Assembly: GCA_902774155.1 (NCBI GenBank)
Contig: CACYHF010000016.1
Location: 1 to 64,000, forward strand
Reading direction: 5' to 3'
Origin: an uncultured Bacteroidia bacterium
Lineage (GTDB): Bacteria; Bacteroidota; Bacteroidia; Bacteroidales; UBA932
Length of the DNA stretch: 64,000 nt
Shown one piece after another: positions 1 to 64,000 of this stretch. Each line of letters opens with the position of its first letter. The first letter of the stretch is position 1. The notes beneath the pieces are model-generated. The model did no database searches and was not told the origin of the DNA. It saw nothing but the letters and a program-made list of their open reading frames with translations. Made by a program: the position numbers and the translations under genes.

Positions 1-2088
1 GGAAATGCGATAGCCTTTGTTGCGGCCGTCCACTTTGGCGCGGCTGGCCTTGGGGCGGGAGGTGATTTGCAGTTTGTGGCCGCCGGGCAGCGTGACCACC
101 GCCTTGGTGAAGGTGGGGCGGGTGAGTGTAAAGTAAGGCTCCCCGGGGCAGTCCGGATAGAAGCCCAGCATGGAGAACACGGCCCAGGCACTCATAGTGC
201 CGGTATCGTCGTTGCCGGGAATGCCATCCGGAGCGTTCTTGTAATTCTTTGCCAGAATGCTCTCCACAGCCTCCCAGGTGCGTTTTTCCTGTCCCTTGAA
301 GCGGCTGAACAGGTAGGGATACACAATATCGGGCTCGTTAGCGGGGTCGTACAGGCCATCGTCAAACACGTGCTGCAGGTTTTCTACAAAGGCTTTGTTG
401 CCGCCCATCAGTTTGGCAAAGCCTGTTACGGCGTGCGGAACGGCGAAGGTATAGTTCCAGGCGCTGCCTTCGTGGAAGCCGGGGGCGTTGGAGAAATCGG
501 CCCCATCCTCCGGGTTGAAAGGAGAAAGGAAGGTGCCATCCAGATTGATGGGCCGAAGGCAGTTGTATTCGGGGCTGTAGTAGTGCTTGTAGCCCAGGGA
601 ACGGGCGTAATAACGCTGGGCGTCATCGGCATAGCCCAGAGAAGCTGCCAGGCGGGACAGGGCATAATCGGCCACATAATACTCCAGGGCATGGGAAACG
701 GAGTTGTCGCCGGAGAAGTCGCCGGAGAACCAGCCCAGCGGGATATAGCCTTTTTCCACGTAGGGGTCGTTGTCAGGGCGCATCTTGTTCTCCGCGCCCG
801 GGGTATCTTCCCAGGCCGTGGAGATGTCGAAGGTACGCAGGCCGCGCAGCCAGGTATCGGCAATGACGCAGATGGCGGGGTCTCCTTCCATAGTCCAGGT
901 TTCCCGGCCGAAGAGTTCCCATTTGGGCATCCAGCCCCATTCCTTGTACATGTCAATCATGGAACGGACCATATCGGTCTGCTTCTCCGGCCACAGAAGG
1001 GTCATGAGCTGGTGAAGGTTGCGGTAGGTGTCCCAAAGTGAGAAGATGGTGTAGCGGTTGTGGCCGGGCTCCACGCGGCCCACGCCGGCTCCCGATTCCA
1101 TGAGCGGATATTCTCCGTTCACATCGTTCAGGATGCTGGGGTGGATGAGGGCGTGGTACAGAGCCGTACATGCTTTTTCGGCCGATTTCCGCACATCGGA
1201 GAAGTGGAATCCTTTCTGTTCGGCGTCCAGATTCTGACGGGCATTCTCGATGCTCACAAAGGAAACGCCAATCTGAACCAGCAGTTTTTCGCTGGGGGCC
1301 AGATTGTCGTAGTGGAACCAGCAGCCAATGTCGTCGCCGCTCATCTCACGCGCGTACTCCTTGTAAATCTTGTACTTACCGGCATCGGAATCCCAGGCGG
1401 CCTCGGCGGTCATGGGACGCTGCTTTTTCCAGTAGCCGGCCGTATCCGGAGCCTTGCTTAGCCGCAGTACAAAGTATAGCGGGAACACGGCGTTGCGATT
1501 GTAGCAGAAGGTGCCCATGAGCTTGCTGCCTTCCACTTCGGTAGCCGATACCCGCCGCACCGTGGCACCGCTCTCGTTGGTGAGGCCTTCGCCCAGGTTC
1601 AGCAGGATGTTGCCTTCTCCGCCGGGGAAGGTATAGCACTCCAAGGCTGTACGCGTGGTGGCGGTAACTTCGGCAAAAACGCCGTTGAGCAGCTGTACGG
1701 CATAGTATCCGGGATGCGCCACTTCGTCCTTGTACTCACTGCCGTAGATATGATAATCCACCTGCAGAGGGCCCGTAGTGGGCATGGTGAGCAGGCTGCC
1801 CAGTTCCGGACAGCCCACGCCGGACAGATTCACGTGGGCAAAGCCGGTGATGAAACTGTTTTCGGCCACATACGGAGTGCTCCACCAGCGGCTGTCCTTG
1901 TCCCAGGTATTCAGCTGCGAGCCCATCACGTTGAAGGGAGTCACGCTCATAAGGCCGTTGGGCGTCACGGCGCCGGGGTTGCAGGCGCCAAAGTTGGACG
2001 TGCCGATAAACGGGTTCACCCACTCGGTCTGGGCGTACAGGTTGGCGGTCAGTAGCAGCAACGCAGCGAGAAACAGGGCTTTTTTCAT
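1..2088 (-). CDS. GH92 alpha-mannosidase, secreted (C-terminus cut by window start)
   Basis: An open frame of 696 codons runs from the ATG at 2088 to base 1 without a stop, so the C-terminus is missing. A signal peptide (MKKALFLAALLLLTANLYAQ) is followed by the GH92 opening VNPFIGT. Further family marks are WDTYRNLHQLMTL, the HEGSAWNYTFAVPH segment that corresponds to the xEGxxWxY motif carrying the catalytic acid, and NDDTGTMSAWAVFSMLGFYP with the catalytic Asp pair. GH92 enzymes are calcium-dependent inverting exo-alpha-mannosidases acting on N-glycans or mannan. No lipobox Cys is seen, so it is probably periplasmic or secreted. It is the first of three GH92 genes in the window and differs clearly from the other two, which suggests division of linkage specificity. 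The family call is firm; the linkage is unknown. Confidence 0.95.
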   Translation of the reverse strand, partial: MKKALFLAALLLLTANLYAQTEWVNPFIGTSNFGACNPGAVTPNGLMSVTPFNVMGSQLNTWDKDSRWWSTPYVAENSFITGFAHVNLSGVGCPELGSLLTMPTTGPLQVDYHIYGSEYKDEVAHPGYYAVQLLNGVFAEVTATTRTALECYTFPGGEGNILLNLGEGLTNESGATVRRVSATEVEGSKLMGTFCYNRNAVFPLYFVLRLSKAPDTAGYWKKQRPMTAEAAWDSDAGKYKIYKEYAREMSGDDIGCWFHYDNLAPSEKLLVQIGVSFVSIENARQNLDAEQKGFHFSDVRKSAEKACTALYHALIHPSILNDVNGEYPLMESGAGVGRVEPGHNRYTIFSLWDTYRNLHQLMTLLWPEKQTDMVRSMIDMYKEWGWMPKWELFGRETWTMEGDPAICVIADTWLRGLRTFDISTAWEDTPGAENKMRPDNDPYVEKGYIPLGWFSGDFSGDNSVSHALEYYVADYALSRLAASLGYADDAQRYYARSLGYKHYYSPEYNCLRPINLDGTFLSPFNPEDGADFSNAPGFHEGSAWNYTFAVPHAVTGFAKLMGGNKAFVENLQHVFDDGLYDPANEPDIVYPYLFSRFKGQEKRTWEAVESILAKNYKNAPDGIPGNDDTGTMSAWAVFSMLGFYPDCPGEPYFTLTRPTFTKAVVTLPGGHKLQITSRPKASRAKVDGRNKGYRIS

Positions 2089-2106
2089 ACAGATATGCGG
2101 TTTGTA

Positions 2107-2114
2107 CAAATGTA
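2107..2114 (-). promoter_or_regulatory. -7 box for GH92 gene
   Basis: On the minus strand TACATTTG matches the Bacteroidota -7 consensus TAnnTTTG, 18 nt before the ATG at 2088. I see no clear -33 TTTG. Confidence 0.5.
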
Positions 2115-2123
2115 CGAAAATTT

Positions 2124-2948
2124 TTATATTTTGCTCTTTAAACTCTGTGGGGTGATGTCATGCATTAGGGAGAATGCGAACCACTTCTTCCCCAGATCTT
2201 TGAGCGAAGCGCCAATATGATACACCTTGTCATCTATGATGAGGAAGCGATCGTGTGCCTTGTTGAATGGCTTGATGTCAATTGGTGCGTATTGGGCATT
2301 ATGACACTTTAGGTCCAATTGCAACTGTTTGGAAATCTGTTTAGAGTAGATGGTGGCCGACACTCCAGCGTCTCTTTTATCCAGTATAGATAATACGGTT
2401 TCATCGACAAAATTGTCGAAAAGAATGACCTCTCGGTTTGCCTGCTTGACGATGCCGCATACAAAACTGTAAGCGTCGAATATCTGTCCTTCGAAGAAAA
2501 TGCCTTGCCTGGGCTCAAGTTTCCCCTCTTCCAGTTTTTCATAGAGTTTTTCCACCTTCTGGTCCGTAGCAATCTGCTTGTATTCTAAGTTTTCCAGGCG
2601 CAGGAAAACCTGTGCGTTGGATACCAGGAAGCGACGCATGGCGGCAAAGGCTCGCATGATATGGACATTAGCCTGGATAGCGACTTCAGAAGTCAGCACG
2701 CTGCTAAGCATGGAGACGCCGAGTTCCGTGAATGCATAGGGTGCATAACGGCGGCCTCCCCAACTTGAGGTCGCATTTTGCGACTTCAAGATTTGAAACT
2801 CCTCGGCAGTTAATTTAAACATAAAGTCCTCCGGGAAGCGGCTTTTGTTACGCTTTACCTGCTCGTTCAAACGCTTGGTATCCACGCTATACAATATCGC
2901 AAGATCTTGGTCCAAAATGACTTGAACCCCGCGAATGGTATATATCAT
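2124..2948 (-). CDS. ORF6N-domain protein with PLD-like C-terminal domain
   Basis: Residues 1-110 match the ORF6N domain (YTIRGVQVILDQDLAILY, RFPEDFMFKLTAEE, YAFTELGVSMLSSVL), a DNA-binding domain related to KilA-N/Bro that is common in phages and mobile regions. Residues about 150-270 look like the PLD-like module often fused to it (ILFDNFVDETVLSIL, HDRFLIIDDKVYHIGASLKDLG). The usual family protein has about 10-15 residues before the first IYTIRG. Here the frame stays open upstream but holds no ATG, so the ATG at 2948 is the only standard start and the protein may be slightly shortened. Role unknown; a regulator or nucleic-acid-binding accessory of mobile DNA is the usual guess. It sits next to the restriction-modification-like cassette, pointing away from it. 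Confidence 0.85.
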   Translation of the reverse strand: MIYTIRGVQVILDQDLAILYSVDTKRLNEQVKRNKSRFPEDFMFKLTAEEFQILKSQNATSSWGGRRYAPYAFTELGVSMLSSVLTSEVAIQANVHIMRAFAAMRRFLVSNAQVFLRLENLEYKQIATDQKVEKLYEKLEEGKLEPRQGIFFEGQIFDAYSFVCGIVKQANREVILFDNFVDETVLSILDKRDAGVSATIYSKQISKQLQLDLKCHNAQYAPIDIKPFNKAHDRFLIIDDKVYHIGASLKDLGKKWFAFSLMHDITPQSLKSKI

Positions 2949-3088
2949 TTTCTCGATTGGCGGGTCGATTATGTATTCATAATTACTCGATGCTTAAAAA
3001 AAAGTCTACGACCTAATGCCCCGCAAGGTATATCCCGGCCCGGACAATTCCAAGAATCGTAAAAAAGATAGCGTTGTTTCAGGTGATT

Positions 3089-3122
3089 TTTGTGTGTTTC
3101 TTACGTTTTTTTTGTAGTTTTG
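3089..3122 (+). promoter_or_regulatory. Promoter of the methylase/nuclease cassette
   Basis: TAGTTTTG at 3115-3122 matches TAnnTTTG, with a TTTG at 3089-3092 (22 bp spacing, slightly long). The predicted start near 3127 leaves an untranslated leader of about 245 nt before the methylase ATG at 3373. Confidence 0.45.
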
Positions 3123-3128
3123 CCTTTG

Positions 3129-3372
3129 CAATAGTATTGCAAGACATATTTTGAATTAGCATTTGCTATTTATTCGGTTGCCCTGAAACGTAGGAAATTT
3201 CAATGCAACATGCCGGATGAGTCGCGAGTGTCTGCGCTTTGGCGTGGACTCGGCTTGTCCAGTGTTGCGGCATCCTACGGCCCAGGGCATGGACAAGAAA
3301 AGTCCATGCCTTTTTTTGTGCCGTAGGGTGCCGCTCTCCGGATAGGTCGCAAGTGCCGTAAGAGCGCAGCTT
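3129..3372 (+). promoter_or_regulatory. Long structured leader RNA before the EcoRI-type methylase
   Basis: No convincing ORF lies here. Several pairings are visible. ATGCCG 3210-3215 can pair with CGGCAT 3268-3273. CCTACGG 3274-3280 can pair either upstream with CGTAGG 3189-3194 or downstream with CCGTAGG 3321-3327, and these are mutually exclusive. A perfect 9-bp hairpin followed by seven Ts sits at 3286-3317. An imperfect direct repeat of 18 nt (15 identical) occurs at 3213-3230 and 3338-3355. The layout suggests either an attenuated leader controlling the downstream genes or a separate small RNA of about 190 nt ending at the hairpin. I do not recognise an Rfam family. Confidence 0.5.
3286..3317 (+). 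terminator. Intrinsic terminator/attenuator inside the leader
   Basis: GGCATGGAC (3286-3294) and GTCCATGCC (3302-3310) form a perfect 9-bp stem with a 7-nt loop, followed by TTTTTTT at 3311-3317. It lies between the predicted promoter and the methylase start, so it would stop transcription before the gene unless bypassed. Confidence 0.7.
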
Positions 3373-4476
3373 ATGGCCAACAACACGAATCTTGGCGCCG
3401 CGAAGGCTGCCAAGAATGACGAGTTTTATACCCAGTATGCCGACATCCAAAAGGAAGTGAATGCATACTTGGAGTATAACCCGGACACCTTCCGTGACAA
3501 GACAGTTCTCCTGCCTTGTGATGACCCTGAGTGGTCCAATTTCACCCGCTTCTTTGCCCAGAACTTCGAGCGACTGGGCCTTAAACGCCTGATTAGCACC
3601 TCGTATGCGGTAGAGAGCAAGAAGTACAAAGATTACGAGCCCACCCTCTTCGAGACAGAAAGTCCGTTGTTCGATGTGGACAAAACCCGCATCAAAGGAA
3701 AGATCTTTGAACTCACGCGCGATACCAACGGCAGCGGCCGTATCGATATCGACGACCTGGAGTGGCACTATCTGGAAGGCGACGGGGATTTCCGCAGCTC
3801 AGAGGTATGTGCGCTCCGCGATCAGGCCGATATCATCGTAACCAATCCGCCCTTCTCACTGTTCCGGGAATTTCTGGGATGGATTATGGAAGCCGGGAAA
3901 CTGTTTTTAATTATCGGTAATGTAAACTGTGTTACATACAAAGAAGTCTTTCCATTGATTAAGGCCAATCGGCTATGGACAGGAACACGGTTTAATCGAC
4001 GTGATGGAGGAAAGAATATGACCTTTCTGGTACCGGATAGTTATCCTATGATAGGGACAGAATTATATATTGATGAAAAGGGTAAGAAATATATCAGCGT
4101 TGCAGGCACGGGCTGGTTTACCAATATGGAGCATGGTCGAAGACACGAACCATTGCGCCTGATGTCCATGAAAGACAACTTGAGATTTAGTAAACACGCT
4201 GATATCAAAGAGAAAGGATATAGGAAGTATGATAATTATGAAGCGATAGAAGTCCCGTTTACAGATGCCATTCCAGATGATTATGATGGGGTAATGGGTG
4301 TTCCCATTTCGTTTTTGGACAAGTATTGTCCTGAGCAATTTGAGATAATTGGAGCCACAGAATCTGAAGGGAGGGGATTTTCGAACGGTCTCTGGATCGC
4401 GTCTTCCGGAATTGCCCAAGCTACGATAGAAGGACAAAAAGTATATAAACGTTTTTTCATCCGCAAAAAACAATAA
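3373..4476 (+). CDS. EcoRI-family adenine-specific DNA methyltransferase
   Basis: The protein of 367 aa matches the EcoRI-type N6-adenine methylase family: the N-terminal [15 protein letters not shown] segment, [10 protein letters not shown], and the catalytic motif IV NPPF at residues 158-161 followed by SLFREF. It would transfer methyl from SAM to adenine in a specific DNA site. The next gene, an HNH nuclease with a DUF262 domain, starts 5 bp after its stop, so the two form an operon that may act as a restriction-modification pair. The true EcoRI nuclease is unrelated to HNH proteins, so pairing rests on gene order only. Base composition shifts within the gene (more AT-rich after about 3890), hinting at transfer. 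Confidence 0.9.
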
Positions 4477-4481
4477 TCACC

Positions 4482-5654
4482 ATGATAGCAACACTTGTGA
4501 CCGATTGGTCCATCGGGGATATCTGCAAAGGATTCCAGTACAATGAATACGAAGGCAAAGGCCTGTATGGCCTTTCGGGCCGACTGACCATCCAGCCGGA
4601 GTTCCAGCGGCATTACCTGTATGCCGAGAACGGTGGCAAGAAGGAGGTGGACGTAATCCAGTCTGTCCGGAACGGATATCCGCTGGGTCTTATCTACTTC
4701 TCTAAAGTCAGCGAAGATCGTTACGAGGTGCTGGATGGCCAGCAGCGTATCACCTCTCTAGGACGTTTCATTACTGAAAAGTTCGCCTGGATTGACGCCG
4801 ACGGGCGGCCCTGGTATTTCAGTGCACTGAATCCCGACGAGCAGGAGAAGTTCCTAAACACCAAGCTCCTCATATACGTATGTGAAGGCACGGAAAAGGA
4901 AATCAAGGACTGGTTCCGGACCATCAACATCGTGGGCATACCGCTAAACAACCAAGAGACCTTGAACGCCGTATATTCCGGACCGTTCGTGACCAAAGCC
5001 AAAGAAGAATTCAGCAACTCCAACAATACCAACATTAACAAATGGAGCTGCTTCATCCCGGGCTCCGCTAAGCGGCAGGACTATCTGGCTGCAGCGCTGG
5101 ACTGGGTGAGCAAGGGTAACGTGGAAGAATATATGGCGGCTCACCGCTATGATGATAGCATTGCGGAACTCAAGGCCTACTTTACTTCTGTTATCGACTG
5201 GATTACTTCCGTGTTCGACATCACGCCGGAAAAGGAAATGTGCGGTCTCAAGTGGGGCGAACTTTATGAGCGTTTTCACAAGACGGCTTACAATCCGGAA
5301 GAAGTGGCCTCCAAGGTCCGAGAACTCTACGAGAGCTTCTACGTGAAAGAAAAGAAGGGAATCTTCGAATACATCCTGGACGGCTGTCAGAACACGAAAC
5401 TTCTCAACGTAAGAGTCTTCGACGAACCCACCAAGAAAGCGGTGTACGCACAACAGACCGCTGCCGCTAAAGCAAAGGGCGAATCCAACTGCCCGCTTTG
5501 CGCCATCGGCCACGACACCAACCACACCAAGATCTGGGACCTGAAGGATATGGACGCAGATCACGTGACCGCTTGGAGCAAAGGTGGCACCACCGACATC
5601 GGCAACTGCCAAATGCTGTGCAAAACGCATAATCGAGCGAAAGGCAATCGTTGA
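4482..5654 (+). CDS. DUF262 (ParB/Srx-like) and HNH endonuclease protein
   Basis: This 390-aa protein has an N-terminal DUF262 domain with the hallmark DGQQR ([15 protein letters not shown], about residues 83-97) and [11 protein letters not shown]-terminal HNH nuclease follows (CPLC..., [31 protein letters not shown], about residues 335-390). DUF262 occurs in GmrSD-type modification-dependent restriction enzymes, where it is linked to NTP use or sensing; GmrD has DUF1524 rather than this classical HNH. It would cut DNA in the cytoplasm. Coupled with the methylase, it is a candidate restriction subunit; alternatively it targets modified DNA independently. The domain call is firm, the partnership inferred. 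Confidence 0.88.
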
Positions 5655-5727
5655 CCGCCTCGGACGTGGAGCGTGCCAGAAGGGCGATTCTGTGTCAAGG
5701 CGGCAGAAACCGGGGCGTCACCTGGCG

Positions 5728-6894
5728 CTAAGCGCTTCTGGCGGCTAGGAGGGCGGTGTAATCGGCGTAAACGTCACGTACGACATCGTCCCAATTCAGG
5801 TAGAGGTCTTTCCGGGCGGCGGCGGAGATGCGCTCATACTCTTCCGGGTGAGCCATGATATCCACCAGCAGGCGGGCATAGTCGTCTTCGCCCGGGGCTG
5901 AGATGTAGCCGTTCACACCGGCCTGGACCGTGGCTGCGGTCCGCGCACCCTCCAGGAAAACCGTGGGTGTCCCCTGGCACGCGGCTTCAATCTGGACCAG
6001 GGAATTGGCATCGTACAACGAAGGAAAGAGGAAAAGCCTGGCACGGGAGTACAGCTTTTCCAGCATTTCCTTCTGCGTAAGGCCGCACATCACCACTTCT
6101 TCCGTAAGGCCCTGCTCCCTTACCAGGGCGGCCAGCTTCCCCTCATCGTGTCCCTTGCCGGCAAACAGCATGCGGAAATTCTTCAGTCCCAGTTGCTTGG
6201 CTCTCGCCAAGGCACGGATGGTGAAATCGATATTCTTGATGAAATCAATCCTTCCCACGAAGAGAAAGACGGTGGCATCGGCCGGAATTCCATAGGTCTC
6301 ATTGACCGTCCGCGCCGCCGCCTCCGGATCCTGCACCGGCTTGTGGTCGGTGGCATTGAGCCTCACTTTGCAGGGGGCGGTAAGGCCATATTCCTGCTGG
6401 TAGAGATCCTTGATGCCGGCATTCACGGCCCAGCACTCGTCGCAGGCGTTGAACACGCGCATGATACCGCTCATGGCCACATTCAGCGCAGGTTTGAATC
6501 TCAACGGCTTCTCGAAGTCCTGCTTATACTGGGAATGGAGGGTAGCCACTACCGGCAAGCGGTAAAGCTTGGCGTACAGGACCCCGGCGAGACCCAACGA
6601 AAACGGGGAATGGATGTGCACAAGGTCTATCCCGCTGCGGATGAGCTGTGCCTCAAAGAGCGGGTCCAGCGCCGGTGCCGGGATATCATAATCGAAATTG
6701 ATCAGCGGCAGGGCATGGCAGCGCCGCACCTTGTAGGGCAGCTTGGCGTCTTCCTCCTCCGAGAAGTCCCGGGTCTCCGGGCAGAAGACCTCCACTTCGC
6801 AGTATCGGACAAGACGGCGGGCATAATTGTCCACCACCTTGATAACACCGTCCACCATGGGATACCAGGTGTCGATGAAAAGTCCGACCTTCAT
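5728..6894 (-). CDS. Glycosyltransferase family 4 (GT-B), possible mannosyltransferase
   Basis: A protein of 388 aa begins MKVGLFIDTWYPMVDGVIKVV, the nucleotide-sugar GT4 N-domain with the glycine-containing loop. LHSQYKQDF, FVGRIDFIKNID and the donor-binding stretch LYDANSLVQIEAACQGTPTV (EX7E-like) follow. It would transfer a sugar from an activated donor at the cytoplasmic face. Its ATG overlaps the stop of the GH125 gene (TAATG), which indicates translational coupling. A longer in-frame extension upstream belongs to a shadow frame of GH125, so the start at 6894 is preferred. A biosynthetic transferase coupled to a degradative mannosidase is unusual; the acceptor and donor are not known. 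Confidence 0.88.
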   Translation of the reverse strand: MKVGLFIDTWYPMVDGVIKVVDNYARRLVRYCEVEVFCPETRDFSEEEDAKLPYKVRRCHALPLINFDYDIPAPALDPLFEAQLIRSGIDLVHIHSPFSLGLAGVLYAKLYRLPVVATLHSQYKQDFEKPLRFKPALNVAMSGIMRVFNACDECWAVNAGIKDLYQQEYGLTAPCKVRLNATDHKPVQDPEAAARTVNETYGIPADATVFLFVGRIDFIKNIDFTIRALARAKQLGLKNFRMLFAGKGHDEGKLAALVREQGLTEEVVMCGLTQKEMLEKLYSRARLFLFPSLYDANSLVQIEAACQGTPTVFLEGARTAATVQAGVNGYISAPGEDDYARLLVDIMAHPEEYERISAAARKDLYLNWDDVVRDVYADYTALLAARSA

Positions 6895-8306
6895 TATTTG
6901 ATGATGTTCAGCAGGGGGAGTTTGCCATCGGCCACCAGTTTGAGGACCAGCTCGCCGAAGAGGGTGTTCTGCCAGGCGAACCAGGGGCGGGTGAAGTTGG
7001 TGGCGTCGTCCTTGTGGAAGCTTTCGTGGATGAAGCCCAGGCCGGCGTCGGTGCGAAGGAGTTGCTCCATGCAGGCCTTGATTTCGGTGTCGTCGGTGGC
7101 GGTGAAAGCTTTCATCATGATGCTCATGGGCCAGACGGCTTCCTTGCCGATATGCGGCCCGCCGATACCCTCCCCTGCCTTGCCGCGCCAGAAGTACGGA
7201 TTGGAGTCGCTCCACACGAAGCGGCGGGTGTTCTGGGCGATGGGGTCATCGGCCATGGAAGGATCCAGATAAGTCAGGGCCAGCAGGGACGGGACGTTGG
7301 CATCGTCCATCAGGTACACATTGCCGAAGCCGTCTACCTCATAGGCGTAGATGTCGCCGAATTCCGGGTGGTGCACGATGGCATATTTCTTCAGGGCATC
7401 CTCCACCTCCTGGGCCAGAGCCGTGCAGCGGGCGGCCAGGGCGGCATTGTGGTTCACATCGGCCAGAATCTCCGCAGCCTTGCGTAAGATACTCACGGCG
7501 AAGAAGTTGGACGGAACCAGGAATTCAAACTGGGTGGCGTCGTCGGAGGGACGGAAGCTGGAGGCGATAAGGCCCACGGGCTTCACCGGATGGCCCAGAC
7601 CCACGCGGGCCTTGGTGTCCAGCTGGCGGTCCGTCACGCGCAGGAAATAGTACGGGCCGTCGCCGTCCTTGCGCTGCTGGGTGGTGAAGGTTTCCAGGGT
7701 GGTCTCGATGGTCTTGAGCCAGAGATCGTCGAAGATGGAGGTATCCCCCGTCACCTTCCAGTAATGGTAGGCCAGACGGACGGGATAGCAGTGCGAATCA
7801 ATCTCCCACTTGCGCTCGAACACATTGGGATCCTGAGGCTTGCCGGTGTCGTCCGGGTCCCCGAAATCACCGGTGGGACCCTGGTTGAACGCATTGGCGT
7901 AGGGATCGATGTTAATGAGCGTGAACTGCTGCCGGATTACGCCTGCCAGCATCTTGCGAAGATGCTCGTCTTCCTTGCAAAGGTCCACGTACGGCCATAC
8001 CTGCGCGCCGGAATCCCGGAGCCACATAGCGTGGATGTCCCCTGTGTACACAAAAGTGAGGCCGGTGGCTTCATCGTAATGGACGGTGGTGTCCAGCGTG
8101 TTGGGGAAGCAGTTCATAAACATCCAGCGCAGCTTGGGATTCTGCAGCTGCGGCGCCACCTCGGCAATCTTGGCCTCTACGGCCTGGGAAACGAAGAGGC
8201 GGTCCTGCTGCGCGGGACGCTGGTCGGGGTATTTCTGCGCACAGGCGCTCAGGCTCGCGCCCAGCAGCAGCGCGGTAACCGTGACACGTAACATATTCAT
8301 TCTCAT
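6894..8306 (-). CDS. GH125 exo-alpha-1,6-mannosidase lipoprotein
   Basis: At 470 aa it matches the GH125 family (formerly DUF1237) over its full length: NPKLRWMFMNCFPNTLDTTV, TGDIHAMWLRDSGAQVWPY, WEIDSHCYP, GLIASSFRPSDDA (catalytic acid region), LMDDANVPSLLALTYL and LGFIHESFHKDD (catalytic base region). These enzymes invert and remove terminal alpha-1,6-mannose, typically after GH92 enzymes have trimmed 1,2 and 1,3 branches. The signal ends in LSAC, so it is a lipoprotein. Alternative starts at 8300 and 8294 would only shorten the signal. The next gene (GT4) overlaps its stop by one base. Confidence 0.93.
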   Translation of the reverse strand: MRMNMLRVTVTALLLGASLSACAQKYPDQRPAQQDRLFVSQAVEAKIAEVAPQLQNPKLRWMFMNCFPNTLDTTVHYDEATGLTFVYTGDIHAMWLRDSGAQVWPYVDLCKEDEHLRKMLAGVIRQQFTLINIDPYANAFNQGPTGDFGDPDDTGKPQDPNVFERKWEIDSHCYPVRLAYHYWKVTGDTSIFDDLWLKTIETTLETFTTQQRKDGDGPYYFLRVTDRQLDTKARVGLGHPVKPVGLIASSFRPSDDATQFEFLVPSNFFAVSILRKAAEILADVNHNAALAARCTALAQEVEDALKKYAIVHHPEFGDIYAYEVDGFGNVYLMDDANVPSLLALTYLDPSMADDPIAQNTRRFVWSDSNPYFWRGKAGEGIGGPHIGKEAVWPMSIMMKAFTATDDTEIKACMEQLLRTDAGLGFIHESFHKDDATNFTRPWFAWQNTLFGELVLKLVADGKLPLLNIIK

Positions 8307-8322
8307 AGCTTTGTACTATACT

Positions 8323-8345
8323 CCTCGTCGCAAATTTGAACGAGG
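8323..8345. promoter_or_regulatory. Palindrome around a -7-like box before GH125
   Basis: CCTCGT (8323-8328) and ACGAGG (8340-8345) are inverted around CAAATTTG (8331-8338). CAAATTTG is itself palindromic and differs from the -7 consensus by one base on either strand. It could be an operator over the GH125 promoter or the downstream hairpin of the GH92 gene; there is no T-run. Confidence 0.3.
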
Positions 8346-8376
8346 ACCATATGATAAATTATTGATTATCTGCTAA

Positions 8377-10599
8377 TTAGTTGCCACTCATGGAGTAGGG
8401 AACGGAGGCGGGGGCGGTGCCGCGGGTGAGGGAGGGCTCGGTGCTCATGGTGAACTGGAGCTTGGCGCCATTCACCAAGTCGCTGTGGTTCAGGTAGTTG
8501 TTGTCCCAGGCTTTCCCATTGAGCTTGAGGGCCGATACGTAGCAGGCATCGGCCGCATTGGCTGGAGCGTCGATGACCACGTCGCCGCCGGGCAGATGCA
8601 CCACTGCCTTCTTGAACAGCGGGGTGCCCAGGGCATACTGGCCGGAGCCGGGGCACACGGGATAGAAGCCCAGGGCACTGAAGACATACCAGGCCGATGT
8701 CTGGCCGTTGTCTTCATCGCCGCAGTAGCCATCGGCCCAGGGGGTGTAGAATTTCTCCATCACTTCGCGCACGCGGGCCTGCGTTTTCCAAGGCTGACCG
8801 CTCCAGTCGTACAGGTAAAGCATGTGCTGGATGGGCTGGTTGCCGTGGGCGTAGTTGCCCATGCCCATCACCGTCATTTCGATGATTTCGTGGATGGGGA
8901 AACCGTAGTAGCTGTCGTCGTATTTGGGCGGCATCAGGAACACGTTGTCCAGGGAGGCGTTGAAGGCATCGGCCCCGCCCATCAGATCAATCAGGCCTTG
9001 CACGTCGTGGAAGACGCTCCAGGTGTAGTGAAGGCTGTTGCCTTCGGTAAAGTCTCCGCCCCATTTCAGCGGGGAGAAAGGCCGACGGAAAGTGCCGTCC
9101 TGGGCGCGGCCGTTCATCAGGCCCACCTCTGCGTCGTACAGGTTGCGGTAGTTCTGCGCCGCCTTCTTATACGGCTCCAGTTCTTCGGCCGGACGGCCCA
9201 GGGCCAGGCCCAGTTGCCAGATGCACCAGTCGTCGTAGGCGTATTCCAGCGTACGGGCGGCGTTTTCGCGGATATTCACATCGCAGGGAACATAGCCCAG
9301 CTTGTCGTAGTACTCCCAGCCCAATCGGCCTGTGGAAGAAGCCTCCGGATGGACGGCGTGGGCGTCGTGCAGCACGGCTTCCCACAGTTTGTCAATGTCA
9401 TACCCGCGGATACCTTTGAGCCAGGCATCGGCCACTACGGAGGCGCTGTTGTTGCCCACCATGCAGCCGCGATGGCCCGGAGAGGCCCACTCGGGCAGGA
9501 AACCGCTTTCCAGATAATCGTTCACCAGACCTTCCTGCACCTTGGCCGATGTCTCCGGATAGATGAGGTTCAGCAGCGGGAACAGGCTACGGAACGTATC
9601 CCAGAAGCCGGTGTCGGTGAAGAAATAGCCCTTCTCCACCTTGCCATTGTGCGGGCTGTAGTGCACGCGCTCCCCTGCCGCATTGATTTCCGAAAGATCC
9701 CGCGGGAACAACAGGCTGCGGTAGAGGCAGCTGTAGAAGGTGCGCAGGTGGTCTAAGTTATCGTTGCAAACCTCCACGCGGCCCAGGGTCTCGTTCCACA
9801 TCTGGCGGGCCGATGCCTTCACGGCCTCAAAGCCGCCGGCCACCTCCCGGAGGTTCAGGGCCGCCTGTTCGGCCGAAATGAAGGAGGAAGCCACTTGCAG
9901 ATTCACCTGCTGGCCGCGAACCGTCCGGAAGCCCACCAGGGCTACGTCGTCGCGCGCCGGGCATGCGGCGAACGGGGTATCGGACTTCACGATGAACCAG
10001 TTCTTGAATCCTTCGGCCACACCGCCGTGGTTGTGCACGGTATAACCCACCAGGGTGTTGGCATCGGTCAGCTCCACATGACCACCCTCAAAGGCATCCA
10101 CCACCAGGTAGGACTCCCCTTCCGGGTAGGTGAGACGGAAGGCGGCGGCGTGGGCCGTGGGCGTGAGCTCCGCCGTTACGTCGTGATCGGCCAGATAAAT
10201 ACTGTAATAATAGGGCGTGGCCGTTTCCGCCTTGTGGGAGAACCAGCTGGCGCGGGCGTTTTCCTCGAACACCGGACCGGTGGTTACCGGCATGATGGAG
10301 AAGGCGCCGTAGTCGTTGATCCAGGGGCTGGGCTGGTGCGTCTGCTTGAGGCCGCGGATATGGGTGGCATCGTAGCGATAGGTCCAGCCATCGCCGTTGC
10401 GGCCGGTCTGCGGGGTCCAGAAATGGGCGCCCCAGGGCACCGCCACCGCCGGATACGTATTGCCCGTGGAGAGCTGATAGGTGGACAAGGTGCCCGTCAG
10501 GGTGTTCACATAGTCCACAGGATCCGTCTTTTGCTCAGGAGCTTCGCTGCAGCAGGCCCAGGCCAGCAGGGCCACAAGGGGAAGAAGGTAGCGTTTCAT
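8377..10599 (-). CDS. GH92 alpha-mannosidase, lipoprotein
   Basis: Starting at the ATG at 10599 gives 740 aa with a lipoprotein signal (MKRYLLPLVALLAWACC). A longer open frame upstream runs back through a terminator and is rejected. GH92 marks are VDYVNTLTGTLS, WDTFRSLFPLLNLIYPE, the FTEGNSLHYTW acid motif, and DEDNGQTSAWYVFSALGFYPVCPG with the catalytic Asp region. The surface exo-alpha-mannosidase would act together with GH125 just downstream. The acid motif has LHY where the other GH92 copies have W.Y, which may reflect a different linkage preference. A strong terminator separates it from the SusC/SusD genes upstream. Confidence 0.95.
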   Translation of the reverse strand: MKRYLLPLVALLAWACCSEAPEQKTDPVDYVNTLTGTLSTYQLSTGNTYPAVAVPWGAHFWTPQTGRNGDGWTYRYDATHIRGLKQTHQPSPWINDYGAFSIMPVTTGPVFEENARASWFSHKAETATPYYYSIYLADHDVTAELTPTAHAAAFRLTYPEGESYLVVDAFEGGHVELTDANTLVGYTVHNHGGVAEGFKNWFIVKSDTPFAACPARDDVALVGFRTVRGQQVNLQVASSFISAEQAALNLREVAGGFEAVKASARQMWNETLGRVEVCNDNLDHLRTFYSCLYRSLLFPRDLSEINAAGERVHYSPHNGKVEKGYFFTDTGFWDTFRSLFPLLNLIYPETSAKVQEGLVNDYLESGFLPEWASPGHRGCMVGNNSASVVADAWLKGIRGYDIDKLWEAVLHDAHAVHPEASSTGRLGWEYYDKLGYVPCDVNIRENAARTLEYAYDDWCIWQLGLALGRPAEELEPYKKAAQNYRNLYDAEVGLMNGRAQDGTFRRPFSPLKWGGDFTEGNSLHYTWSVFHDVQGLIDLMGGADAFNASLDNVFLMPPKYDDSYYGFPIHEIIEMTVMGMGNYAHGNQPIQHMLYLYDWSGQPWKTQARVREVMEKFYTPWADGYCGDEDNGQTSAWYVFSALGFYPVCPGSGQYALGTPLFKKAVVHLPGGDVVIDAPANAADACYVSALKLNGKAWDNNYLNHSDLVNGAKLQFTMSTEPSLTRGTAPASVPYSMSGN

Positions 10600-10647
10600 A
10601 AATGTGGTTTTATTCGTGTAAAGATAACCATTCTTGCCGATAAAAAA

Positions 10648-10678
10648 AAGGCCGCCCCCCGGGCAGGGGGCTGGCCTT
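10648..10678 (-). terminator. Terminator after SusD
   Basis: On the minus strand a GC-rich hairpin with arms AAGGCC and GGCCTT, extended by a C/G core, is followed by a run of eight Ts. It lies 22 bp past the SusD stop and so separates susCD from the GH92 gene. Confidence 0.8.
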
Positions 10679-10699
10679 GAAAGAACAATCCGAAAAATC

Positions 10700-12328
10700 T
10701 TAGAACGAATTGGAAGGAGCGGTAGTAGCACTCTGGGTGCCAGTGCCCTTCAGGCTCCAGATAATACCCTTTTCCATGTTCTTGGCATTATAGTCGGAGA
10801 ACTCGGAAGGAATATTGGTGGCATTGGTATTGTACTCGTTCTGAGGATAAGGGATGCGCTGAATGATGTTGCCTACGCTCACACCGGAGCTGGCGCTCAC
10901 GGCAGGATAGGTAAGAACACCGCTGTAGTAATCCGGATAACCGGTACGACGCTGTTCGGCCCAAGCTTCCACAGAGTTGGGATACAGGGCGATCCACTTC
11001 TGGATCATGATGGAACGCAGTTTCTCTTCCTTGGTGGAACCGAAGGCGGGCAGGGCGGCGATGTAGGCGTTGGCCTCGGACTCGCTGATGGTAGCCTTAC
11101 CGCCGGAACGGGTGATGAAAATGCTGATTTCATCCATGGAAGCCTTGATGGCCTGCTTGAAGATGGTCTCGGGATCACCGGAGATCCAGCCGCGCAGGGC
11201 AGCTTCGGCCTTCAGGAACAGAGCCTCGGAGTAGGAGGCGTAGCACCAGGAGAGGTTCTCGTTGCCAGCCTTGCTGTAGTGGAAGAAACCATCCACGTTG
11301 TACATGTTCAGACGGGCATAGGACTTGTTGCCGCCGTGATTCTTCACGATAGTAGCCTCGGTGTCGGAGGTGTAGTCGAAAGGATAACCGTCCCAGTTGC
11401 TGTTACCGGCAGTGGCCTCGGAGGTACCGGGCAGGAAGAAGAAGGCGCGGCGAGGATCCACGACTCCCGTCTTGTAACCCTTGTTGGTACCGTTCATCAT
11501 GTCCATGAAGTCGCAGTTGGTGAAGGTATTGGACCAGTCGTTGAAGGTACGGTCGTAGTAGTCACCCCATACGCCGGTGTCGCAGCTGATGCGGGCATAG
11601 TCGGACGGGCTGTTGAAGCAGCCGTTGGCAGCGGTCTGGAAATCGGCCTGGAAGTTGTCCCACATGTTGGCGAAACGCATGGACAGACGCATGATCAGGG
11701 TGTTGGCGAACTTCTTCCACTGGTTCCAGTCGTTGTTGAACAGGAAGTCGTAGGCTCCGAAGTCCACCTGGCCGCTGGTGTTGCCCAGCAGGGTGACGTC
11801 GGCCTTCAGACGCTTGATGAGGTCGGTGTAGATATCCTCTACCGGGCTGTAAGGAAGGGTGGTACCCTTACCGGCAGCGAAATTGCCATCTTCGTCGAAA
11901 TACGGGGCGTCGCCCTGGCGGTCGATCACGCGGAGCCACAGGACTACGTTCCAGATGTCGTTGGCGGCACGGACGCAGGAGTACATTTCCTGACCCTCGG
12001 TGATTTCATTGATGAGCCAGTATTCCTGGAGACGATCCGTATAGAAGTCACGCCAGTAAATATCACCCCAACCGGCGTTGTAACGCCAAAAATCGGTCCA
12101 ACCAAGACCCTGGGCGAAGTAGTGGGCGTACATATCATCATTCAGGTTGAAGTTACGCTGGTGGTCATTGGAGGAACCGTTGTACAGCGTACGGCCGAAG
12201 ATGTACATGGGCTGTGCAGACTCTGCGGTAAGGCCGGTGGTGGGCTTGTTCATTTCATCGAACTTAGCCGTGCAGGAGGCCAGGGCGAGGAGAGCCAGAA
12301 CAGGAATGATAAACTTTTTCATATTCAC
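10700..12328 (-). CDS. SusD/RagB-family glycan-binding lipoprotein
   Basis: A 542-aa lipoprotein (signal ...LALLALASC) with the SusD pattern: FDEMNKPTTGLTAESAQ after the lipobox, TPR-like helical segments, ALFLKAEAALRGW, and the C-terminal IMIQKWIALYPNSVEAWAEQRRTGYP. SusD proteins sit on the outer membrane as the lid of the SusC transporter and bind the glycan. It starts 14 bp after the SusC stop, so the pair is one operon. The substrate is inferred to be a mannoside from the neighbouring GH92 and GH125 genes. Confidence 0.93.
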   Translation of the reverse strand: MNMKKFIIPVLALLALASCTAKFDEMNKPTTGLTAESAQPMYIFGRTLYNGSSNDHQRNFNLNDDMYAHYFAQGLGWTDFWRYNAGWGDIYWRDFYTDRLQEYWLINEITEGQEMYSCVRAANDIWNVVLWLRVIDRQGDAPYFDEDGNFAAGKGTTLPYSPVEDIYTDLIKRLKADVTLLGNTSGQVDFGAYDFLFNNDWNQWKKFANTLIMRLSMRFANMWDNFQADFQTAANGCFNSPSDYARISCDTGVWGDYYDRTFNDWSNTFTNCDFMDMMNGTNKGYKTGVVDPRRAFFFLPGTSEATAGNSNWDGYPFDYTSDTEATIVKNHGGNKSYARLNMYNVDGFFHYSKAGNENLSWCYASYSEALFLKAEAALRGWISGDPETIFKQAIKASMDEISIFITRSGGKATISESEANAYIAALPAFGSTKEEKLRSIMIQKWIALYPNSVEAWAEQRRTGYPDYYSGVLTYPAVSASSGVSVGNIIQRIPYPQNEYNTNATNIPSEFSDYNAKNMEKGIIWSLKGTGTQSATTAPSNSF

Positions 12329-12342
12329 TTTCTCCCTTTAAA

Positions 12343-15300
12343 TTAGAAACCAATATTGATGGCGAAACCGAAGTTGCGGGTGGCCGGGTAAGGGCACAGG
12401 TCAAAGGCGGTAGCCATGAGGGAATTCTCAGTGAGAGCACCGTCAGGAGTGGTACCAGGGGTGTTCTTGAGGAAGTAGAAGAGGTTGGAACCTACAGCAG
12501 AGATGCGGACATTGTTCACATAGCCGTTGAAGGCCTTATCCAGCCATTTCTTAGGCAGGCTGTAGCTGATGGAGAGTTCGGAGAGCTTCAGGTAGGAAGC
12601 GTCGTACACGCACTCTTCCATGGGGATGTTGTTCCAGAAGTTCTGGGCGGTCACGGAAACGGTGTTCTTGGCGCCGGACTCGGTAACACCCTCGATCACA
12701 CGGTCGGAACGATCTGCCGTACGCAGGCCGGTACCGCTGTGCAGGGTCATGTACTCAGTAGCGGAGTACAGGCTGCCACCCTTCTGGAAGGAGAACAGAG
12801 CGTTCACGCCCAGGCCCTTCCAAGCGAAGTTGAGGCCGAAGGAACCGGTGAAGTCCGGAGCCACGCTGGCGATTTCCTTGTTGGATTCGATCACGGGCAG
12901 GCCGTTTTCGCCGATAATCTTATTGCCCTTATCGTCGTACTTGTAACCGGTGCCGTAGAGGGTGCCGATCTGACGGCCCTCGATGGCATACACGGTGCCG
13001 TCGCCGGAGGAGGAGAAGTTGATGTTACCCAGGGAGTAGCGGTCCATATCGATGCCCATTTCGGCATTATGATACAGCTCTACAACCTTGTTCCAGTTCT
13101 TGGCGAAGTTGAAGGTGGCGCCGAAGGTGACGTCACGGGTGCGGACGAAGTCGCCATTGAGTTGGAGTTCGATACCCTGGTTCTGGATGTTACCAGCGTT
13201 GATCCACTGGTTCTGAACACCGGAGGAGTAAGGAAGGGCGATCTTCATCACCTGGTTCCGGGTATTGGAACGATAGTAGGTGAGGTCGATACCCAGACGG
13301 TTCTTGAAGAAGTGCCACTCAGTACCTACTTCCCAGGAAGTCACCATTTCGGGCTTCAGGTTGGCATTGGCGCGGGTGGTAGGATAGGTGATATACTGCA
13401 GGCCATTCACGCCGCTGGTGGTACCCAGAAGAGTTTCCAGCTGATAAGGATCGGTATCCTTACCTACCTTGGCCCAGGAAGCGCGGATCTTACCATAGTC
13501 TACAATGTCCTTGTTGTAGTCTGCACCAATCTCGTCCAGCATGCCGGTGATGAGCCAGGAAAGGCTTACGGAAGGATAGAAATAGCTGCGGTTGGCGGCA
13601 GGGAGGGTAGAAGACCAGTCGTTGCGGGCGGTCAGGTCCAGGAAGAGGAAGTTCTTCCAACCCAGGTTGGCGAATGCATAGACAGACTGGATTTCCTTCT
13701 CGTAGATGGAGTTCCAGGTGTCTCCGTCCAGGGAACCGGCGGCCACATAGAAGGCACCGTTGAAGGGGATGTCCTTGGAGATGGCGCGGAGAACCTCGTT
13801 CTTGTAGTGCATGAGGTTACCACCAACGCTCACGCCCAGGTCAAAGTCACCGAAGCTGTTGTTGTAGCTGAGGAGGCCTTCCAGGTTGTTCTCATAAGTG
13901 GTGCTCTTGCGCATATCGAAGCTGGGCACGCGGAAACCGGCGTTCTTGTAAAGCATGGATTCCTTTTCAGTGGAACCGGCCCAGGTGATACCATCCTTCA
14001 CCTTGAGGGTGAGGTTCTTCATCAGGTTGATGGTGAGACCGGCCATTCCGAAGAACTTGTGCTGTACGTCACCATTCACGCGGGTGTTCTGGATGAAGTA
14101 AGGGTTCTGGCAGTTAGGGCTCACTTCGTGCCAGTTGATCTGGCCTTCACCGCCGGCGGCTACCACAGCCTCGTCCAGCCAATGCTCGGCCAGATCGGAC
14201 ATGCGGATGCTGCGGGGCATGGTGAGGATGTTGAAGGAAGAACCATAGGCACCACGGGCCTGACGGTTGTTACCGGAAGTGTTCACGTAGTTGGCCTTCA
14301 CGTCCAGCTTGAGCCAGTCGGTGAGTTTATTGCTGGATACGAAATCCACGCTGGCGCGCTTGATGTTGGAGGTCTTTACCACGGAGTTGGTGTTGTCATA
14401 ACCCAGGGTGAGACGGAAAGGATTCTCCTTGCCGCCGCCGGCGAGCGTTACGTTGTTGCTCTGGCTGTTACCAGTGCGATAGAATTCCTTCCAGGGATTC
14501 TCGGTGGGCAGGTAAGGAATATTGGTGGTACCATCCCACCAGTTGGGAACCGGAGCGATGGAACCCATCTCCGGGCCCCAGGAACCGGTGGACTGAGGAT
14601 CATAGACACCCAGGGAGCCCTGGCCATACTTGTTCTGCAGAGCAGGGAAATAGGCAATGGGAGACCAGGTGAATTTACCGCTGTAGCTTACACCGATCTT
14701 TTCCTGACCTTTGCCGCCCTTCTTGGTGGTGATGAGGATGACACCGTTACCAGCGCGGGAACCGTACAGAGCGGCAGCAGTTGCGCCCTTCAGCACGGAA
14801 ACACTCTCGATGTCTTCGGGGTTGATGTCGAATGCACCACCCTGGTGGTCCTTGGAACCCCAAAGACCGGCTTGGTCGGCACCCGGCATACCACCGTTGT
14901 CGTAGGGGACACCGTCTACAACGTACAGAGGCTCGTTGTTGTCGGAGAGGGAGGAGTTACCACGGAGAACCACACGGGTGGAACCACCGGCACCGGTAGC
15001 GGAATTGTTGATGGACAGACCGGCCACCTTACCCATGAGGGCATCGGTGAGGGTCACGCCACCACCACGGGTGAGTTCTTCGGATTTCACGTCCTGAACG
15101 GCATAACCGAGGGATTTCTTCTCACGGGAGATACCCAGGGCGGTAACCACTACCTCGTCCAGGAGTTCGCTGTCCTCTTTCAGAACGATCTTGGCAGGCG
15201 TGCCGTCGAACACGTATTCGACCGTCACGTAGCCGATGCAGGTCACCTGGATGGTGGCGCCCACGGGCACGTTGTTAAGTGTAAAGGAACCGTCTACATC

Positions 15301-15465
15301 GGTGATGGCACCGTTGCTGGTTCCGGCGACAACTACACCAGCGCCGACGACGGGGCCGATATTATCGGAGATAACACCGGTAGCCGTACGGTTCTGGGCA
15401 GAGGCCATGAAGGTGAATGTCACCATCAGGGCCATCAGCAGAGCTGACTGAAGCTTTTTGAACAT
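12343..15465 (-). CDS. SusC/RagA-family TonB-dependent outer-membrane transporter
   Basis: This 1040-aa protein has a signal peptide (ending FMASAQ), a carboxypeptidase-regulatory-like domain (about 25-100; GVVVAGTSNGAITDVDGSF), the SusC signature DEVVVTALGISREKKSLGYAV, a plug domain (GLSINNSATGAGGSTRVVLRG, YVVDGVPYDNGG, SVLKGATAAALYGSRAGNGVI) and a 22-strand barrel ending in FGFAINIGF with a terminal Phe. It imports oligosaccharides across the outer membrane using TonB energy. It pairs with the SusD directly downstream, and a textbook promoter lies upstream. Confidence 0.95.
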   Translation of the reverse strand: MFKKLQSALLMALMVTFTFMASAQNRTATGVISDNIGPVVGAGVVVAGTSNGAITDVDGSFTLNNVPVGATIQVTCIGYVTVEYVFDGTPAKIVLKEDSELLDEVVVTALGISREKKSLGYAVQDVKSEELTRGGGVTLTDALMGKVAGLSINNSATGAGGSTRVVLRGNSSLSDNNEPLYVVDGVPYDNGGMPGADQAGLWGSKDHQGGAFDINPEDIESVSVLKGATAAALYGSRAGNGVILITTKKGGKGQEKIGVSYSGKFTWSPIAYFPALQNKYGQGSLGVYDPQSTGSWGPEMGSIAPVPNWWDGTTNIPYLPTENPWKEFYRTGNSQSNNVTLAGGGKENPFRLTLGYDNTNSVVKTSNIKRASVDFVSSNKLTDWLKLDVKANYVNTSGNNRQARGAYGSSFNILTMPRSIRMSDLAEHWLDEAVVAAGGEGQINWHEVSPNCQNPYFIQNTRVNGDVQHKFFGMAGLTINLMKNLTLKVKDGITWAGSTEKESMLYKNAGFRVPSFDMRKSTTYENNLEGLLSYNNSFGDFDLGVSVGGNLMHYKNEVLRAISKDIPFNGAFYVAAGSLDGDTWNSIYEKEIQSVYAFANLGWKNFLFLDLTARNDWSSTLPAANRSYFYPSVSLSWLITGMLDEIGADYNKDIVDYGKIRASWAKVGKDTDPYQLETLLGTTSGVNGLQYITYPTTRANANLKPEMVTSWEVGTEWHFFKNRLGIDLTYYRSNTRNQVMKIALPYSSGVQNQWINAGNIQNQGIELQLNGDFVRTRDVTFGATFNFAKNWNKVVELYHNAEMGIDMDRYSLGNINFSSSGDGTVYAIEGRQIGTLYGTGYKYDDKGNKIIGENGLPVIESNKEIASVAPDFTGSFGLNFAWKGLGVNALFSFQKGGSLYSATEYMTLHSGTGLRTADRSDRVIEGVTESGAKNTVSVTAQNFWNNIPMEECVYDASYLKLSELSISYSLPKKWLDKAFNGYVNNVRISAVGSNLFYFLKNTPGTTPDGALTENSLMATAFDLCPYPATRNFGFAINIGF

Positions 15466-15609
15466 AATTTTGGATTTAGTTTATAATTGGATTATAATGG
15501 TTTGTTTGGAAGCAAGCCTTAAAGACCAGAAGGTCAATATGTGTTTTTAATTCGAATTTCATAGCAATTAGGTTAATAAAAATTATTATTATCAACCTGG
15601 TATAGCCTG

Positions 15610-15640
15610 CAAATATAACTATTTTTCCTGGATTCCCAAA
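15610..15640 (-). promoter_or_regulatory. Consensus promoter of the first susCD operon
   Basis: On the minus strand TTTG (15637-15640) and TATATTTG (15610-15617) are separated by exactly 19 bp, the textbook Bacteroides -33/-7 arrangement. The predicted start near 15606 gives a leader of about 140 nt before susC. Confidence 0.8.
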
Positions 15641-15667
15641 AAGGCGGCCCCGTTTCCGAGCCGCCTT
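15641..15667 (-). terminator. Terminator hairpin after the GHL10-like gene
   Basis: AAGGCGG (15641-15647) and CCGCCTT (15661-15667) form a stem 30 bp past the stop of the gene at 15698. On the minus strand it is followed by TTTTTGGG, whose TTTG is also the -33 element of the susC promoter, so terminator and promoter are abutted. Confidence 0.65.
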
Positions 15668-15697
15668 GTAACAGTACATATTTATTAAATTAGCCGA

Positions 15698-16783
15698 TTA
15701 TTTCAATGCCTTGGCCAGGGCCGCCCAGTGTTCGGGCGTCATGCTGCCGGGCGTGAAGAGGCATATGCCTGCCGCACCGGCGGCGCGGGCGCCGTTCACG
15801 GCCACCGGAATCTCATCGGGAATGAGACCGCTCTGCTCCGGGTCTTCCAATTCCACTTTCCGCTTCCACTCGCGGCAGATGAAAAGGCCGCTGATCACCG
15901 GCTTGTCCGGAACGGACTGCACTTCCTCGGCGGTTACCTCGCCCACCCATTCGGCCGGCTGCAGATAGAAGTCGTTGTAATTCATGGGGAAGATCATGTC
16001 CACATCCCATTTGTTCCATTCCTGGCGCACCATCCAGTACGCGTGCGACTTGGGACCGGGGAATACATCGGCACTCACTTTCTTGCCCTGGGCGTGTACG
16101 GCGGCGCAGATCTCATTCACCAGCGCGGTCACCTGGTCGCAGCGGAACTGGGCCCATTCCTTCACTTTGGAAGGATCCTCCACGGCCTTGATGTCTATGC
16201 CGGTGAGTTCCTTGAAGGCCGCCACGCAGTCGTCGCAGTAGCAGTAATCGGCCGGAGCGTATTCTTCGTCCATTACCAGGCCGTACTTGTCCCACAGGCC
16301 ACGGGAAAGAATCACGTCCGGATAGCGGATATAGTCCAGCTGAACATAGTCTACATCCGGAATTTGGGCAATTTCCGTCATCTGGTCCACCAGCAGCTTG
16401 TGCACGTTGGGATTGCGCGGATCCAGCGCCTTATAATAAGGTACGTACGCGGGATATTCATCGGCCGGCTGTCCCAGACGGTTCACGGCATACCAGTCGT
16501 GCGGTTTGTCCCCGCGAAGCATGCAGGGAATCCAGGCGTGGTATTCCAAGCCTTCGGCGTGGGCCAGGGCCGATGCCTTGGCCACCAGCTCCGGATTGCT
16601 GTTCTCGATGCAGACGCCCACCAGTCCCTGGGACTTCCAATAGCGGAAATCCTGCTGGAGTTTGTCAAAATCCGTATTCTCATTAATGCCTTGCCAGGCA
16701 TAGACGGGGAAGGTGGCTTTCTGGGAAGTACAGGCACACAAAAGGGCCACGGCAGCCAGAAGGGAAAGGGTTAATTTTCGCAT
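15698..16783 (-). CDS. GHL10-like glycoside hydrolase lipoprotein
   Basis: The start at 16783 gives 361 aa with a lipoprotein signal (MRKLTLSLLAAVALLCAC). The upstream extension of the frame lies inside the metallophosphoesterase gene and is rejected. The body matches the GHL10/DUF187-type TIM barrel (YAWQGINENTDFDKLQQDF, LEYHAWIPCMLRG, VDYVQLDYIRYPDV, VSADVFPGPKSHAYWMV, DMIFPMNYNDFY). These relatives of GH13/GH27-like barrels are thought to act on glycans but few are characterised. LDYIRYPDV holds the likely catalytic Asp. It has its own promoter and terminator. Substrate unknown; location at the cell surface or periplasmic face is inferred. Confidence 0.82.
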   Translation of the reverse strand: MRKLTLSLLAAVALLCACTSQKATFPVYAWQGINENTDFDKLQQDFRYWKSQGLVGVCIENSNPELVAKASALAHAEGLEYHAWIPCMLRGDKPHDWYAVNRLGQPADEYPAYVPYYKALDPRNPNVHKLLVDQMTEIAQIPDVDYVQLDYIRYPDVILSRGLWDKYGLVMDEEYAPADYCYCDDCVAAFKELTGIDIKAVEDPSKVKEWAQFRCDQVTALVNEICAAVHAQGKKVSADVFPGPKSHAYWMVRQEWNKWDVDMIFPMNYNDFYLQPAEWVGEVTAEEVQSVPDKPVISGLFICREWKRKVELEDPEQSGLIPDEIPVAVNGARAAGAAGICLFTPGSMTPEHWAALAKALK

Positions 16784-16803
16784 AATCGAAAGTTTGGTTC
16801 TTA

Positions 16804-16811
16804 CAAAGATA
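16804..16811 (-). promoter_or_regulatory. -7 box for the GHL10-like gene
   Basis: Minus-strand TATCTTTG matches TAnnTTTG, 20 nt upstream of the ATG at 16783, in the 34-bp gap after the metallophosphoesterase stop. Confidence 0.55.
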
Positions 16812-16817
16812 AGAAAA

Positions 16818-17882
16818 TTAGATGATATCCACGGCGTTTTGCTCTTCGCCGCCCAGCAGGCGCACCCAGGTGCGGAAACCGGCCTGGCCTTTGCGGAACT
16901 GGAACACGCGGCAGCCGGAAACCTTCTCCTCCGACACCCCGCTGCGCCCCAGATGGTTGTAGACGGTGTCGCAGCCGCTGAAGCGGCCATAGATGAACCA
17001 GATGCCGGTTTCACCCTTGAGCACGTAGTCGCAGTCGTGGTCGTGGCCGGTGACAATGGCCTGCACGTCGTCCCTTTCCAGGAACAGGCCGAACAGACCG
17101 CTGTTCACGCGGGAGGGGCAGGGTTCCTCGCAATTGTTGCCGATCAGAATCTTGTTCGGCGCTTCCAGCAAGGCCCGCTCGATTTCCCGGAGCGGGATAT
17201 GGAAAAACGCCAGGGCCGGAACGGGCAGGCCGTTATGGCCTTCCTGGACTTGCACGCTCAGCTGCTTGTACCACTCCAGCTGGGAGGATCGGATATAATC
17301 GTAGGAATGGACCTCTTCCAGCCCTTTGAGAATGACGGCATCCATGGAGTCGAACAAGTAGAACACCCGGTCCGGGCCCTTGTCCCCCTTCAGGCCGATG
17401 GCATCGTTGGAACAGCCGTACACGGCGGGGTCCGGCGCTGTGTTCAGGCAGCCGGGCAGGCTCCGGATAAGGGAATAAACCTCTTCACGGGAAGAACCGA
17501 ACTGGGAGTCATGGTTACCCAGTGCCACTGCCCAGGGGATGCCACTTTCGGCCAGAGGAGTAAGAATCTCCTGGGCGCTCTGCAGGTCCGGCTTACCGAA
17601 GAGGATGTCGCCGGTATGGATAACCAAATCCGGTTTCACGCCCTCCAGGGCATCCTTCACGCATTCCAGCGCCCGGGCACTGCGGGGGTCTCCCGCGATG
17701 TAATGTGTATCCGTGAACTGCACCACGGTAAAGGTGCCATCGGCCCGATAGGGCAAGGTGGCCGACAAACTCACTTTTTTCTTACTCGCTTCATCGGCCT
17801 TGCAACAGGCAGTGAGCGAGGGTGCCGCAGCAGCCAGTACACTGGCCCAGGCAGCGTCTTTGAGGAAGGTTCTTCTTTTCAT
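16818..17882 (-). CDS. Calcineurin-like metallophosphoesterase, Tat-type signal
   Basis: This 354-aa protein begins MKRRTFLKDAAW, matching the twin-arginine pattern RRxFLK, and continues to a Cys-rich ...LTACC. The metallophosphoesterase metal ligands are present in order: FTDTHY (D58, H60), HTGDI (D92), GNHD (N123, H124, D125), FFHIPL and GHDHD. Such proteins hydrolyse phosphomono- or diesters outside the cytoplasm after folding with metal. In a mannan locus it could remove phosphate from phosphomannans, but nothing in the sequence fixes the substrate. Its -7 box ends only 5 nt before the ATG, which implies a leaderless mRNA. Confidence 0.87.
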   Translation of the reverse strand: MKRRTFLKDAAWASVLAAAAPSLTACCKADEASKKKVSLSATLPYRADGTFTVVQFTDTHYIAGDPRSARALECVKDALEGVKPDLVIHTGDILFGKPDLQSAQEILTPLAESGIPWAVALGNHDSQFGSSREEVYSLIRSLPGCLNTAPDPAVYGCSNDAIGLKGDKGPDRVFYLFDSMDAVILKGLEEVHSYDYIRSSQLEWYKQLSVQVQEGHNGLPVPALAFFHIPLREIERALLEAPNKILIGNNCEEPCPSRVNSGLFGLFLERDDVQAIVTGHDHDCDYVLKGETGIWFIYGRFSGCDTVYNHLGRSGVSEEKVSGCRVFQFRKGQAGFRTWVRLLGGEEQNAVDII

Positions 17883-17887
17883 CTCAA

Positions 17888-17895
17888 CAAAATTA
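17888..17895 (-). promoter_or_regulatory. -7 box of metallophosphoesterase (leaderless)
   Basis: Minus-strand TAATTTTG ends 5 nt before the ATG at 17882, so the transcript would start at or next to the start codon. It lies back to back with the fucosidase promoter. Confidence 0.55.
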
Positions 17896-17897
17896 AC

Positions 17898-17905
17898 TAT
17901 ATTTG
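17898..17905 (+). promoter_or_regulatory. -7 box of GH29 fucosidase
   Basis: TATATTTG matches TAnnTTTG, 18 nt before the ATG at 17924. A T-rich TTTT near 17876 could serve as a weak -33. The two divergent promoters share a 41-bp gap. Confidence 0.6.
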
Positions 17906-17923
17906 TGTATTAACGCTTCAACT

Positions 17924-19294
17924 ATGACTAAAAAATTAACCCTCCTTACCCTGGCCCTGGCCTTTACGCTGGGTGCTGCCGCCCAGGAAAACAGTTTCGT
18001 GCACAAGCAGGCCGACGGCTATGAGTGGCCCACGGACCCGGCCGTCCTGGAAAAACTGGACGCCTGGCAGGACCTCAAGTTCGGCGTGCTTATGCACTGG
18101 GGACTCTATTCCGTCCCCGGCATCGTGGAATCCTGGAACATCTGCAACGAAGACTGGATCCGCCGCCCGTCAGGAACCACCTATGAGGGCTACAAGCAGT
18201 GGTACTGGGGCCTTTCCAAAGAATTCAATCCCGTGGATTTCAACCCGGAACAGTGGGCCCAGGTGTTCAAGGACGCCGGTATGAAATATATGATTTTCAC
18301 CACCAAGCACCACGACGGCTTCTGCCTCTTCGACTCCCATTATACAGACTTTTCCATCGCCAAGGCCGGCCCCTTCGCCGGGAATCCCAAGGCCGATGCC
18401 GCCAAATACGTCTTCGAGGCCTTCCGCCAAGCCGGACTCTGGACCGGCGCCTACTTCTCCAAGCCCGACTGGCACTGCCAGTGGTTCTGGAACCCGTACT
18501 ACGCCACCCCTCGCCGCGGAATTAATTATAAGGTGGACCAGCATCCGGACTGGTGGCAGAACTATGTCACCTTCACCCAAAACCAGCTCACGGAACTCAC
18601 CGGAGGCCGTTACGGCCAGTTGGACATCCTGTGGCTGGACGGCGGCTGGATCACCGGAGACCAGGTGGGATTGAACGAGATTCTCCCGGAAGCCCGCAAG
18701 GTGAGCCCCGGCCTTATCTGCGTGGACCGCACCATCCAGGGTCCCAACGAGAATTACCAGACCCCGGAGCGCAGTGTCCCGGACCGCCAGATCGACCATC
18801 CCTGGGAGTCCTGCATCACCCTGGGCAACGACTGGGGCTGGACACCCCGGCGCAACTACAAGACCGCCCGCAAGGTCATTGACATCCTGGCCGAGATTGT
18901 GTCCAAAGGCGGCTGCTTCGTGCTGGGAGTAGGACCCACCCCTACGGGCATCATCGAACAGGAGGCTGAGGTAATCCTGCGGGAAATCGGCGAATGGCTG
19001 GGCCGCTGCGGCGAAGCCATTTACAGCACCCGCATTACCGCTAAATATAATGACGGGAAGCTGTGGTTCAATGCTTCCAAGGACGGACGGACGCTCTATG
19101 CCGTCTACGCACTTCCGGACGAAGAGAACCTGCCTGCCACCCTCACCTGGAGCGGCAACCTGCCCAAAGACGGCAAGGTCACCATCCTGAACAACGGTAA
19201 AACAGTAAAGGCCACCGTGAAAGGTGACCAGGTTACCGTAAAACTACCCAAAGGCCTAAAACAGGAGCCTGTGGCGCTGAAGTTTGCCTTATAA
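17924..19294 (+). CDS. GH29 alpha-L-fucosidase, secreted
   Basis: Starting at 17924 (MTKKLTLLTLALAFTLGAAAQ) gives a clean signal peptide and 456 aa; an ATG at 17903 overlaps the -7 box and is rejected. Family marks are KFGVLMHWGLYSVPG, TTKHHDGFCLFDS, and GQLDILWLDGG where D239 is the expected nucleophile, followed by GGCFVLGVGPTPTG. It is a retaining enzyme that releases terminal alpha-fucose, consistent with core- or antenna-fucosylated N-glycans alongside mannosidases. It lacks a long C-terminal module, ending in a short beta domain. It overlaps the 3' end of the convergent next gene by 6 bp. Confidence 0.94.
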   Translation: MTKKLTLLTLALAFTLGAAAQENSFVHKQADGYEWPTDPAVLEKLDAWQDLKFGVLMHWGLYSVPGIVESWNICNEDWIRRPSGTTYEGYKQWYWGLSKEFNPVDFNPEQWAQVFKDAGMKYMIFTTKHHDGFCLFDSHYTDFSIAKAGPFAGNPKADAAKYVFEAFRQAGLWTGAYFSKPDWHCQWFWNPYYATPRRGINYKVDQHPDWWQNYVTFTQNQLTELTGGRYGQLDILWLDGGWITGDQVGLNEILPEARKVSPGLICVDRTIQGPNENYQTPERSVPDRQIDHPWESCITLGNDWGWTPRRNYKTARKVIDILAEIVSKGGCFVLGVGPTPTGIIEQEAEVILREIGEWLGRCGEAIYSTRITAKYNDGKLWFNASKDGRTLYAVYALPDEENLPATLTWSGNLPKDGKVTILNNGKTVKATVKGDQVTVKLPKGLKQEPVALKFAL

Positions 19295-19969
19295 GGTTTT
19301 CAGGTACGCGATGACGGAGAGGGCCTGCTGGGCGTTCTCCATGGTATATTTCTTCTCCTTGACGTAGGCCTTGAGGGCGGGAGCCTTGTCCGGGAACGCT
19401 TTATACAAGTCTTTCAGGCGTTTGACCTTGTATTCGCAGCCGCACAGGGTGAAGAAGTAAGTGTTGTCACCCTTGCGCTGCCATACCTCCACAGAGCAGG
19501 AGGAGCCGTCCTCGTCCATGGAATAGCGATGCCAATCGGCCACCGGGAAGGGTGTGGCGGGTGAAAACTCGAAGGACTGCACCACCTCTACCTTGGCCTG
19601 CGTGGTGGCTCCCAGGGCCCCCTTGGAGCCTTTATTCACATTTTTGAACTTCCAGTTCACATAGACGGTATCGCCGGGCCAGGCCAGTTCCTCACAAATC
19701 AGGCCTTCTTTCATCACGAACTTCTTTCCCTCCACCCGGATGGAATCGATCATGGAAGCGTTGGTGAGTTCCATGAGGGTTTCGCCCTGCAGGTAGAAAA
19801 TCTTCTGCCCCATGGCGTCGATATTCATGACCACTTTTTCGGGACGGGAGAATCCTCTGAAGGAGATTTCTCCGGGAACGAATTCCGGGAACAGGAAAAA
19901 ACGCTGCTGGGCGGCCAACGGGGAAACCAGAAGGACGCTCGCAAACAGAACGGACAAAAAACGTTTCAT
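19289..19969 (-). CDS. Secreted protein of unknown function
   Basis: A 226-aa protein with a clear signal peptide (MKRFLSVLFASVLLVSPLAAQ). I do not recognise the family. The mature part is beta-rich in appearance, with paired Cys residues (SSCSVEVW, CGCEY) and a helical C-terminus (LKAYVKEKKYTMENAQQALSVIAYL). It lies just downstream of the terminator of the susCD operon on the same strand and runs convergently into the fucosidase, overlapping it by 6 bp. No good -7 box is visible, so it may depend on read-through. Confidence 0.7.
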   Translation of the reverse strand: MKRFLSVLFASVLLVSPLAAQQRFFLFPEFVPGEISFRGFSRPEKVVMNIDAMGQKIFYLQGETLMELTNASMIDSIRVEGKKFVMKEGLICEELAWPGDTVYVNWKFKNVNKGSKGALGATTQAKVEVVQSFEFSPATPFPVADWHRYSMDEDGSSCSVEVWQRKGDNTYFFTLCGCEYKVKRLKDLYKAFPDKAPALKAYVKEKKYTMENAQQALSVIAYLKTL

Positions 19970-19983
19970 ATCAAACAGTTAAA

Positions 19984-20014
19984 AAACAGGCGGCGTAACG
20001 CACGCCGCCTGTTT
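19984..20014 (-). terminator. Terminator after the second SusD
   Basis: AAACAGGCGGCGT (19984-19996) and ACGCCGCCTGTTT (20002-20014) form a perfect 13-bp stem with a 5-nt loop, followed on the minus strand by six Ts, 18 bp after the SusD stop. Confidence 0.85.
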
Positions 20015-20031
20015 CGTTGCAAAAATCAGGC

Positions 20032-21900
20032 CTACTTGCCTTCGCCCCACTGGGGAGCGTTCTTGTCCTGCCATACGCGCTCGGTGTTGAGCACGGAAGT
20101 GGAGGTGAAGCCAGGACCGGACTGGTTGGTACCAGGAGTGAAGCCCTGTTCCTTCAGGTTGGCCAGACGGATATCATGCATGATATCGGTAGGAGAAGGT
20201 TCGGTGAACTCGAAGCGGCGAGGAATGGCCGTACGGGCAAACTTGCTGCCGAAGTCTACCAGAGGAAGGAGACTGGATCCCACCTTCGGATAACCGGAAC
20301 GGCGGGCGGTCACAAACATTTCGTCGGGCATCAGGGTGAAGTTCATCAACTGCTGCAGATAAATCTTCTCCATGGAGCCATCCCATTTCACGGCGTCGGT
20401 TGCCAGCATGGCGGCGATTTCGCCGTCCTTCAGTTCGATGCTGGCCTCCAGCGGGTCGTAGCCGTAAGTGGTGCCATAGTAAGGGATCTTGTTCTTGCCG
20501 GCGACATAGTCCCATTCCTTCACGGAGAGTTCTACACCTCTCTCATAATAGGCCTGGGCCGATCCGGTGGAGATGGCGCCCAGCTGACGGAGCTCGGCCA
20601 GGTACAGGTTGGTTTCACCGGCACCCAGGTAGAGACCCCACCAGGGAACGTCTTCGGTATCCTGGATCACAGGACCGCCGGGGATAGTGGGGACGGCGAA
20701 GTCCACGCGGCCGCGGATCATTTCCTCGTTCAGGCCGGAAGACCAGCTGTAGCTCTTCTTGGCATCGCCCACGGCGAGCTGATAACGGTCGGTGGTTTCG
20801 AAGTACACGCCAAGGTATTCGTCATATTCGGGGGACATGGTCCACACGATAGGAATACCATAATAACGGCACCAGGGCTCACCCAGGATATAGGAATCGA
20901 AGTTGCCATCCTCGTCCAGGATGATGTTATCCTGCACGAAAGGAGGAAGGTCGTCCACCTTGCCTTCGTCGATGAATTCCTGGATCACCTTGGAGTTGAA
21001 GCCGTTCTTGTAGTAGAAGAAGCGCACGCGAGGGTCGCGGCTGTCCACCATAAAGTTGATGACGTTCTCACTGGAGGAAGCAATCCAACCGGAATAGGAG
21101 TTACCGGTCTGGTATGCCAGGTCACCGCCGGTGGCGGCATCGGCCTTATGATAGATGAAGGCATCGTCCATGCTGTCGATGTAACCGGCAGGGTTGGACA
21201 GGACGCTTTGGGCAATCTGACCGGCCTTGCTGGCGTTCTGGCCGTACAGGCGCACGGCAATCTTGAGCTTCAGGGTGTTAGCCATTTTGGCCCACTTCTT
21301 CATGTCGCCGCCGTAGATGATATCCTGGCTGGCGACAACCACCTGGGTGTCGTCGCGGAAAACGGAGATGTACTCGTCCAGCTCTTCCACGAAGAGATTG
21401 TACAGGTCTTCCACCTTGTCATAAGCAGGCGTCAGAGGGCCGCCGTAACGGTACTGGGAAGCTTCGGTGTACTGGATATCGCCGTTGATATCGATGGCGT
21501 AGATGGCACCGTAGATGGCCAGGACACCGCACATGGCGGCGTAGGCCTCGGCATCCGGGCGCTCATTGGCCTCGATGAACTTCACGATATCGTTGCGGTA
21601 GTTGAGCATGGTGATATAAGCAGTCTGCCGGTTTACACCGGTGGGCATGCTGTAGGTGGACTCACTGAAAGCGCCCGATGCACCCATCTGGGTCCACTTG
21701 GCATACAGCGGCTGGTTGTAGAACCAGAAAGTGTAGTCGTTGGTCTCAAAGAGGGTCATGGCACGGGTAGCCAGGTAGGAAGGCTCCGCAACGGTCACAG
21801 CAGCCGGGTTCTGGTTGAGCTCGGCAAACTTGTCCCGGCAGGAGGTGAGACCTACAACCGTGAGCAAAGACAGTGCAATGAATATTTTATTTGCTTTCAT
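20032..21900 (-). CDS. SusD/RagB-family lipoprotein (second pair)
   Basis: The start at 21900 gives 622 aa with a lipoprotein signal (MKANKIFIALSLLTVVGLTSC); the open frame further upstream overlaps the susC stop. It follows the SusD-like_2 pattern (FAELNQNPAAVTVAEPSYLATRAM, WAKMANTLKLKIAVRLYG, LYLAELRQLG, and MFVTARRSGYP near the C-terminus). It starts 19 bp after the SusC stop and is the downstream member of the operon whose promoter lies in the invertible segment. It binds glycan at the cell surface; the substrate cannot be read from sequence. Confidence 0.92.
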   Translation of the reverse strand: MKANKIFIALSLLTVVGLTSCRDKFAELNQNPAAVTVAEPSYLATRAMTLFETNDYTFWFYNQPLYAKWTQMGASGAFSESTYSMPTGVNRQTAYITMLNYRNDIVKFIEANERPDAEAYAAMCGVLAIYGAIYAIDINGDIQYTEASQYRYGGPLTPAYDKVEDLYNLFVEELDEYISVFRDDTQVVVASQDIIYGGDMKKWAKMANTLKLKIAVRLYGQNASKAGQIAQSVLSNPAGYIDSMDDAFIYHKADAATGGDLAYQTGNSYSGWIASSSENVINFMVDSRDPRVRFFYYKNGFNSKVIQEFIDEGKVDDLPPFVQDNIILDEDGNFDSYILGEPWCRYYGIPIVWTMSPEYDEYLGVYFETTDRYQLAVGDAKKSYSWSSGLNEEMIRGRVDFAVPTIPGGPVIQDTEDVPWWGLYLGAGETNLYLAELRQLGAISTGSAQAYYERGVELSVKEWDYVAGKNKIPYYGTTYGYDPLEASIELKDGEIAAMLATDAVKWDGSMEKIYLQQLMNFTLMPDEMFVTARRSGYPKVGSSLLPLVDFGSKFARTAIPRRFEFTEPSPTDIMHDIRLANLKEQGFTPGTNQSGPGFTSTSVLNTERVWQDKNAPQWGEGK

Positions 21901-21919
21901 GGTAATTGCCGTTTCAAAA

Positions 21920-24900
21920 TTAGAATCTAGCATTGATGGTGAAGGTGAAGTAGGTGGTCACACCTTGCAGGTTACGTACACGGAACTCAGAGGCAGACGT
22001 ACCACGGACAGACTCCGGATTCTCCTTGTTGGGCATGGTATTCAGGATGTAGCCCAGGTTGTGGGCATTGGCCTGCAGGGAGATACCCTGGCACTTGATG
22101 GCGTTGGCCCATTTCTCAGGGATGGACCATGCGATGGAGACATCACGGACGCAGATATAGTTGAGCTTGGTGAACCAGTTGTCGTTGATGACGCCTTGGC
22201 CCCAGCTGTTGGTATAGTAGGTCCAGGAGGAAGCGTGGCAAGGATCCACACCGCCGTTCTTCCAAACCTCGGCGAAGGTTTCACCGGTACCGTACTGGCC
22301 GCCACCCACAGTATAGACGCTGCCGTCCGGCTGAGGGATGTTGGTGCCCTTAGGGAAGATACCCTCGGGGATAATACCGTCATTGTAGGTGAGACCGTCC
22401 CAACGGGAAGTATAGGTGACACCGCCGTGAGCAGAATCGGAGCCCTTCAGAGCGGTGGCCAGGTAACCGTAAGCGGTACCATAGTGGGAAGGATAGGATG
22501 CCACATAGCCACCGAAGCGACCGTCGAAGGAAGCAGAAAGGGTGACTCTCTTGAAGCGGAAGGAAGTGCGCAGGGAACCCAGGAAGTCGGGCACGGAGTT
22601 GCCGATTTCCTCCACCTTACCGCTGCGGCGGATGAGGGTGGTACCGTAGTTGGTCTGCCAGTTGTACAGAACCGGGAGACCGGAACCGCCGGTGATATTG
22701 CCGTTATCGTCGTAGGTGTAGTCCTTCAAAGGCATCTTATCGGACATGAGGATACCATAGGTACCACCCACCTTGGCCACGGAACCGATACGGTAGTTAC
22801 CATAGTCGGGATCGCCCTGCAGCTTGATGTAGTTGGCTACCAGGTCGCTCAGTTCCACGATCTTGGACCAGTTCTTGGTCCAGGTGAAGTTCAAATCCCA
22901 GGAGAAATCCTTGGTTTCCACAGGGATCGTGTTCAGGGCCAGTTCGATACCCATGTTCTGGATGTTACCGGCATTGATGAAAGCGCTGGAAACACCGGAG
23001 GCGCCGGGCAGGGAAACGCTCATGATCTGGTCGCGGGTGTTCTCCTTATAGAAGGTGAAGTCCAGGCCGATGCGGTTGGTGAACATGCGATAGTCCACAC
23101 CCAGTTCCCAGGATGTCTTGCGTTCGGGCTTCAGGTTCTGGTCGTATACAGACGAAGGGATGGTCATGTAATACTTGTCGCTGCCGTTGTTCTTGAGCTG
23201 GGACACGGTGTAGGCCGTATTGATGATATACGGATCGGTGTCGTTACCCACCTGGGCGATGGAGCCGCGCAGCTTGAAGAAGGAGATGCTCTTCGGCAGG
23301 TCGAAGGTCTCGTGCAGCAGCCAGGAAGCACTGAAGGAAGGATAGAAGTAGGAGTAGTTACCATGTTTATCGGCATAGATGAGGGCCGATGTCCAGTCGT
23401 TACGGCCTGTGGCCTCCAGGAACACCTGGTCGCGGAAGGAGGCAGTGGCCTGGGCTACCACGGAGAGCATGCGCTTGGTGGCGCTGATGGAACCGGAACC
23501 GTTCTTGGTGCCGCGGGAGTTATCGATGAAATAACGGTTGGGCACGATGAGACCGCTGCTGGTGCTGGTGGAAACGGCAAAGTTGTAGTTGTTGAAGTAT
23601 TCACCGCGGAGGAAGCCGCCAATCTGCCAGTCTTCGCCGATCTTGAAGTCGAAAATGAAGTTGGTGTTGATGTTGGTCTGTTCCTTGGTGTTCTGGCTCA
23701 GGGAGTAAGAGCCGCCGCCGCTGGAGTTGGCATAGCCGGAATCCGGGCTCTTGCTCTCCTGACGGGTGTAGTAGTAGTTGAAACTGCCGTCGGTGACCCA
23801 CTTGAGCCAGGGAGCGAACTGGATGGTGATCTTGAGGTTGGGACGGACCACCGTTTCCTTCTGAATGGTCTCGTTTTCCCAAATGCTCCACCAGGTGCCG
23901 CGGCCGGGGATGGAACCCCACTTGTCGCCGTACGCTATCTGGGCCAGACCGCCATGGTCGCCCTTATACTTGTCGCGCAGGTATTTGGCGTCGTAGGTAC
24001 GGTCCCAGGTACCGCTGATGAAGTTTTCACCGATGTTGGGCTGAGCGTTGCGGGGCTCGGAATTGGTGAAGCTCACGGAACCTTCCACCTCGATGGCCTT
24101 GTTCAGTTTGTGCGTGGCCTTCAAGAGGGTGCTGAAACGGTTGAAGCTGTTGTTCGGGAGGGTACCGGTGCTGTACTTCTCGGAGATGGAAGCGTAGATG
24201 GAGCTCTTCTCGTTGCCACCGGACAGCGTGATGTTGGTGTTGGTGTTGAAGCCCACGTTATAGGCGTCTACGAAGTTGTTGGCTTTGGCTTCGTAGGGAC
24301 GGACAGTACCGTCGTACCATTCCATGTTCTTCACAGCGGCGAAAGGAAGACCGAAGGAGCAACCGTCGGTGCCATAGGTGTCGTAAACCTTCTTGAGGGA
24401 GAAAACGTCGGTGGTGCCGTCCATCCAGATGTTGGGGCGGTTGGTGTCCCAACGGGAGGCGGCGTCCTCGTATTCACCGTAACCGGCAAACAGACCTTCA
24501 CCGAAGACATTGTTGAAGGTGGGGCCGGAAGTCACCTTGTCGAAGCCGAGGGTCTGGGTGAAGCTGACGCCCAGGCCGCGGGAACCACGACCGCTCTTGG
24601 TGGTGATGATCACAGCGCCGTTCAGACCGCGGGAACCGTACAGGGCGGTAGCGGCAGCACCTTTCAGCACGGAGATGGTGGCGAAGTCGTCCGGGTTCAG
24701 GTTCTTGAGCTGGTTACCATAGTCCAGGTTGTTGGAATCCCAGTCGGCGGAGGGGTCGGTGACGTCGTTGTCCAGGATGATGCCGTCTACCACGAAGATG
24801 GGCTGGTTGTTCTTGCCCAGGGTGGAAGCACCACGGATGAGGATCTTGTTACGACCGAACATACCACCATCAGATCCGTTGATTTCCACACCGGCCACCT

Positions 24901-25339
24901 TACCTTGCAGGGCCGATACGGGGTTGATCAGGTTGGGGTTCAGTTCCTCGCTCTTGAGCTCGGTCACTGCATAACCCAGGGCCTTGGTGGAGCGCTTGAT
25001 ACCGAGAGCCGTCACGACGGTACCCTCCAGCATCTCGGCGTCTTCGCTCAGGATCACATTCACGGGACCGCGGTTCCAGGTGATTACCTGGGAGGCGTAG
25101 CCGATGCAGGAAACCTCGAGCACAGCGCCTTGGCGCACGTTGGGGAGTGTGAAGGAACCGTCCAGATTGGTAACCGTACCATTCTGGGTTCCCTGCACAA
25201 ACACAGAAGCTCCGATGACAGGTTCACCGGCCGCGTCTTTCACTGTACCAGTGACCGTATTCTGGGCGAAGGCCGTTACGCCTGCTGCCAAGAAAGCAAG
25301 GGTCATGGCAAGTCTCAGAAAGAGATTTTTCATGTGCAT
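21920..25339 (-). CDS. SusC/RagA-family TonB-dependent transporter (second pair; phase-variable candidate)
   Basis: I choose the start MHMKNLF at 25339 (the next ATG is at 25333), giving 1139 aa; the SusC gene on the other side of the switch also begins MHMK. Features are a signal peptide (ending VTAFAQ), a regulatory-like domain (VFVQGTQNGTVTNLDGSFTLP), the signature EGTVVTALGIKRSTKALGYAV, a plug (VAGVEINGSDGGMFGRNKILIRG, FVVDGIILD, SVLKGAAATALYGSRGLNGAVI) and a barrel ending in FTFTINARF. Its promoter (25449-25479) lies beyond a 19-bp repeat in the leader, so inversion of the recombinase segment would disconnect it. Confidence 0.94.
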   Translation of the reverse strand: MHMKNLFLRLAMTLAFLAAGVTAFAQNTVTGTVKDAAGEPVIGASVFVQGTQNGTVTNLDGSFTLPNVRQGAVLEVSCIGYASQVITWNRGPVNVILSEDAEMLEGTVVTALGIKRSTKALGYAVTELKSEELNPNLINPVSALQGKVAGVEINGSDGGMFGRNKILIRGASTLGKNNQPIFVVDGIILDNDVTDPSADWDSNNLDYGNQLKNLNPDDFATISVLKGAAATALYGSRGLNGAVIITTKSGRGSRGLGVSFTQTLGFDKVTSGPTFNNVFGEGLFAGYGEYEDAASRWDTNRPNIWMDGTTDVFSLKKVYDTYGTDGCSFGLPFAAVKNMEWYDGTVRPYEAKANNFVDAYNVGFNTNTNITLSGGNEKSSIYASISEKYSTGTLPNNSFNRFSTLLKATHKLNKAIEVEGSVSFTNSEPRNAQPNIGENFISGTWDRTYDAKYLRDKYKGDHGGLAQIAYGDKWGSIPGRGTWWSIWENETIQKETVVRPNLKITIQFAPWLKWVTDGSFNYYYTRQESKSPDSGYANSSGGGSYSLSQNTKEQTNINTNFIFDFKIGEDWQIGGFLRGEYFNNYNFAVSTSTSSGLIVPNRYFIDNSRGTKNGSGSISATKRMLSVVAQATASFRDQVFLEATGRNDWTSALIYADKHGNYSYFYPSFSASWLLHETFDLPKSISFFKLRGSIAQVGNDTDPYIINTAYTVSQLKNNGSDKYYMTIPSSVYDQNLKPERKTSWELGVDYRMFTNRIGLDFTFYKENTRDQIMSVSLPGASGVSSAFINAGNIQNMGIELALNTIPVETKDFSWDLNFTWTKNWSKIVELSDLVANYIKLQGDPDYGNYRIGSVAKVGGTYGILMSDKMPLKDYTYDDNGNITGGSGLPVLYNWQTNYGTTLIRRSGKVEEIGNSVPDFLGSLRTSFRFKRVTLSASFDGRFGGYVASYPSHYGTAYGYLATALKGSDSAHGGVTYTSRWDGLTYNDGIIPEGIFPKGTNIPQPDGSVYTVGGGQYGTGETFAEVWKNGGVDPCHASSWTYYTNSWGQGVINDNWFTKLNYICVRDVSIAWSIPEKWANAIKCQGISLQANAHNLGYILNTMPNKENPESVRGTSASEFRVRNLQGVTTYFTFTINARF

Positions 25340-25385
25340 TGTTGGTTTTAAGGTTAATAATAGATTTTGGTAGGGGCGAATGCCC

Positions 25386-25404
25386 ATTTGTGAATAAATA
25401 GGAA
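25386..25404 (+). repeat. Left 19-bp inverted repeat of recombinase segment
   Basis: ATTTGTGAATAAATAGGAA, a perfect inverted copy of 26510-26528. It lies in the predicted leader of the left susC, between its promoter and its start codon. A partial third copy (TTCACAAAT, 25445-25453) overlaps the -7 box of that promoter. Confidence 0.9.
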
Positions 25405-25448
25405 GTTCTTAGTCTATTTTTTTAATTTTTTGGGTTAGTTTCTGTTCA

Positions 25449-25479
25449 CAAATATAGTCTTATTTTTTAAATAAGGAAA
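25449..25479 (-). promoter_or_regulatory. Promoter of left susCD operon inside the invertible segment
   Basis: Minus-strand TATATTTG (25449-25456) has TTTC (25476-25479, one base from TTTG) exactly 19 bp upstream. Predicted start near 25445; leader about 105 nt, containing the left inverted repeat. Confidence 0.7.
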
Positions 25480-25488
25480 ACTTCTTTA

Positions 25489-26502
25489 TTAAAAATGCGC
25501 AATTTCCAATTCCGGAAATGAGAGTTTTTCCCGCACTTCGTGCGAGAGGGTAGGCAGCAGAAAGCGGGCATAGACCTTCTCCGTGACCAGGACTGAAGAA
25601 TGTCCCAGTAACCGACTGATCAGGTGAACGTTTACCTGGGCCGAGTTAAGCGCTTTCACCGCAAAAGTGTGCCGGGCCACGTGCATGGTGAGCGGAAAAG
25701 GGAAATCCAACTGCCGTCCGATTCTGCCCAGCACCCCGCGCAGCGCGCGGTTCTTGTTGTCAATAGCCCGTGCCAGGGCGGCATCGTCCGTGAGGTCGAA
25801 ATCCTCGGCCAAAAGACCGAATACGAATCGTGCCGATGGCCTCCGCGCATGCCATCGGCCTATAATATCCAACGCCTGGTCCGACAACGGGATGGTGATG
25901 GGCGATTTGGATTTGAACGATACTTTGGACAGGCGGGACAGTTCCCGGCACACATGTTTCCACTCCAGCGTGATGATATCCGAGATACGCAGCCCGCAGG
26001 CGTGAAAAGAGAAGAAAAACAGGTCCAATGCATTTCGGACGCCTTCTTTCGGGGTTTCCTTGTAATAACGTAGCAGCGCCATCAGCTGTCCGTCGTTCAG
26101 ATGATGGATTTCTTCCTGGTCATCGGGAGCCAGGCGTTCGGCTTCCTGGCCATACCTTCGGGGACGCGCCGGATAATAGGACCTTTCCAGATGGGAAAGC
26201 GTTTTGGCCGATACCAGGCCCTCTTTCCCGGCCGCTTTCAAGGTGAAAATCAAGGGGACCAGCTTTCGGTTCACCGTAGAAGTCTTGTTTCCCTTCCGGA
26301 TGCAGTAAAGTTTATACTGTTCAATGAGTTCCTCGTCCAGTTCCCGTAATGACAGGGCGTGCTGATGCCGGACCGTTTGGCAGAAATGCCGAAAACTCTC
26401 CAACATGGACATACTGCCGTACCAGGTGTGAAAAGAAATTTCCTGAGCCTGGTAACGTCGGTTGTACAACGACCGGGCATAGCTGTAAAATTCAGTCTTC
26501 AT
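25489..26502 (-). CDS. Tyrosine recombinase (site-specific integrase/invertase)
   Basis: This 337-aa protein has an N-terminal SAM-like core-binding domain (about 5-110) and a catalytic domain with all key residues: R172 in CGLRISDI, a candidate Lys in SFKSKSPITIPL, H274 and R277 in HVARHTF, H301 in LLGHSS, and nucleophile Y311 in EKVYARF. This type is the usual Bacteroidota DNA invertase or mobile-element integrase. It lies inside the segment bounded by 19-bp inverted repeats, and the right repeat ends 7 bp before its ATG, so AGGAA within the repeat could help translation. No other mobile-element genes accompany it, which favours a local inversion role over transposition. Confidence 0.93.
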   Translation of the reverse strand: MKTEFYSYARSLYNRRYQAQEISFHTWYGSMSMLESFRHFCQTVRHQHALSLRELDEELIEQYKLYCIRKGNKTSTVNRKLVPLIFTLKAAGKEGLVSAKTLSHLERSYYPARPRRYGQEAERLAPDDQEEIHHLNDGQLMALLRYYKETPKEGVRNALDLFFFSFHACGLRISDIITLEWKHVCRELSRLSKVSFKSKSPITIPLSDQALDIIGRWHARRPSARFVFGLLAEDFDLTDDAALARAIDNKNRALRGVLGRIGRQLDFPFPLTMHVARHTFAVKALNSAQVNVHLISRLLGHSSVLVTEKVYARFLLPTLSHEVREKLSFPELEIAHF

Positions 26503-26509
26503 AGTGTCA

Positions 26510-26528
26510 TTCCTATTTATTCACAAAT
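26510..26528 (-). repeat. Right 19-bp inverted repeat of recombinase segment
   Basis: TTCCTATTTATTCACAAAT, the exact reverse complement of 25386-25404. Flanking bases on both sides differ between copies, so the identity is limited to these 19 bp. Confidence 0.9.
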
Positions 26529-26682
26529 AGTTGCATTTTTATATGGCTTTTTTGCTATTAAAAAGTACAAATAAAGCATTGTGCCTTATTTCATCCTGTT
26601 GAATGAGGATAAATTATCCTATTTCAGTACCCAGAAAAATTAACTTTTTCTCAACGAATTGCCCTTTGTATAAATTATTTAT

Positions 26683-26690
26683 TATATTTG
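26683..26690 (+). promoter_or_regulatory. -7 box of the right susC operon
   Basis: TATATTTG lies about 96 nt before the ATG at 26787, outside the invertible segment. The nearest TTTG (26665-26668) is only 14 bp upstream, shorter than usual. Confidence 0.6.
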
Positions 26691-26786
26691 CCTCTTGTAA
26701 CTATAAGAATAGATAATACAACCAAAAAATCCCACATATTTGAAAACTTTTTTACTAAACCCAATTAACACTAACCATTAACTAAC

Positions 26787-29700
26787 ATGCACATGAAAAA
26801 AAGCTTAATCAGAGTATCCCTTACCCTGGTGCTGATGCTGGGCAGCCTGGCCGCCTGGGCACAGAACACGGTAAAAGGAACTGTGAAAGACGCAACCGGT
26901 GAGGGAATCATCGGTGCGGCAGTGCAGATTGTGGGAACCCAGAACGGTGCCATCACCGACGTCGACGGTTCCTTCACCCTCCCGGGCGTCAACCAGGGCG
27001 ACCGGTTGGAAATCTCCTGCATCGGCTATGCCAACCAGATCATCACCTGGAACGGCGGCCCCGTGAATGTAATCCTGGAAGAGGATTCCGAAATGCTGGA
27101 AGGCACGGTAGTCACCGCCCTGGGCATTACACGTGAAAAGAAGACGCTGGGTTATGCACTCCAGGACGTGAAGGGCGACGCCCTCCTGGATGCCCGCGAA
27201 AGCAACCTGGCCAACGCCCTCACCGGTAAGGTGGCCGGCGTTTCCATCGTCCGTTCCTCCAACGGTCCCGGCGCTTCCTCCCGTATCGTCCTCCGTGGTA
27301 ACAACTCCCTCACCGGCCTGAACCAGCCCCTCATCGTGATTGACGGTGTTCCCATGGACAACTTCGTGGGGGCCAACAACAACGACTTCTGGAATCCTTC
27401 GGCCGATATGGGTAGCGGCCTGCAGGACATCAACCCCGAGGACGTGGAATCCATGACCGTCCTGAAGGGTGCTTCCGCAGCCGCCCTCTACGGTTCCCGC
27501 GCTGGTAACGGCGTTATCCTCATCACCACCAAGAAGGGTGCACAGAATCCCGGTCTGGGTATCACCATCTCCGGCACCGTTGCCCTCACCGGCGAATTCA
27601 CCCGTCCGGCCATGCAGAACCGCTACGGCCAGGGCTCCCTGGGCGTGTTCGACAACACCGACTCCCAGAGCTGGGGTCCCGAAATCAACGGCCAGACCGT
27701 CACCAAGTGGGACGGCACCAGCGCCCCGCTGCAAGCCTTCGACAATGTGAAGGGCTTCTTCAACCTCGGTGTCACCGACACGGAGAATGCCACCTTCTCC
27801 CAGAAGTATGGCAAAACCGGCGTGTACGCCTCCTGGACCCGTACCAAGGACGTGAGCCAGGTTCCCGGCGCCACCCTGGGCCGTAACAACTTCATGCTCC
27901 GTGGCAACTCCACCTTCGGCAAGGGCGACAAGTGGCACTTCGATGCCAAGATCCAGTACATCCGCACCCAGGCCAACAACCGTCCTATCTCCGGTTCCAA
28001 CGTGAACGCCAACTACATGCTGAAAATGTACACCATGCCCGTTTCCGTGGACATCCGCGACTTCAAGGATGCCGTGGACGCCAACGGCGAGATGTTCTTC
28101 TTCGGCAACAAGGACCGCATGGGTTCCAACCCTTGGTGGTATGCCAAGTACAGCACCAACCAGGACGTCCGTAACCGTTTCCTGATGAACGCCTCCCTGG
28201 GCTACGACTTCACCGACTGGCTGTCCCTGGAGCTCCGTGCCGGTTCCGACCTCTACTTCACCGAGACTGAGAACAAGTTCTACGCCGGTAACAAGATCGC
28301 CGGTAGCGTGACCGGTTCCTACGGCATGGGCGAAAGCCGCTTCTATGAGAACAACTTCTCCTTCCTCCTGAAGGCTCAGAAGGACAACCTCTGGGGCGAC
28401 TTCGGTATCTCCGGCTCCCTGGGCGGTAACCTGATGGACCGCGAAAGCCGCGGTATGAGCGCTAGCCAGAGCCAGCTCCTCATCCCCAACCTGTTCGACC
28501 TGAACAACGCCAAGAGCGACAAGCCCAGCGTGAGTGAGAGCTATTCCCACCGCAAGATGAACTCCCTGTACGGCAGTCTCCAGCTCAATTATGGCGGCTG
28601 GATCTTCCTGGATGCCACCCTGCGTAACGACTGGACCTCCACCCTGTCGGCCAAAAACCGTTCCTACCTCTATCCTTCCGTCTCCCTGTCCTGGGTGATC
28701 ACGGATATGATTAATAAGTATGGCCAGACTCCCGGATGGCTTTCCTTCGCCAAGGTCCGCGCCTCCTACGCTGAAGTAGGTAATGACATGGATCCTTACC
28801 AGCTGTACAACGTGTACACTATGGGCACCGACGCCCGCGCCAACGCCAAGCCGGTGATCAACTCCCAGAGCACCCTGTACAACGACGACGTGAAGAACGA
28901 GCTCATCAAGTCCTGGGAAGCCGGTTTCGACATCCGCTTCTTCGACAGCCGTTTGGGCTTGGATGTGTCCTGGTATAAGACCAATGCTACCAACCAGCTC
29001 ATCAACCTGCCCATCGCCGCTATCGGCTACTCCTCCAAGAAGGTGAACGCCGGTAACATTGAAAACCAGGGTTGGGAAGTGGTGCTGAACGCCGAACCCG
29101 TCCGCAACCGCGACTTCCTCTGGCGTTCCACGGTGAACTTCTCCACCAATAAGAATAAGATTCTGGCTCTGGCCGACGGTGTGGAAGAATACAGCCTGGG
29201 CGGTTATGACAAACTGCGCATCGTGGCCCACGTAGGTGGCGAATACGGTGACATCTATGGTACCAAGTACGCCCGCGTGGAAGATGAGACCAGCCCGTAC
29301 TACGGCAAGCTCATCCTCAACTCCGACGGTCTGCCCACCTCTGACGGTTCCAGCAACTATCTGGGCAACCAGAACCCCATCGCAAACATGGGCTGGATCA
29401 ACAACTTCACTTGGAAAGACCTAACCATCGGCTTCCAGGTAGATGCCCGTATCGGCGGTAAGATGTTCTCCGGTACCCTGGGTACCATGGAATATGCCGG
29501 TACTGCCGCCTGGACGGTAGACGGCCGCGACAAGATGCTGGTTGACGGTGTTCAGAAGGATGGCGACGGTTACAAGGTGAACACCACCGAAACCACCGGT
29601 GAGAAATACTGGAAGCAGGTTTCCGGTGCCGCCGGTTCCAACCTGGGTATCACCGAGGAGAACCTCTACGACGCCACCAACGTCCGTCTGCGTAACGTTT

Positions 29701-29918
29701 CCATCGCCTACAGCATTCCCAAGAAGGTGCTTGGCAACGGATTCTTCCAGTCCATCAAACTGGGCTTCTCCTGCACCAACGTGGTGATGATCTACAGCAA
29801 GATGCGCGGCCTGGATCCGGAATCCATCTTCGCAACTTCCACCAACGCCATCGGCTTTGAGTATGGTGCCGCTCCTACATCGCGCGCCTATGTGTTCAAC
29901 GTATCCTTCGGATTCTAA
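26787..29918 (+). CDS. SusC/RagA-family TonB-dependent transporter (third pair)
   Basis: This 1043-aa protein starts MHMKKSLIRVSL with a signal peptide ending AAWAQ. Regulatory-like domain (VQIVGTQNGAITDVDGSFTLP), signature EGTVVTALGITREKKTLGYAL, plug (VAGVSIVRSSNGPGASSRIVLRG, VIDGVPMDN, TVLKGASAAALYGSRAGNGVI) and a barrel ending in YVFNVSFGF. Its first 110 residues resemble the divergent SusC across the switch, with short identical DNA blocks of up to about 14 bp (for example GACGGTTCCTTCAC). It is followed 14 bp later by its SusD. Transported glycan unknown. Confidence 0.95.
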   Translation: MHMKKSLIRVSLTLVLMLGSLAAWAQNTVKGTVKDATGEGIIGAAVQIVGTQNGAITDVDGSFTLPGVNQGDRLEISCIGYANQIITWNGGPVNVILEEDSEMLEGTVVTALGITREKKTLGYALQDVKGDALLDARESNLANALTGKVAGVSIVRSSNGPGASSRIVLRGNNSLTGLNQPLIVIDGVPMDNFVGANNNDFWNPSADMGSGLQDINPEDVESMTVLKGASAAALYGSRAGNGVILITTKKGAQNPGLGITISGTVALTGEFTRPAMQNRYGQGSLGVFDNTDSQSWGPEINGQTVTKWDGTSAPLQAFDNVKGFFNLGVTDTENATFSQKYGKTGVYASWTRTKDVSQVPGATLGRNNFMLRGNSTFGKGDKWHFDAKIQYIRTQANNRPISGSNVNANYMLKMYTMPVSVDIRDFKDAVDANGEMFFFGNKDRMGSNPWWYAKYSTNQDVRNRFLMNASLGYDFTDWLSLELRAGSDLYFTETENKFYAGNKIAGSVTGSYGMGESRFYENNFSFLLKAQKDNLWGDFGISGSLGGNLMDRESRGMSASQSQLLIPNLFDLNNAKSDKPSVSESYSHRKMNSLYGSLQLNYGGWIFLDATLRNDWTSTLSAKNRSYLYPSVSLSWVITDMINKYGQTPGWLSFAKVRASYAEVGNDMDPYQLYNVYTMGTDARANAKPVINSQSTLYNDDVKNELIKSWEAGFDIRFFDSRLGLDVSWYKTNATNQLINLPIAAIGYSSKKVNAGNIENQGWEVVLNAEPVRNRDFLWRSTVNFSTNKNKILALADGVEEYSLGGYDKLRIVAHVGGEYGDIYGTKYARVEDETSPYYGKLILNSDGLPTSDGSSNYLGNQNPIANMGWINNFTWKDLTIGFQVDARIGGKMFSGTLGTMEYAGTAAWTVDGRDKMLVDGVQKDGDGYKVNTTETTGEKYWKQVSGAAGSNLGITEENLYDATNVRLRNVSIAYSIPKKVLGNGFFQSIKLGFSCTNVVMIYSKMRGLDPESIFATSTNAIGFEYGAAPTSRAYVFNVSFGF

Positions 29919-29932
29919 TCTTTGCAACTACC

Positions 29933-31951
29933 ATGAAAATGAATAAAATACTTGCTTTAGCAGCGGGGTTGGTAACCTTGGTGGCCTGCGCCGATTTCGA
30001 CGAGATCAACAAGAACCCCAAAGCTGCCAATGCGTCCGACCTGATGCCTTACTGGGCACTGAATAAGGCCATCATGTCCGACCAGCAGAACCCGAACGAC
30101 GCAGAGCGTGTGTTCGTCCTCTACTGGGCCGATATCGCCCGTCAGGACGGCGAGAACAGCGGCCGTTCCGTGGGTGCCTCCAACGATGAATGGGCCGGCT
30201 GCCTGTACAATCTTACCCGAAACTGCGTGAACGCCTCCAACCTGGCCATCAAGATTGCGGACGAAGCCATCGCCAGCGGCAACCTGGGGGACCACGAGGC
30301 CGGCCTGTTTGCCAACGTGAAACAGTTCTCCCGCATCTGGAGAGTGTACCTCATGACCGAGTTCGTGGACTCTTTCGGCTCCTTCACCTTTGACTTCGAG
30401 GCCAACACGCCTGAGTACAAGAGCGTGAAAGATTGCTACGACTTCATGCTGACCGAGCTCAGCGAAGCCGTTCCCGCCATCGACCTGAACTACTCCGGCA
30501 CCTCCTCCACCGAGCAGGACGCCGACGCCGCCTACCTGCTGGATGCCGCCAAGTGGAAGAACTTCGGCATTTCCATGTGGATGCGCTGCGCCATGCGTCT
30601 GTCCGAGGTGGACGCCGCAACGGCCAAGGCCAACTTTGAGAGAGCCGTGTCCGCAGGCCCCGGTATCCGCACCATCGACGGTATCTTCCGCATCCAGGAG
30701 CGCAACGCCTGGAACGACCTGGCCGGCGTGATGAGCCGTACCTGGGACTGGCAGGAATCCTCCCACACCTTCGCCAACCTCACCACCAACCTGGGTGGCG
30801 CCAACGTGGCCGATGTCCTGACGGATCCCGGCAAACGTTTCTACAAGAACGCTCCACTTCCCGCCGGTGCAGTGGCCACCACCTATGGCCCCTACATCAA
30901 GGATGCACACGAGTACCTGGGCGTCCACATGGTGAACAAGGACGGCGCAAACCAGTATGAGGTGAACACCGACAGCCCCACCTGGGGTTACTTCTTCGAC
31001 GGCATCCCGTCCAAGCTGGATCCCCGCGCCCTGGTGTACTTCACCCTCCCCTGCGACTACAACAACCGCATTGAAACCGGCTACGCCACCTTCCCGGCTT
31101 CCACCGCCCCGCTGACCACCGTCATCGACGTGGACAACCAGGCCAACACCGTGGATGTGTCCTATGCCTGGAACGGACTTATCGCCGGTTACGGCCGCGA
31201 CGACAAGTTCGCCCGCAACGGTCTGCAGGACAACTCCAGCGCCGGTGGCGTGCACTACGGCAAGACCTACCCGGCCCTGGCCGAACGCTACCGCAACAGC
31301 CAGGAATACCGCGTGTTCTTCGGCCCTTGGGAGACCTACTTCCTCCTGGCCGAAGCCGCCGTGCGTGGCTGGAATGCCGGTATCGGCGCTGAAGAGGCCT
31401 ACAACAACGGTATCAAAGCCAGCTTCGAGTACCTGAACATCGACGCCAACTATTCCGCTTATATCAACTCTGAGGATTACAACCGTGTTGGTACGTCCGT
31501 GAAGTTCACCCACACCGCTGAACCCGCGAACTACACCATCAACTACATGGATCCCGTATCGGGCACCATCAAGACCACGGAGTACAAGTATCCGGATGCC
31601 AACAAGCTCCTGTACAAGGGTAAGAAGCTCAACGACCAGCTCACCAAGATCATCACCCAGAAGTTCATTGCCAACACGCCTTGGCTGCCCCAGGAGAACT
31701 GGTGCGACCACCGTCGTCTGGGCCTGCCGTTCTGGGAGCTGCCTGTGAGCAGCACCGACTTCCCGTACCTGATGGATGGCGCCAAGAACGCCTACCTCAC
31801 CGGCCAGAAGCCCGGCTGCTATGCCCAGCGCATGAACTACCCGAACTCCTTCAAGAATGCCAGCCCCGAGCAGTATCAGAATGCCCTGCAGCTCATGGGT
31901 ATGAGCAACGAAAACACCATTACGCCGCTGTACTGGGCTATCCAGAACTAA
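29933..31951 (+). CDS. SusD/RagB-family lipoprotein (third pair)
   Basis: A 672-aa lipoprotein (MKMNKILALAAGLVTLVAC) with SusD-like_2 features: FDEINKNPKAANASDLMPYWALNKA, FGISMWMRCAMRLSEVD, YFLLAEAAVRGW, ITQKFIANTPWLPQENWCDHRRLGLPFWE. It is longer than most SusD proteins (about 550) because of a central segment around residues 280-420. It forms an operon with the preceding SusC and ends in a terminator. Confidence 0.92.
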   Translation: MKMNKILALAAGLVTLVACADFDEINKNPKAANASDLMPYWALNKAIMSDQQNPNDAERVFVLYWADIARQDGENSGRSVGASNDEWAGCLYNLTRNCVNASNLAIKIADEAIASGNLGDHEAGLFANVKQFSRIWRVYLMTEFVDSFGSFTFDFEANTPEYKSVKDCYDFMLTELSEAVPAIDLNYSGTSSTEQDADAAYLLDAAKWKNFGISMWMRCAMRLSEVDAATAKANFERAVSAGPGIRTIDGIFRIQERNAWNDLAGVMSRTWDWQESSHTFANLTTNLGGANVADVLTDPGKRFYKNAPLPAGAVATTYGPYIKDAHEYLGVHMVNKDGANQYEVNTDSPTWGYFFDGIPSKLDPRALVYFTLPCDYNNRIETGYATFPASTAPLTTVIDVDNQANTVDVSYAWNGLIAGYGRDDKFARNGLQDNSSAGGVHYGKTYPALAERYRNSQEYRVFFGPWETYFLLAEAAVRGWNAGIGAEEAYNNGIKASFEYLNIDANYSAYINSEDYNRVGTSVKFTHTAEPANYTINYMDPVSGTIKTTEYKYPDANKLLYKGKKLNDQLTKIITQKFIANTPWLPQENWCDHRRLGLPFWELPVSSTDFPYLMDGAKNAYLTGQKPGCYAQRMNYPNSFKNASPEQYQNALQLMGMSNENTITPLYWAIQN

Positions 31952-31971
31952 GACGCGATCTTAACATTTTC

Positions 31972-32005
31972 AAGGGCGACCCTTCTCCAAGGGCCGCCCT
32001 TTTTA
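31972..32005 (+). terminator. Terminator after third SusD
   Basis: AAGGGCGACCCTT and AAGGGCCGCCCTT arms pair with one mismatch and run into TTTTT, 20 bp after the SusD stop. Confidence 0.75.
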
Positions 32006-32039
32006 CGCGCCCACGCACGGAAATACCAATTAAAAATGC

Positions 32040-32047
32040 TACATTTG
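32040..32047 (+). promoter_or_regulatory. -7 box before the CBM9-like/GH92 pair
   Basis: TACATTTG matches TAnnTTTG, 23 nt before the ATG at 32071, just after the terminator of the preceding operon. Confidence 0.6.
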
Positions 32048-32070
32048 TAAACTGCATAAAACACTGAACC

Positions 32071-32826
32071 ATGAAACGCATCGTTATCCCCATCCTCCTC
32101 ATCGCGGCTGCCGCCTGCGGGCCCAAGAAGGCCGAAGTCCCGGAAGTGCCCATCCGCACCTACAACGCCCCCAAGGCCACCGGCCCCATCCTCATCGACG
32201 GCATCCTGGATGAATCCGACTGGCAAAACGCCCCGTTAAGCGATTTATTCGCCGATATCCGCGGCGTGGACTTCGAACCCAAGCCCATCAAGCAAACCCG
32301 CATGAAGATGCTCTGGGACAACGAAAACCTATACATCGCCGGTATCCTTGAGGAAGACAACGTGACGGCCAGCCTTACGGAACACGATTCCATCATCTAC
32401 CACGACAACGACTGGGAAGTGTTCATAGATCCGGATCAGGACTGCCGTTTCTACTTTGAGATCGAGCTCAACGCCCTGAATACGGTAATGGACCTCCTGA
32501 TGGACCGTCCGTACCGCGACGGAGGCAAGTTCTACCTGCCCTGGGACCTTCGCGGCCTGAAAACTGCCGTCCATGTGAACGGTACCCTCAACGATCCCTC
32601 TGACAAAGATCAGGGCTGGACGGTGGAGATGGCCATTCCCATCGCCTCCCTGGCCGTAGATTTCCAGAAAGTGGATCAGCTGCTGGATATGGACTGGAAG
32701 ATCGGCTTCTCGCGCGTGGAATGGCTCAAGGCCGGCGGCCCGGAAGAAAACTGGGTCTGGAATCCCACCGGCATGGTTGACATGCACCAGCCCGAACGCT
32801 GGGGCGTCCTTCACTTTGTAAAGTAA
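32071..32826 (+). CDS. CBM9-like carbohydrate-binding lipoprotein
   Basis: This 251-aa protein has a lipoprotein signal (MKRIVIPILLIAAAAC). The mature part matches the CBM9-like family (ILIDGILDESDWQNAP, MKMLWDNENLYIAGILEEDNV, HDNDWEVFIDPDQDCRFYFEIELNALNTV, GWTVEMAIPIASL, WNPTGMVDMHQPERWGVLHF). It would bind sugar at the cell surface rather than cut it; no catalytic residues are known for this family. It precedes a GH92 mannosidase by 10 bp, so both are co-expressed. Confidence 0.88.
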   Translation: MKRIVIPILLIAAAACGPKKAEVPEVPIRTYNAPKATGPILIDGILDESDWQNAPLSDLFADIRGVDFEPKPIKQTRMKMLWDNENLYIAGILEEDNVTASLTEHDSIIYHDNDWEVFIDPDQDCRFYFEIELNALNTVMDLLMDRPYRDGGKFYLPWDLRGLKTAVHVNGTLNDPSDKDQGWTVEMAIPIASLAVDFQKVDQLLDMDWKIGFSRVEWLKAGGPEENWVWNPTGMVDMHQPERWGVLHFVK

Positions 32827-32836
32827 CTATCACAAT

Positions 32837-35035
32837 ATGAAGAAAATTGCATTTGCACTTGCGGCGCTGGTAATGGCAGCGTGCAGCGCTCCCCAGGCCC
32901 AGGACTATGCGGCCTATGTGAACCCGAAGATCGGCACCGGTGGCCACGGCCACGTGTTTGTGGGCGCCAATGTGCCTTTCGGCCTGGTGCAACTGGGTCC
33001 CACCAGCATCCCGCAAACCTGGGACTGGTGCTCCGGCTACCACGACAGCGACAACACGGTGATCGGATTCAGCCACATGCATCTTTCCGGTACCGGTATC
33101 GGTGACCTCTTCGACATTACGGTGATGCCCACCATCGGCCCCACCACGCCGGCCCGCGGCACGGAGAGTGATCCGCAGAGCGGCGCCTGGAGCTACGCCG
33201 ACCGCAGTAAAGAAGTGTGCGAACCCGGCTATTACAGCGTTCCGCTGGAGCGCTACGGCATTGTGGCCGAACTCACCGCCACCTCTCGCGTGGGCTTCCA
33301 CCGTTACACCTTTCCCGCTTCGGACGACGCCAAGCTGCTTTTCGATATGGAGAACGGCGGCTGCTGGGACCATGTGACAGACACCGACTTCGAGGTGGTG
33401 AAAGACGAAAACGGCCAGGTGAAGGCCCTGGGTGGCTACCGCTTCTCCACCGGCTGGGCCAAGAACCAAAAGGTTTTCTTTTGGGCCGAATTCTCCCGTC
33501 CGGCCCAAGATTTCTCCGTGAAAGAGAATGTGGCCAGCGACAGAGAGCAGCGCAATCTCAAACCCATCTACGGATATCTCTCCTTGGGTAACACTACCGA
33601 GGGCGAACAGGTGCTGGTGAAAGTGGCCCTCTCCCCCGTTTCGGTGGAAGGCGCCAAGGCCAACATGGCCGCCGAGCTGCCCGGCTGGGACTTCGAGGCC
33701 ACCAAGGCAAATGCCCGCACCGCCTGGAACAAGGAATTGGGCAAAATCCAGATCAAAACTGAGGACGCCGATAAACGCACGGTCTTCTACACTGCCCTTT
33801 ATCACACCATGATCGCCCCTTCGGCCTTCAACGACGTGGACGGCCAGTACCGCGGCTCCGACGACATCGTGCGCCAAGGTAACTTCCAGAACTACACCAC
33901 TTTCTCCCTGTGGGACACCTACCGTGCCGCCCATCCGCTCATGACCCTGATCCATCCGGAGAAGATGAACGACATGGTGGCCACCCTGTACCATATCTAC
34001 AAGGAGCAGGGCGACCTTCCCGTCTGGCATCTGATGGGCAACGAGACCGACTGCATGGTGGGCAATCCGGGCCTGATTGTGTTTGCCGATGCCGTGGTTA
34101 AAGGCTTCCGCGCCGGCCTCACCGATGAAGAAATCCTGGAGGCTATGACCGTTACGGCCACCACCCCGGACCGCGGTCAGGACCTGCGTATGCAGTACGG
34201 ATACATCCCGGCCGACCTGTACCACGAATCCGTGGCCAACGACATGGAATACGCCATCGCCGACGGCGCTCTGGCCAACTGCGCCGACTTCCTGGGCAAG
34301 GCCGATGTAGCCGCCGAGTACCGTGAGCGCAGCCACTCCTACCGCCATTTCTGGGATCCGGAACTGCAGTTCATGCGCGGACGCAAGGTGGACGGCAAGT
34401 TCACCGAGCCCTTCGACCCTATTTACAGCCGCCACGAGACCTCCGACTACACCGAAGGCACCGGCTGGCAGTACCTGTGGCTGGTTCCGCAGGACGTGGA
34501 CGGACTGGTGAACCTTTTCGGTTCCAAGGAAGCCACCCTGGCCAAGCTGGACGGCCTGTTTGAGGCTCCGGACCACGTGGAAGGTGAAAACGCCAGCCCG
34601 GACATCTCCGGCCTGATCGGCCAGTATGCCCACGGCAACGAACCAAGTCACCACACCATTTACCTGTACAGCATGCTGGGCGCCCCGGAGAAAGCCGCCG
34701 CCCGTCTGCACCAGGTCTATGAGGAAATGTATTTCAACGACGTGGAAGGCCTGGCCGGCAACGAAGATGTGGGCCAGATGAGCGCCTGGTACGTCCTTTC
34801 CGCCATGGGCTTCTACCAGGTGGAACCTGCCTGCCCGCGCTTCTGGTTCGGCCTGCCGCTGTTCCCGGAAATGAGCGTTCAGGTATCCGGCGGCACCTTT
34901 ACCATCAAGGCCGATGGTCCCCTGGACGGCCATATCGCCTCCGTGAAACTGAACGGCAAGCCCTACGACAAGCCCTACATCGAATACGCCGACATCATCG
35001 CCGGCGGCACGCTGGAATACAGCTTGCAGAAATAG
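32837..35035 (+). CDS. GH92 alpha-mannosidase, lipoprotein
   Basis: A 732-aa protein with a lipoprotein signal (MKKIAFALAALVMAAC). GH92 marks: YVNPKIGTGGHGHVFVGA, FSHMHLSGTGIGD, WDTYRAAHPLMTLIHPE, the acid motif YTEGTGWQYLWLVPQ, YAHGNEPSHH, and GNEDVGQMSAWYVLSAMGFYQV with the catalytic Asp region. It is the most canonical of the three GH92 copies in this window. Expected to release mannose from alpha-linked chains outside the cell or in the periplasm. It shares a transcript with the CBM9-like lipoprotein. Confidence 0.96.
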   Translation: MKKIAFALAALVMAACSAPQAQDYAAYVNPKIGTGGHGHVFVGANVPFGLVQLGPTSIPQTWDWCSGYHDSDNTVIGFSHMHLSGTGIGDLFDITVMPTIGPTTPARGTESDPQSGAWSYADRSKEVCEPGYYSVPLERYGIVAELTATSRVGFHRYTFPASDDAKLLFDMENGGCWDHVTDTDFEVVKDENGQVKALGGYRFSTGWAKNQKVFFWAEFSRPAQDFSVKENVASDREQRNLKPIYGYLSLGNTTEGEQVLVKVALSPVSVEGAKANMAAELPGWDFEATKANARTAWNKELGKIQIKTEDADKRTVFYTALYHTMIAPSAFNDVDGQYRGSDDIVRQGNFQNYTTFSLWDTYRAAHPLMTLIHPEKMNDMVATLYHIYKEQGDLPVWHLMGNETDCMVGNPGLIVFADAVVKGFRAGLTDEEILEAMTVTATTPDRGQDLRMQYGYIPADLYHESVANDMEYAIADGALANCADFLGKADVAAEYRERSHSYRHFWDPELQFMRGRKVDGKFTEPFDPIYSRHETSDYTEGTGWQYLWLVPQDVDGLVNLFGSKEATLAKLDGLFEAPDHVEGENASPDISGLIGQYAHGNEPSHHTIYLYSMLGAPEKAAARLHQVYEEMYFNDVEGLAGNEDVGQMSAWYVLSAMGFYQVEPACPRFWFGLPLFPEMSVQVSGGTFTIKADGPLDGHIASVKLNGKPYDKPYIEYADIIAGGTLEYSLQK

Positions 35036-35040
35036 TTTTT

Positions 35041-35150
35041 GGGCCAGGTCTGGTTTTAACCCTTAGACCTAGCCCATCAATAATGCCCTACAGGCCTGTA
35101 AAAGGCCGTTTTAATGGGCCAGGTCCCCACCCTAAAATCGGACCTGGCCC
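35041..35150. terminator. Tandem hairpins between convergent GH92 and manA
   Basis: Hairpin 1 pairs GGGCCAGGTCT (35041-35051) with AGACCTAGCCC (35065-35075). Hairpin 2 pairs GGGCCAGGTCC (35116-35126) perfectly with GGACCTGGCCC (35140-35150). Each is flanked by T or A runs, so together they can terminate both strands. GGGCCAGGTC is a direct repeat, and AGGCC blocks lie between. Confidence 0.75.
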
Positions 35151-35156
35151 AAAATT

Positions 35157-36128
35157 TTAGCGGATATACGAAGTCAATACCTTCATGCTGCCGTCGGGGA
35201 CAAAACAAATGTCGTCGGCGGTAGCGGGTATTAGGACCGTCTCGCCCTGACGGACGGGGACTTCCGCCCCGTCTACCTCAAGGGTACCGGAACCGGAGAG
35301 GCACATAACCACCATAAACGAATCGATGCCGCTCAAATCCTTGGCATACGGCAGTGTGAGGTCATAAATGCTGGTGGTAAAGTACTGGCAACTGACCACT
35401 TCCTGTTCTTCATCCTGTTCCGGACTATAGTGGGTACGGTAGTCCGGATATACGGTGTAGTCAATGGCGTCCTTGGCCAGTTCCGTGTGCACTTCGCGGG
35501 GTTTTCCGTCCAGGCCCAGACGGCCGTAGTCATAGATACGGTAGGTGATATTGGAGGTCTGCTGAATCTCTGCAATAAAGCAGCCGCCGCAGATGGCGTG
35601 GATGCGGCCGGCCGGCAGGAAGAACACATCGCCGGGATGCACGTCGTAACGGGCCAGCACGTCGGTGATGGTGCCGTCGGCCACCTTGGCAGCGTACTGC
35701 TCCGGCGTAATCTTCTCCGTAAGACCCGTAAGCAGATGGGCGCCCGGAGCAGCATCCACCACATACCACATTTCGGTCTTGCCCTTGGAGCCGTTATGGC
35801 GGACAGCCGCCAGCTCATCGTTGGGGTGTACCTGGATGCTCAGGTCCGTGAGGGCGTCGATGAACTTGATCAGCAGCGGAAATTCGTCACCGGTGTTCGC
35901 ATACACGTGCTCCCCCACTAACTCTCCTTTGTATTCTTTCACCAGCTCCGCGATGGTCTTGCCCTTCAGCGGGCCTTCGGCCACCACGCTCTCGTTGCCG
36001 GCCACGCCGGACAGTTCCCAGCTTTCGCCAATGTGTTTCTGCTCGGTTTCAATGCCTTTGTAAGGGGCAATCTTTTCGCCACCCCAGACCAGGGTCTTGA
36101 AAATGGGTTCAAATTTTAACGGACGCAT
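35157..36128 (-). CDS. manA: Mannose-6-phosphate isomerase, class I
   Basis: This 323-aa cupin enzyme interconverts mannose-6-phosphate and fructose-6-phosphate in the cytoplasm. Zinc ligands are visible: Q99 and H101 in IQVHPND, E119 in GKTEMWY, and H177 in PAGRIHAICGG. LVWGGEKI at the N-terminus is typical, and the length fits the short Bacteroidota form. It lies 12 bp after the M3 peptidase and can be read from the same transcript, but its role fits the mannosidases to its other side, feeding released mannose into glycolysis. Confidence 0.95.
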   Translation of the reverse strand: MRPLKFEPIFKTLVWGGEKIAPYKGIETEQKHIGESWELSGVAGNESVVAEGPLKGKTIAELVKEYKGELVGEHVYANTGDEFPLLIKFIDALTDLSIQVHPNDELAAVRHNGSKGKTEMWYVVDAAPGAHLLTGLTEKITPEQYAAKVADGTITDVLARYDVHPGDVFFLPAGRIHAICGGCFIAEIQQTSNITYRIYDYGRLGLDGKPREVHTELAKDAIDYTVYPDYRTHYSPEQDEEQEVVSCQYFTTSIYDLTLPYAKDLSGIDSFMVVMCLSGSGTLEVDGAEVPVRQGETVLIPATADDICFVPDGSMKVLTSYIR

Positions 36129-36140
36129 ATACTGATGATT

Positions 36141-38138
36141 TTATTTCAAACCACGGGCACGGAGGAGGGCTTCCGGATTGGGCTCGGAGCCGCGGAACTG
36201 TTTGTACAGCACCATAGGTTCTTCAGAACCGCCCCGCTCCAGGAAGGTCTTGCGGAAAAGGGTGGCCGTCTCCTTGTTGAAGATACCATCGGCCTTGAAC
36301 TTCTCCCAGGCATCCACGGCCAGGACCTCGCTCCAGAGGTAGCCGTAGTAGCCGGCGCTGTAGCCGCTGCCCATAATATGGTTGAAGTACGTGGTGCGGT
36401 AGCGCGGGATGATTTCATCGATGAGACCCATTTCGGCGCACACCTTGGTCTCGAAGTCACGCACGCTCTGAGCGTCCGTAAACTGGGCCAGCTGGGCCGA
36501 TGAGAGTTCGTGCCACTTCATATCCAGGATGGAGGCAGCGCACAGTTCGCCGGTCATAAAGCCCTGGTTGAAGGTGAGGGCTTTCCGGACCTTTTCCACC
36601 AGTTCGGCCGGGATGGGTTCGCCCGTGCGGCAGTTGTTGGCGTAGTTGGTGAGGATTTCGGGCACGAAGGCGAAGTTCTCGTTGAACTGGGAGAACATTT
36701 CCACAAAGTCGCGGGCTACGGACGTGCCGGAAACCGTCTCATAGTGGCACTGGCTCAGGAAGCCGTGAAGGGCGTGGCCGAACTCGTGGAAGGCTGTCTG
36801 TACGTTGTCCACGGTGAGGAGGCTGGGCTGGGCATCCGTAGGATCGGTGCCGGGAGCCGGGAAGTTGCACACGTTCACGATGATGGGCCGCACACCGGCT
36901 TTCTGCTCGCGGAAGTTGTTCATCCAGGCGCCGCCGCGCTTGGTGGGACGCACGAAATAATCGCGATAGAAGATGCCGATCAGGCTGCCGTCGGCATCGG
37001 TAATCTTATAGGCGTGCACGGAGGGCTCATACACCTCTACCTCGCCGGTCACCTCTTCAAACTGAAGGCCGTAGATCTTGCTGGCGGCGGTGAAAACGCC
37101 CTTCATCACGCTGTCGGCCTGGAAGTAAGGCTTGGTCTGGCTTTCGTCCAGGGCATACTTCTGGGCGCGCAGCTGTTCGGCATAATAGCTCCAGTCCCAG
37201 GCCTCGATCTTGTGGCCCGCGATTTTCTCCATCTCCTTCATCTGGGCCTTGGCGCCGCGCATCGCGGCATCCATGATGGGCTGCAGGAAGTTGTCCACGG
37301 TCTCGGGCGTACCGGCCATCTTGTTGGAAAGCTGATAGGCGGCGAAGTTGGGATAACCCAGGATTTCGGCCAGTTCGGCCCGCAGGCGCAGGGTCTCCAG
37401 CACGATGGCGTTGTTGTCGTGCTCATCGCCGTGGTTACCGCGGGAAGAATAGGCCTTGAACACCTCTTCGCGCTTGGCGCGGTCCGGGCAGGAACCCATA
37501 AAGTCGTAGTATTCGCTCACGGTGATGCCCGTGGCCTCCTTGAAGGCGTTGTTTTCGGCCAAAAGGTTCTGGCCGAATTTCTGGCTCAGGGTGGCCAGGC
37601 GCACGTTGATTTCGGCAAAGCGCTTTTTGGCCTCGGGCTCCAGGCCCACGCCGTTGCGCAGGAAACTTTCGTATATCTTCTTCACCACCATCTGCTGCTC
37701 ACGGGTGAGGCTTTCCGACTGCTCGTACACGGCCTTCACGCGGGCGAAGAGGGCATCGTTCATCATAATTTCGTTGGAAGCCTCGGTGATGAGGGGCTGT
37801 ACCTCCTCCTCGATGGCCTGCATCTCGGGCGTGGAGTCACTCTCGCTCAGGTTGAAGAACACACCTTCCACCTTTTCCAGGATGGGAGAGGTTTCTTCAA
37901 AAGCCAGGATGGTGTTCTCGAAAGTGGGGGCTTCCGAGTTGTTCACGATGGCCTCGATATTGGCTTTCTGCTGGGCCAGGCCGGCATCAAAGGCGGGCCG
38001 GTACTGGTCCATGGTTATCTGCGGGAAAGGAGCGGTGCCATAGGGCGTATCCCACTCCTGCAGGAAAATGTTCTCGGGGGTCTGTTTGCAGGCAGTAAGC
38101 ATGGCAAAAGCAGCGAAAAGAATCAATAAACGTTTCAT
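36141..38138 (-). CDS. M3-family metallopeptidase (Dcp/oligopeptidase A type), lipoprotein
   Basis: A 665-aa protein with a lipoprotein signal (MKRLLILFAAFAMLTAC). The zinc motif HEFGH occurs in TAFHEFGHALHG and a downstream third ligand region in YNF-like C-terminal helices. GYSAGYYGYLWSEVLAVDAWE near the end is typical for peptidyl-dipeptidase Dcp. It would cut short peptides in the periplasm. Its ATG overlaps the stop of the preceding barrel gene (ATGA). Confidence 0.94.
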   Translation of the reverse strand: MKRLLILFAAFAMLTACKQTPENIFLQEWDTPYGTAPFPQITMDQYRPAFDAGLAQQKANIEAIVNNSEAPTFENTILAFEETSPILEKVEGVFFNLSESDSTPEMQAIEEEVQPLITEASNEIMMNDALFARVKAVYEQSESLTREQQMVVKKIYESFLRNGVGLEPEAKKRFAEINVRLATLSQKFGQNLLAENNAFKEATGITVSEYYDFMGSCPDRAKREEVFKAYSSRGNHGDEHDNNAIVLETLRLRAELAEILGYPNFAAYQLSNKMAGTPETVDNFLQPIMDAAMRGAKAQMKEMEKIAGHKIEAWDWSYYAEQLRAQKYALDESQTKPYFQADSVMKGVFTAASKIYGLQFEEVTGEVEVYEPSVHAYKITDADGSLIGIFYRDYFVRPTKRGGAWMNNFREQKAGVRPIIVNVCNFPAPGTDPTDAQPSLLTVDNVQTAFHEFGHALHGFLSQCHYETVSGTSVARDFVEMFSQFNENFAFVPEILTNYANNCRTGEPIPAELVEKVRKALTFNQGFMTGELCAASILDMKWHELSSAQLAQFTDAQSVRDFETKVCAEMGLIDEIIPRYRTTYFNHIMGSGYSAGYYGYLWSEVLAVDAWEKFKADGIFNKETATLFRKTFLERGGSEEPMVLYKQFRGSEPNPEALLRARGLK

Positions 38139-39760
38139 ATACGATAAGTTAGACGAATCAGGTAATTCCAGCGCGGAAGGCGCGTATAGGCGGCCGACAA
38201 ATGGGTTTTAAGCCCGGCCGACAAGCCCAGGAGGCTGCGTCCCAGCGTCCAGGTATGACCGCCCTTGAAGAGCAGGGATACCGCCGAATTGGTATTCAGG
38301 ACATCGGCCGATGCAAAGCTGGCGCCTTTGCTCCAGCACAGGCCGCCGGAGAGGTAACGTCCGTTCCCCATAAAGGCCAGGCCTTGCAGGGAAAGGTTCG
38401 GGACCACCAGGACGGGCAGTTTGAAGCCCAGTTCCGTACCATAGCTGAATCCGTCTTCCCGGGTGATGGCATAGGCGGTGACGCGCACGTTGATACCGTT
38501 GCTGTTGTAGCTCCAGTTCAGGTCTCCGGACCAGCGGACCGGCTGCTCTCCGGGAAGCTGGGAACCGCCCACACTGGCCCACAGGCGCGTATTGCCGGCA
38601 AAATACTGGACACTGGCCTTCCCCTGCCAGTTGAGCCAGGAGGCTCCGCTCAAACGCTGGGCCTGGGACTGGAAAGCCATTTGGAAAGACCAGCGGCGGA
38701 TCAGGTAGGCCGCTCCGGCCCATACCTCCAGCCGGCGGTTCTCCACATTCACCAGGGAAAGCTGGGAGTCCACCCCGCCCTGGAGGATCCAGTGCTTGGA
38801 CAGCTGGCTGTTGACGCCACCCGAAAGATGCAGTTGCTCGCTGCCGCGTGTGAGCTCACTCAGGGCGGTTACGAACGCCCGGGTGCGGCGGGTCGGGGTA
38901 TAGGTATAACGGACAAACGCCAGCGGCGAGGCGGTATACAGAAAAGCGGCGCTGAGACGACTGGACGGGGAGAAGGTTTTATCGGCGCCCAGGTAGCCGG
39001 AGGCGATTTGTGCGGAGGGATCCGGGGACAAATCGGCCGTATGGGCACTGGCATCGGCCGATACTACCCACCCATTCGAGAGGCTGCCGGTAGAATAGGA
39101 TGCCTGCCCCCATAGATGGGCCAGGGCGTTGTTGGTGTACAGGCTGGTGTGCAGGCCGCTGCGGAAAGAACCAGCCGTACCGTCGATGCTGGTGGTGCCG
39201 TTCATACCGCCGAAAACATCGTCTATGGACGCACCTTCCACCGTCCGGTTTTCCCGGAAAGCTTCGAAAAGGCCGCTGCGGGCCACCACGTCCTTGGTCA
39301 GGTGCACACCGGCCAGATAATAATCCCGATCCTGCAAACCCCGCGCACCGTAACGCGCTTGCGCGAAATCCTGACGCGCCAGACTGTTGACGATATCCGT
39401 GGACCCGAACAGGACCTCCGGCTGGTCAGTCCCTACGTGGTACACGGCTTGGAGCATGATATTAAACAGGTTCTTCACCCTACCCTCCTGTACATTCACG
39501 GACAAGTGGATCTCCAAAAACTCCGTAGCCAGGACTACCAGGGTATAATCCCCTTCCGGCAAGCCGGAAATAAGGAAGTTACCTTTTTTGTCGGAACGGG
39601 TTTCCTCCACCAGGTTCGTTCCCTGATACAGGCACACCCGGGCATTCTCCACGCCATAACGGCCCATCTTGGAGAGCACCCGGCCTTTCACGCCACCCTC
39701 CTGTGCCCACAGCACGGCAGTGGCCAGAAGACCCAATAATACCAGCGCCAGTTTTCTCAC
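38135..39760 (-). CDS. Regulatory-like domain plus outer-membrane beta-barrel protein
   Basis: A 541-aa protein with signal peptide (ending VLWAQ), a carboxypeptidase-regulatory-like domain (about 23-105; GRVLSKMGRYGVENARVCLYQG) and a plug-like stretch (QARYGARGLQDRDYYLAGV, GGMNGTTSIDG). The rest is amphipathic beta strands (SLSNGWVVSADASAHTADLS, WAGAAYLIRRWSFQMAFQSQ), ending WNYLIRLTYRI. It looks like a small TonB-receptor relative, about half the usual length, without a clear TonB box. The gene overlaps both neighbours by 4 bp, so it belongs to the nuclease-peptidase operon. Transport or binding role inferred only. Confidence 0.75.
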   Translation of the reverse strand: MRKLALVLLGLLATAVLWAQEGGVKGRVLSKMGRYGVENARVCLYQGTNLVEETRSDKKGNFLISGLPEGDYTLVVLATEFLEIHLSVNVQEGRVKNLFNIMLQAVYHVGTDQPEVLFGSTDIVNSLARQDFAQARYGARGLQDRDYYLAGVHLTKDVVARSGLFEAFRENRTVEGASIDDVFGGMNGTTSIDGTAGSFRSGLHTSLYTNNALAHLWGQASYSTGSLSNGWVVSADASAHTADLSPDPSAQIASGYLGADKTFSPSSRLSAAFLYTASPLAFVRYTYTPTRRTRAFVTALSELTRGSEQLHLSGGVNSQLSKHWILQGGVDSQLSLVNVENRRLEVWAGAAYLIRRWSFQMAFQSQAQRLSGASWLNWQGKASVQYFAGNTRLWASVGGSQLPGEQPVRWSGDLNWSYNSNGINVRVTAYAITREDGFSYGTELGFKLPVLVVPNLSLQGLAFMGNGRYLSGGLCWSKGASFASADVLNTNSAVSLLFKGGHTWTLGRSLLGLSAGLKTHLSAAYTRLPRWNYLIRLTYRI

Positions 39761-40830
39761 TGTTTCTTCAGAACGATATAAGTAGGATAATGGTCCGAAT
39801 AACCGGCAATGAACTTACCGTTGGAGAAGGTACGGAACGGCGTGCCCTTGTACTGGCCGCTCTGCTGGGTCATATAGGGTTTTTCGAACACGCGGCCATA
39901 GTAGCCATTGTCCAGCTTCTCAATCCCGAGGGAGCCTTTCCTGGCATTCACCAGGGTTTCGCTCACCAGGATGTCATCGAAGATATTGGGGTTACCCCGG
40001 TAATACAGCGAGCCGATGCCATTGTCCAGCATTACCCAGAAAGGATTGAAGAAATCCCCTTTCTTCACTTCCTGAACCGTGCGGCGGCCGTGCAGATAAC
40101 CGGAGAGGGATTCGTCCTGGGGATTGTCGTTCATATCGCCCATTACTACGCACTTGATGCCGGGATATTTCTGCGCCATCAGCTGCGTGTGCTGATACAC
40201 GATTTCAGCGGCACGGGCGCGCAGATCCAGCCCCTTGTCACCCCTTCTGGAAGGGAAATGGCACACGTAGAAGGCAAAATGCTCCCCATCGATGATGCCA
40301 TGCACCATCAGGACGTCGCGGGTGCGGAAATCGGCCTGTTCCTGCTTATTGTAGGTGGTAATGGGAATGGAGGTATTGAAATCGTACGGCAGGCAGGCGC
40401 TGTCCACCACCTTCATGCGGGCGGGATTGTACAGCAGGGCGCAGTCGATGCCGCGGCGGTCCGGGCTCTCATAGTGCACAATCTTATAATTGGCCTTGAC
40501 CACGGCCGGTTCCTTCAACAGGTCTTCCAGGACGTGGCGGTTTTCCACCTCCGCCAGACCCAGCACCGTGTGCCACACGCCGGTTTCGGCCTTGATATCG
40601 GCCAGTACCTGCGCGATATTTTTCAGTTTCACGGCATATTTGTCTTCCGTCCATTCGTTGGCGCCTTCCGGGAGGTATTCGTAGTCGTTCTTGCCTTCAT
40701 CGTGGAGCACATCGAAGAGGTTCTCCACGTTGTAGAAGCCAATCACGTGCTTCCCGCCCTTTTTCTTGGCGCAAGCCTGGGTGGGCAGCAGCAGCACCAG
40801 GGCTGCCAGGATGAGGATGATCCGTTTCAT
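39757..40830 (-). CDS. Endonuclease/exonuclease/phosphatase (EEP) family protein, secreted
   Basis: This 357-aa protein has a lipoprotein-type signal (ending PTQAC). EEP motifs are present: IGFYNVENLFD (metal/phosphate Asn), GLAEVEN (metal Glu), SPDRRGIDCALLYNP, VCHFPSRRGD (catalytic His), GDMNDNP, and GYSDHYP (C-terminal Asp-His). The family cuts phosphodiester bonds in DNA, RNA or lipids; outside the cell next to a NUC1 nuclease, nucleic acid is the likely target. Starts 2 bp after the NUC1 stop. Confidence 0.9.
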   Translation of the reverse strand: MKRIILILAALVLLLPTQACAKKKGGKHVIGFYNVENLFDVLHDEGKNDYEYLPEGANEWTEDKYAVKLKNIAQVLADIKAETGVWHTVLGLAEVENRHVLEDLLKEPAVVKANYKIVHYESPDRRGIDCALLYNPARMKVVDSACLPYDFNTSIPITTYNKQEQADFRTRDVLMVHGIIDGEHFAFYVCHFPSRRGDKGLDLRARAAEIVYQHTQLMAQKYPGIKCVVMGDMNDNPQDESLSGYLHGRRTVQEVKKGDFFNPFWVMLDNGIGSLYYRGNPNIFDDILVSETLVNARKGSLGIEKLDNGYYGRVFEKPYMTQQSGQYKGTPFRTFSNGKFIAGYSDHYPTYIVLKKQ

Positions 40831-40832
40831 GT

Positions 40833-42239
40833 TTACAGATTCCAGAATTTGTTATCCTTGGGTTTCGCGGCCTTCACAGTGGCGGCCACATCGGCCGGGA
40901 GGTTGGCAAAGAACGTCATACCCGTCTTGGTCTCCAGTTCTTTCAGGGAAAGTGCACAGTCCTTGTAGCCGTTGGGGTCGTCGTAATCCTTGTGTTCAAG
41001 GTAGAAGCCCACCCCGATGTAATTGCCCTTGCTAAGGCGAAGCAGGGCCTTATAATAGGCCTTGGGGACGGCCACGGCGCTGCCGTCATGGTCTTTGACA
41101 GTGGGGCAGCTGCTGTCTGCGATGCAGCCCGTTACCACATACAGGGTGTCGGTACCGTTAGACGATGCGCTCCAATTACGTACCGCGATTTCCAGTTCGT
41201 TCCAGATGCCCTGATTGAACTTTTTCAGCTGCGGCGTCACGTTGGTGGTATAGAAGGTATGCTGGTTGGTCATGGCACCGCCGGCACGGTCGGCCGAGGC
41301 GATCTGGTGACCGCGGTCATACCCCTTTGTGGAGAACTCATAACTGCCGCCGGAAGACACGTTGGACTGTTTGGCCGTCACGAAGGGATCCTTTAACCAG
41401 TTGGAATTCTCGCGGTCGACACGGTTCTTGGTGAACTGGTCGTACAGCGGATAAGCCACCCAGTCCGATACCAGGCAGGGTGCGTTATAGGAGAAGGAAT
41501 AGTCCCGTACCCGGTCGAAACGAAGGATGGTGGTGTGCGCGTGCCAGGCCGATACATCTTTCACCTGGGGAAGTTCCATCCAGGCGGGAATGCTGGTATA
41601 CTGGTCTCCCTGATCATCCGGAAGAGGATTCTGCCGCGTTACGGCAACCGTCATATTCACAATCTCCCAGGTGGGAGCCACTTCCGTGGTGCTCTTATAC
41701 ACGAAGGCAATCTTGATTTTCTTGCCCTTGAAGGCGCCCAGGGGGATGTTTCCGGACTGGGCCAGTTCGAAATAACTATGGGAAACCAGCCACTTGGGGA
41801 CTTCCCTGTCGGACCAGCTGGCGCCATCGTCCGAGGTAACCTTCACGGAGAAATAATCCTTGGGCTCCCCTTTGCTCACATAAGCGAAGGCATGGTCGAA
41901 GTACAGGTTGGCATCCGTGTAATCCGTGAGGTCGATCTCCGGGGATACGAGCCAGCTTTCGGCTTTACGATTAGCGGAGCCGGATCCCTCCGAAGCAGAG
42001 GCCTGGGCCCCGTACATAGCGTTTTTCCCGGATTCGTACTTCCAGATGTTGCCACTGAAACCACCTTTGTCCTTGTCCTGAACCTTAAAGGCCCCCAGAC
42101 CCTTGGTAAAGTCCTGGGAAAGGATGACATCCGGCAGGTCCTTAGGCGGATCCGGCGTGGGCTTGTCGGGGTTGGTCTTGCCGCAGGCGCACAGGGCGCC
42201 CACAGCCAGGAAAGCACAAAGGAAATAACGGTAATTCAT
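40833..42239 (-). CDS. NUC1-type DNA/RNA non-specific endonuclease lipoprotein
   Basis: A 468-aa protein with lipoprotein signal (MNYRYFLCAFLAVGALCAC) and a Pro-rich linker. A beta-sandwich binding region (about 40-200; SWLVSPEIDLTDYTDANLYFDHAFAY) precedes the nuclease domain, which holds DRGHQIASADR with the catalytic His, followed by the metal Asn region (FYTTNVTPQLKKFNQGIW). It would degrade DNA and RNA at the cell surface. Own promoter upstream; it leads an operon with EEP, barrel, peptidase and manA. Confidence 0.92.
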   Translation of the reverse strand: MNYRYFLCAFLAVGALCACGKTNPDKPTPDPPKDLPDVILSQDFTKGLGAFKVQDKDKGGFSGNIWKYESGKNAMYGAQASASEGSGSANRKAESWLVSPEIDLTDYTDANLYFDHAFAYVSKGEPKDYFSVKVTSDDGASWSDREVPKWLVSHSYFELAQSGNIPLGAFKGKKIKIAFVYKSTTEVAPTWEIVNMTVAVTRQNPLPDDQGDQYTSIPAWMELPQVKDVSAWHAHTTILRFDRVRDYSFSYNAPCLVSDWVAYPLYDQFTKNRVDRENSNWLKDPFVTAKQSNVSSGGSYEFSTKGYDRGHQIASADRAGGAMTNQHTFYTTNVTPQLKKFNQGIWNELEIAVRNWSASSNGTDTLYVVTGCIADSSCPTVKDHDGSAVAVPKAYYKALLRLSKGNYIGVGFYLEHKDYDDPNGYKDCALSLKELETKTGMTFFANLPADVAATVKAAKPKDNKFWNL

Positions 42240-42266
42240 AAAGCTTTCTTATTTTGTCTCAACTTA

Positions 42267-42274
42267 CAAAGATA
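42267..42274 (-). promoter_or_regulatory. -7 box of NUC1 operon
   Basis: Minus-strand TATCTTTG matches TAnnTTTG, 27 nt before the ATG at 42239, just after a terminator. Confidence 0.6.
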
Positions 42275-42297
42275 GGAAAGATTCCGATGAAAAAAAA

Positions 42298-42319
42298 GCG
42301 CGGCCCCGTAGGGTCGCGC
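42298..42319 (-). terminator. Terminator after BACON/OB lipoprotein
   Basis: A hairpin with arms GCGCG and CGCGC and a GGCCCC/GGGTC core is followed on the minus strand by a run of eight Ts, 21 bp after the stop at 42341. Confidence 0.75.
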
Positions 42320-42340
42320 CTTTCAAACTGTGCCGGCAGA

Positions 42341-43873
42341 TTAGTTGGCCGGAACATGAGAGACATACGCGGCACCGCCCACCTGGTTGAGCTTATAGTC
42401 GTTCTTGGTGTAGGAAGTACGATAGCCGATAATGGTGAGCCGGTCACCTTCCTTCACACCCAGGGTGCTGAACTGCTTCGAAGCACCGTTCCAACCGGTG
42501 GAAACACCGTAAACATACACGGAACCGCTTTCGTCACGCAGGTTCAGGTTACCGTAGGTTTCGATATCCCACTTGGTGTTGGGCTCGGTGGGTTTCTCCA
42601 CAATACCGGTAATCCTGTACCAAACCTCCTTGCTTTCGGCGGCGGCCAGGAATTCGTCTACCGTGACAGTGGCAACGGGGATATGGCTTTCATACTGGGC
42701 CTTGGTCATCTGTGCGGAACCGTTGTGCTCTCCGCGCTGGCCCACAAGGGTGACGACATCACCTTCCTTGAGACCGAGCTTCTCGAAGTCGCCCTTGGCG
42801 CCGATACCATATACATAAACCTCACCGGAGAAATCCTTCAGATAGACATTGCCATAGGACTTGTTAGCCACGCTGGTGATAACGCCCGTCAGGCGGTACA
42901 GTGCCGTACCCACAGGAGCAGCCAGGAATTCGGCCACGGAGCAAGCAATGATGGCACCCTTCTGCTTAATGGTAGCGGTAGCGGTGTAATCCTTTCCGCC
43001 GGAAACCGTACGGAAGGTAACATTGGTCTCACGGTCACCACCTTCGTTGGCGAAAATCACCACGTCACCGGCCACGGAATTGATGCTGAGCCAGCCGGCG
43101 GCATCGCTGGGAACGTCCACATACAAGCCGTTGCCCTTGTTGGAAAGCAGGAAGGACACATATCCACCGGGAACATCCAGGCAATCCGTAACCTCGGGAT
43201 CCTCGTTGATATACTTGACTTCTTCCACCTTCATCAGGGACTTGTTGATCTTCACAACCGTGACATCCACCAGTTCGACGGTGCCGTTGTAAGTGGTCTT
43301 GGGACCTTCTACGGTGATTTCGTCACCCACCTCGATACCGAGGCTGAGGAAGTTCTTGGTGCCGCCGTTCTTGTCCAGGGTACCATAGATGTACACCTCA
43401 CCGGTGCCATCGTTCAGATACCAGTTACCATAAGTGGTGTTGGCAATGCTGGTGCACACACCCGATACGCGGTAGGTCTTGGAGTCGGGGCCGGCGATAA
43501 CCTCTGCGCAGGTGGCATTGGAAATGGTGGCCACACCCTGAATCACATTGATGCGCTGGGTCTTTTCACCGCAGCGGATCTGGATTTCGGCGGTACGGCC
43601 TTCGCCAGCGGAAGCGGAGAAAGTGAGGTTGGTTTCACCGGCACCACCCATAGTGGGGGAAACGGTGAGCCACTTGGCGGTCTTCTCATCCACGGAGACA
43701 TACCAGGAATCGGTAGCAGTAACCGTAATGGAGGTGTTGGCTCCCACGCCGGTGCTCAGAGCAACATAAGAGCTGGAAACCTTGATCTCGTCCAGATAGT
43801 GGTCGGCCTCTTTCTGGCAACCCACAAGGGTGAGGGCTGCAACGATGGAAGCAAAAATATACTTGAGTTTCAT
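42341..43873 (-). CDS. BACON- and OB-fold-repeat surface lipoprotein
   Basis: This 510-aa lipoprotein (MKLKYIFASIVAALTLVGC) contains two BACON-like Ig domains (about 30-112 and 220-300; WLTVSPTMGGAGETNLTF, WLSINSVAGDVVIFANEGG). Three OB-fold-like repeats share the pattern YRxxGx...YGNxxLxDxxGxVYxYG: YRVSGVCTSIANTTYGNWYL, YRLTGVITSVANKSYGNVYL and YRITGIVEK with ETYGNLNLRD. BACON domains bind glycan or mucin; OB repeats of this kind occur beside Bacteroidota surface nucleases and may bind nucleic acid. It lies 18 bp after the TonB receptor, as a SusD-like partner would. Confidence 0.82.
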   Translation of the reverse strand: MKLKYIFASIVAALTLVGCQKEADHYLDEIKVSSSYVALSTGVGANTSITVTATDSWYVSVDEKTAKWLTVSPTMGGAGETNLTFSASAGEGRTAEIQIRCGEKTQRINVIQGVATISNATCAEVIAGPDSKTYRVSGVCTSIANTTYGNWYLNDGTGEVYIYGTLDKNGGTKNFLSLGIEVGDEITVEGPKTTYNGTVELVDVTVVKINKSLMKVEEVKYINEDPEVTDCLDVPGGYVSFLLSNKGNGLYVDVPSDAAGWLSINSVAGDVVIFANEGGDRETNVTFRTVSGGKDYTATATIKQKGAIIACSVAEFLAAPVGTALYRLTGVITSVANKSYGNVYLKDFSGEVYVYGIGAKGDFEKLGLKEGDVVTLVGQRGEHNGSAQMTKAQYESHIPVATVTVDEFLAAAESKEVWYRITGIVEKPTEPNTKWDIETYGNLNLRDESGSVYVYGVSTGWNGASKQFSTLGVKEGDRLTIIGYRTSYTKNDYKLNQVGGAAYVSHVPAN

Positions 43874-43891
43874 AAGATAAGCCGATAAAGA

Positions 43892-46800
43892 TTAGTTGAA
43901 CAGATATTTGATACCGATGGAAGCATACCAGCACTGGCCAAGGCCGTGGTTAGGAGTCCAGGTCTGGGTCTGACCGGAGATGGAGGAAGGAGTGGAGAAG
44001 GTGGCATAACCCTGGGCATCCACACCCTCATACTTGAGGATACGGGCATCGGAACCGATAGCCGGGTTCAGGTACTTGGCCACACCCCAACTGGAGTTGA
44101 ACAGGTTCAGCAGGTTCTTGAGGTCGAAGCTGAGCTGCAGGGTGTTCTTGGTCTGGCCGATCTTCACGGTGAAGTCGTGTTTGTAGCTCAGGTCCAGACG
44201 ATGTACCCAAGGGCTGTAGAGGCTGTAACCTTCGGCATATTCACCCTGGTGCTTGCTCAGATAGGAATCCTTGTGCACATAGTCCATGAAGCGGTCGCGG
44301 TCGTCGGCGGAGACGAAGCGGAACTGGTTGCTGGCCACCTCATCGTCCGTGGGGATGTAGAGAGCGTCGTAGTTGTAACCGTCGCCGTTCATATCGTTCA
44401 CGGTCATGTAGGAGTAGTTGTAACCACCTCTCCAGGCTTCATAAATGAGGGAATAGTGGTTGCCGCACTTGTCGTGATGGGTAGCGGAAGCAACGACACG
44501 GTCCGGAGTTACGTACTGGGAGTTGTGCAGTTTGATGTAGTTAGGACCTTCGGAAGTGGGAACATAGGTGAAGGCAGACTCAGCTGCGGAGCCGGGCATA
44601 CCGGTGATTTCCTTGTTCACGGTGTGGGTGTAAGCGGCCATGAGGCTCAGGCTCTCGATGGGCTGCATGTTGAGGGTAACGTTGGCGCTCCAGCCATAAC
44701 CCTTGCTGGTGTTCTCCAGGACAAAGGCCTTGGTGGTGTAACGGTAGCCTTCGGGATAGATGGGACGGTTGTCGGCGCCGTTGAAGCGGGCGAAACCACC
44801 TACATTACCGATGGACCAGTCGGAGATGGAGACAGCGTTAACAGTCTTGTTGAAGATACCTTCGGCCGTGATGCTGAACGGGAAGGAAGTGGGGAAGGTG
44901 TAGTCAATGGCCAGGGAGGACTTCCACACCTGCGGCATCTTGAACTTGGGATCCACGGCGTTCACAGCGGAAGGAACGGTACCGTCTTCCGGAGAAACGG
45001 TGGTGGGATAACCCAGGCTCTGGAGTTTGTTCAGGAGGGCGGCGATGGTAGCCTTGCCGTTGGCGTCGGTCACCAGACCGCCGGCGAATTCTTCCATGGT
45101 GAAGCCACGGGCGGCAGCGTTCTTGGCGTTGATCTGTGCCTGGTACTGAACCAGACCACCGTTGGTGGGCATATTGGTGAAGAACACCAGCGGCAGACGG
45201 CCGCTGAACAGACCGGTACCGCCACGAACCTTCAGGCTCTTGTTACCCAGGACATCCCAGGTGAAACCGATACGCGGGGAGACGGTCACTTTAGCGGAGG
45301 GCCACTTACCGGTGTCGATATGGGTTTCCTGATAGTTGTAAACGCGAGGATAATAAGTGAGTTCCTTGATAGCGTTGTTGGTCATCAGGTCTTTGTTGTT
45401 GAAGAACAGACCGTCCAGACGCAGGCCGTAGGTGAGTTTGAAGCGGTCGGTGGCGTTCCACTCGTCCTGGGCATAGATGCCGGCCTTGTAGAACTGCACA
45501 CGGGCAGCGGGCTTCTGTTCGCCGTCATAGCCGTAGGTAAGGCAGACCACTTCCGGAGTACCGGCAAACATATCGGCCACGCTCATGCCGTCGGCCCAGT
45601 TGTAACGATAGTAACCGGTACCGTTACGCATGTACTGGTTATCGGCCATTTGATACTCGAGGTTCAGACCGGCGGTAACCTTGTGGGCACCCAAGTACCA
45701 GGTGAGGTCGTCCTTTACGGTAGCAACGGTGTTGTGCACGGCGTTGTTCCAGGTGAAGAGTTCATAACCCAGGGCGATGTAGTTGTTGCCGTCCTTGGTG
45801 ATATCGATGAAGGGGAATTCCTCGGAGTTGGTGCCACGGACATCGTTCAGCAAGGAGAAGGTGGCCAGGAACTGGTTGGACATGTTGTCGGTAAGACGGC
45901 TGTTCAGATCCAGAGACCAGGTGCTCACCACGTTCTTCATGGAGTACATGGCGTTAGCGTAGGACATGGAGTACTGGGACATACGGGCGCCGCTCATACG
46001 GGTACCACCGTCCATGGAAGAAGCGTTAGGGCTGTTCCAAACGTTGTTCAGGGTGTAGTTGTAACGCAGGGCCAGGTGGTGCTTCTGGGTGATGTTCCAG
46101 TCCAGACGGGCCAGGATCTTGTAGTTGCTTTCGTTGGCGGGGAAGTCGGTCCAGGAGCCGGTGTCGTAGCCGTACTTGCTCATCACGTAGTCGGAAACGG
46201 CTTTCAGGTCTGCGTTGGTGGTGCGGGAGATGTAGTTGTCGGCATCGGCCACGCCGTTGTCAGAGCCTTTCCAACGGTTCACGATGGAAGGAACCTTGGA
46301 CATTTCAGCGTTCACGAAGAAGAAGAGCTTGTTCTTGACGATGGGGCCGCCGAAGGTGAGGCCGTAGGTGGTGCTGCGGTTCTTGTCGCGGGCACCGGCA
46401 ATCTGCTCACCGTACACGGTGTCACCCTGCAGGAATTCATTCTTGTGATAAATATAAGCCGTTCCCTTGAAGGTGTTGGTACCGGACTTGGTGATGGCGT
46501 TCACACCACCGCCGATGAAGTTGGTCTGGCGGACATCGTAAGGGCTGATCACAACCTGGAGTTCCTCGATGGCGTCGATGGAGATGGGGTTGCCACCGCC
46601 AGGGAGCTTGTCGGACAGACCGAAGTTGTTGTTGAAGTTGGCACCGTCAACAGTGAAGTTGGCAGTACGGCCGTCGGAACCGGCGAAGCTCATACCGTTA
46701 CCGCCGTACGGGGACAGACGGGTAACGTCGGTGATGCTGCGGTTCACAGTGGGCATGGAGGTGATCTGATCGCTGGCGATGTTGGTCACAGCGCCCGTAC

Positions 46801-47203
46801 GCTCCTGAGCATTGAACTTGGAGGTAGGGGAAGCGATCACGATGGTACCTTCCAGCATTTCGGTGGACTCGGCGATCTTGGCATCCAGGGCGAAGGTTTC
46901 GGCCAGCTGGAGGGTGACACCGGTGTAGGTGGCATCCTGGTAGCCCAGGCAGGTGAATTCCACTTTGTAAGGACCGCCGGTACGCATACCCTGAATGGTA
47001 TAACGACCATCGGCATTGGTTACAGCGCCATAAATAGTACCGGAGGGCTCATGCAAAGCCACAACGGCAGCGCCAATGACAGGTTCGCCGGCCTGGTCCA
47101 CCACGCGTCCGGAGAGGGAGGAGGTGGTCACCTGGGCATAGGCGACAGTGCCCGCAATCAGCGTAGTGAATGCGAGCAGAAGGCTTTTAAAAGCGTTTCT
47201 CAT
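43892..47203 (-). CDS. Oar-like TonB-dependent outer-membrane receptor
   Basis: At 1103 aa it has a signal peptide (ending VAYAQ), a regulatory-like domain (about 28-105; GRVVDQAGEPVIGAAVVAL), a plug (GAVTNIASDQITSMPTVNRSI, FTVDGANFNNNFG, IEELQVVISPYDVRQTNFIGGGVNAITKSG) and an Oar-type barrel ending in CWYASIGIKYLFN. It differs from the SusC type: no SusD follows, and the plug has the Oar-style ITKSGTN. It likely takes up large products of the nearby nuclease or peptidase genes, which is inferred from position. Confidence 0.9.
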   Translation of the reverse strand: MRNAFKSLLLAFTTLIAGTVAYAQVTTSSLSGRVVDQAGEPVIGAAVVALHEPSGTIYGAVTNADGRYTIQGMRTGGPYKVEFTCLGYQDATYTGVTLQLAETFALDAKIAESTEMLEGTIVIASPTSKFNAQERTGAVTNIASDQITSMPTVNRSITDVTRLSPYGGNGMSFAGSDGRTANFTVDGANFNNNFGLSDKLPGGGNPISIDAIEELQVVISPYDVRQTNFIGGGVNAITKSGTNTFKGTAYIYHKNEFLQGDTVYGEQIAGARDKNRSTTYGLTFGGPIVKNKLFFFVNAEMSKVPSIVNRWKGSDNGVADADNYISRTTNADLKAVSDYVMSKYGYDTGSWTDFPANESNYKILARLDWNITQKHHLALRYNYTLNNVWNSPNASSMDGGTRMSGARMSQYSMSYANAMYSMKNVVSTWSLDLNSRLTDNMSNQFLATFSLLNDVRGTNSEEFPFIDITKDGNNYIALGYELFTWNNAVHNTVATVKDDLTWYLGAHKVTAGLNLEYQMADNQYMRNGTGYYRYNWADGMSVADMFAGTPEVVCLTYGYDGEQKPAARVQFYKAGIYAQDEWNATDRFKLTYGLRLDGLFFNNKDLMTNNAIKELTYYPRVYNYQETHIDTGKWPSAKVTVSPRIGFTWDVLGNKSLKVRGGTGLFSGRLPLVFFTNMPTNGGLVQYQAQINAKNAAARGFTMEEFAGGLVTDANGKATIAALLNKLQSLGYPTTVSPEDGTVPSAVNAVDPKFKMPQVWKSSLAIDYTFPTSFPFSITAEGIFNKTVNAVSISDWSIGNVGGFARFNGADNRPIYPEGYRYTTKAFVLENTSKGYGWSANVTLNMQPIESLSLMAAYTHTVNKEITGMPGSAAESAFTYVPTSEGPNYIKLHNSQYVTPDRVVASATHHDKCGNHYSLIYEAWRGGYNYSYMTVNDMNGDGYNYDALYIPTDDEVASNQFRFVSADDRDRFMDYVHKDSYLSKHQGEYAEGYSLYSPWVHRLDLSYKHDFTVKIGQTKNTLQLSFDLKNLLNLFNSSWGVAKYLNPAIGSDARILKYEGVDAQGYATFSTPSSISGQTQTWTPNHGLGQCWYASIGIKYLFN

Positions 47204-47271
47204 AAAGGGTTTTGATAAGAATAAATATTGATAACTTATTATCGTCTTATTATCGTCCCAACTAGCCGCCG

Positions 47272-47279
47272 CAAAGGTA
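47272..47279 (-). promoter_or_regulatory. -7 box of the Oar-like receptor operon
   Basis: Minus-strand TACCTTTG matches TAnnTTTG, leader about 65 nt to the ATG at 47203. An 11-bp tandem duplication (TTATTATCGTC twice, 47236-47257) lies in the leader. Confidence 0.55.
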
Positions 47280-47355
47280 CAACTTTTTTGGAATAAAAAA
47301 AACGGAACCCTTGAAGAATTCCGCTAATTTTATCAACAGTCTTTCCACCTATTAA

Positions 47356-48589
47356 TTATAAACTAAAAGCTTTCTTAATGGCCGGAACGCTGTCCAGTAA
47401 TTCCCAGCCGAAGAACTGCACGATTTTCTCTTTTCCCTGCACCTTTACGGTCTTGCGGAAAGGCTTGCGGCCCATGTGGCCATAGGCGGCCGTGGGGGCA
47501 TAAATGGGGTTTTTCAGGCCGAACTTTTTGATGATGCCGGCCGGCGTCAGGTTGAAGAGCGTCCGCACCTTTTCGGCGATTTCGCCATCGCTCAGGCCGG
47601 CGTGCGCCGTGCCGTAGGTGTCCACGAAAACGCTCACGGGCTGGGCCACGCCGATGGCATAGGCCAGCTGGACCAGGCACTCATCCGCCACACCGGCGGC
47701 CACCAGGTTCTTGGCAATGTAACGGGCGGCGTAGGCGGCGCTGCGGTCCACCTTGGACGGATCCTTTCCGGAGAAGGCTCCGCCGCCGTGGGCGCCCTTG
47801 CCGCCGTAAGTATCCACGATGATCTTGCGTCCCGTGAGACCGGTATCCCCGTGGGGGCCGCCGATCACGAACTTGCCCGTGGGATTCACGTGCAGGATGA
47901 AGCTGTGGATGAGGCGGGCCGTCTTTTCCGGCAGGGAGGCCTTCAGGCGGGGAATCACGATCTTCTCCACATCGAAGCGGATCTTGTTCTGCATGGCGGC
48001 ATCTACCTTGGTGTGGCCGTACTGCGCCACGGCATCGGCATAGCTCATGTGGCCCAGGCTCTCCGGCACGAATTCGTCGTGCTGGGTGCTCAGGACGATG
48101 GTGTGCACCTTCACCATCAGTTCCAGTTCGTTGTGGCGGATATCGGCCAGGATTTCCAGCAATTTGTGGCTCAGATACAGCGGCAGGGGCATATAGTCCT
48201 CCGTGTCACGGCAGGCATAGCCGAACATCATGCCCTGGTCGCCGGCACCCTGCTCCTCTCCGTGCCTGCGCTCCACGCCGCGGTTGATATCCGGGCTCTG
48301 CTCATGGATGGCGCTCAGCACGCCGCAGCCGGAAGCGTCAAACATATATTCAGCCTTGGTATAGCCGATTTTCCGGATGGTGTCGCGCACCGTCTTCTGG
48401 ATGTCCACATAGGCTTCGGCCTTCACCTCCCCCATCACCACCACCATGCCGGTGGAGCAGGCAGGCCACCTTGGCCTCCGGATCCTGCATCAGGAACTGA
48501 TCCAGGATGGCGTCGCTGATCTGATCGGCCACTTTGTCGGGATGTCCCTCGCTGACAGACTCGCTCGTAAACAAATAGTTCTTAGCCAT
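47356..48589 (-). pseudogene. metK: S-adenosylmethionine synthetase, frameshifted
   Basis: The first reading frame starts at the ATG at 48589 ([33 protein letters not shown]) and leaves the family sequence after KVAC near 48465. The second frame picks it up at [10 protein letters not shown] near 48450 and runs to the stop at 47356 with all later MetK motifs ([50 protein letters not shown]). Between the Cys codon and the Thr-Gly motif the family has six codons (ETxVxT, including an active-site Glu); here there are only 10 nt, so about 8 nt are missing. MetK makes SAM from methionine and ATP and is normally essential. Either this copy is dead and another exists, or the assembly has an indel. 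Confidence 0.85.
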
Positions 48590-48595
48590 ATATAC

Positions 48596-48631
48596 AAAAA
48601 AATTAGCCCCGGGCTTATATGCGGAGGCTAA
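48596..48631 (-). terminator. Riboswitch-controlled terminator before metK
   Basis: On the minus strand TTAGCC...GGCTAA (arms within 48603-48631, with a G.T and further C-G pair) is followed by seven Ts (48596-48602), ending 6 nt before the ATG. The 5' arm, with the preceding Ts, reads TTTTAGC and is complementary to GCTAAAA at the 3' end of the SAM-II element. Confidence 0.7.
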
Positions 48632-48659
48632 AAAACACAAAACACTGATATGAAATGTA

Positions 48660-48708
48660 ATTTTAGCATTTTTTAACGTGGTTGCAAGCAATCCAAATCT
48701 ATCCACAT
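48660..48708 (-). ncRNA. SAM-II-type riboswitch upstream of metK
   Basis: The minus-strand leader contains GTGG...CCAC as P1, GATTT, TTGCTTGCAA, CGTTAAA and a terminal GCTAAAA in the order and spacing known for SAM-II aptamers, which form an H-type pseudoknot around SAM. It lies between the promoter at 48722-48729 and the metK start, the expected target. Ligand binding would hold GCTAAAA in the pseudoknot and leave the downstream terminator free to form. SAM-V, with a similar core, is an alternative class. Confidence 0.82.
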
Positions 48709-48721
48709 ATTTTTGGGACGG

Positions 48722-48729
48722 CAAAGGTA
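48722..48729 (-). promoter_or_regulatory. -7 box of metK transcript
   Basis: Minus-strand TACCTTTG matches TAnnTTTG and begins a leader of about 130 nt that holds the riboswitch and terminator. Confidence 0.6.
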
Positions 48730-48757
48730 GCGTTATTTTTTGAATCTGCAAAAAAAA

Positions 48758-49561
48758 TTACGGCCTGACCCAGTGGATGCGGATGCCGTCACGTTCCATA
48801 CCGCGGAACCAGGTCATCTGGCGTTTGGCGAACTGATGGATGGCGTTCCCCAGGGCGATGACCATATCTTCGTAGCTGAGTTCTCCCAGGACATACTGCG
48901 TAACAAACTTATATTCAAGGCCGTAGTAAAGCAGGTCCTGCGCCGGGACCGTTTCCAGCAAACCGCGTATTTCTTCCACTAGGCCTTCCTGCAGGCGTTC
49001 TTCCAGCCGCCGGTCAATGCGCGCCACCCGTTCCTCCCGGGAAACCAGCGTCCCGATATAATACACTTTTTGCGGCAGGGCCGATGCCGACAGTCCGTTC
49101 TCCTTCTCGAATTTGTACGCGCGCGTGACAGCCTCGATGTACAGACCCGATCCGCCGCAGAGGATGGGGATGGCCCCGCGGGAGCGGACATCGGCCCAGG
49201 CCTGGGCAAAGGCCACCTGATACTGATAAATATTGAACTTGGCACCCGCCGGGACTATGTCAATCAGATGATACGGCACGTCGCCGTATTCGCACAGGTC
49301 TTTTCCCGTGCCGATGTCCATACCCACATACACTTGCCGGGAATCGGCCGATAAGATCTCCGCCCCACCCAGGGCCTTAGCCAGCTGGACGGCATACTTG
49401 GTCTTGCCGGAGGCCGTGGGACCCAGTACGCAGATGAGGTCGATGTCCCCGGCGGCATAGGCCTGCGCCAGGGCGGCGGGGTCTATGATTTCCGGCTCCG
49501 GCATCTTGGCCATCGGCGGAATGCCTGGCCTATCGGGTAGCAGTTGGGTCTTGTTTAGCAT
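48758..49561 (-). CDS. miaA: tRNA dimethylallyltransferase (MiaA), short form
   Basis: This 267-aa protein adds the isopentenyl group to A37 of tRNAs that read UNN codons. It has the P-loop GPTASGKT, the catalytic stretch ILSADSRQVYVGMDIGTGK, LIDIVPAGAKFNIYQYQ, CGGSGLYIEAV and the C-terminal FAKRQMTWFRGM. Usual MiaA is about 300 aa. Here the segment after LYIEAV that normally carries L...DP..A and NDxRRVxRALE is missing and the protein passes directly to KVYYIGTLVSREERVARIDRRLEERL; this may be the shorter paralogue seen in some Bacteroidota, with altered tRNA choice. Its promoter ends 4 nt before the ATG. Confidence 0.88.
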   Translation of the reverse strand: MLNKTQLLPDRPGIPPMAKMPEPEIIDPAALAQAYAAGDIDLICVLGPTASGKTKYAVQLAKALGGAEILSADSRQVYVGMDIGTGKDLCEYGDVPYHLIDIVPAGAKFNIYQYQVAFAQAWADVRSRGAIPILCGGSGLYIEAVTRAYKFEKENGLSASALPQKVYYIGTLVSREERVARIDRRLEERLQEGLVEEIRGLLETVPAQDLLYYGLEYKFVTQYVLGELSYEDMVIALGNAIHQFAKRQMTWFRGMERDGIRIHWVRP

Positions 49562-49565
49562 AGCG

Positions 49566-49573
49566 CAAAATTA
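49566..49573 (-). promoter_or_regulatory. -7 box of miaA (leaderless)
   Basis: Minus-strand TAATTTTG ends 4 nt before the ATG at 49561, so transcription would begin at the start codon. Confidence 0.55.
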
Positions 49574-49605
49574 CAAATATTGTTTCGCTAATCAATACCC
49601 CAGTT

Positions 49606-49642
49606 GGTAGATTGAGAATACCGCCCTCTCTATTTAGATGAA
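49606..49642 (+). promoter_or_regulatory. Accessory-region promoter motif, copy 1
   Basis: GGTAGATT (49606-49613), 12 bp, CTCTCTAT (49626-49633), 4 bp, ATGAA (49638-49642). It lies 38 bp before the YbjN-like gene. Same blocks and spacing as five other copies. Confidence 0.75.
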
Positions 49643-49680
49643 ACGAGAACAAACACATTAACTCATTAAAAATACCGATT

Positions 49681-50142
49681 ATGGAATACACAATTTGCAA
49701 AGCCGTTGAGGCTGCTTTGAAAACGCGGGAACTACACTACACGCATGAAGATGATACTTTTGAACTCTTCATGAGTGATGACAAGGCAAACTTTAAAATC
49801 CGAGTTATCGCCGACGACGAAAGAGACATTCTTCTTATCATCGGATTCTTCCCCGTAAAGGTGTCGAAAGAGAATCTTGACAAGATGTACAAGGTCATCA
49901 ATGACATCAACTATCAAACCATTTTTGGAGGCTTCGTGATTGATTCCGAAGACGGCGAATTAACCTTCCGTCTTGTAAACAATGCTGACGATGGCGCCAT
50001 CAACGAGAAAGTTGCCACCATATGCATCTATCAGGTCGCACACTGCCTCTCGTCTCACTACGAAGAGATTATGCAGGCGATGTATGGTGGCGACAAATAC
50101 ACCTTTACCTTTGACAGGGTGGATAATCGCCCTCGCGCATAA
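49681..50142 (+). CDS. YbjN-like domain protein
   Basis: A 153-aa cytoplasmic protein without signal or membrane segment. The layout (short strand-rich N-half with DTFELFMSDDKANFKIRVIADDERDILLIIGFFPVKV, then DKMYKVINDINYQTIFGGFVID and HCLSSHYEEIMQAMYG) resembles the YbjN/type III chaperone-like fold, a domain of unclear, often stress-linked function. It is the first gene behind motif copy 1 and is followed by the GxxDG protein, RyR protein and first WG lipoprotein with gaps of 40, 15 and -4 bp, so these four form an operon. Confidence 0.65.
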   Translation: MEYTICKAVEAALKTRELHYTHEDDTFELFMSDDKANFKIRVIADDERDILLIIGFFPVKVSKENLDKMYKVINDINYQTIFGGFVIDSEDGELTFRLVNNADDGAINEKVATICIYQVAHCLSSHYEEIMQAMYGGDKYTFTFDRVDNRPRA

Positions 50143-50182
50143 TGAATTATTTAACCGCCGAAAGGCATAAAAACCAATAACC

Positions 50183-50389
50183 ATGAGTATTTTGAATAGC
50201 AACGACTACCAAAGAGGTAATGAGGACGGAAAGAAGGATGCCAGAGCCGGAAGGGACAAGGACTACTCCCGGGCCGGATTGACCCCAAAATTCGCCATCT
50301 ATGGCAATAAAGTGCTCGAAACCTACATCGAAGGTTACAATGACGGTTACAATACCGAAAAGAGGAATCAGATTTATAAAGGAGATTAG
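50183..50389 (+). CDS. Small GxxDG protein of unknown function
   Basis: A 68-aa soluble protein. Two related segments, YQRGNEDGKKDARAGRD and YIEGYNDGYNTEK, share a G-x2-DG helix-like pattern, linked by FAIYGNKVLET. I know such GxxDG repeats from small phage and plasmid proteins but cannot assign a function. Second gene of the operon. Confidence 0.7.
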   Translation: MSILNSNDYQRGNEDGKKDARAGRDKDYSRAGLTPKFAIYGNKVLETYIEGYNDGYNTEKRNQIYKGD

Positions 50390-50404
50390 AACACGATTGC
50401 AACC

Positions 50405-50701
50405 ATGAATGAAACTTACATCCCGAATCCCGTGGACACATCCGATATTTGTCTTCCTGAAGAACTCCAGCCATTATCAGAAGCCCTCGCCAAAAACACA
50501 CACGATATCTGGGCGCGCGCCAGAATGAGGGAAGGCTGGACCTGGGGGCCTGTCAGGGATGACCGACTAAGGAAACATCCGGATCTCGTACCCTATGAAG
50601 ACCTACCCGATACGGAGAAAGAGTACGATCGCCTCACCTCGGCCGAAACCCTCAAATTTATCATCAAACTCGGATACAAAATTCTGAACCATTGCGTATG
50701 A
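50405..50701 (+). CDS. Stand-alone RyR-domain protein
   Basis: This 98-aa protein is almost entirely one RyR domain: YIPNPVDTSDICLPEELQPLSEALAKNTHDIWARARMREGW, followed by LVPYEDLP, TEKEYDR and LKFIIKLGYKIL. RyR domains, named after ryanodine receptors, also occur in bacteria, where their ligand is unknown. A second RyR domain occurs in the peptidase-like protein at 56821-57921. Its stop overlaps the ATG of the next gene (ATGA). Confidence 0.88.
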   Translation: MNETYIPNPVDTSDICLPEELQPLSEALAKNTHDIWARARMREGWTWGPVRDDRLRKHPDLVPYEDLPDTEKEYDRLTSAETLKFIIKLGYKILNHCV

Positions 50702-51576
50702 AAACCTGTTTTTCTTTTATCCTTTTTCTTTCGGCATTTGCTGTTTCCTGCAGCAGAGTACCCGAAGCGCCTATTCCTGGAGAGCCTGGTTACTATGAGT
50801 GTTCTGACTGTATGGAACTCATTCGCGGTCCTTTTCTCCGCGTAGTTCCTTCTGGAGATGGGAACGTGAGCGTATGGCACACCGGGACAAAAAAATGCAT
50901 CCTTGCGGACATCAGCCCCGAGTGGGACAAGATTTCCGCGGATCAGGGACCCGACATTCTCTTCCGCGGAAAGGATGGGAAGTACGGTTTTTTCGATTCC
51001 CTGAACGGGGAACTGATTATCCCACCTGTACACCGCCGTGCATGGCCTTTCAATGAGGGCCTTTGTGCCGTGGAGGACAACGGGGAGGTCCGCTTCCTGG
51101 ACGAGCGGGGAGAGCCTGTGTTCGGGAACCGCGTCTTCCCCTATTACGGCCATCCGCTGGATTATTTCGTCTTCCGGAACGGAGGATGTCCGGTCCCTGA
51201 CAAGAATCTCAAATGCGGAGTAATCAACAAGGATGGTAAATGGATTATCCCACCTGAATACAAGGACATTGTGTATCTTGACGATTGCATCCTCGCACTC
51301 GGCGAAGGAAGACGCATCCAATACGGTTTCGATGGAAAGGTGACGAACCCTTTTGTCGTGGACGGAGTCTGTCCCATTCTGTTCAAGAATAAAGAGACCG
51401 GCCTGTTCCTTTATGAAGTGGAGGAGCGGTATGGCTTGATGGACGGAGAAGGTGCGCCTTTGACGGCCGCTCTCTACCGGGGAATCGAGCCCATTTCAGA
51501 AACCCTTCTCCAAGCCTGGCTTGCAGACGAGTTCTCTCGCGTCATCCTGGACAGAAAAGGAAAAATTCATTATTAG
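50698..51576 (+). CDS. WG-repeat lipoprotein (copy 1)
   Basis: The start at 50698 (MKTCFSFILFLSAFAVSC) gives 292 aa with a lipobox. The body has WG/KWG-type repeats (GKYGFFDSLNGELIIPPVHRR, GEVRFLDERGEPVF, KCGVINKDGKWIIPPEY, RYGLMDGEGAPLTAALYRG). These repeats probably form a beta-propeller-like or solenoid binding surface. It is a paralogue of the lipoprotein at 51711-52625 over the whole length, and the same repeats recur in the TIR protein at 59053. Fourth gene of the first operon. Confidence 0.87.
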   Translation: MKTCFSFILFLSAFAVSCSRVPEAPIPGEPGYYECSDCMELIRGPFLRVVPSGDGNVSVWHTGTKKCILADISPEWDKISADQGPDILFRGKDGKYGFFDSLNGELIIPPVHRRAWPFNEGLCAVEDNGEVRFLDERGEPVFGNRVFPYYGHPLDYFVFRNGGCPVPDKNLKCGVINKDGKWIIPPEYKDIVYLDDCILALGEGRRIQYGFDGKVTNPFVVDGVCPILFKNKETGLFLYEVEERYGLMDGEGAPLTAALYRGIEPISETLLQAWLADEFSRVILDRKGKIHY

Positions 51577-51577
51577 T

Positions 51578-51614
51578 GGTAGATTGTTGAAATTCCTCTT
51601 TCTTTATCAGTGAG
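51578..51614 (+). promoter_or_regulatory. Accessory-region promoter motif, copy 2
   Basis: GGTAGATT (51578-51585), 12 bp, CTTTCTTT (51598-51605), 4 bp, GTGAG (51610-51614). It begins 1 bp after the stop of WG lipoprotein 1 and leads to WG lipoprotein 2. Confidence 0.75.
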
Positions 51615-51710
51615 ACTTGAAATTAAGTCAATTTTTTCTTCCACCTCCTATTTTTGACCAGCAAGGCAGCCGTGAGGTTCCCTTGCTTACTTAAAAAAAC
51701 TTTAAAACCT

Positions 51711-52625
51711 ATGAATATGAAACACATCTTTTCTTTTCTGGCTTCAGTTTTCCTGGCCACCATGATTGCAGCTTGTAGCTGCGCCCACTACGATGAGGCC
51801 GAAGACGTCTACGAAGACGGCCTCCTCCTCAACGATGACCTCGTCGCCGTCCGCTCCTCGGACGGCAGGCTCTCCATCCGGAACACGGCCACCGGGAAGG
51901 TGACCATCAAGGACATTAACATCGACTGGACAACTCCGTCCCCCCGGGATTCGCTCGCGGTCTTCTGTTCCGATGGCAAGCGGGGATACTATAATGTTTA
52001 CACGGGCGAGATTGCCGTCCCCGCCCAGTACCGCCGGGCCTGGATCTTCTCCGAAGGGATAGCCGCGGTCCAGCGCAACGGCAACATCGGCTTCATTGAC
52101 CACCAAGGAGACGTGGTTATCGACTTCCGTTTCCCGTATCACGGCAATCCCCTTTCCTCGTTCGTCTTCAAGAATGGCCACTGTGTGGTGGCCGACCGGG
52201 AGGGTGAGTGTGGGGTCATCGACCGCTCGGGTCAGTGGATCATCCCGGCGGAATATGACTACGTGAGCGCCTACGAAGATTACGTCATCGTGACTCGCGA
52301 AGGCGTGACTCTGCAGATGGGATACGACGGCACTGTTATCAACGCATTCGTTTTGGAAGACCTCAAGGAGCTCACCTATGACGAAGAGGAGATCCACCGG
52401 ACGCGGGACGGCGACATCCAGTATGTGGAAAGGACCGTGAGTACCGGCCTGTTTGCCTATTGCATTGGAGGACGCTACGGCCTCCTAGAGGGCAAGAGCC
52501 TCAAGCGCATCACCGAGCCTCTTTACAAGAATATCTACGCTGTCTCGAAGACGATGTTCCGGGCCTACCTCCTTGACTACAACTCGGAGGTCATCCTCAA
52601 CGAGAAAGGAGAAGTAATGAAGTAA
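51711..52625 (+). CDS. WG-repeat lipoprotein (copy 2)
   Basis: The ATG at 51711 (next at 51717) gives 304 aa with signal MNMKHIFSFLASVFLATMIAAC; the upstream frame lies in the leader and is rejected. WG repeats: KRGYYNVYTGEIAVPAQYRR, GNIGFIDHQGDVVIDF, ECGVIDRSGQWIIPAEYDY, RYGLLEGKSLKRITEPLYKN. Paralogue of copy 1, with conserved anchors such as FPYxGxPLxxFVFxNG. It is followed by the WD40 protein 15 bp later and the AAA ATPase, forming the second operon. Confidence 0.87.
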   Translation: MNMKHIFSFLASVFLATMIAACSCAHYDEAEDVYEDGLLLNDDLVAVRSSDGRLSIRNTATGKVTIKDINIDWTTPSPRDSLAVFCSDGKRGYYNVYTGEIAVPAQYRRAWIFSEGIAAVQRNGNIGFIDHQGDVVIDFRFPYHGNPLSSFVFKNGHCVVADREGECGVIDRSGQWIIPAEYDYVSAYEDYVIVTREGVTLQMGYDGTVINAFVLEDLKELTYDEEEIHRTRDGDIQYVERTVSTGLFAYCIGGRYGLLEGKSLKRITEPLYKNIYAVSKTMFRAYLLDYNSEVILNEKGEVMK

Positions 52626-52640
52626 CCAAACCTGAGAGCC

Positions 52641-53693
52641 ATGAAAAAAACCAATCGTATCTGTTTTTATGTCACCCTGCTTCTCTCTTTCGTCGCAGGG
52701 GCGCTCGCCGCCGCTTACTTCTTCAACTGCCGTGAGCTCGGCCAAAAATTGCGTATCCTTGATTCCATCCCGCTCCGGAACGACCAGCGCAGGCAGTCCT
52801 TCCTAAGGGCAGAAGCCCCCATCGAGGATGCCGCCCTCATCGATGACACGACCCTTCTCTATCGGTCGGGAGCTTGCCTCCGGCTCCTGAACCTTAAGGA
52901 AACTACGCCCGAGATCGTATTCCAGGGCCATTCGCAACCTGTACAGGCGTTCCGCGTGAGTCCCGATCGACGCCAGGCCGTTTCCTCCTCTACGGACGGG
53001 ACGCTTCGCCTGTGGGATGTCCGGAGCGGGGAATGCCTCGCCGTCTCCGAGCCCGTCGACACAACGGCCCAGCCTTACTGGACCCTTCTCAACGAGATTG
53101 TCTTCCATCCTGATGGAAAGACAATTCGAACGGCCGATATGGAAGGCTTCAAGACCTGGCGGACGGACGACCTCAGCCTCCTCTCCTCCGAGGAATCCGA
53201 CATCCTTTATATGTGTAACGGACTTCTCTCCCCCGACTGGAAGACCCTATGCGTCCCTGTTCTGGATGAAGGATTTCAGGTTGTCTCCTGCAAGGATGGT
53301 GGCACATTGGAGTACATCGGCAGCAAGAGTCCCCACGCCTACAGTCCGGACGGGAAACGGGTCCTCGCTGTCAACGCAGAGAACGGCACGATGGAGATCT
53401 GGGGCATCAATCCATCGGCCGGCAAAAGATGGTCGGTCCTGTGGCTGTATAGCCCGCCTGTGCCCCTCCTGGACGCCGCCTTCTCACCGGATGGGAAACA
53501 GCTGGTCTCTGCACACGGTGACAGAACGGTCCGGATATGGAACGCCCGGAACGGTGCCGAGAGGGAGGTTCTACACTGGAAGGTTCCCTCGATAGACGGG
53601 GTCTGCTTTAGTCCTGACGGCATCCGTATAGTTGCCTGGAACGAAGCCTCGGGCGAAATCTGTACCTGGGGACCGTTCTGTTGGGGATACTGA
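52641..53693 (+). CDS. Membrane-anchored WD40-repeat protein
   Basis: A 350-aa protein with an N-terminal transmembrane segment (ICFYVTLLLSFVAGALAAAYFF, about residues 7-28) and no lipobox. WD40 repeats follow (FQGHSQPVQAFRVSPDRRQAV with DGTLRLWDVRSGECLAV; LDAAFSPDGKQLVSAHGDRTVRIWNARNG; VCFSPDGIRIVAW), enough for about one seven-bladed propeller. Probably a protein-binding platform, periplasmic if the N-terminus is inside. Located between the WG lipoprotein and the AAA ATPase in one operon. Confidence 0.85.
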   Translation: MKKTNRICFYVTLLLSFVAGALAAAYFFNCRELGQKLRILDSIPLRNDQRRQSFLRAEAPIEDAALIDDTTLLYRSGACLRLLNLKETTPEIVFQGHSQPVQAFRVSPDRRQAVSSSTDGTLRLWDVRSGECLAVSEPVDTTAQPYWTLLNEIVFHPDGKTIRTADMEGFKTWRTDDLSLLSSEESDILYMCNGLLSPDWKTLCVPVLDEGFQVVSCKDGGTLEYIGSKSPHAYSPDGKRVLAVNAENGTMEIWGINPSAGKRWSVLWLYSPPVPLLDAAFSPDGKQLVSAHGDRTVRIWNARNGAEREVLHWKVPSIDGVCFSPDGIRIVAWNEASGEICTWGPFCWGY

Positions 53694-53710
53694 ATTTTAA
53701 CCATCCTGCC

Positions 53711-55042
53711 ATGAACGAGTCTGTTTTTGGATTGTCCTCCATTCTTGACGTAATGCGGGACACCACAAAGGGAGCTGAAGCAATCGAAAAATATGAGGCC
53801 CTGTTTGGCCCCATTCACGAAGAGAACGAAAAGGATAATGTGTTCTATCAAGAAAACCTTTCGCAGTTTAACCTTCAAAAACTGGAAGAGTATGGGACAA
53901 TCCGGATGCCTGACTGCATGGAGGATGAACCTGAGGAGGTCAGGGACTTGCTTCTCCGCCTGATCATTGCATCTTTTTCATCGATATGTACATTAACCAA
54001 AAACGAGAAGGAGATTATCGTTTCCATCGCCGTCAAAAAAACGGATGATGACGGAACTGTTGAAACCATCGAGAATGACCTTGATGAGTTTTGGTTTATC
54101 CAGGTCCTCAATCTAATGAAGATTTATCTCGAGGAGCAACTTTTCATGACTGTCCTCAGGCGAGAGGACCAGGAACAATACTGGAATGATTTTCAACAGA
54201 TCAAAACCCGTTACGAGGAAAACCTCAACGCCCTTGCCCGATTGGCCGGCAAAGACCCGCAAGCAGGAGGCTTTGGGGACGTGGCCGGAATGGACAACCT
54301 CAAAGACAGCCTCAACAAACGGATTATCTGGGTATTGAAGGACAAGGAAAAGGCCGAGAAGTACCGCCTTTCTCTACCGAATGGGATGCTTCTTTATGGC
54401 CCTCCCGGCTGCGGAAAGACCTTCTTTGCCCAGAAGTTCGCTGAAGAATCCGGTTTCCACTATCTGCTTGTTAATGGTTCGGATCTCGGGAGCATCTATG
54501 TGCACGGGACACAGGGGAAAATCGCCGAGCTTTTTAAAAAAGCCGAACAAGATGCACCGACCGTTATCTGTTTTGATGAATTTGACTCTTTTGTCCCTGC
54601 AAGGGGATCTGATTCGGCTTCCCAACGGGAAGATGAGGTGAACGAGTTCCTCTCACAGTTAAATAATTGCGCAAAGAGAGGAATCTTTGTCATCGGCACC
54701 ACCAACCGGATGGACATGATTGATCCGGCCGTCTTGCGCAAGGGGCGTATGGATATAAAAGTGGAGATTCCCGCCCCTGATGTCGAGACCAGGAAAAAGA
54801 TGTTTGCGCTGCATCTGAAAGGGCGCCCCCAGGAAGAAGACATCGACCTCGGATGTCTTGCCGACCTTACGGAAGGCTATGCATCCTCGGATATAGCTTA
54901 TATCGTGAATGAGGCGGCCATCGCAGCGGCCCTGGCCGATGAACTCATTTCAACCAGTCATTTGGAGGAAGCCGTAAAGGCCAACCCTTCTTCACTGGCG
55001 CCCCTTTTGAGCACACGAAAAATTGGATTCAATTCCACATAA
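53711..55042 (+). CDS. AAA+ ATPase, FtsH/CDC48-like
   Basis: I take the ATG at 53711 (443 aa); a TTG 30 bp upstream lies inside the WD40 gene. An N-terminal domain of about 180 aa (unrecognised, acidic and helical) precedes one AAA module: GDVAGMDNLKDSL, Walker A GPPGCGKT, pore-region YVHGTQGKI, Walker B VICFDEFDSF, sensor 1 GTTNRMD, and the Arg-finger pair LRKGRMD. A single module without a protease domain suggests a remodelling or unfolding role, with the N-domain choosing the substrate. Last gene of the second operon. Confidence 0.92.
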   Translation: MNESVFGLSSILDVMRDTTKGAEAIEKYEALFGPIHEENEKDNVFYQENLSQFNLQKLEEYGTIRMPDCMEDEPEEVRDLLLRLIIASFSSICTLTKNEKEIIVSIAVKKTDDDGTVETIENDLDEFWFIQVLNLMKIYLEEQLFMTVLRREDQEQYWNDFQQIKTRYEENLNALARLAGKDPQAGGFGDVAGMDNLKDSLNKRIIWVLKDKEKAEKYRLSLPNGMLLYGPPGCGKTFFAQKFAEESGFHYLLVNGSDLGSIYVHGTQGKIAELFKKAEQDAPTVICFDEFDSFVPARGSDSASQREDEVNEFLSQLNNCAKRGIFVIGTTNRMDMIDPAVLRKGRMDIKVEIPAPDVETRKKMFALHLKGRPQEEDIDLGCLADLTEGYASSDIAYIVNEAAIAAALADELISTSHLEEAVKANPSSLAPLLSTRKIGFNST

Positions 55043-55057
55043 TTTTTTGCAACAGTT

Positions 55058-55094
55058 GGTAGATTGTATTGATTACCCTTTCTATTAAGATGAA
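55058..55094 (+). promoter_or_regulatory. Accessory-region promoter motif, copy 3
   Basis: GGTAGATT (55058-55065), 12 bp, CTTTCTAT (55078-55085), 4 bp, ATGAA (55090-55094). Leads to the 24-aa acidic ORF and a strong terminator. Confidence 0.78.
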
Positions 55095-55150
55095 GGCCAA
55101 CAGAAACAAAGGCCATCAGGTTTATGTTTAACATTTAAATAAATTCAGCC

Positions 55151-55225
55151 ATGTCTTATTTTGATCCTGAAAACGATCCGATCGACAACGATCCTGGAAC
55201 GGGCGAATCCTCCGGCGAGGAATAG
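55151..55225 (+). CDS. Very small acidic ORF (24 aa)
   Basis: An ATG-to-TAG frame of 24 codons begins MSYFDPENDPIDNDPG and ends in an acidic tail; no basic residue is present. It is the only ORF of this size between motif copy 3 and the terminator at 55261-55300, so this unit makes a transcript of about 210 nt whose product is either this peptide or the RNA itself. No family is recognised. Confidence 0.4.
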   Translation: MSYFDPENDPIDNDPGTGESSGEE

Positions 55226-55260
55226 CACTACGGTTTTTTCTTTTGCCTCTTTTTGTTTTG

Positions 55261-55300
55261 TTCAAAGAAACGGGGTGATGACCTGCCCCGTTTCTTTGAA
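55261..55300 (+). terminator. Strong terminator of the 24-aa ORF transcript
   Basis: TTCAAAGAAACGGGG (55261-55275) and CCCCGTTTCTTTGAA (55286-55300) form a perfect 15-bp stem with a 10-nt loop. A T-rich tract lies before it and GTCAAAAAAA after it, so it can act on both strands. Confidence 0.75.
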
Positions 55301-55341
55301 GTCAAAAAAATCATGGCATCTGAAAATTTTTCAGTAAAACT

Positions 55342-55378
55342 GGTAGATTTCACCAACTGCGCTTTCTTTACATATGAA
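55342..55378 (+). promoter_or_regulatory. Accessory-region promoter motif, copy 4
   Basis: GGTAGATT (55342-55349), 12 bp, CTTTCTTT (55362-55369), 4 bp, ATGAA (55374-55378). It lies 24 bp before the zinc-ribbon protein gene. Confidence 0.78.
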
Positions 55379-55402
55379 CGTTTAACCTTTAATTGAAAAC
55401 AA

Positions 55403-55774
55403 ATGTTTAATGATTGTTACTGTAGAAAATGCGGTTCAGATGTTAACAACCCGCGTCTGGGACCAAGAAAAGTGTTGCAATCCGGAGGGCTTTTCTCCTC
55501 TCCTGTTTATGACTTAGGTGTGTGTACATCTCATAGTGAGTACGCAGAACAAGTATCTTTCTATTATTATCTTCATGATTTGTTTTGTCCGAAGTGTGGC
55601 TGTAAGGTAGGTGAAATGAATAAATACCACGACGGCTGTCTGGCAAGAGAATTTGGAGAGATTGCTTCAGATGATGCTGTTACACGTTATTTCCGCTATT
55701 GTTATTCCCACCCGGATGCAGAACAGAACATCTATATAGGCACCCAATACGGCTATCCCGGGAATATAGTTTAA
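55403..55774 (+). CDS. Small protein with two CxxC zinc-ribbon-like motifs
   Basis: A 123-aa soluble protein, family not recognised. CYCRKCGSD at residues 5-13 and FCPKCGCKVG near residue 61 supply a CxxC pair at each end of a possible zinc ribbon, with aromatic-rich segments between and after (VSFYYYLHDLF, RYFRYCYSHPD). It is a single-gene unit behind motif copy 4, just upstream of the sigma-like gene, which has its own ordinary promoter. Confidence 0.65.
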   Translation: MFNDCYCRKCGSDVNNPRLGPRKVLQSGGLFSSPVYDLGVCTSHSEYAEQVSFYYYLHDLFCPKCGCKVGEMNKYHDGCLAREFGEIASDDAVTRYFRYCYSHPDAEQNIYIGTQYGYPGNIV

Positions 55775-55806
55775 TTTTTCAAGTTGTAGATCTCAATAAT
55801 AAAACC

Positions 55807-55814
55807 TATATTTG
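55807..55814 (+). promoter_or_regulatory. Housekeeping-type promoter of the sigma-like gene
   Basis: TATATTTG matches TAnnTTTG with TTGT at 55784-55787 (19 bp spacing) as a weak -33; the start codon is 18 nt after the box. This is the common promoter type, unlike the GGTAGATT class nearby. Confidence 0.6.
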
Positions 55815-55831
55815 TAAAAACCACATAAAGC

Positions 55832-56824
55832 ATGAATTCTACTGAGAGAAAATTGCTGGAAGCCTTCTTGGATAAACAGAACCCTCTTCATTCAAGAGCA
55901 ACGACAATTCTTTTCTATGGCACGCAAAAGAACGGGCTCACTTGTGACAATAGTGTGTCTCGGAGCTGCAAAAAAGCAGTACGAATGTGTTTCCAGGGGA
56001 AGAATTATATGGGGGATGAGATCAAAAAACAGTTATATGACACCTTCGTTTCCCTCTTTTGGCAGCACTTGTATAACCAGTCCGAGAAGCTATTAAAAGC
56101 CGAGAACCTGGGTGCCTGGATTTTTGTTGTAGCATCGCGTTTCTGCAATAGTAACCGGGAAAAGATTAATTACATTCTAGGTATTACATCACCTGTCACT
56201 ATCGTTCCTCTGGATGTCAAATATGACAAAAACGAGGATATGGAGAATGACGTGGAGCCCCTCACACCAGAAATCTCAGACAACGATGACGATGACGGCG
56301 AACAAGCATCTGATTATTCTCTCGATGTTCCTGACGAGTCCGACGATGATTCTGAATTCTCTTATCAAGAAACAGCGCGCTTGCGGCTGGAAAGCTACTT
56401 TAAGCTTATTTTGTCTTCCGGCAAACTGTTAGATGGAGAATACTATGTCAGCCTTTTAAAAGACGCGCACATCAACATGCTTTCTAAGAAAGACCTTGCC
56501 GCCAAGTATTCACGCACGACAACAAGAATTGACAAGGATCTTCAAAATGCGCGGAGTCAACTGGTTCGGGTTGCGCTGATGGACATTCGGAAGTCCTGCA
56601 TGGCAGATTTCAAGGTCTATGGCCATCTTCTGACTCCCGTCTATCAGAAAGCTCTTTCCGACTTCTTCGCGGACAAACCATTCAACTCGACGACTGTCGT
56701 TGCAGCCTACAGAGCCTTAAGGCATTTCATCAATAACGATTATGATGAGAGGATTCATGAACAAATGAAGGATGAAAGCGAAAGGGAAAAAGTTGACGAA
56801 AAATTTAAAAAATTTGAAAAATGA
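55832..56824 (+). CDS. Divergent ECF-like sigma factor candidate
   Basis: A 330-aa soluble protein. Residues about 60-112 (LYDTFVSLFWQHLYNQSEKL...NLGAWIFVVASRFCNSNREK) read like sigma region 2 of the ECF type, where the pattern is ...AWLxxIARNxxxxxxRK. Residues about 219-250 (KKDLAAKYSRTTTRIDKDLQNARSQL) read like the region 4 helix-turn-helix. Between them lies an unusually acidic linker (about 135-180, runs of D and E), and about 75 extra residues follow. Most ECF factors are about 180-200 aa. If right, it is the obvious candidate to recognise the GGTAGATT promoters around it. The next gene overlaps its stop by 4 bp. Other HTH regulators remain possible. Confidence 0.55.
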   Translation: MNSTERKLLEAFLDKQNPLHSRATTILFYGTQKNGLTCDNSVSRSCKKAVRMCFQGKNYMGDEIKKQLYDTFVSLFWQHLYNQSEKLLKAENLGAWIFVVASRFCNSNREKINYILGITSPVTIVPLDVKYDKNEDMENDVEPLTPEISDNDDDDGEQASDYSLDVPDESDDDSEFSYQETARLRLESYFKLILSSGKLLDGEYYVSLLKDAHINMLSKKDLAAKYSRTTTRIDKDLQNARSQLVRVALMDIRKSCMADFKVYGHLLTPVYQKALSDFFADKPFNSTTVVAAYRALRHFINNDYDERIHEQMKDESEREKVDEKFKKFEK

Positions 56825-57921
56825 GCAATAATAATAACAGCGAACCCCGTTCCGATAACAGAATGGAAAGATTTCTTAACGGACAGACCTCTCCAACAGA
56901 GACATTGCGCATACTCGAAGAGGCCGCCTTTGACCCGGAAATGGAAAAAATTGCAGTCATGCATCGCCGGCTACATTATACTGAAGACCTCCTTAACGAT
57001 TATGGGCACTTCATTCCTGCGGGGAGTCTGGCAGCCGATGATGGACAGGGCTTATGTGACCTTCAGTGCGAAGCATACATTCTTCGTAAGGAAGGAATAA
57101 CAATAGATGAAGACTTGTTAGCCGAGGAATCCAAGAACAATTACTGGCTCAGAGAGGGTGCCGGCACACCGCTATATAAAATGGGCAAACTTCTGGAGAA
57201 GAAAGGGTTCTTGGTGAATCGTTGCGTTGGAGCCTCTATGGAGAAGCTTCAAGAGGATTTGAAAGATCACAGTATCATCGTCGTAGTCAACGGCGATATC
57301 TTACTGGGAAAAGAACCGGACTTTCTTTCTGAGGATTTCAATATGGAAGATAACCCCAACCATGCCATCGTAGTTATCTCCGTCGATGAGAAAAATCAGA
57401 CCATCCGGGTTTTCAATCCTGCAATAAAAGATGAATATGTAGACTACTCTTTTGATGCCTTCAAGGCTGCATGGGGAGAATCCGGCAACTATGAAGTAAT
57501 CGTTCGCAAAAAGAGATTCCCAGAGGAATATAACCCGCAGCCATACGATGTCTCACACATTCAGATAGGCGAAGATCTGGAAGATTTGGTCGAATTAATC
57601 TGCGAGAATGCCCATGATGTATGGGGGAAGGAGAAGCGTACCAGAAACCCGGAAATCGGGTATGCCCCTCTTGACTCTGAAGGAAAAGAGACTCCGGGAA
57701 AGAATCATTTTTATGTCCCGTATGAGATGCTGTCTGACGATGATAAGAAACCTGATAGGGATATGGTTGTCAATACGCTCAAACTGGTCAAGCGCTTGGG
57801 ATATCGATTTGTCAACATTAAAGGCATGTTTAAATGTCCTCACTGCGGCACAGCCATTGAACCCAGTGATAACTTCTGCCGAAATTGTGGTGAGGAACTA
57901 ACGTGGGAAACATTCCGATAG
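56821..57921 (+). CDS. C39-like peptidase, RyR domain and zinc-ribbon fusion
   Basis: This 366-aa protein has three parts. About 60-235 is a papain-like C39-type domain: DDGQGLCDLQCEAYILRKEG with candidate nucleophiles C79 or C83, then NHAIVVISVD (His) and VFNPA (Asn/Asp). About 255-325 is an RyR domain (ELICENAHDVWGKEKRTR, HFYVPYEMLSDDDK, TLKLVKRLGYRF). About 337-362 is a zinc ribbon (CPHCGTAIEPSDNFCRNCG). It probably binds or cuts a peptide bond in response to a ligand. It overlaps the sigma-like gene by 4 bp (ATGA), so it could be the sigma factor's regulator, for example by proteolysis. That link is inference. Confidence 0.72.
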   Translation: MSNNNNSEPRSDNRMERFLNGQTSPTETLRILEEAAFDPEMEKIAVMHRRLHYTEDLLNDYGHFIPAGSLAADDGQGLCDLQCEAYILRKEGITIDEDLLAEESKNNYWLREGAGTPLYKMGKLLEKKGFLVNRCVGASMEKLQEDLKDHSIIVVVNGDILLGKEPDFLSEDFNMEDNPNHAIVVISVDEKNQTIRVFNPAIKDEYVDYSFDAFKAAWGESGNYEVIVRKKRFPEEYNPQPYDVSHIQIGEDLEDLVELICENAHDVWGKEKRTRNPEIGYAPLDSEGKETPGKNHFYVPYEMLSDDDKKPDRDMVVNTLKLVKRLGYRFVNIKGMFKCPHCGTAIEPSDNFCRNCGEELTWETFR

Positions 57922-57960
57922 CTTTGTAGGGTCGGTGACATTTTACCCAAAAGGCCCCAC

Positions 57961-59046
57961 ATGCAGAAATCATCCTCACTTTACATATGTGCGGCAGCCA
58001 AAGACATCTCCCAAGCGGAGAGGCTCTCCGCGCTGCTTTCTGAGAAGACGGGGTATACGCCTGTTTGTGTTCTCTGTCCGGAGGATTATCGGCAAGGCGA
58101 GATTCCTGAGGACATCATTCGTCAGATTAAATCCTGCCATCTTTTCTTTGCCATCATCAGCCGGAACGCCCTGGATTCCTCCTGGCTCGCGGATCAAATG
58201 GAACTCGCGTCGAAAATCGACCTCCTGACAATCCCCGTCCAGGTGGATTCCTTCCGTCTGGAAGGTCGGCTTGGAATACAATTGGGAACCGCAGACTGCA
58301 TCCATATCGATAATGAGTTGCAGATGGAGAAAATGCTCTCTAATGTCTTCTCTTGGCTGAATGCTCAGAGTAGAAGCGACTCCCCCATTCTTGCCGTGGA
58401 CATGGCATTAAGTGTCAAATGGGCTTCTTGTAATCTGGGTTCGGATTTCCCCGATATTCCCGGGGATTACTATGCGTGGGGCGAGAAATCAAGCAGAAAG
58501 AGTTATGGTTACCGGGATTATCGTCTGACCAACAAGGATTATTATTCAAGAGGTGACCGAGTTTTGCAGACCAACGGACTTCCTTTCTTGAAATACAACA
58601 TGGATGGAGACGGACTCTTTGCCCTCGAGGCGATGGACGACCCCGCCACCCTATCTCTAGGCGCCCCCTGGAGACTTCCCACCCGGAATGAGTTTCAGGA
58701 ACTCCTTGACAACTGCGAGTGGCAGTGGGTAGAGAATATCGGGAGAACCCTCAATAATAATCCATCAGATGAGCCGTGCCTGAACGGGTATAGGGTCACG
58801 AGCAAGGCCAACGGAAATCATATCTTCCTCCCGGCTGCCGGGGTGAACTTTAATGAATCGGAATACGAGTCTGTCCTTATGCCCACCTTCGGACGGTATG
58901 GGGCTTACTGGGCTCGGGACCTTCGGAGTACCAAAATAGCCTCCGGTTTGCTTTTCGGCAAATCAGAAATAAAAGTGACGGCTTTCTATCGGGAAAAAGG
59001 ACTCTGTGTTCGCCCCGTTTATGATGAATCTTTGCTTGAATTATAA
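57961..59046 (+). CDS. TIR-like and FISUMP-domain fusion
   Basis: A 361-aa protein without signal peptide. Residues 1-125 are a TIR-like fold (SSLYICAAAKDISQAERLSALL, CHLFFAIISRNALDSSWLADQ). The usual catalytic Glu position after SSxxxx is Gln79, so NADase activity is doubtful. Residues about 143-357 are a FISUMP (Fibrobacter paralogous) domain: LSVKWASCNLGSD, GDYYAWGE, PWRLPTRNEFQELLDNC, GYRVTSKANGNHIFLPAAG, GLCVRPVYD. FISUMP domains are normally on secreted surface proteins; here a cytoplasmic protein is predicted. It is followed 6 bp later by a larger homologue. Confidence 0.82.
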   Translation: MQKSSSLYICAAAKDISQAERLSALLSEKTGYTPVCVLCPEDYRQGEIPEDIIRQIKSCHLFFAIISRNALDSSWLADQMELASKIDLLTIPVQVDSFRLEGRLGIQLGTADCIHIDNELQMEKMLSNVFSWLNAQSRSDSPILAVDMALSVKWASCNLGSDFPDIPGDYYAWGEKSSRKSYGYRDYRLTNKDYYSRGDRVLQTNGLPFLKYNMDGDGLFALEAMDDPATLSLGAPWRLPTRNEFQELLDNCEWQWVENIGRTLNNNPSDEPCLNGYRVTSKANGNHIFLPAAGVNFNESEYESVLMPTFGRYGAYWARDLRSTKIASGLLFGKSEIKVTAFYREKGLCVRPVYDESLLEL

Positions 59047-59052
59047 CGTTCC

Positions 59053-61518
59053 ATGAAATCCAAGGTCTTCATCAGCTATTCCAGAAAGGATCTCGATTAT
59101 GCCCGCCGGATTGTTTCGGATATCACGGACAAAACCGGCGTCATCCCCTGGATTGACCTCGAAGGAATCGAGAGCGGAAGACAATTCCTGGAAGTTATCG
59201 TTTCTGCGATTGATGCCTGTGAGATTCTTGTTTGTCTATTGAGCAGGAATTCCCTGGAATCTTCTTACGTTAGAAAAGAACTCACCTATGCTCTCCATAT
59301 CGGCAAGACTGTCTTCCTGCTAGAGACTGAAGAAGTCGAGATCCCCGACTGGCTATGGGCACTCTATGATGGGAAATACTATCTCCCGCGGGAAGAGGGG
59401 ATGATGATGGATGATATCGGCGCTTATTTGAAGCGAGAGAACTCGTCCCCCACCCCAGATATAATAAACGGTCATAAATGCGTTGATCTTGGCTTGAGTG
59501 TCCTTTGGGCCACCTGCAATATGGGCGCGGATGCCCCCTTCCTTCCCGGCGATTACTATGCATGGGGCGAAACGGAATCCAGACGCGATTCGTTTCCCCT
59601 GGAGTCTTACGCTCTCTGCGTGGAGAGAAATGGCATTCTTCGTTACACCAAATATAACGAGGACGACTCCCTTCTTAACCTCGATGAAACCCATGATGCT
59701 GCCCGGTGCTCCTGGGAAAAACCTTGGAGGATGCCCACAAGGGAAGAGATTGCCGAACTGCTGGACAATTGCGTATTCACATATATTGACGGTCCCCTTG
59801 AAGCCTTCGGAGGACAACATGTCAGAGGATGCGTGGTTACCAGCCGCATCAATCGCCGCAGTATCTTCCTGCCGCTGACGGGGTTGCAGGCGAAGTGGGG
59901 ACATAACATGGCACCCTCCGAGATGGACCTCTCATCGGGACTCTTCTGGTCGTCCACCCATTCACCCTATCGCCATGGCTGTGTCGTGGATGAAAGTGAT
60001 GCGTACATCCTGTGCTTCAACCAGGAATCGCTCGGCCTGGAAAGCGATTCGCCCCTTTGCCGCCGATACAACGGGCTATGCATCAGACCCGTTGCCGATC
60101 TGAAGTCGCCCGTCCCTGCGAAGCATAACCTTTTCTCCGACTGCACCAGAAAAATCCGAAACGGGAAAGATATCTTCATTTCATATCTTGATACAGACCA
60201 GGATGCCTTTAACGATATCGTTCGGATGATTGACCGGGAAACAGACCTCAAGGCCGTTTCCAGCAGGGTTGATGACATATACGAAGACAAAGATGATGCT
60301 ATCAAGGCGCTCAGACGCTGCCGAGTGGCTGTTTTTATTCTCTCCAAGACATCGGCTCATTCCAGCGAAATGAGAAAACGGGTGCACTATGCCCAAGAAA
60401 GAGGGAAGGTCGTCATTGCTGTGTGGACTGATCTGGAAGACCCTTCCGGGTGGGTCCTATTCGAATTGGAACCTGGTGGAATCATCCGTTCTATGGACGA
60501 CGCCCAAATGTCCCACCTGGCATCGTTACTGAAGGCTATGACGGAAATCCCGTACCCGGACATGACGCATCCCACCCTCCATCGCTCCCCCTTGGCATCT
60601 TTCAGCGAAGGGCTGGCCGCATTCTACGAAAACGGGTTGTGGGGGTTCCGGGACACATCCGGAAAGACGATTATCCGGCCTCAGTTCATCAGCGTTGGAG
60701 ACTTCCACGGCGGGTGGGCCATTGCAGGAGACTACCGCAGGTATGGTTTCATCGACACCCGGGGCCGATGGGTCTTGAGATGTGACGACTATGACAGAAT
60801 GGGAGCGTTCCACGACGGGCTTTCCTATGTCTGGCAAAATGAAAAGCGAGGTTTCATTGACAGGAAGGGGCGCATGGTAATTCCGGCCGCCTGGGATCTT
60901 GCCGAGTCCTTCTCTGAAGGAAGGGCTATGGTAACGAAGGATGGGAAGCATGGGTTTATCGACAGGACGGGTACGGTGGTCATTCCTTTTCGATACAAAC
61001 TCTCCGAAGCATTCAGTGAAGGGCTTGCCGCCGTAATGGATGAGGATGACCGTTGGGGATACATTAACAAAGAGGGCCGAACCATTATCAGGCATAAGTA
61101 CCGCAGCGCCTTTTCCTTCCGGGAGGGAAAAGCTTATGTGCTGGACGAAGAAGGGCCCCTCTTCATTGACCAAAACGGGGAACGTTGCTTCGAAACGTCG
61201 TTCATTCACCGCGTCCGGGGAAGCTATTTCCAGGATGGCCGGGCTCTGGTCACCGATCTGGAAGACGAGGACTGGTACATTGACGAAAAGGGACAATTTA
61301 TTAACAGACCTGACGGGTGCGAAGGGTTCCTTCCCTTCCGCGAAGGTCTTGCCGTTGTCGTCAGAAACGACAAGGCCGGATATATTGAAAAGAACGGCCG
61401 AATCGTCATTGACTGCATATATGACGGAGCCTGTTCCTTCCATGAAGGACTGGCGGCCGTTCGGATTGCTTCCGATTATTTCTATATTGACAGTAGTGGG
61501 AAAAGAGTCAATCCTTAG
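59053..61518 (+). CDS. TIR-FISUMP-TIR-WG multidomain protein
   Basis: An 821-aa protein without signal peptide. Order: TIR 1-125 (KVFISYSRKDLDYARRIV, SSYVRKELTYA with the catalytic Glu at E76); FISUMP about 137-352 (LSVLWATCNMGAD, GDYYAWGETES, PWRMPTREEIAELLDNC, GLCIRPV); a second TIR-like domain about 372-490 (DIFISYLDTDQDAFNDIV, HSSEMRKRVHYA with Arg where the Glu should be); WG repeats about 510-820 (YGFIDTRGRWVL, RGFIDRKGRMVIPAAWD, HGFIDRTGTVVIPFRY, WGYINKEGRTIIRHKY, AGYIEKNGRIVIDCIYD). The pairing of one intact and one degenerate TIR suggests catalysis plus scaffold. Likely NAD-linked effector with FISUMP and WG parts as sensors; function inferred. Confidence 0.85.
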   Translation: MKSKVFISYSRKDLDYARRIVSDITDKTGVIPWIDLEGIESGRQFLEVIVSAIDACEILVCLLSRNSLESSYVRKELTYALHIGKTVFLLETEEVEIPDWLWALYDGKYYLPREEGMMMDDIGAYLKRENSSPTPDIINGHKCVDLGLSVLWATCNMGADAPFLPGDYYAWGETESRRDSFPLESYALCVERNGILRYTKYNEDDSLLNLDETHDAARCSWEKPWRMPTREEIAELLDNCVFTYIDGPLEAFGGQHVRGCVVTSRINRRSIFLPLTGLQAKWGHNMAPSEMDLSSGLFWSSTHSPYRHGCVVDESDAYILCFNQESLGLESDSPLCRRYNGLCIRPVADLKSPVPAKHNLFSDCTRKIRNGKDIFISYLDTDQDAFNDIVRMIDRETDLKAVSSRVDDIYEDKDDAIKALRRCRVAVFILSKTSAHSSEMRKRVHYAQERGKVVIAVWTDLEDPSGWVLFELEPGGIIRSMDDAQMSHLASLLKAMTEIPYPDMTHPTLHRSPLASFSEGLAAFYENGLWGFRDTSGKTIIRPQFISVGDFHGGWAIAGDYRRYGFIDTRGRWVLRCDDYDRMGAFHDGLSYVWQNEKRGFIDRKGRMVIPAAWDLAESFSEGRAMVTKDGKHGFIDRTGTVVIPFRYKLSEAFSEGLAAVMDEDDRWGYINKEGRTIIRHKYRSAFSFREGKAYVLDEEGPLFIDQNGERCFETSFIHRVRGSYFQDGRALVTDLEDEDWYIDEKGQFINRPDGCEGFLPFREGLAVVVRNDKAGYIEKNGRIVIDCIYDGACSFHEGLAAVRIASDYFYIDSSGKRVNP

Positions 61519-61682
61519 TCACTTGAAGACGTTTTCTTCACTGGGCAAGTAGTAATGGCGTCGTAAGAAACGAGCCATTCATATGAATTCCCGCCCGACC
61601 CTCCAGAGGTGATCAAAACTAGCCACCAACCCGATTTGTTCTGATATCGTAGCCAATCAAGTTAATTATTTGGGGGGTAGTC

Positions 61683-61719
61683 GGTAGATTCGTCTGGTTC
61701 CTCTTTCTATAAGTGTGAA
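61683..61719 (+). promoter_or_regulatory. Accessory-region promoter motif, copy 5
   Basis: GGTAGATT (61683-61690), 12 bp, CTTTCTAT (61703-61710), 4 bp, GTGAA (61715-61719). Leads to small ORFs at 61790-62132. The 165 bp before it (61519-61682) hold no gene that I can see. Confidence 0.78.
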
Positions 61720-61789
61720 AGCAGAAAGGAAAGAAGATCTTAACTGCTTCAAACAGACAAAATGTTAAACAGTTAAAAACCAAAAGATT

Positions 61790-61930
61790 ATGGGACGTAA
61801 TTAAGATCGCGGGCACTTCGAGAGCCGCTTCGAAACCAGACATGACAACGGCAACCGCCGCTCCAGAATGGAAGACATCAGGCGCAACACGCGCGACAGC
61901 CTCTACAAAAACCTCAATCGACACAAGTAA
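61790..61930 (+). pseudogene. Small basic ORF interrupted by an in-frame TAA
   Basis: ATG GGA CGT AAT is followed by TAA at 61802-61804, but the same frame then reads on for 41 codons of a highly charged, basic sequence (DRGHFESRFETRHDNG, MEDIRRNTRDSLYKNLNRHK) to a TAA at 61928. An internal ATG (61871) could give 19 aa. Either a broken small gene, a sequencing error at the stop, or a recoded site. It sits where a first gene of the motif-5 unit would be. Confidence 0.35.
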
Positions 61931-61934
61931 CCTA

Positions 61935-62132
61935 ATGACCAAATACCGTCTGCCGGAATATTTCGCAGATGATGTAGAAAAGAGATTGGCGGCTATGATG
62001 GCCGCCATTTGTTTTATTTCCCAAACCAATAATAATTTCAAGCAGGGTTACCGGGATGTCTTCCTGTTTGTTGCTTGTTGTTATATTGGACTGCCTATCC
62101 TAGGGACAATCACCTGCTTCAAAAACATCTGA
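61935..62132 (+). CDS. Small membrane-type protein of unknown function
   Basis: The ATG at 61935 gives 65 aa: a charged N-terminus (MTKYRLPEYFADDVEKRL), then two hydrophobic stretches (AAMMAAICFIS and VFLFVACCYIGLPILGTITCF), the second long enough to span a membrane. It starts 4 bp after the basic ORF and overlaps the end of the convergent TIR-Sel1 gene by 33 bp. No family recognised. Confidence 0.45.
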   Translation: MTKYRLPEYFADDVEKRLAAMMAAICFISQTNNNFKQGYRDVFLFVACCYIGLPILGTITCFKNI

Positions 62133-63566
62133 AACATCAATCTCCAAATTGTGTTTCCTTGCATATCGGTCCAGCATGGATTTGGCCTCCACGCTTCCAT
62201 AATAAGCCGCGTACTTAAGCCAGAAGAGGGCAGAAGAAATGTCTTGTTTCGTGCCCCGATGGTAATAATAGCTTTCCCCTATAAGGAATGCCGCCTCTAT
62301 GTCCGGAGGGAAAAAAAGGCGATCCTCTTCTTTGGCAGAAAGCAGAAGATACTTGAGCGCCTTGGTGAAATCTCTCGCCACTCCTTTTCCATAATAGTAG
62401 CATTTCCCAACAACGGACCTTATCGTCCGGATGTCAGCTCCTCCCAACTCTCCACCATTCTTCTTCCACCAGTCGAACGACTTCACGGGAGTACTGTCTG
62501 GAGCGGTTTGGCCCCACTTATCCAAACCCGAACAATCGAAAGAATGGAGGAAAGCTTTCAAGGCAGCATCGAGATTGACAACCGTTCCGTATCCGTTCAG
62601 ATAGCACTCCCCTATCAGGAACCAAGTGCGGGGAGGACACGCGACCGAGTCTGTGAGGATGTTCAGCCATCGGAAAGCGTCGTCGACATCCCTGTCGACA
62701 ACGTTCCCGGTATACTTGTGCCTTGCCATCCACCATACAGCTTCCGGCAGGCCCGCTTGCGCCGCTTCCAGCATCCTTCCCAAGGCATAATCCTTGTCGA
62801 ATATCCTGTCGGGTGCGGTTCCGGCTCTTTCAATCGGTTGCCCTTGTTTTCCGAGTGACTGGTCCAACACCATGATCGCCAGCTGATACATTGACCTTAT
62901 ATCTCCAGCAGCCGACGCTATCTCGTATAGACGGGCTTCCGAGTACTTATCCCTCTTTTTTACCTTTCCATCAACGACACTCAGAGCCATCTGTTCTGTC
63001 TCAACCTGTACCCTGTAGCTGTCCCATAAAGACCGCACGTCCAACTGGATCTTTGGGAATAGAGACGCTACGACCTTGCACACGGCAACGTCCCTACCCG
63101 ATTCGTTGATCCTTATCCCTGTTATTTCCTTTCCTCCCATGCCAGCGTCCTGTCCTTTGAGTGCGAGAAGAGGGGGTGGGAAACATTGTTTATCGGGGGC
63201 CGACGAGTATGGTTCTCCTTCGATAATGAAAGGAATGATGTCTTCAGCCCTGCCGGCATCGATGAAATGCTGAACTTCATCCCCAACCCACTCGCTTTGA
63301 GCGGCGTGAGGAGAGCATATGACGACAAGTGAACGAGAGGAATCCAACCCCTCTTTAATTTTTCGAGAAAGAACTCCGCCTATAAGATCCGTCTTATCCA
63401 TGAAGATCGGGCTGATAACCTCAGGAAGCTCCGGGTGCAATCGCAAAACCTCCTGCGGAAACCGGAACTTCTCTATCCTGCGCTGAAGCCATTCGGCCCA
63501 ATCTCCATCTACATTATTGTAGCAGATGAAAGCATAATATGTATAGGGACTCACTCTCGATGACAT
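62100..63566 (-). CDS. TIR-domain protein with Sel1-like repeats
   Basis: This 488-aa protein starts MSSRVSPYTYYAFICYNNVDGDW with a TIR domain (about 9-150) that keeps the catalytic Glu (E97 in QSEWVGDEVQHF) and the DKTDL loop. Residues about 215-470 are Sel1/TPR-like repeats (YEIASAAGDIRSMYQLAIM, MLEAAQAGLPEAVWWMAR, FLIGECYLNGYGT, VVGKCYYYGKGVARDFTKALKYLLL, FLIGESYYYHRGTKQDISSALFWLKYAA). Sel1 repeats bind partner proteins. A likely NAD-cleaving effector. Transcribed against the rest of the region from a leaderless ordinary promoter. Confidence 0.88.
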   Translation of the reverse strand: MSSRVSPYTYYAFICYNNVDGDWAEWLQRRIEKFRFPQEVLRLHPELPEVISPIFMDKTDLIGGVLSRKIKEGLDSSRSLVVICSPHAAQSEWVGDEVQHFIDAGRAEDIIPFIIEGEPYSSAPDKQCFPPPLLALKGQDAGMGGKEITGIRINESGRDVAVCKVVASLFPKIQLDVRSLWDSYRVQVETEQMALSVVDGKVKKRDKYSEARLYEIASAAGDIRSMYQLAIMVLDQSLGKQGQPIERAGTAPDRIFDKDYALGRMLEAAQAGLPEAVWWMARHKYTGNVVDRDVDDAFRWLNILTDSVACPPRTWFLIGECYLNGYGTVVNLDAALKAFLHSFDCSGLDKWGQTAPDSTPVKSFDWWKKNGGELGGADIRTIRSVVGKCYYYGKGVARDFTKALKYLLLSAKEEDRLFFPPDIEAAFLIGESYYYHRGTKQDISSALFWLKYAAYYGSVEAKSMLDRYARKHNLEIDVSDVFEAGDCP

Positions 63567-63570
63567 ACTG

Positions 63571-63578
63571 CAAATATA
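63571..63578 (-). promoter_or_regulatory. -7 box of TIR-Sel1 gene (leaderless)
   Basis: Minus-strand TATATTTG ends 4 nt before the ATG at 63566, so the mRNA would begin at the start codon. Confidence 0.6.
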
Positions 63579-63637
63579 CGAAATTTTCTCGTCGGCATAT
63601 GGGATTTCGAACTCGACGATAAGATTGTATCATATTT

Positions 63638-63674
63638 GGTAGAAATGAACAGATCTGCTTTCTTTTCCTATGAA
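63638..63674 (+). promoter_or_regulatory. Accessory-region promoter motif, copy 6
   Basis: GGTAGAAA (63638-63645; two bases off GGTAGATT), 12 bp, CTTTCTTT (63658-63665), 4 bp, ATGAA (63670-63674). It lies 62 bp before the DnaE-like gene. Confidence 0.68.
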
Positions 63675-63736
63675 AGGCCAAAAATCCAAAGAGCAGATTA
63701 TCGCCGCAGCAGCATAAACCCTTTAATTTCACCTGT

Positions 63737-64000
63737 ATGTCCTTTGTCCATCTTCATGTCCTCACGGAATACTCCTTTCTGGAAGCCACCTGCACCAACG
63801 AAACTCTTTTAAGCAAAGCCTACAAACTGGGTATGAGCGCGATTGCCATCACCGACCACGTCTCCCTGGCCGGTGTTCCCTCCTTCCTGAAGCAGGCACG
63901 TCAATACCCGTCTGTTAAGCCCATTATCGGTTGCGAAATATTGGTGGACAGTGATGGCCGGGCGAGGCATCTTCTCCTGTTGGCAAAGAACCTCGATGGC
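63737..64000 (+). CDS. DnaE-like DNA polymerase III alpha subunit (N-terminal PHP part only)
   Basis: The frame from the ATG at 63737 is open to the window end (88 codons). It begins SFVHLHVLTEYSFLEATC and continues KLGMSAIAITDHVSLAGVPSF and KPIIGCEILVD, the PHP domain that opens C-family polymerases. The usual HLHVHT motif has Leu in place of the third His. Because it follows motif copy 6, it could be an accessory polymerase (ImuC/DnaE2-like) instead of the replicative enzyme; the visible part cannot decide. Confidence 0.85.
   Translation, partial: MSFVHLHVLTEYSFLEATCTNETLLSKAYKLGMSAIAITDHVSLAGVPSFLKQARQYPSVKPIIGCEILVDSDGRARHLLLLAKNLDG

Follow-up and report, generated by a model that had tools for sequence, protein, structure and literature searches.

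The repeated two-block element described here very probably represents −35/−10 promoters read by a divergent ECF-like sigma factor, encoded at 55832-56824, as part of a wider Bacteroidales system; this confidence covers the sigma factor and its promoters only. Comparison supports this reading: the gene pair is conserved, the geometry of the promoters is fixed, the sigma gene of many relatives contains a copy conserved at the DNA level, and target genes recur. Positions refer to a window of 64,000 nucleotides at the start of a longer contig (C16).

A repeated element confined to a low-GC island

The preliminary description listed six copies on the + strand, at 49606, 51578, 55058, 55342, 61683 and 63638, and a first 49 kb free of the motif; all six are present at these coordinates and nothing was found in the first 49 kb. 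The copies are less uniform than was claimed: the full 37-base consensus is exact in three of the six (55058, 55342 and 61683), and the others deviate (CTCTCTAT at 49606, a GTGAG end at 51578, GGTAGAAA at 63638). The fixed spacing holds, GRTAGA and TCTWT being found at a single distance at eight sites in the first 80 kb of C16; at two of these an overlapping TCTTT allows a second spacing as well. The position of RTGAA fits the predicted transcription start, about 7 bases after TTTCT.

With up to three mismatches, the 28-base two-block pattern occurs six times in the window, against a shuffle mean of 0.53 (at least six in 0/100 shuffles). The 37-base motif at up to two mismatches has seven matches in the genome, all on the + strand and all within C16:49606-65852 (reversed control, 0), and the remainder of the 2.43 Mb genome has none. 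The seventh copy lies outside the window, at 65816. At the same tolerance the 28-base pattern has ten matches genome-wide: these seven, two on other contigs and a weak, inverted eighth copy outside the window (71880-71853, −) that is devoid of RTGAA. At up to three mismatches, it has 36 matches versus 26 in the control (28 versus 26 outside the island). De novo motif finding in the window returned start-codon and coding signals as top motifs, not the element.

All copies are inside a low-GC insertion of 22.3 kb flanked by miaA and smpB; 49562-64000 is the part of it within the window, and its right end is near C16:71880-71908. The same-genus comparison of the miaA region covered three of the 29 genomes with miaA. 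The island looks acquired, and the motif looks like the start sites used by the island's own sigma factor. The window motif has 0 matches in viral contigs and, as a strict exact pattern, 0 in genome contigs, and in 79 related loci the motif has two matches, at two mismatches, versus three in the reversed control; this island is thus the only place where the exact window form was found. In the order sample, the other 392 genomes gave 17 single matches to the 37-base motif, all with two mismatches, versus 8 in the control (summed by eye from tables).

Genes following the copies

Each copy had been said to precede a transcription unit; a frame of at least 120 codons does follow five of the seven, the exceptions being 55058 and 61683. 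Copy 1 (49606-49642, +; −35-like GGTAGATT, −10-like CTCTCTAT, then RTGAA) precedes + strand genes for a YbjN-like protein (49681-50142, 153 aa; Pfam YbjN, 5.4e-9), a single-domain RyR protein (50405-50701, 98 aa; Pfam RyR, 6.1e-35) with H, W+3, H+25 and D+42 at the spacing of RyDEP, and a WG-repeat protein (50692-51576, 294 aa; family scan). Copy 2 (51578-51614, +) precedes, on the same strand, genes for a WG-repeat protein (51654-52625; judged by eye, the true start is probably further in), a WD40-repeat protein (52641-53693, 350 aa; family scan) and an AAA ATPase (53681-55042, 453 aa; Pfam AAA, 9.5e-36) whose ATPase part resembles PADLOC IetA (8.8e-29). Downstream of copy 3 (55058-55094, +) are a 24-codon acidic frame (55151-55225, +) and a 13-bp perfect inverted repeat with no T run, both noted by eye.

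Copy 4 (55342-55378, +) stands before a series of + strand genes. They encode a Cys-rich protein (55403-55774, 123 aa; Zn_Ribbon_1, 0.0027, a zinc ribbon below cut-off), the divergent sigma-70/ECF-like protein (55832-56824, 330 aa), a proposed anti-sigma regulator (56821-57921) with a helical N-terminus, C39-peptidase-like fold, RyR domain and zinc ribbon, a TIR protein with a weak Lcl_C/Fib_succ_major-like part (57961-59046) and a TIR and WG-repeat protein with TIR in two stretches (59053-61518, 821 aa). Since copy 4 precedes the sigma operon, the sigma factor would be autoregulated; no exact copy was found inside or just 3' of the window sigma gene. Copy 5 (61683-61719, +) is followed by a short interrupted frame that stops after four codons (61790-61804, +), and copy 6 (63638-63674, +; two mismatches) by the gene for a short DnaE-like protein with PHP, Pol III alpha and finger parts (63737-64000, +, extending to C16:65800; 687 aa). 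A TIR-Sel1 gene (62100-63566, −; family scan) has no motif copy upstream on its own strand.

A divergent sigma-like protein

Comparison gives good support to the proposal that a dedicated sigma factor serves a promoter class of its own, and 55832-56824 holds the conserved sigma position: in all 75 loci with a regulator ORF read (of 79; four were unreadable), an ORF of at least 80 aa lies directly 5' of the regulator gene. The assignment draws on this synteny and a weak likeness of the model to sigma factors. No sigma family model was matched above its curated cut-off by the window protein or the relatives scanned. The three relatives tested in NCBIfam all matched TIGR02937, at 34.3 (L106), 35.3 (L131) and 31.2 bits (L107, 1.5e-7), below the 42.9 cut-off. 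Locus L131 carries the gene pair and belongs to an isolate, Prevotella communis E15-14. In Pfam, two of nine relatives' proteins scanned (L107 and L085) matched sigma region 4 below cut-off, the other seven had no sigma family match, and the window protein had none in Pfam or NCBIfam. Long and short sigma forms are linked over region 4 by hhalign.

In the PDB the window sigma model is closest to sigma factors, SigL and SigH among them, but the lowest E is 0.034, no match reaches 0.001, and the whole-chain TM is about 0.2; its region 4 part aligns with SigmaE region 4 at a TMt of 0.61 (E 1.8). A profile search of PDB sequences returned sigma factors at E 0.1 to 0.54, with a histone among them at 0.25. 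Residues 121-169 form an acidic insert of low model confidence that the short sigma factors lack. Searches of 199 family and 393 order genomes recovered the window protein itself and two weak matches (E 0.0035 and 0.0067), and none was found in plasmids or phages. Judged by sequence only, there is a separate promoter class with fixed −35/−10 spacing, which includes the sigma factor's own operon.

A related element in other Bacteroidales

A similar element, TGRTAGA-N17-CTCTW, whose spacer is one base longer than that of the window motif, has 70 matches in the 79 related loci, versus 12 at spacing 19 and 0-3 at other spacings; in the masked set described below, ten matches are at spacing 19, of which six also read CTCTC at spacing 17. 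Its upstream block is conserved, its spacing is peaked, and an A-rich stretch follows the −10-like block, where the window has RTGAA. About half of the sites are inside the sigma gene; 38 were counted outside it, but two of these (in L077 and L133) sit at the sigma position with the regulator ORF unread, and 35 were counted with them masked. Within the sigma gene, the element's codons are strongly biased: Ile is ATA in 58/60 cases versus 371/1108 elsewhere, P/S/T/A is NCT in 55/62 versus 566/2580, and Leu is CTW in 36/42 versus 338/1361. The bias is present at both blocks and absent at a spacer control position; such codon usage suggests that the DNA itself is under selection. ATA is likewise favoured at another Ile column of the sigma gene (50/65). 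Of the 30 intergenic sites, 26 have a same-strand ORF start no more than 165 nt away.

The preliminary description had also spoken of a regulon of unlinked operons. This is not borne out in this genome, whose full-motif copies all lie in one 22 kb insertion; it is borne out in relatives, as 19 of the 37 strict-pattern sites in 20 chosen genomes (control, 0) are outside the fetched loci. Eighteen of these genomes were chosen for a site outside the sigma gene in the fetched locus (L101 and L106 are without one), and the 19 sites beyond the fetched loci are free of this choice bias. In 295 genomes of the order the strict pattern gave 16 matches versus 21 in the control (likewise summed by eye); G225, G404, G432 and four of the 20 chosen genomes had no match to it. 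Eight genes of G586 are preceded by the element, and there a 39-base pattern with up to three mismatches occurs five times genome-wide, always on the island contig (control, 0). Exact TGRTAGA-N17-CTCTT sites in G586, G721 and G722 all (8/8) have the sigma gene no more than 8 kb away; when one mismatch is allowed, none of the five genomes tested has more N17 matches than its control. Of six genomes searched de novo for motifs, only G586 returned the element in first place; the reversed-sequence control of this search scored equally high, but repeats survive mirroring, which makes that control invalid. An N17 pattern common to all was rejected for G700 (three exact matches, none in the island) and G661 (0), which carry a looser TGATATA-..-TGTC element.

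Single-domain RyR, WG-repeat and DUF1232 proteins recur among the genes that follow sites in relatives; the scan covered 20 downstream proteins, selected partly by look among 35 first ORFs, so that family counts are not rates. RyDEP binds its ligand through H75, W78, H100 and D117, according to the part of the preprint consulted (PMC13232231), and H, W+3, H+25 and D+42 are kept in 9/9 single-domain RyR proteins, mapped by spacing and not by alignment with RyDEP.

The putative RyR/C39 regulator

The regulator matches the RyR domain (PF02026) above cut-off (63.3 versus 27.4 bits), and its model resembles C39 peptidase (Foldseek 3erv, 8.1e-7) and RyR; Pfam Peptidase_C39_2 is matched below cut-off (0.075). 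Among 40 regulators, Cys79 and His181 are each kept in 40/40 and Asp/Asn199 in 37/40, and these residues would be catalytic. The model has N-terminal helices at 10-19, 25-37 and 39-61. As in class I anti-sigma factors, an N-terminal helical domain is combined with a gene adjoining that of the sigma factor, and from gene order and helical N-terminus the regulator is probably a soluble anti-sigma factor; no anti-sigma family was matched by the window regulator (Pfam) or by three regulators (NCBIfam). The RyDEP ligand residues are kept only in part, H and W in 40/40 each and D at +42 in 34/40, with H at the third position in 20/40. The RyR/C39 alignment had no match in viral contigs. A related pairing of sigma factor and DNA signal is present in many other gut bacteria, beside a protein that resembles immune-signal sensors.

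Discussion

In the system that we propose, the gene after that of the sigma factor encodes a soluble regulator, in which a RyR domain and a C39-type cysteine-peptidase fold are joined to a helical N-terminus, and the sigma factor would be held inactive by this regulator. A cytoplasmic signal, perhaps a TIR-made ADP-ribose-type nucleotide, would bind the RyR domain, after which the C39 part may cut or release, and the freed sigma factor would transcribe the operon that encodes it, together with genes for TIR, WG, AAA and RyR proteins. In relatives, more regulator would be made from a promoter within the sigma gene or directly behind it, which would end the response, while the signal may be bound or destroyed by single-domain RyR proteins. 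It is possible, though doubtful, that this forms an arm of TIR/cyclic-ADP-ribose immunity, in which a RyR anti-sigma protease would sense the TIR-made signal and free the sigma factor for a regulon of further TIR proteins and of RyR proteins that quench the signal. If true, the scheme would tie an alternative sigma factor to RyR/TIR nucleotide signalling in gut Bacteroidales, bring orphan RyR, WG and TIR proteins under common control and offer a DNA signature for listing the regulon in other genomes.

Repeats before several operons would look alike if they were operators for an island activator or repressor, and kinase, phosphatase and Zn-ribbon proteins that could control a regulator are among the island's products. 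Such operators are nonetheless improbable, given two unlike, non-palindromic blocks at a fixed −35/−10-like distance, the closeness of most intergenic sites in relatives to same-strand ORF starts, the sigma-like gene beside the element in each system and an intragenic copy that points toward the regulator gene. That the element marks a recombination or insertion site is scarcely credible: the copies at 49606 (+) and 71880 (−) are just inside the miaA and smpB ends, but these inverted ends share a longest match of 9 bases, the remaining copies are internal and precede genes or short frames, and the element is at unrelated places in relatives. The stretch after the −10-like block (RTGAA, or A-rich in relatives) could belong to a leader RNA, an equally remote prospect in view of the conserved upstream block, the spacing peak and an intragenic codon bias that spares the spacer.

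On the role of the RyR/C39 protein, our preference for an anti-sigma factor is less firm. That it acts as a co-activator, or as a protease cutting the sigma factor at, say, the acidic linker, is rather unlikely. The C39 fold with its conserved Cys, His and Asp/Asn and the low-confidence insert of the window sigma factor speak for it; the short sigma factors are without that insert, however, and the separate promoter of the regulator in relatives fits shut-off, as in SigH/RshA (PMC3489674, in the part consulted).

No full known defence system was recognised among the ten island proteins scanned in PADLOC. The island shares TIR proteins with Thoeris and other TIR-based defence, and two of its three TIR proteins have ThsB or SAVED-TIR matches, but these are weak (best 5.5e-9 and 4.5e-5) and confined to the TIR stretch. 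According to the part of PMC7406223 consulted, a class I anti-sigma domain accompanies only 6% of the ECF sigma factors in Bacteroidetes, so that other modes of control are an open question there; 'RyR' is not mentioned in the portions compared of the ECF literature, that paper included. ECF sigma factors with a cognate anti-sigma gene are a close parallel in organisation, for example SigH/RshA of Corynebacterium glutamicum, for which the consulted part of PMC3489674 describes a sigma gene followed by its regulator gene (as proposed here), two-block promoters 16-19 nt apart and, by experiment, expression of the anti-sigma gene from a sigma-dependent promoter within the sigma gene; our intragenic counterpart is read from DNA alone, in relatives. 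Unlike SigH/RshA, the regulator here carries C39 and RyR parts and matches no anti-sigma family, and the sigma factors are below family cut-offs. The RyR domain keeps the residues with which phage RyDEP binds cyclic-ADP-ribose signals (PMC13232231, preprint, consulted in part), the single-domain proteins at all four positions and the regulators incompletely; RyDEP is a phage enzyme, whereas here RyR occurs in a putative regulator of transcription and among its targets.

The motif is confined to a low-GC insertion

All six places named in the preliminary description, starting at 49606, 51578, 55058, 55342, 61683 and 63638, were found on re-reading the window to carry the motif GGTAGATT-N12-CTTTCTWT-N4-RTGAA; three copies fit the full pattern exactly and the remaining ones are off by one or two bases. 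With up to three mismatches in the two blocks, the window has six matches versus a shuffle mean of 0.53, and none of 100 shuffles reached six. A scan of all 88 contigs of the genome (2,428,135 bases) also bore out the suggestion that the motif is peculiar to this region: allowing at most two mismatches, its 37-base form occurs seven times, always on the + strand of contig CACYHF010000016.1 (C16) between 49606 and 65852, and the reversed control gave zero. The seventh copy (65816) lies beyond the window, as does a weak, inverted eighth one without RTGAA (71880-71853). At up to three mismatches in the two blocks, the genome outside the insertion is at background (36 matches in total, eight of them in the insertion, versus 26 for the control), and 392 other genomes of the order sample yielded 17 single matches, each with two mismatches, versus eight for the control.

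Every full-motif copy is located inside an insertion between miaA and smpB. miaA was located in 29 same-genus genomes, and in the three of these compared the two genes are adjacent. L219 (55 bases between) and L220 (43 bases) have them in the divergent arrangement seen in the window, and L221 has them in tandem. About 22.3 kb separates them in the window genome, and this island has a G+C content of 50.0% versus 56.2% and 58.4% in the left and right flanks. It encodes YbjN-like, RyR, WG-repeat, WD40, AAA, sigma-like, RyR/C39, TIR, TIR-Sel1, short DnaE-like, PEGA, CAP-vWA, PP2C, kinase and zinc-ribbon proteins. The DnaE-like protein (C16:63737-65800, within the window 63737-64000) has its own motif copy and, in its 687 aa, only PHP, Pol III alpha and finger domains. 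The seventh copy is followed by a single run of PEGA, CAP-vWA, PP2C, kinase, zinc-ribbon and WG genes (C16:65861-71783, beyond the window). The eighth copy (C16:71880-71853, - strand), at the right end of the island, is directed into the last WG gene at its 3' end. The stretch at 55151-55300 combines an acidic frame of 24 codons, which has a motif copy to itself, with a perfect 13-bp inverted repeat downstream of the frame; it could specify a peptide or a small RNA. Downstream of copy 5, at 61790-62020, a frame stops after four codons and is open for some length beyond that stop.

A sigma-like gene is paired with a putative regulator gene

Copy 4 (55342) precedes the operon of the sigma-like gene (55832-56824), whose 330-aa product matched no sigma family. 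Its structure model (mean pLDDT 76) has sigma factors as top PDB matches, although these are weak (best E 0.034, whole-chain TM about 0.2). Next comes the gene for the putative regulator (56821-57921), whose product has a RyR domain (Pfam E 2.5e-17); three other genomes among the 295 of an order sample contain relatives of this protein. The genome collection gave 145 relatives, for which 79 loci were retained; the regulator ORF was unread in four of them, and all 75 others have a same-strand ORF of at least 80 aa immediately upstream. The three upstream ORFs tested matched NCBIfam TIGR02937 (sigma70-ECF), all under the 42.9-bit cut-off (E 1.6e-8 for L106, 8.1e-9 for L131, 1.5e-7 for L107). A Pfam sigma family was matched in just two of nine relatives, both by region 4 and below the cut-off (L107 0.0023, L085 0.00032). 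The L107 sigma is the long form closest to that of the window (33% identity), and an hhalign comparison matched the long-form profile to the short sigma of L131 across 55 region 4 columns (probability 86).

Related elements mark the loci of relatives

The genome containing L107 (G586) has a comparable element, GTGGTAGA-...-CTTTCTCTA-...-GTTGTAA, upstream of eight genes; its 39-base pattern with up to three mismatches has five genome matches, all on the island contig, and none in the control. In G722 and G721 the element reads TG(A/G)TAGA-N17-CTCTT. Exact TGRTAGA-N17-CTCTT occurs three times in G586, twice in G721 and three times in G722, and none of the eight is more than 8 kb from the sigma gene; since the pattern was derived from these islands, only the lack of exact matches elsewhere in these three genomes is informative. 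G700 has three exact matches, none in its island, and G661 has none; both carry a looser element, TGATATA-...-TGTC. With one mismatch, the pattern is at or below control in all five genomes. Across the 79 loci, TGRTAGA-N{k}-CTCTW occurs 70 times at k=17, 12 times at k=19 and 0-3 times at each other k from 8 to 27; outside the sigma gene the counts are 35, 10 (six of which read CTCTC at 17) and 0-3. A dispersed palindrome, TGGTAGAGACG...CGTCTCTA, is repeated in the same five genomes; with one mismatch allowed, it resembles a portion of the motif.

The exact pattern TGATAGA-N17-CTCTWTA gave 37 matches, versus none for the reversed control, in 20 system-bearing genomes, 18 of them picked for having a locus site outside the sigma gene; 16 of the 20 contain a match, and 19 of the 37 sites are outside the fetched loci. 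The same pattern gave 16 matches versus 21 for the control in 295 genomes of the order; in a like-drawn sample of 295 the regulator occurs in four genomes, which contain none of these 16. Of 38 locus sites counted outside the sigma gene, 30 are not within an ORF of at least 100 aa (11.9% for random positions), and 26 of these 30 have a same-strand ORF start within 165 nt; 17 of the 19 outside-locus sites have an ORF of at least 60 aa starting within about 320 nt. Two loci (L100, L139) have a copy directly upstream of the sigma gene. Pfam scanning of 20 of the 35 first ORFs after a site identified single-domain RyR (L093, L104, L143, L100, L132, L188, L190), WG repeats (L090, L124, L127), DUF1232 (L146, L189, L193) and FHA (L198); six had no Pfam match. 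The RyR and WG classes are common to these sites and the window island, where they stand under the window's own motif. Stretches with 73% and 63% identity to the L188 RyR protein are encoded in two faecal phage records that lack annotation, MT837259 and MT836850.

In relatives, a copy within the sigma gene faces the regulator gene

The exact element occurs at one alignment position in 32 of 75 sigma genes, and with at most one mismatch in 53, oriented toward the regulator gene. At the protein level this position is variable (mostly M/V/L-I-D/E ... P/A/S/T-L), and the block DNA is conserved. At the element, Ile is encoded by ATA in 58/60 cases versus 371/1108 elsewhere in the same genes, Val/Leu codons end in TG in 34/37 versus 984/2320, P/S/T/A codons end in CT in 55/62 versus 566/2580, and Leu is CTW in 36/42 versus 338/1361; because the genes are related, binomial significance is overstated. 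Asp, adjoining the -35-like block, is also biased (GAT, 36/37), and a spacer control position lacks such bias (18/48 versus 1604/3060). The element's Ile column is the most ATA-biased of 17 tested (runner-up 50/65). G586, G722 and G721 have a copy between the sigma and regulator genes instead; the window has neither an intragenic nor an intervening copy.

Sequence comparison supports a pairing of a putative sigma factor and regulator with a private promoter class, as well as copy 4 as the probable promoter of the window sigma operon and a separate predicted regulator promoter in relatives. We consider it likely that the motif represents the promoters of the sigma-like factor.

Regulator architecture and a possible signal

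The window regulator model (mean pLDDT 87) matches the C39-like peptidase 3erv (8.1e-7) and the Bacteroides thetaiotaomicron RyR protein 6uag (3.4e-5). Cys79 and His181 are conserved in 40/40 aligned regulators and Asp/Asn199 in 37/40, positions that we take to correspond to C39 catalytic residues. Residues 1-61 form three helices in the model, which might resemble an anti-sigma domain; the regulator matched no anti-sigma family. In all nine single-domain RyR proteins from the loci and the window, H, W, H and D stand at exactly 0, +3, +25 and +42. In the 40 regulators the H and W never vary and 34 have the D at +42; the third position is occupied by H in 20, by N in seven and by T in seven, with six unplaced. 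These residues were matched by their spacing to those of the phage RyR-domain protein RyDEP. A 2026 preprint reports that 2'cADPR and 3'cADPR, which TIR proteins make as signals, are bound or cleaved by RyR-domain proteins of phages through H75, W78, H100 and D117 (PMC13232231).

The regulator probably acts as an anti-sigma factor. An ADP-ribose-type signal may open it, its C39 part may work through cleavage, and the RyR target proteins may quench the signal. We regard the immune-signal reading as tentative and rather unlikely.

Comparison with known systems

Among the literature matches listed, which cover the literature in part, no paper describes this system. ECF promoter geometry is the general comparison for the motif. 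Between the window motif and the N17 element of relatives, the window spacer is one base shorter and the entire downstream block is shifted. The C16:65861-71783 gene run resembles vWA-PP2C-kinase triads, and its kinase, PP2C and vWA genes are similar to the TerY-P triad. The intragenic element has a counterpart in Corynebacterium glutamicum, where rshA is reported to be driven by a SigH-dependent promoter located within sigH (PMC3489674).
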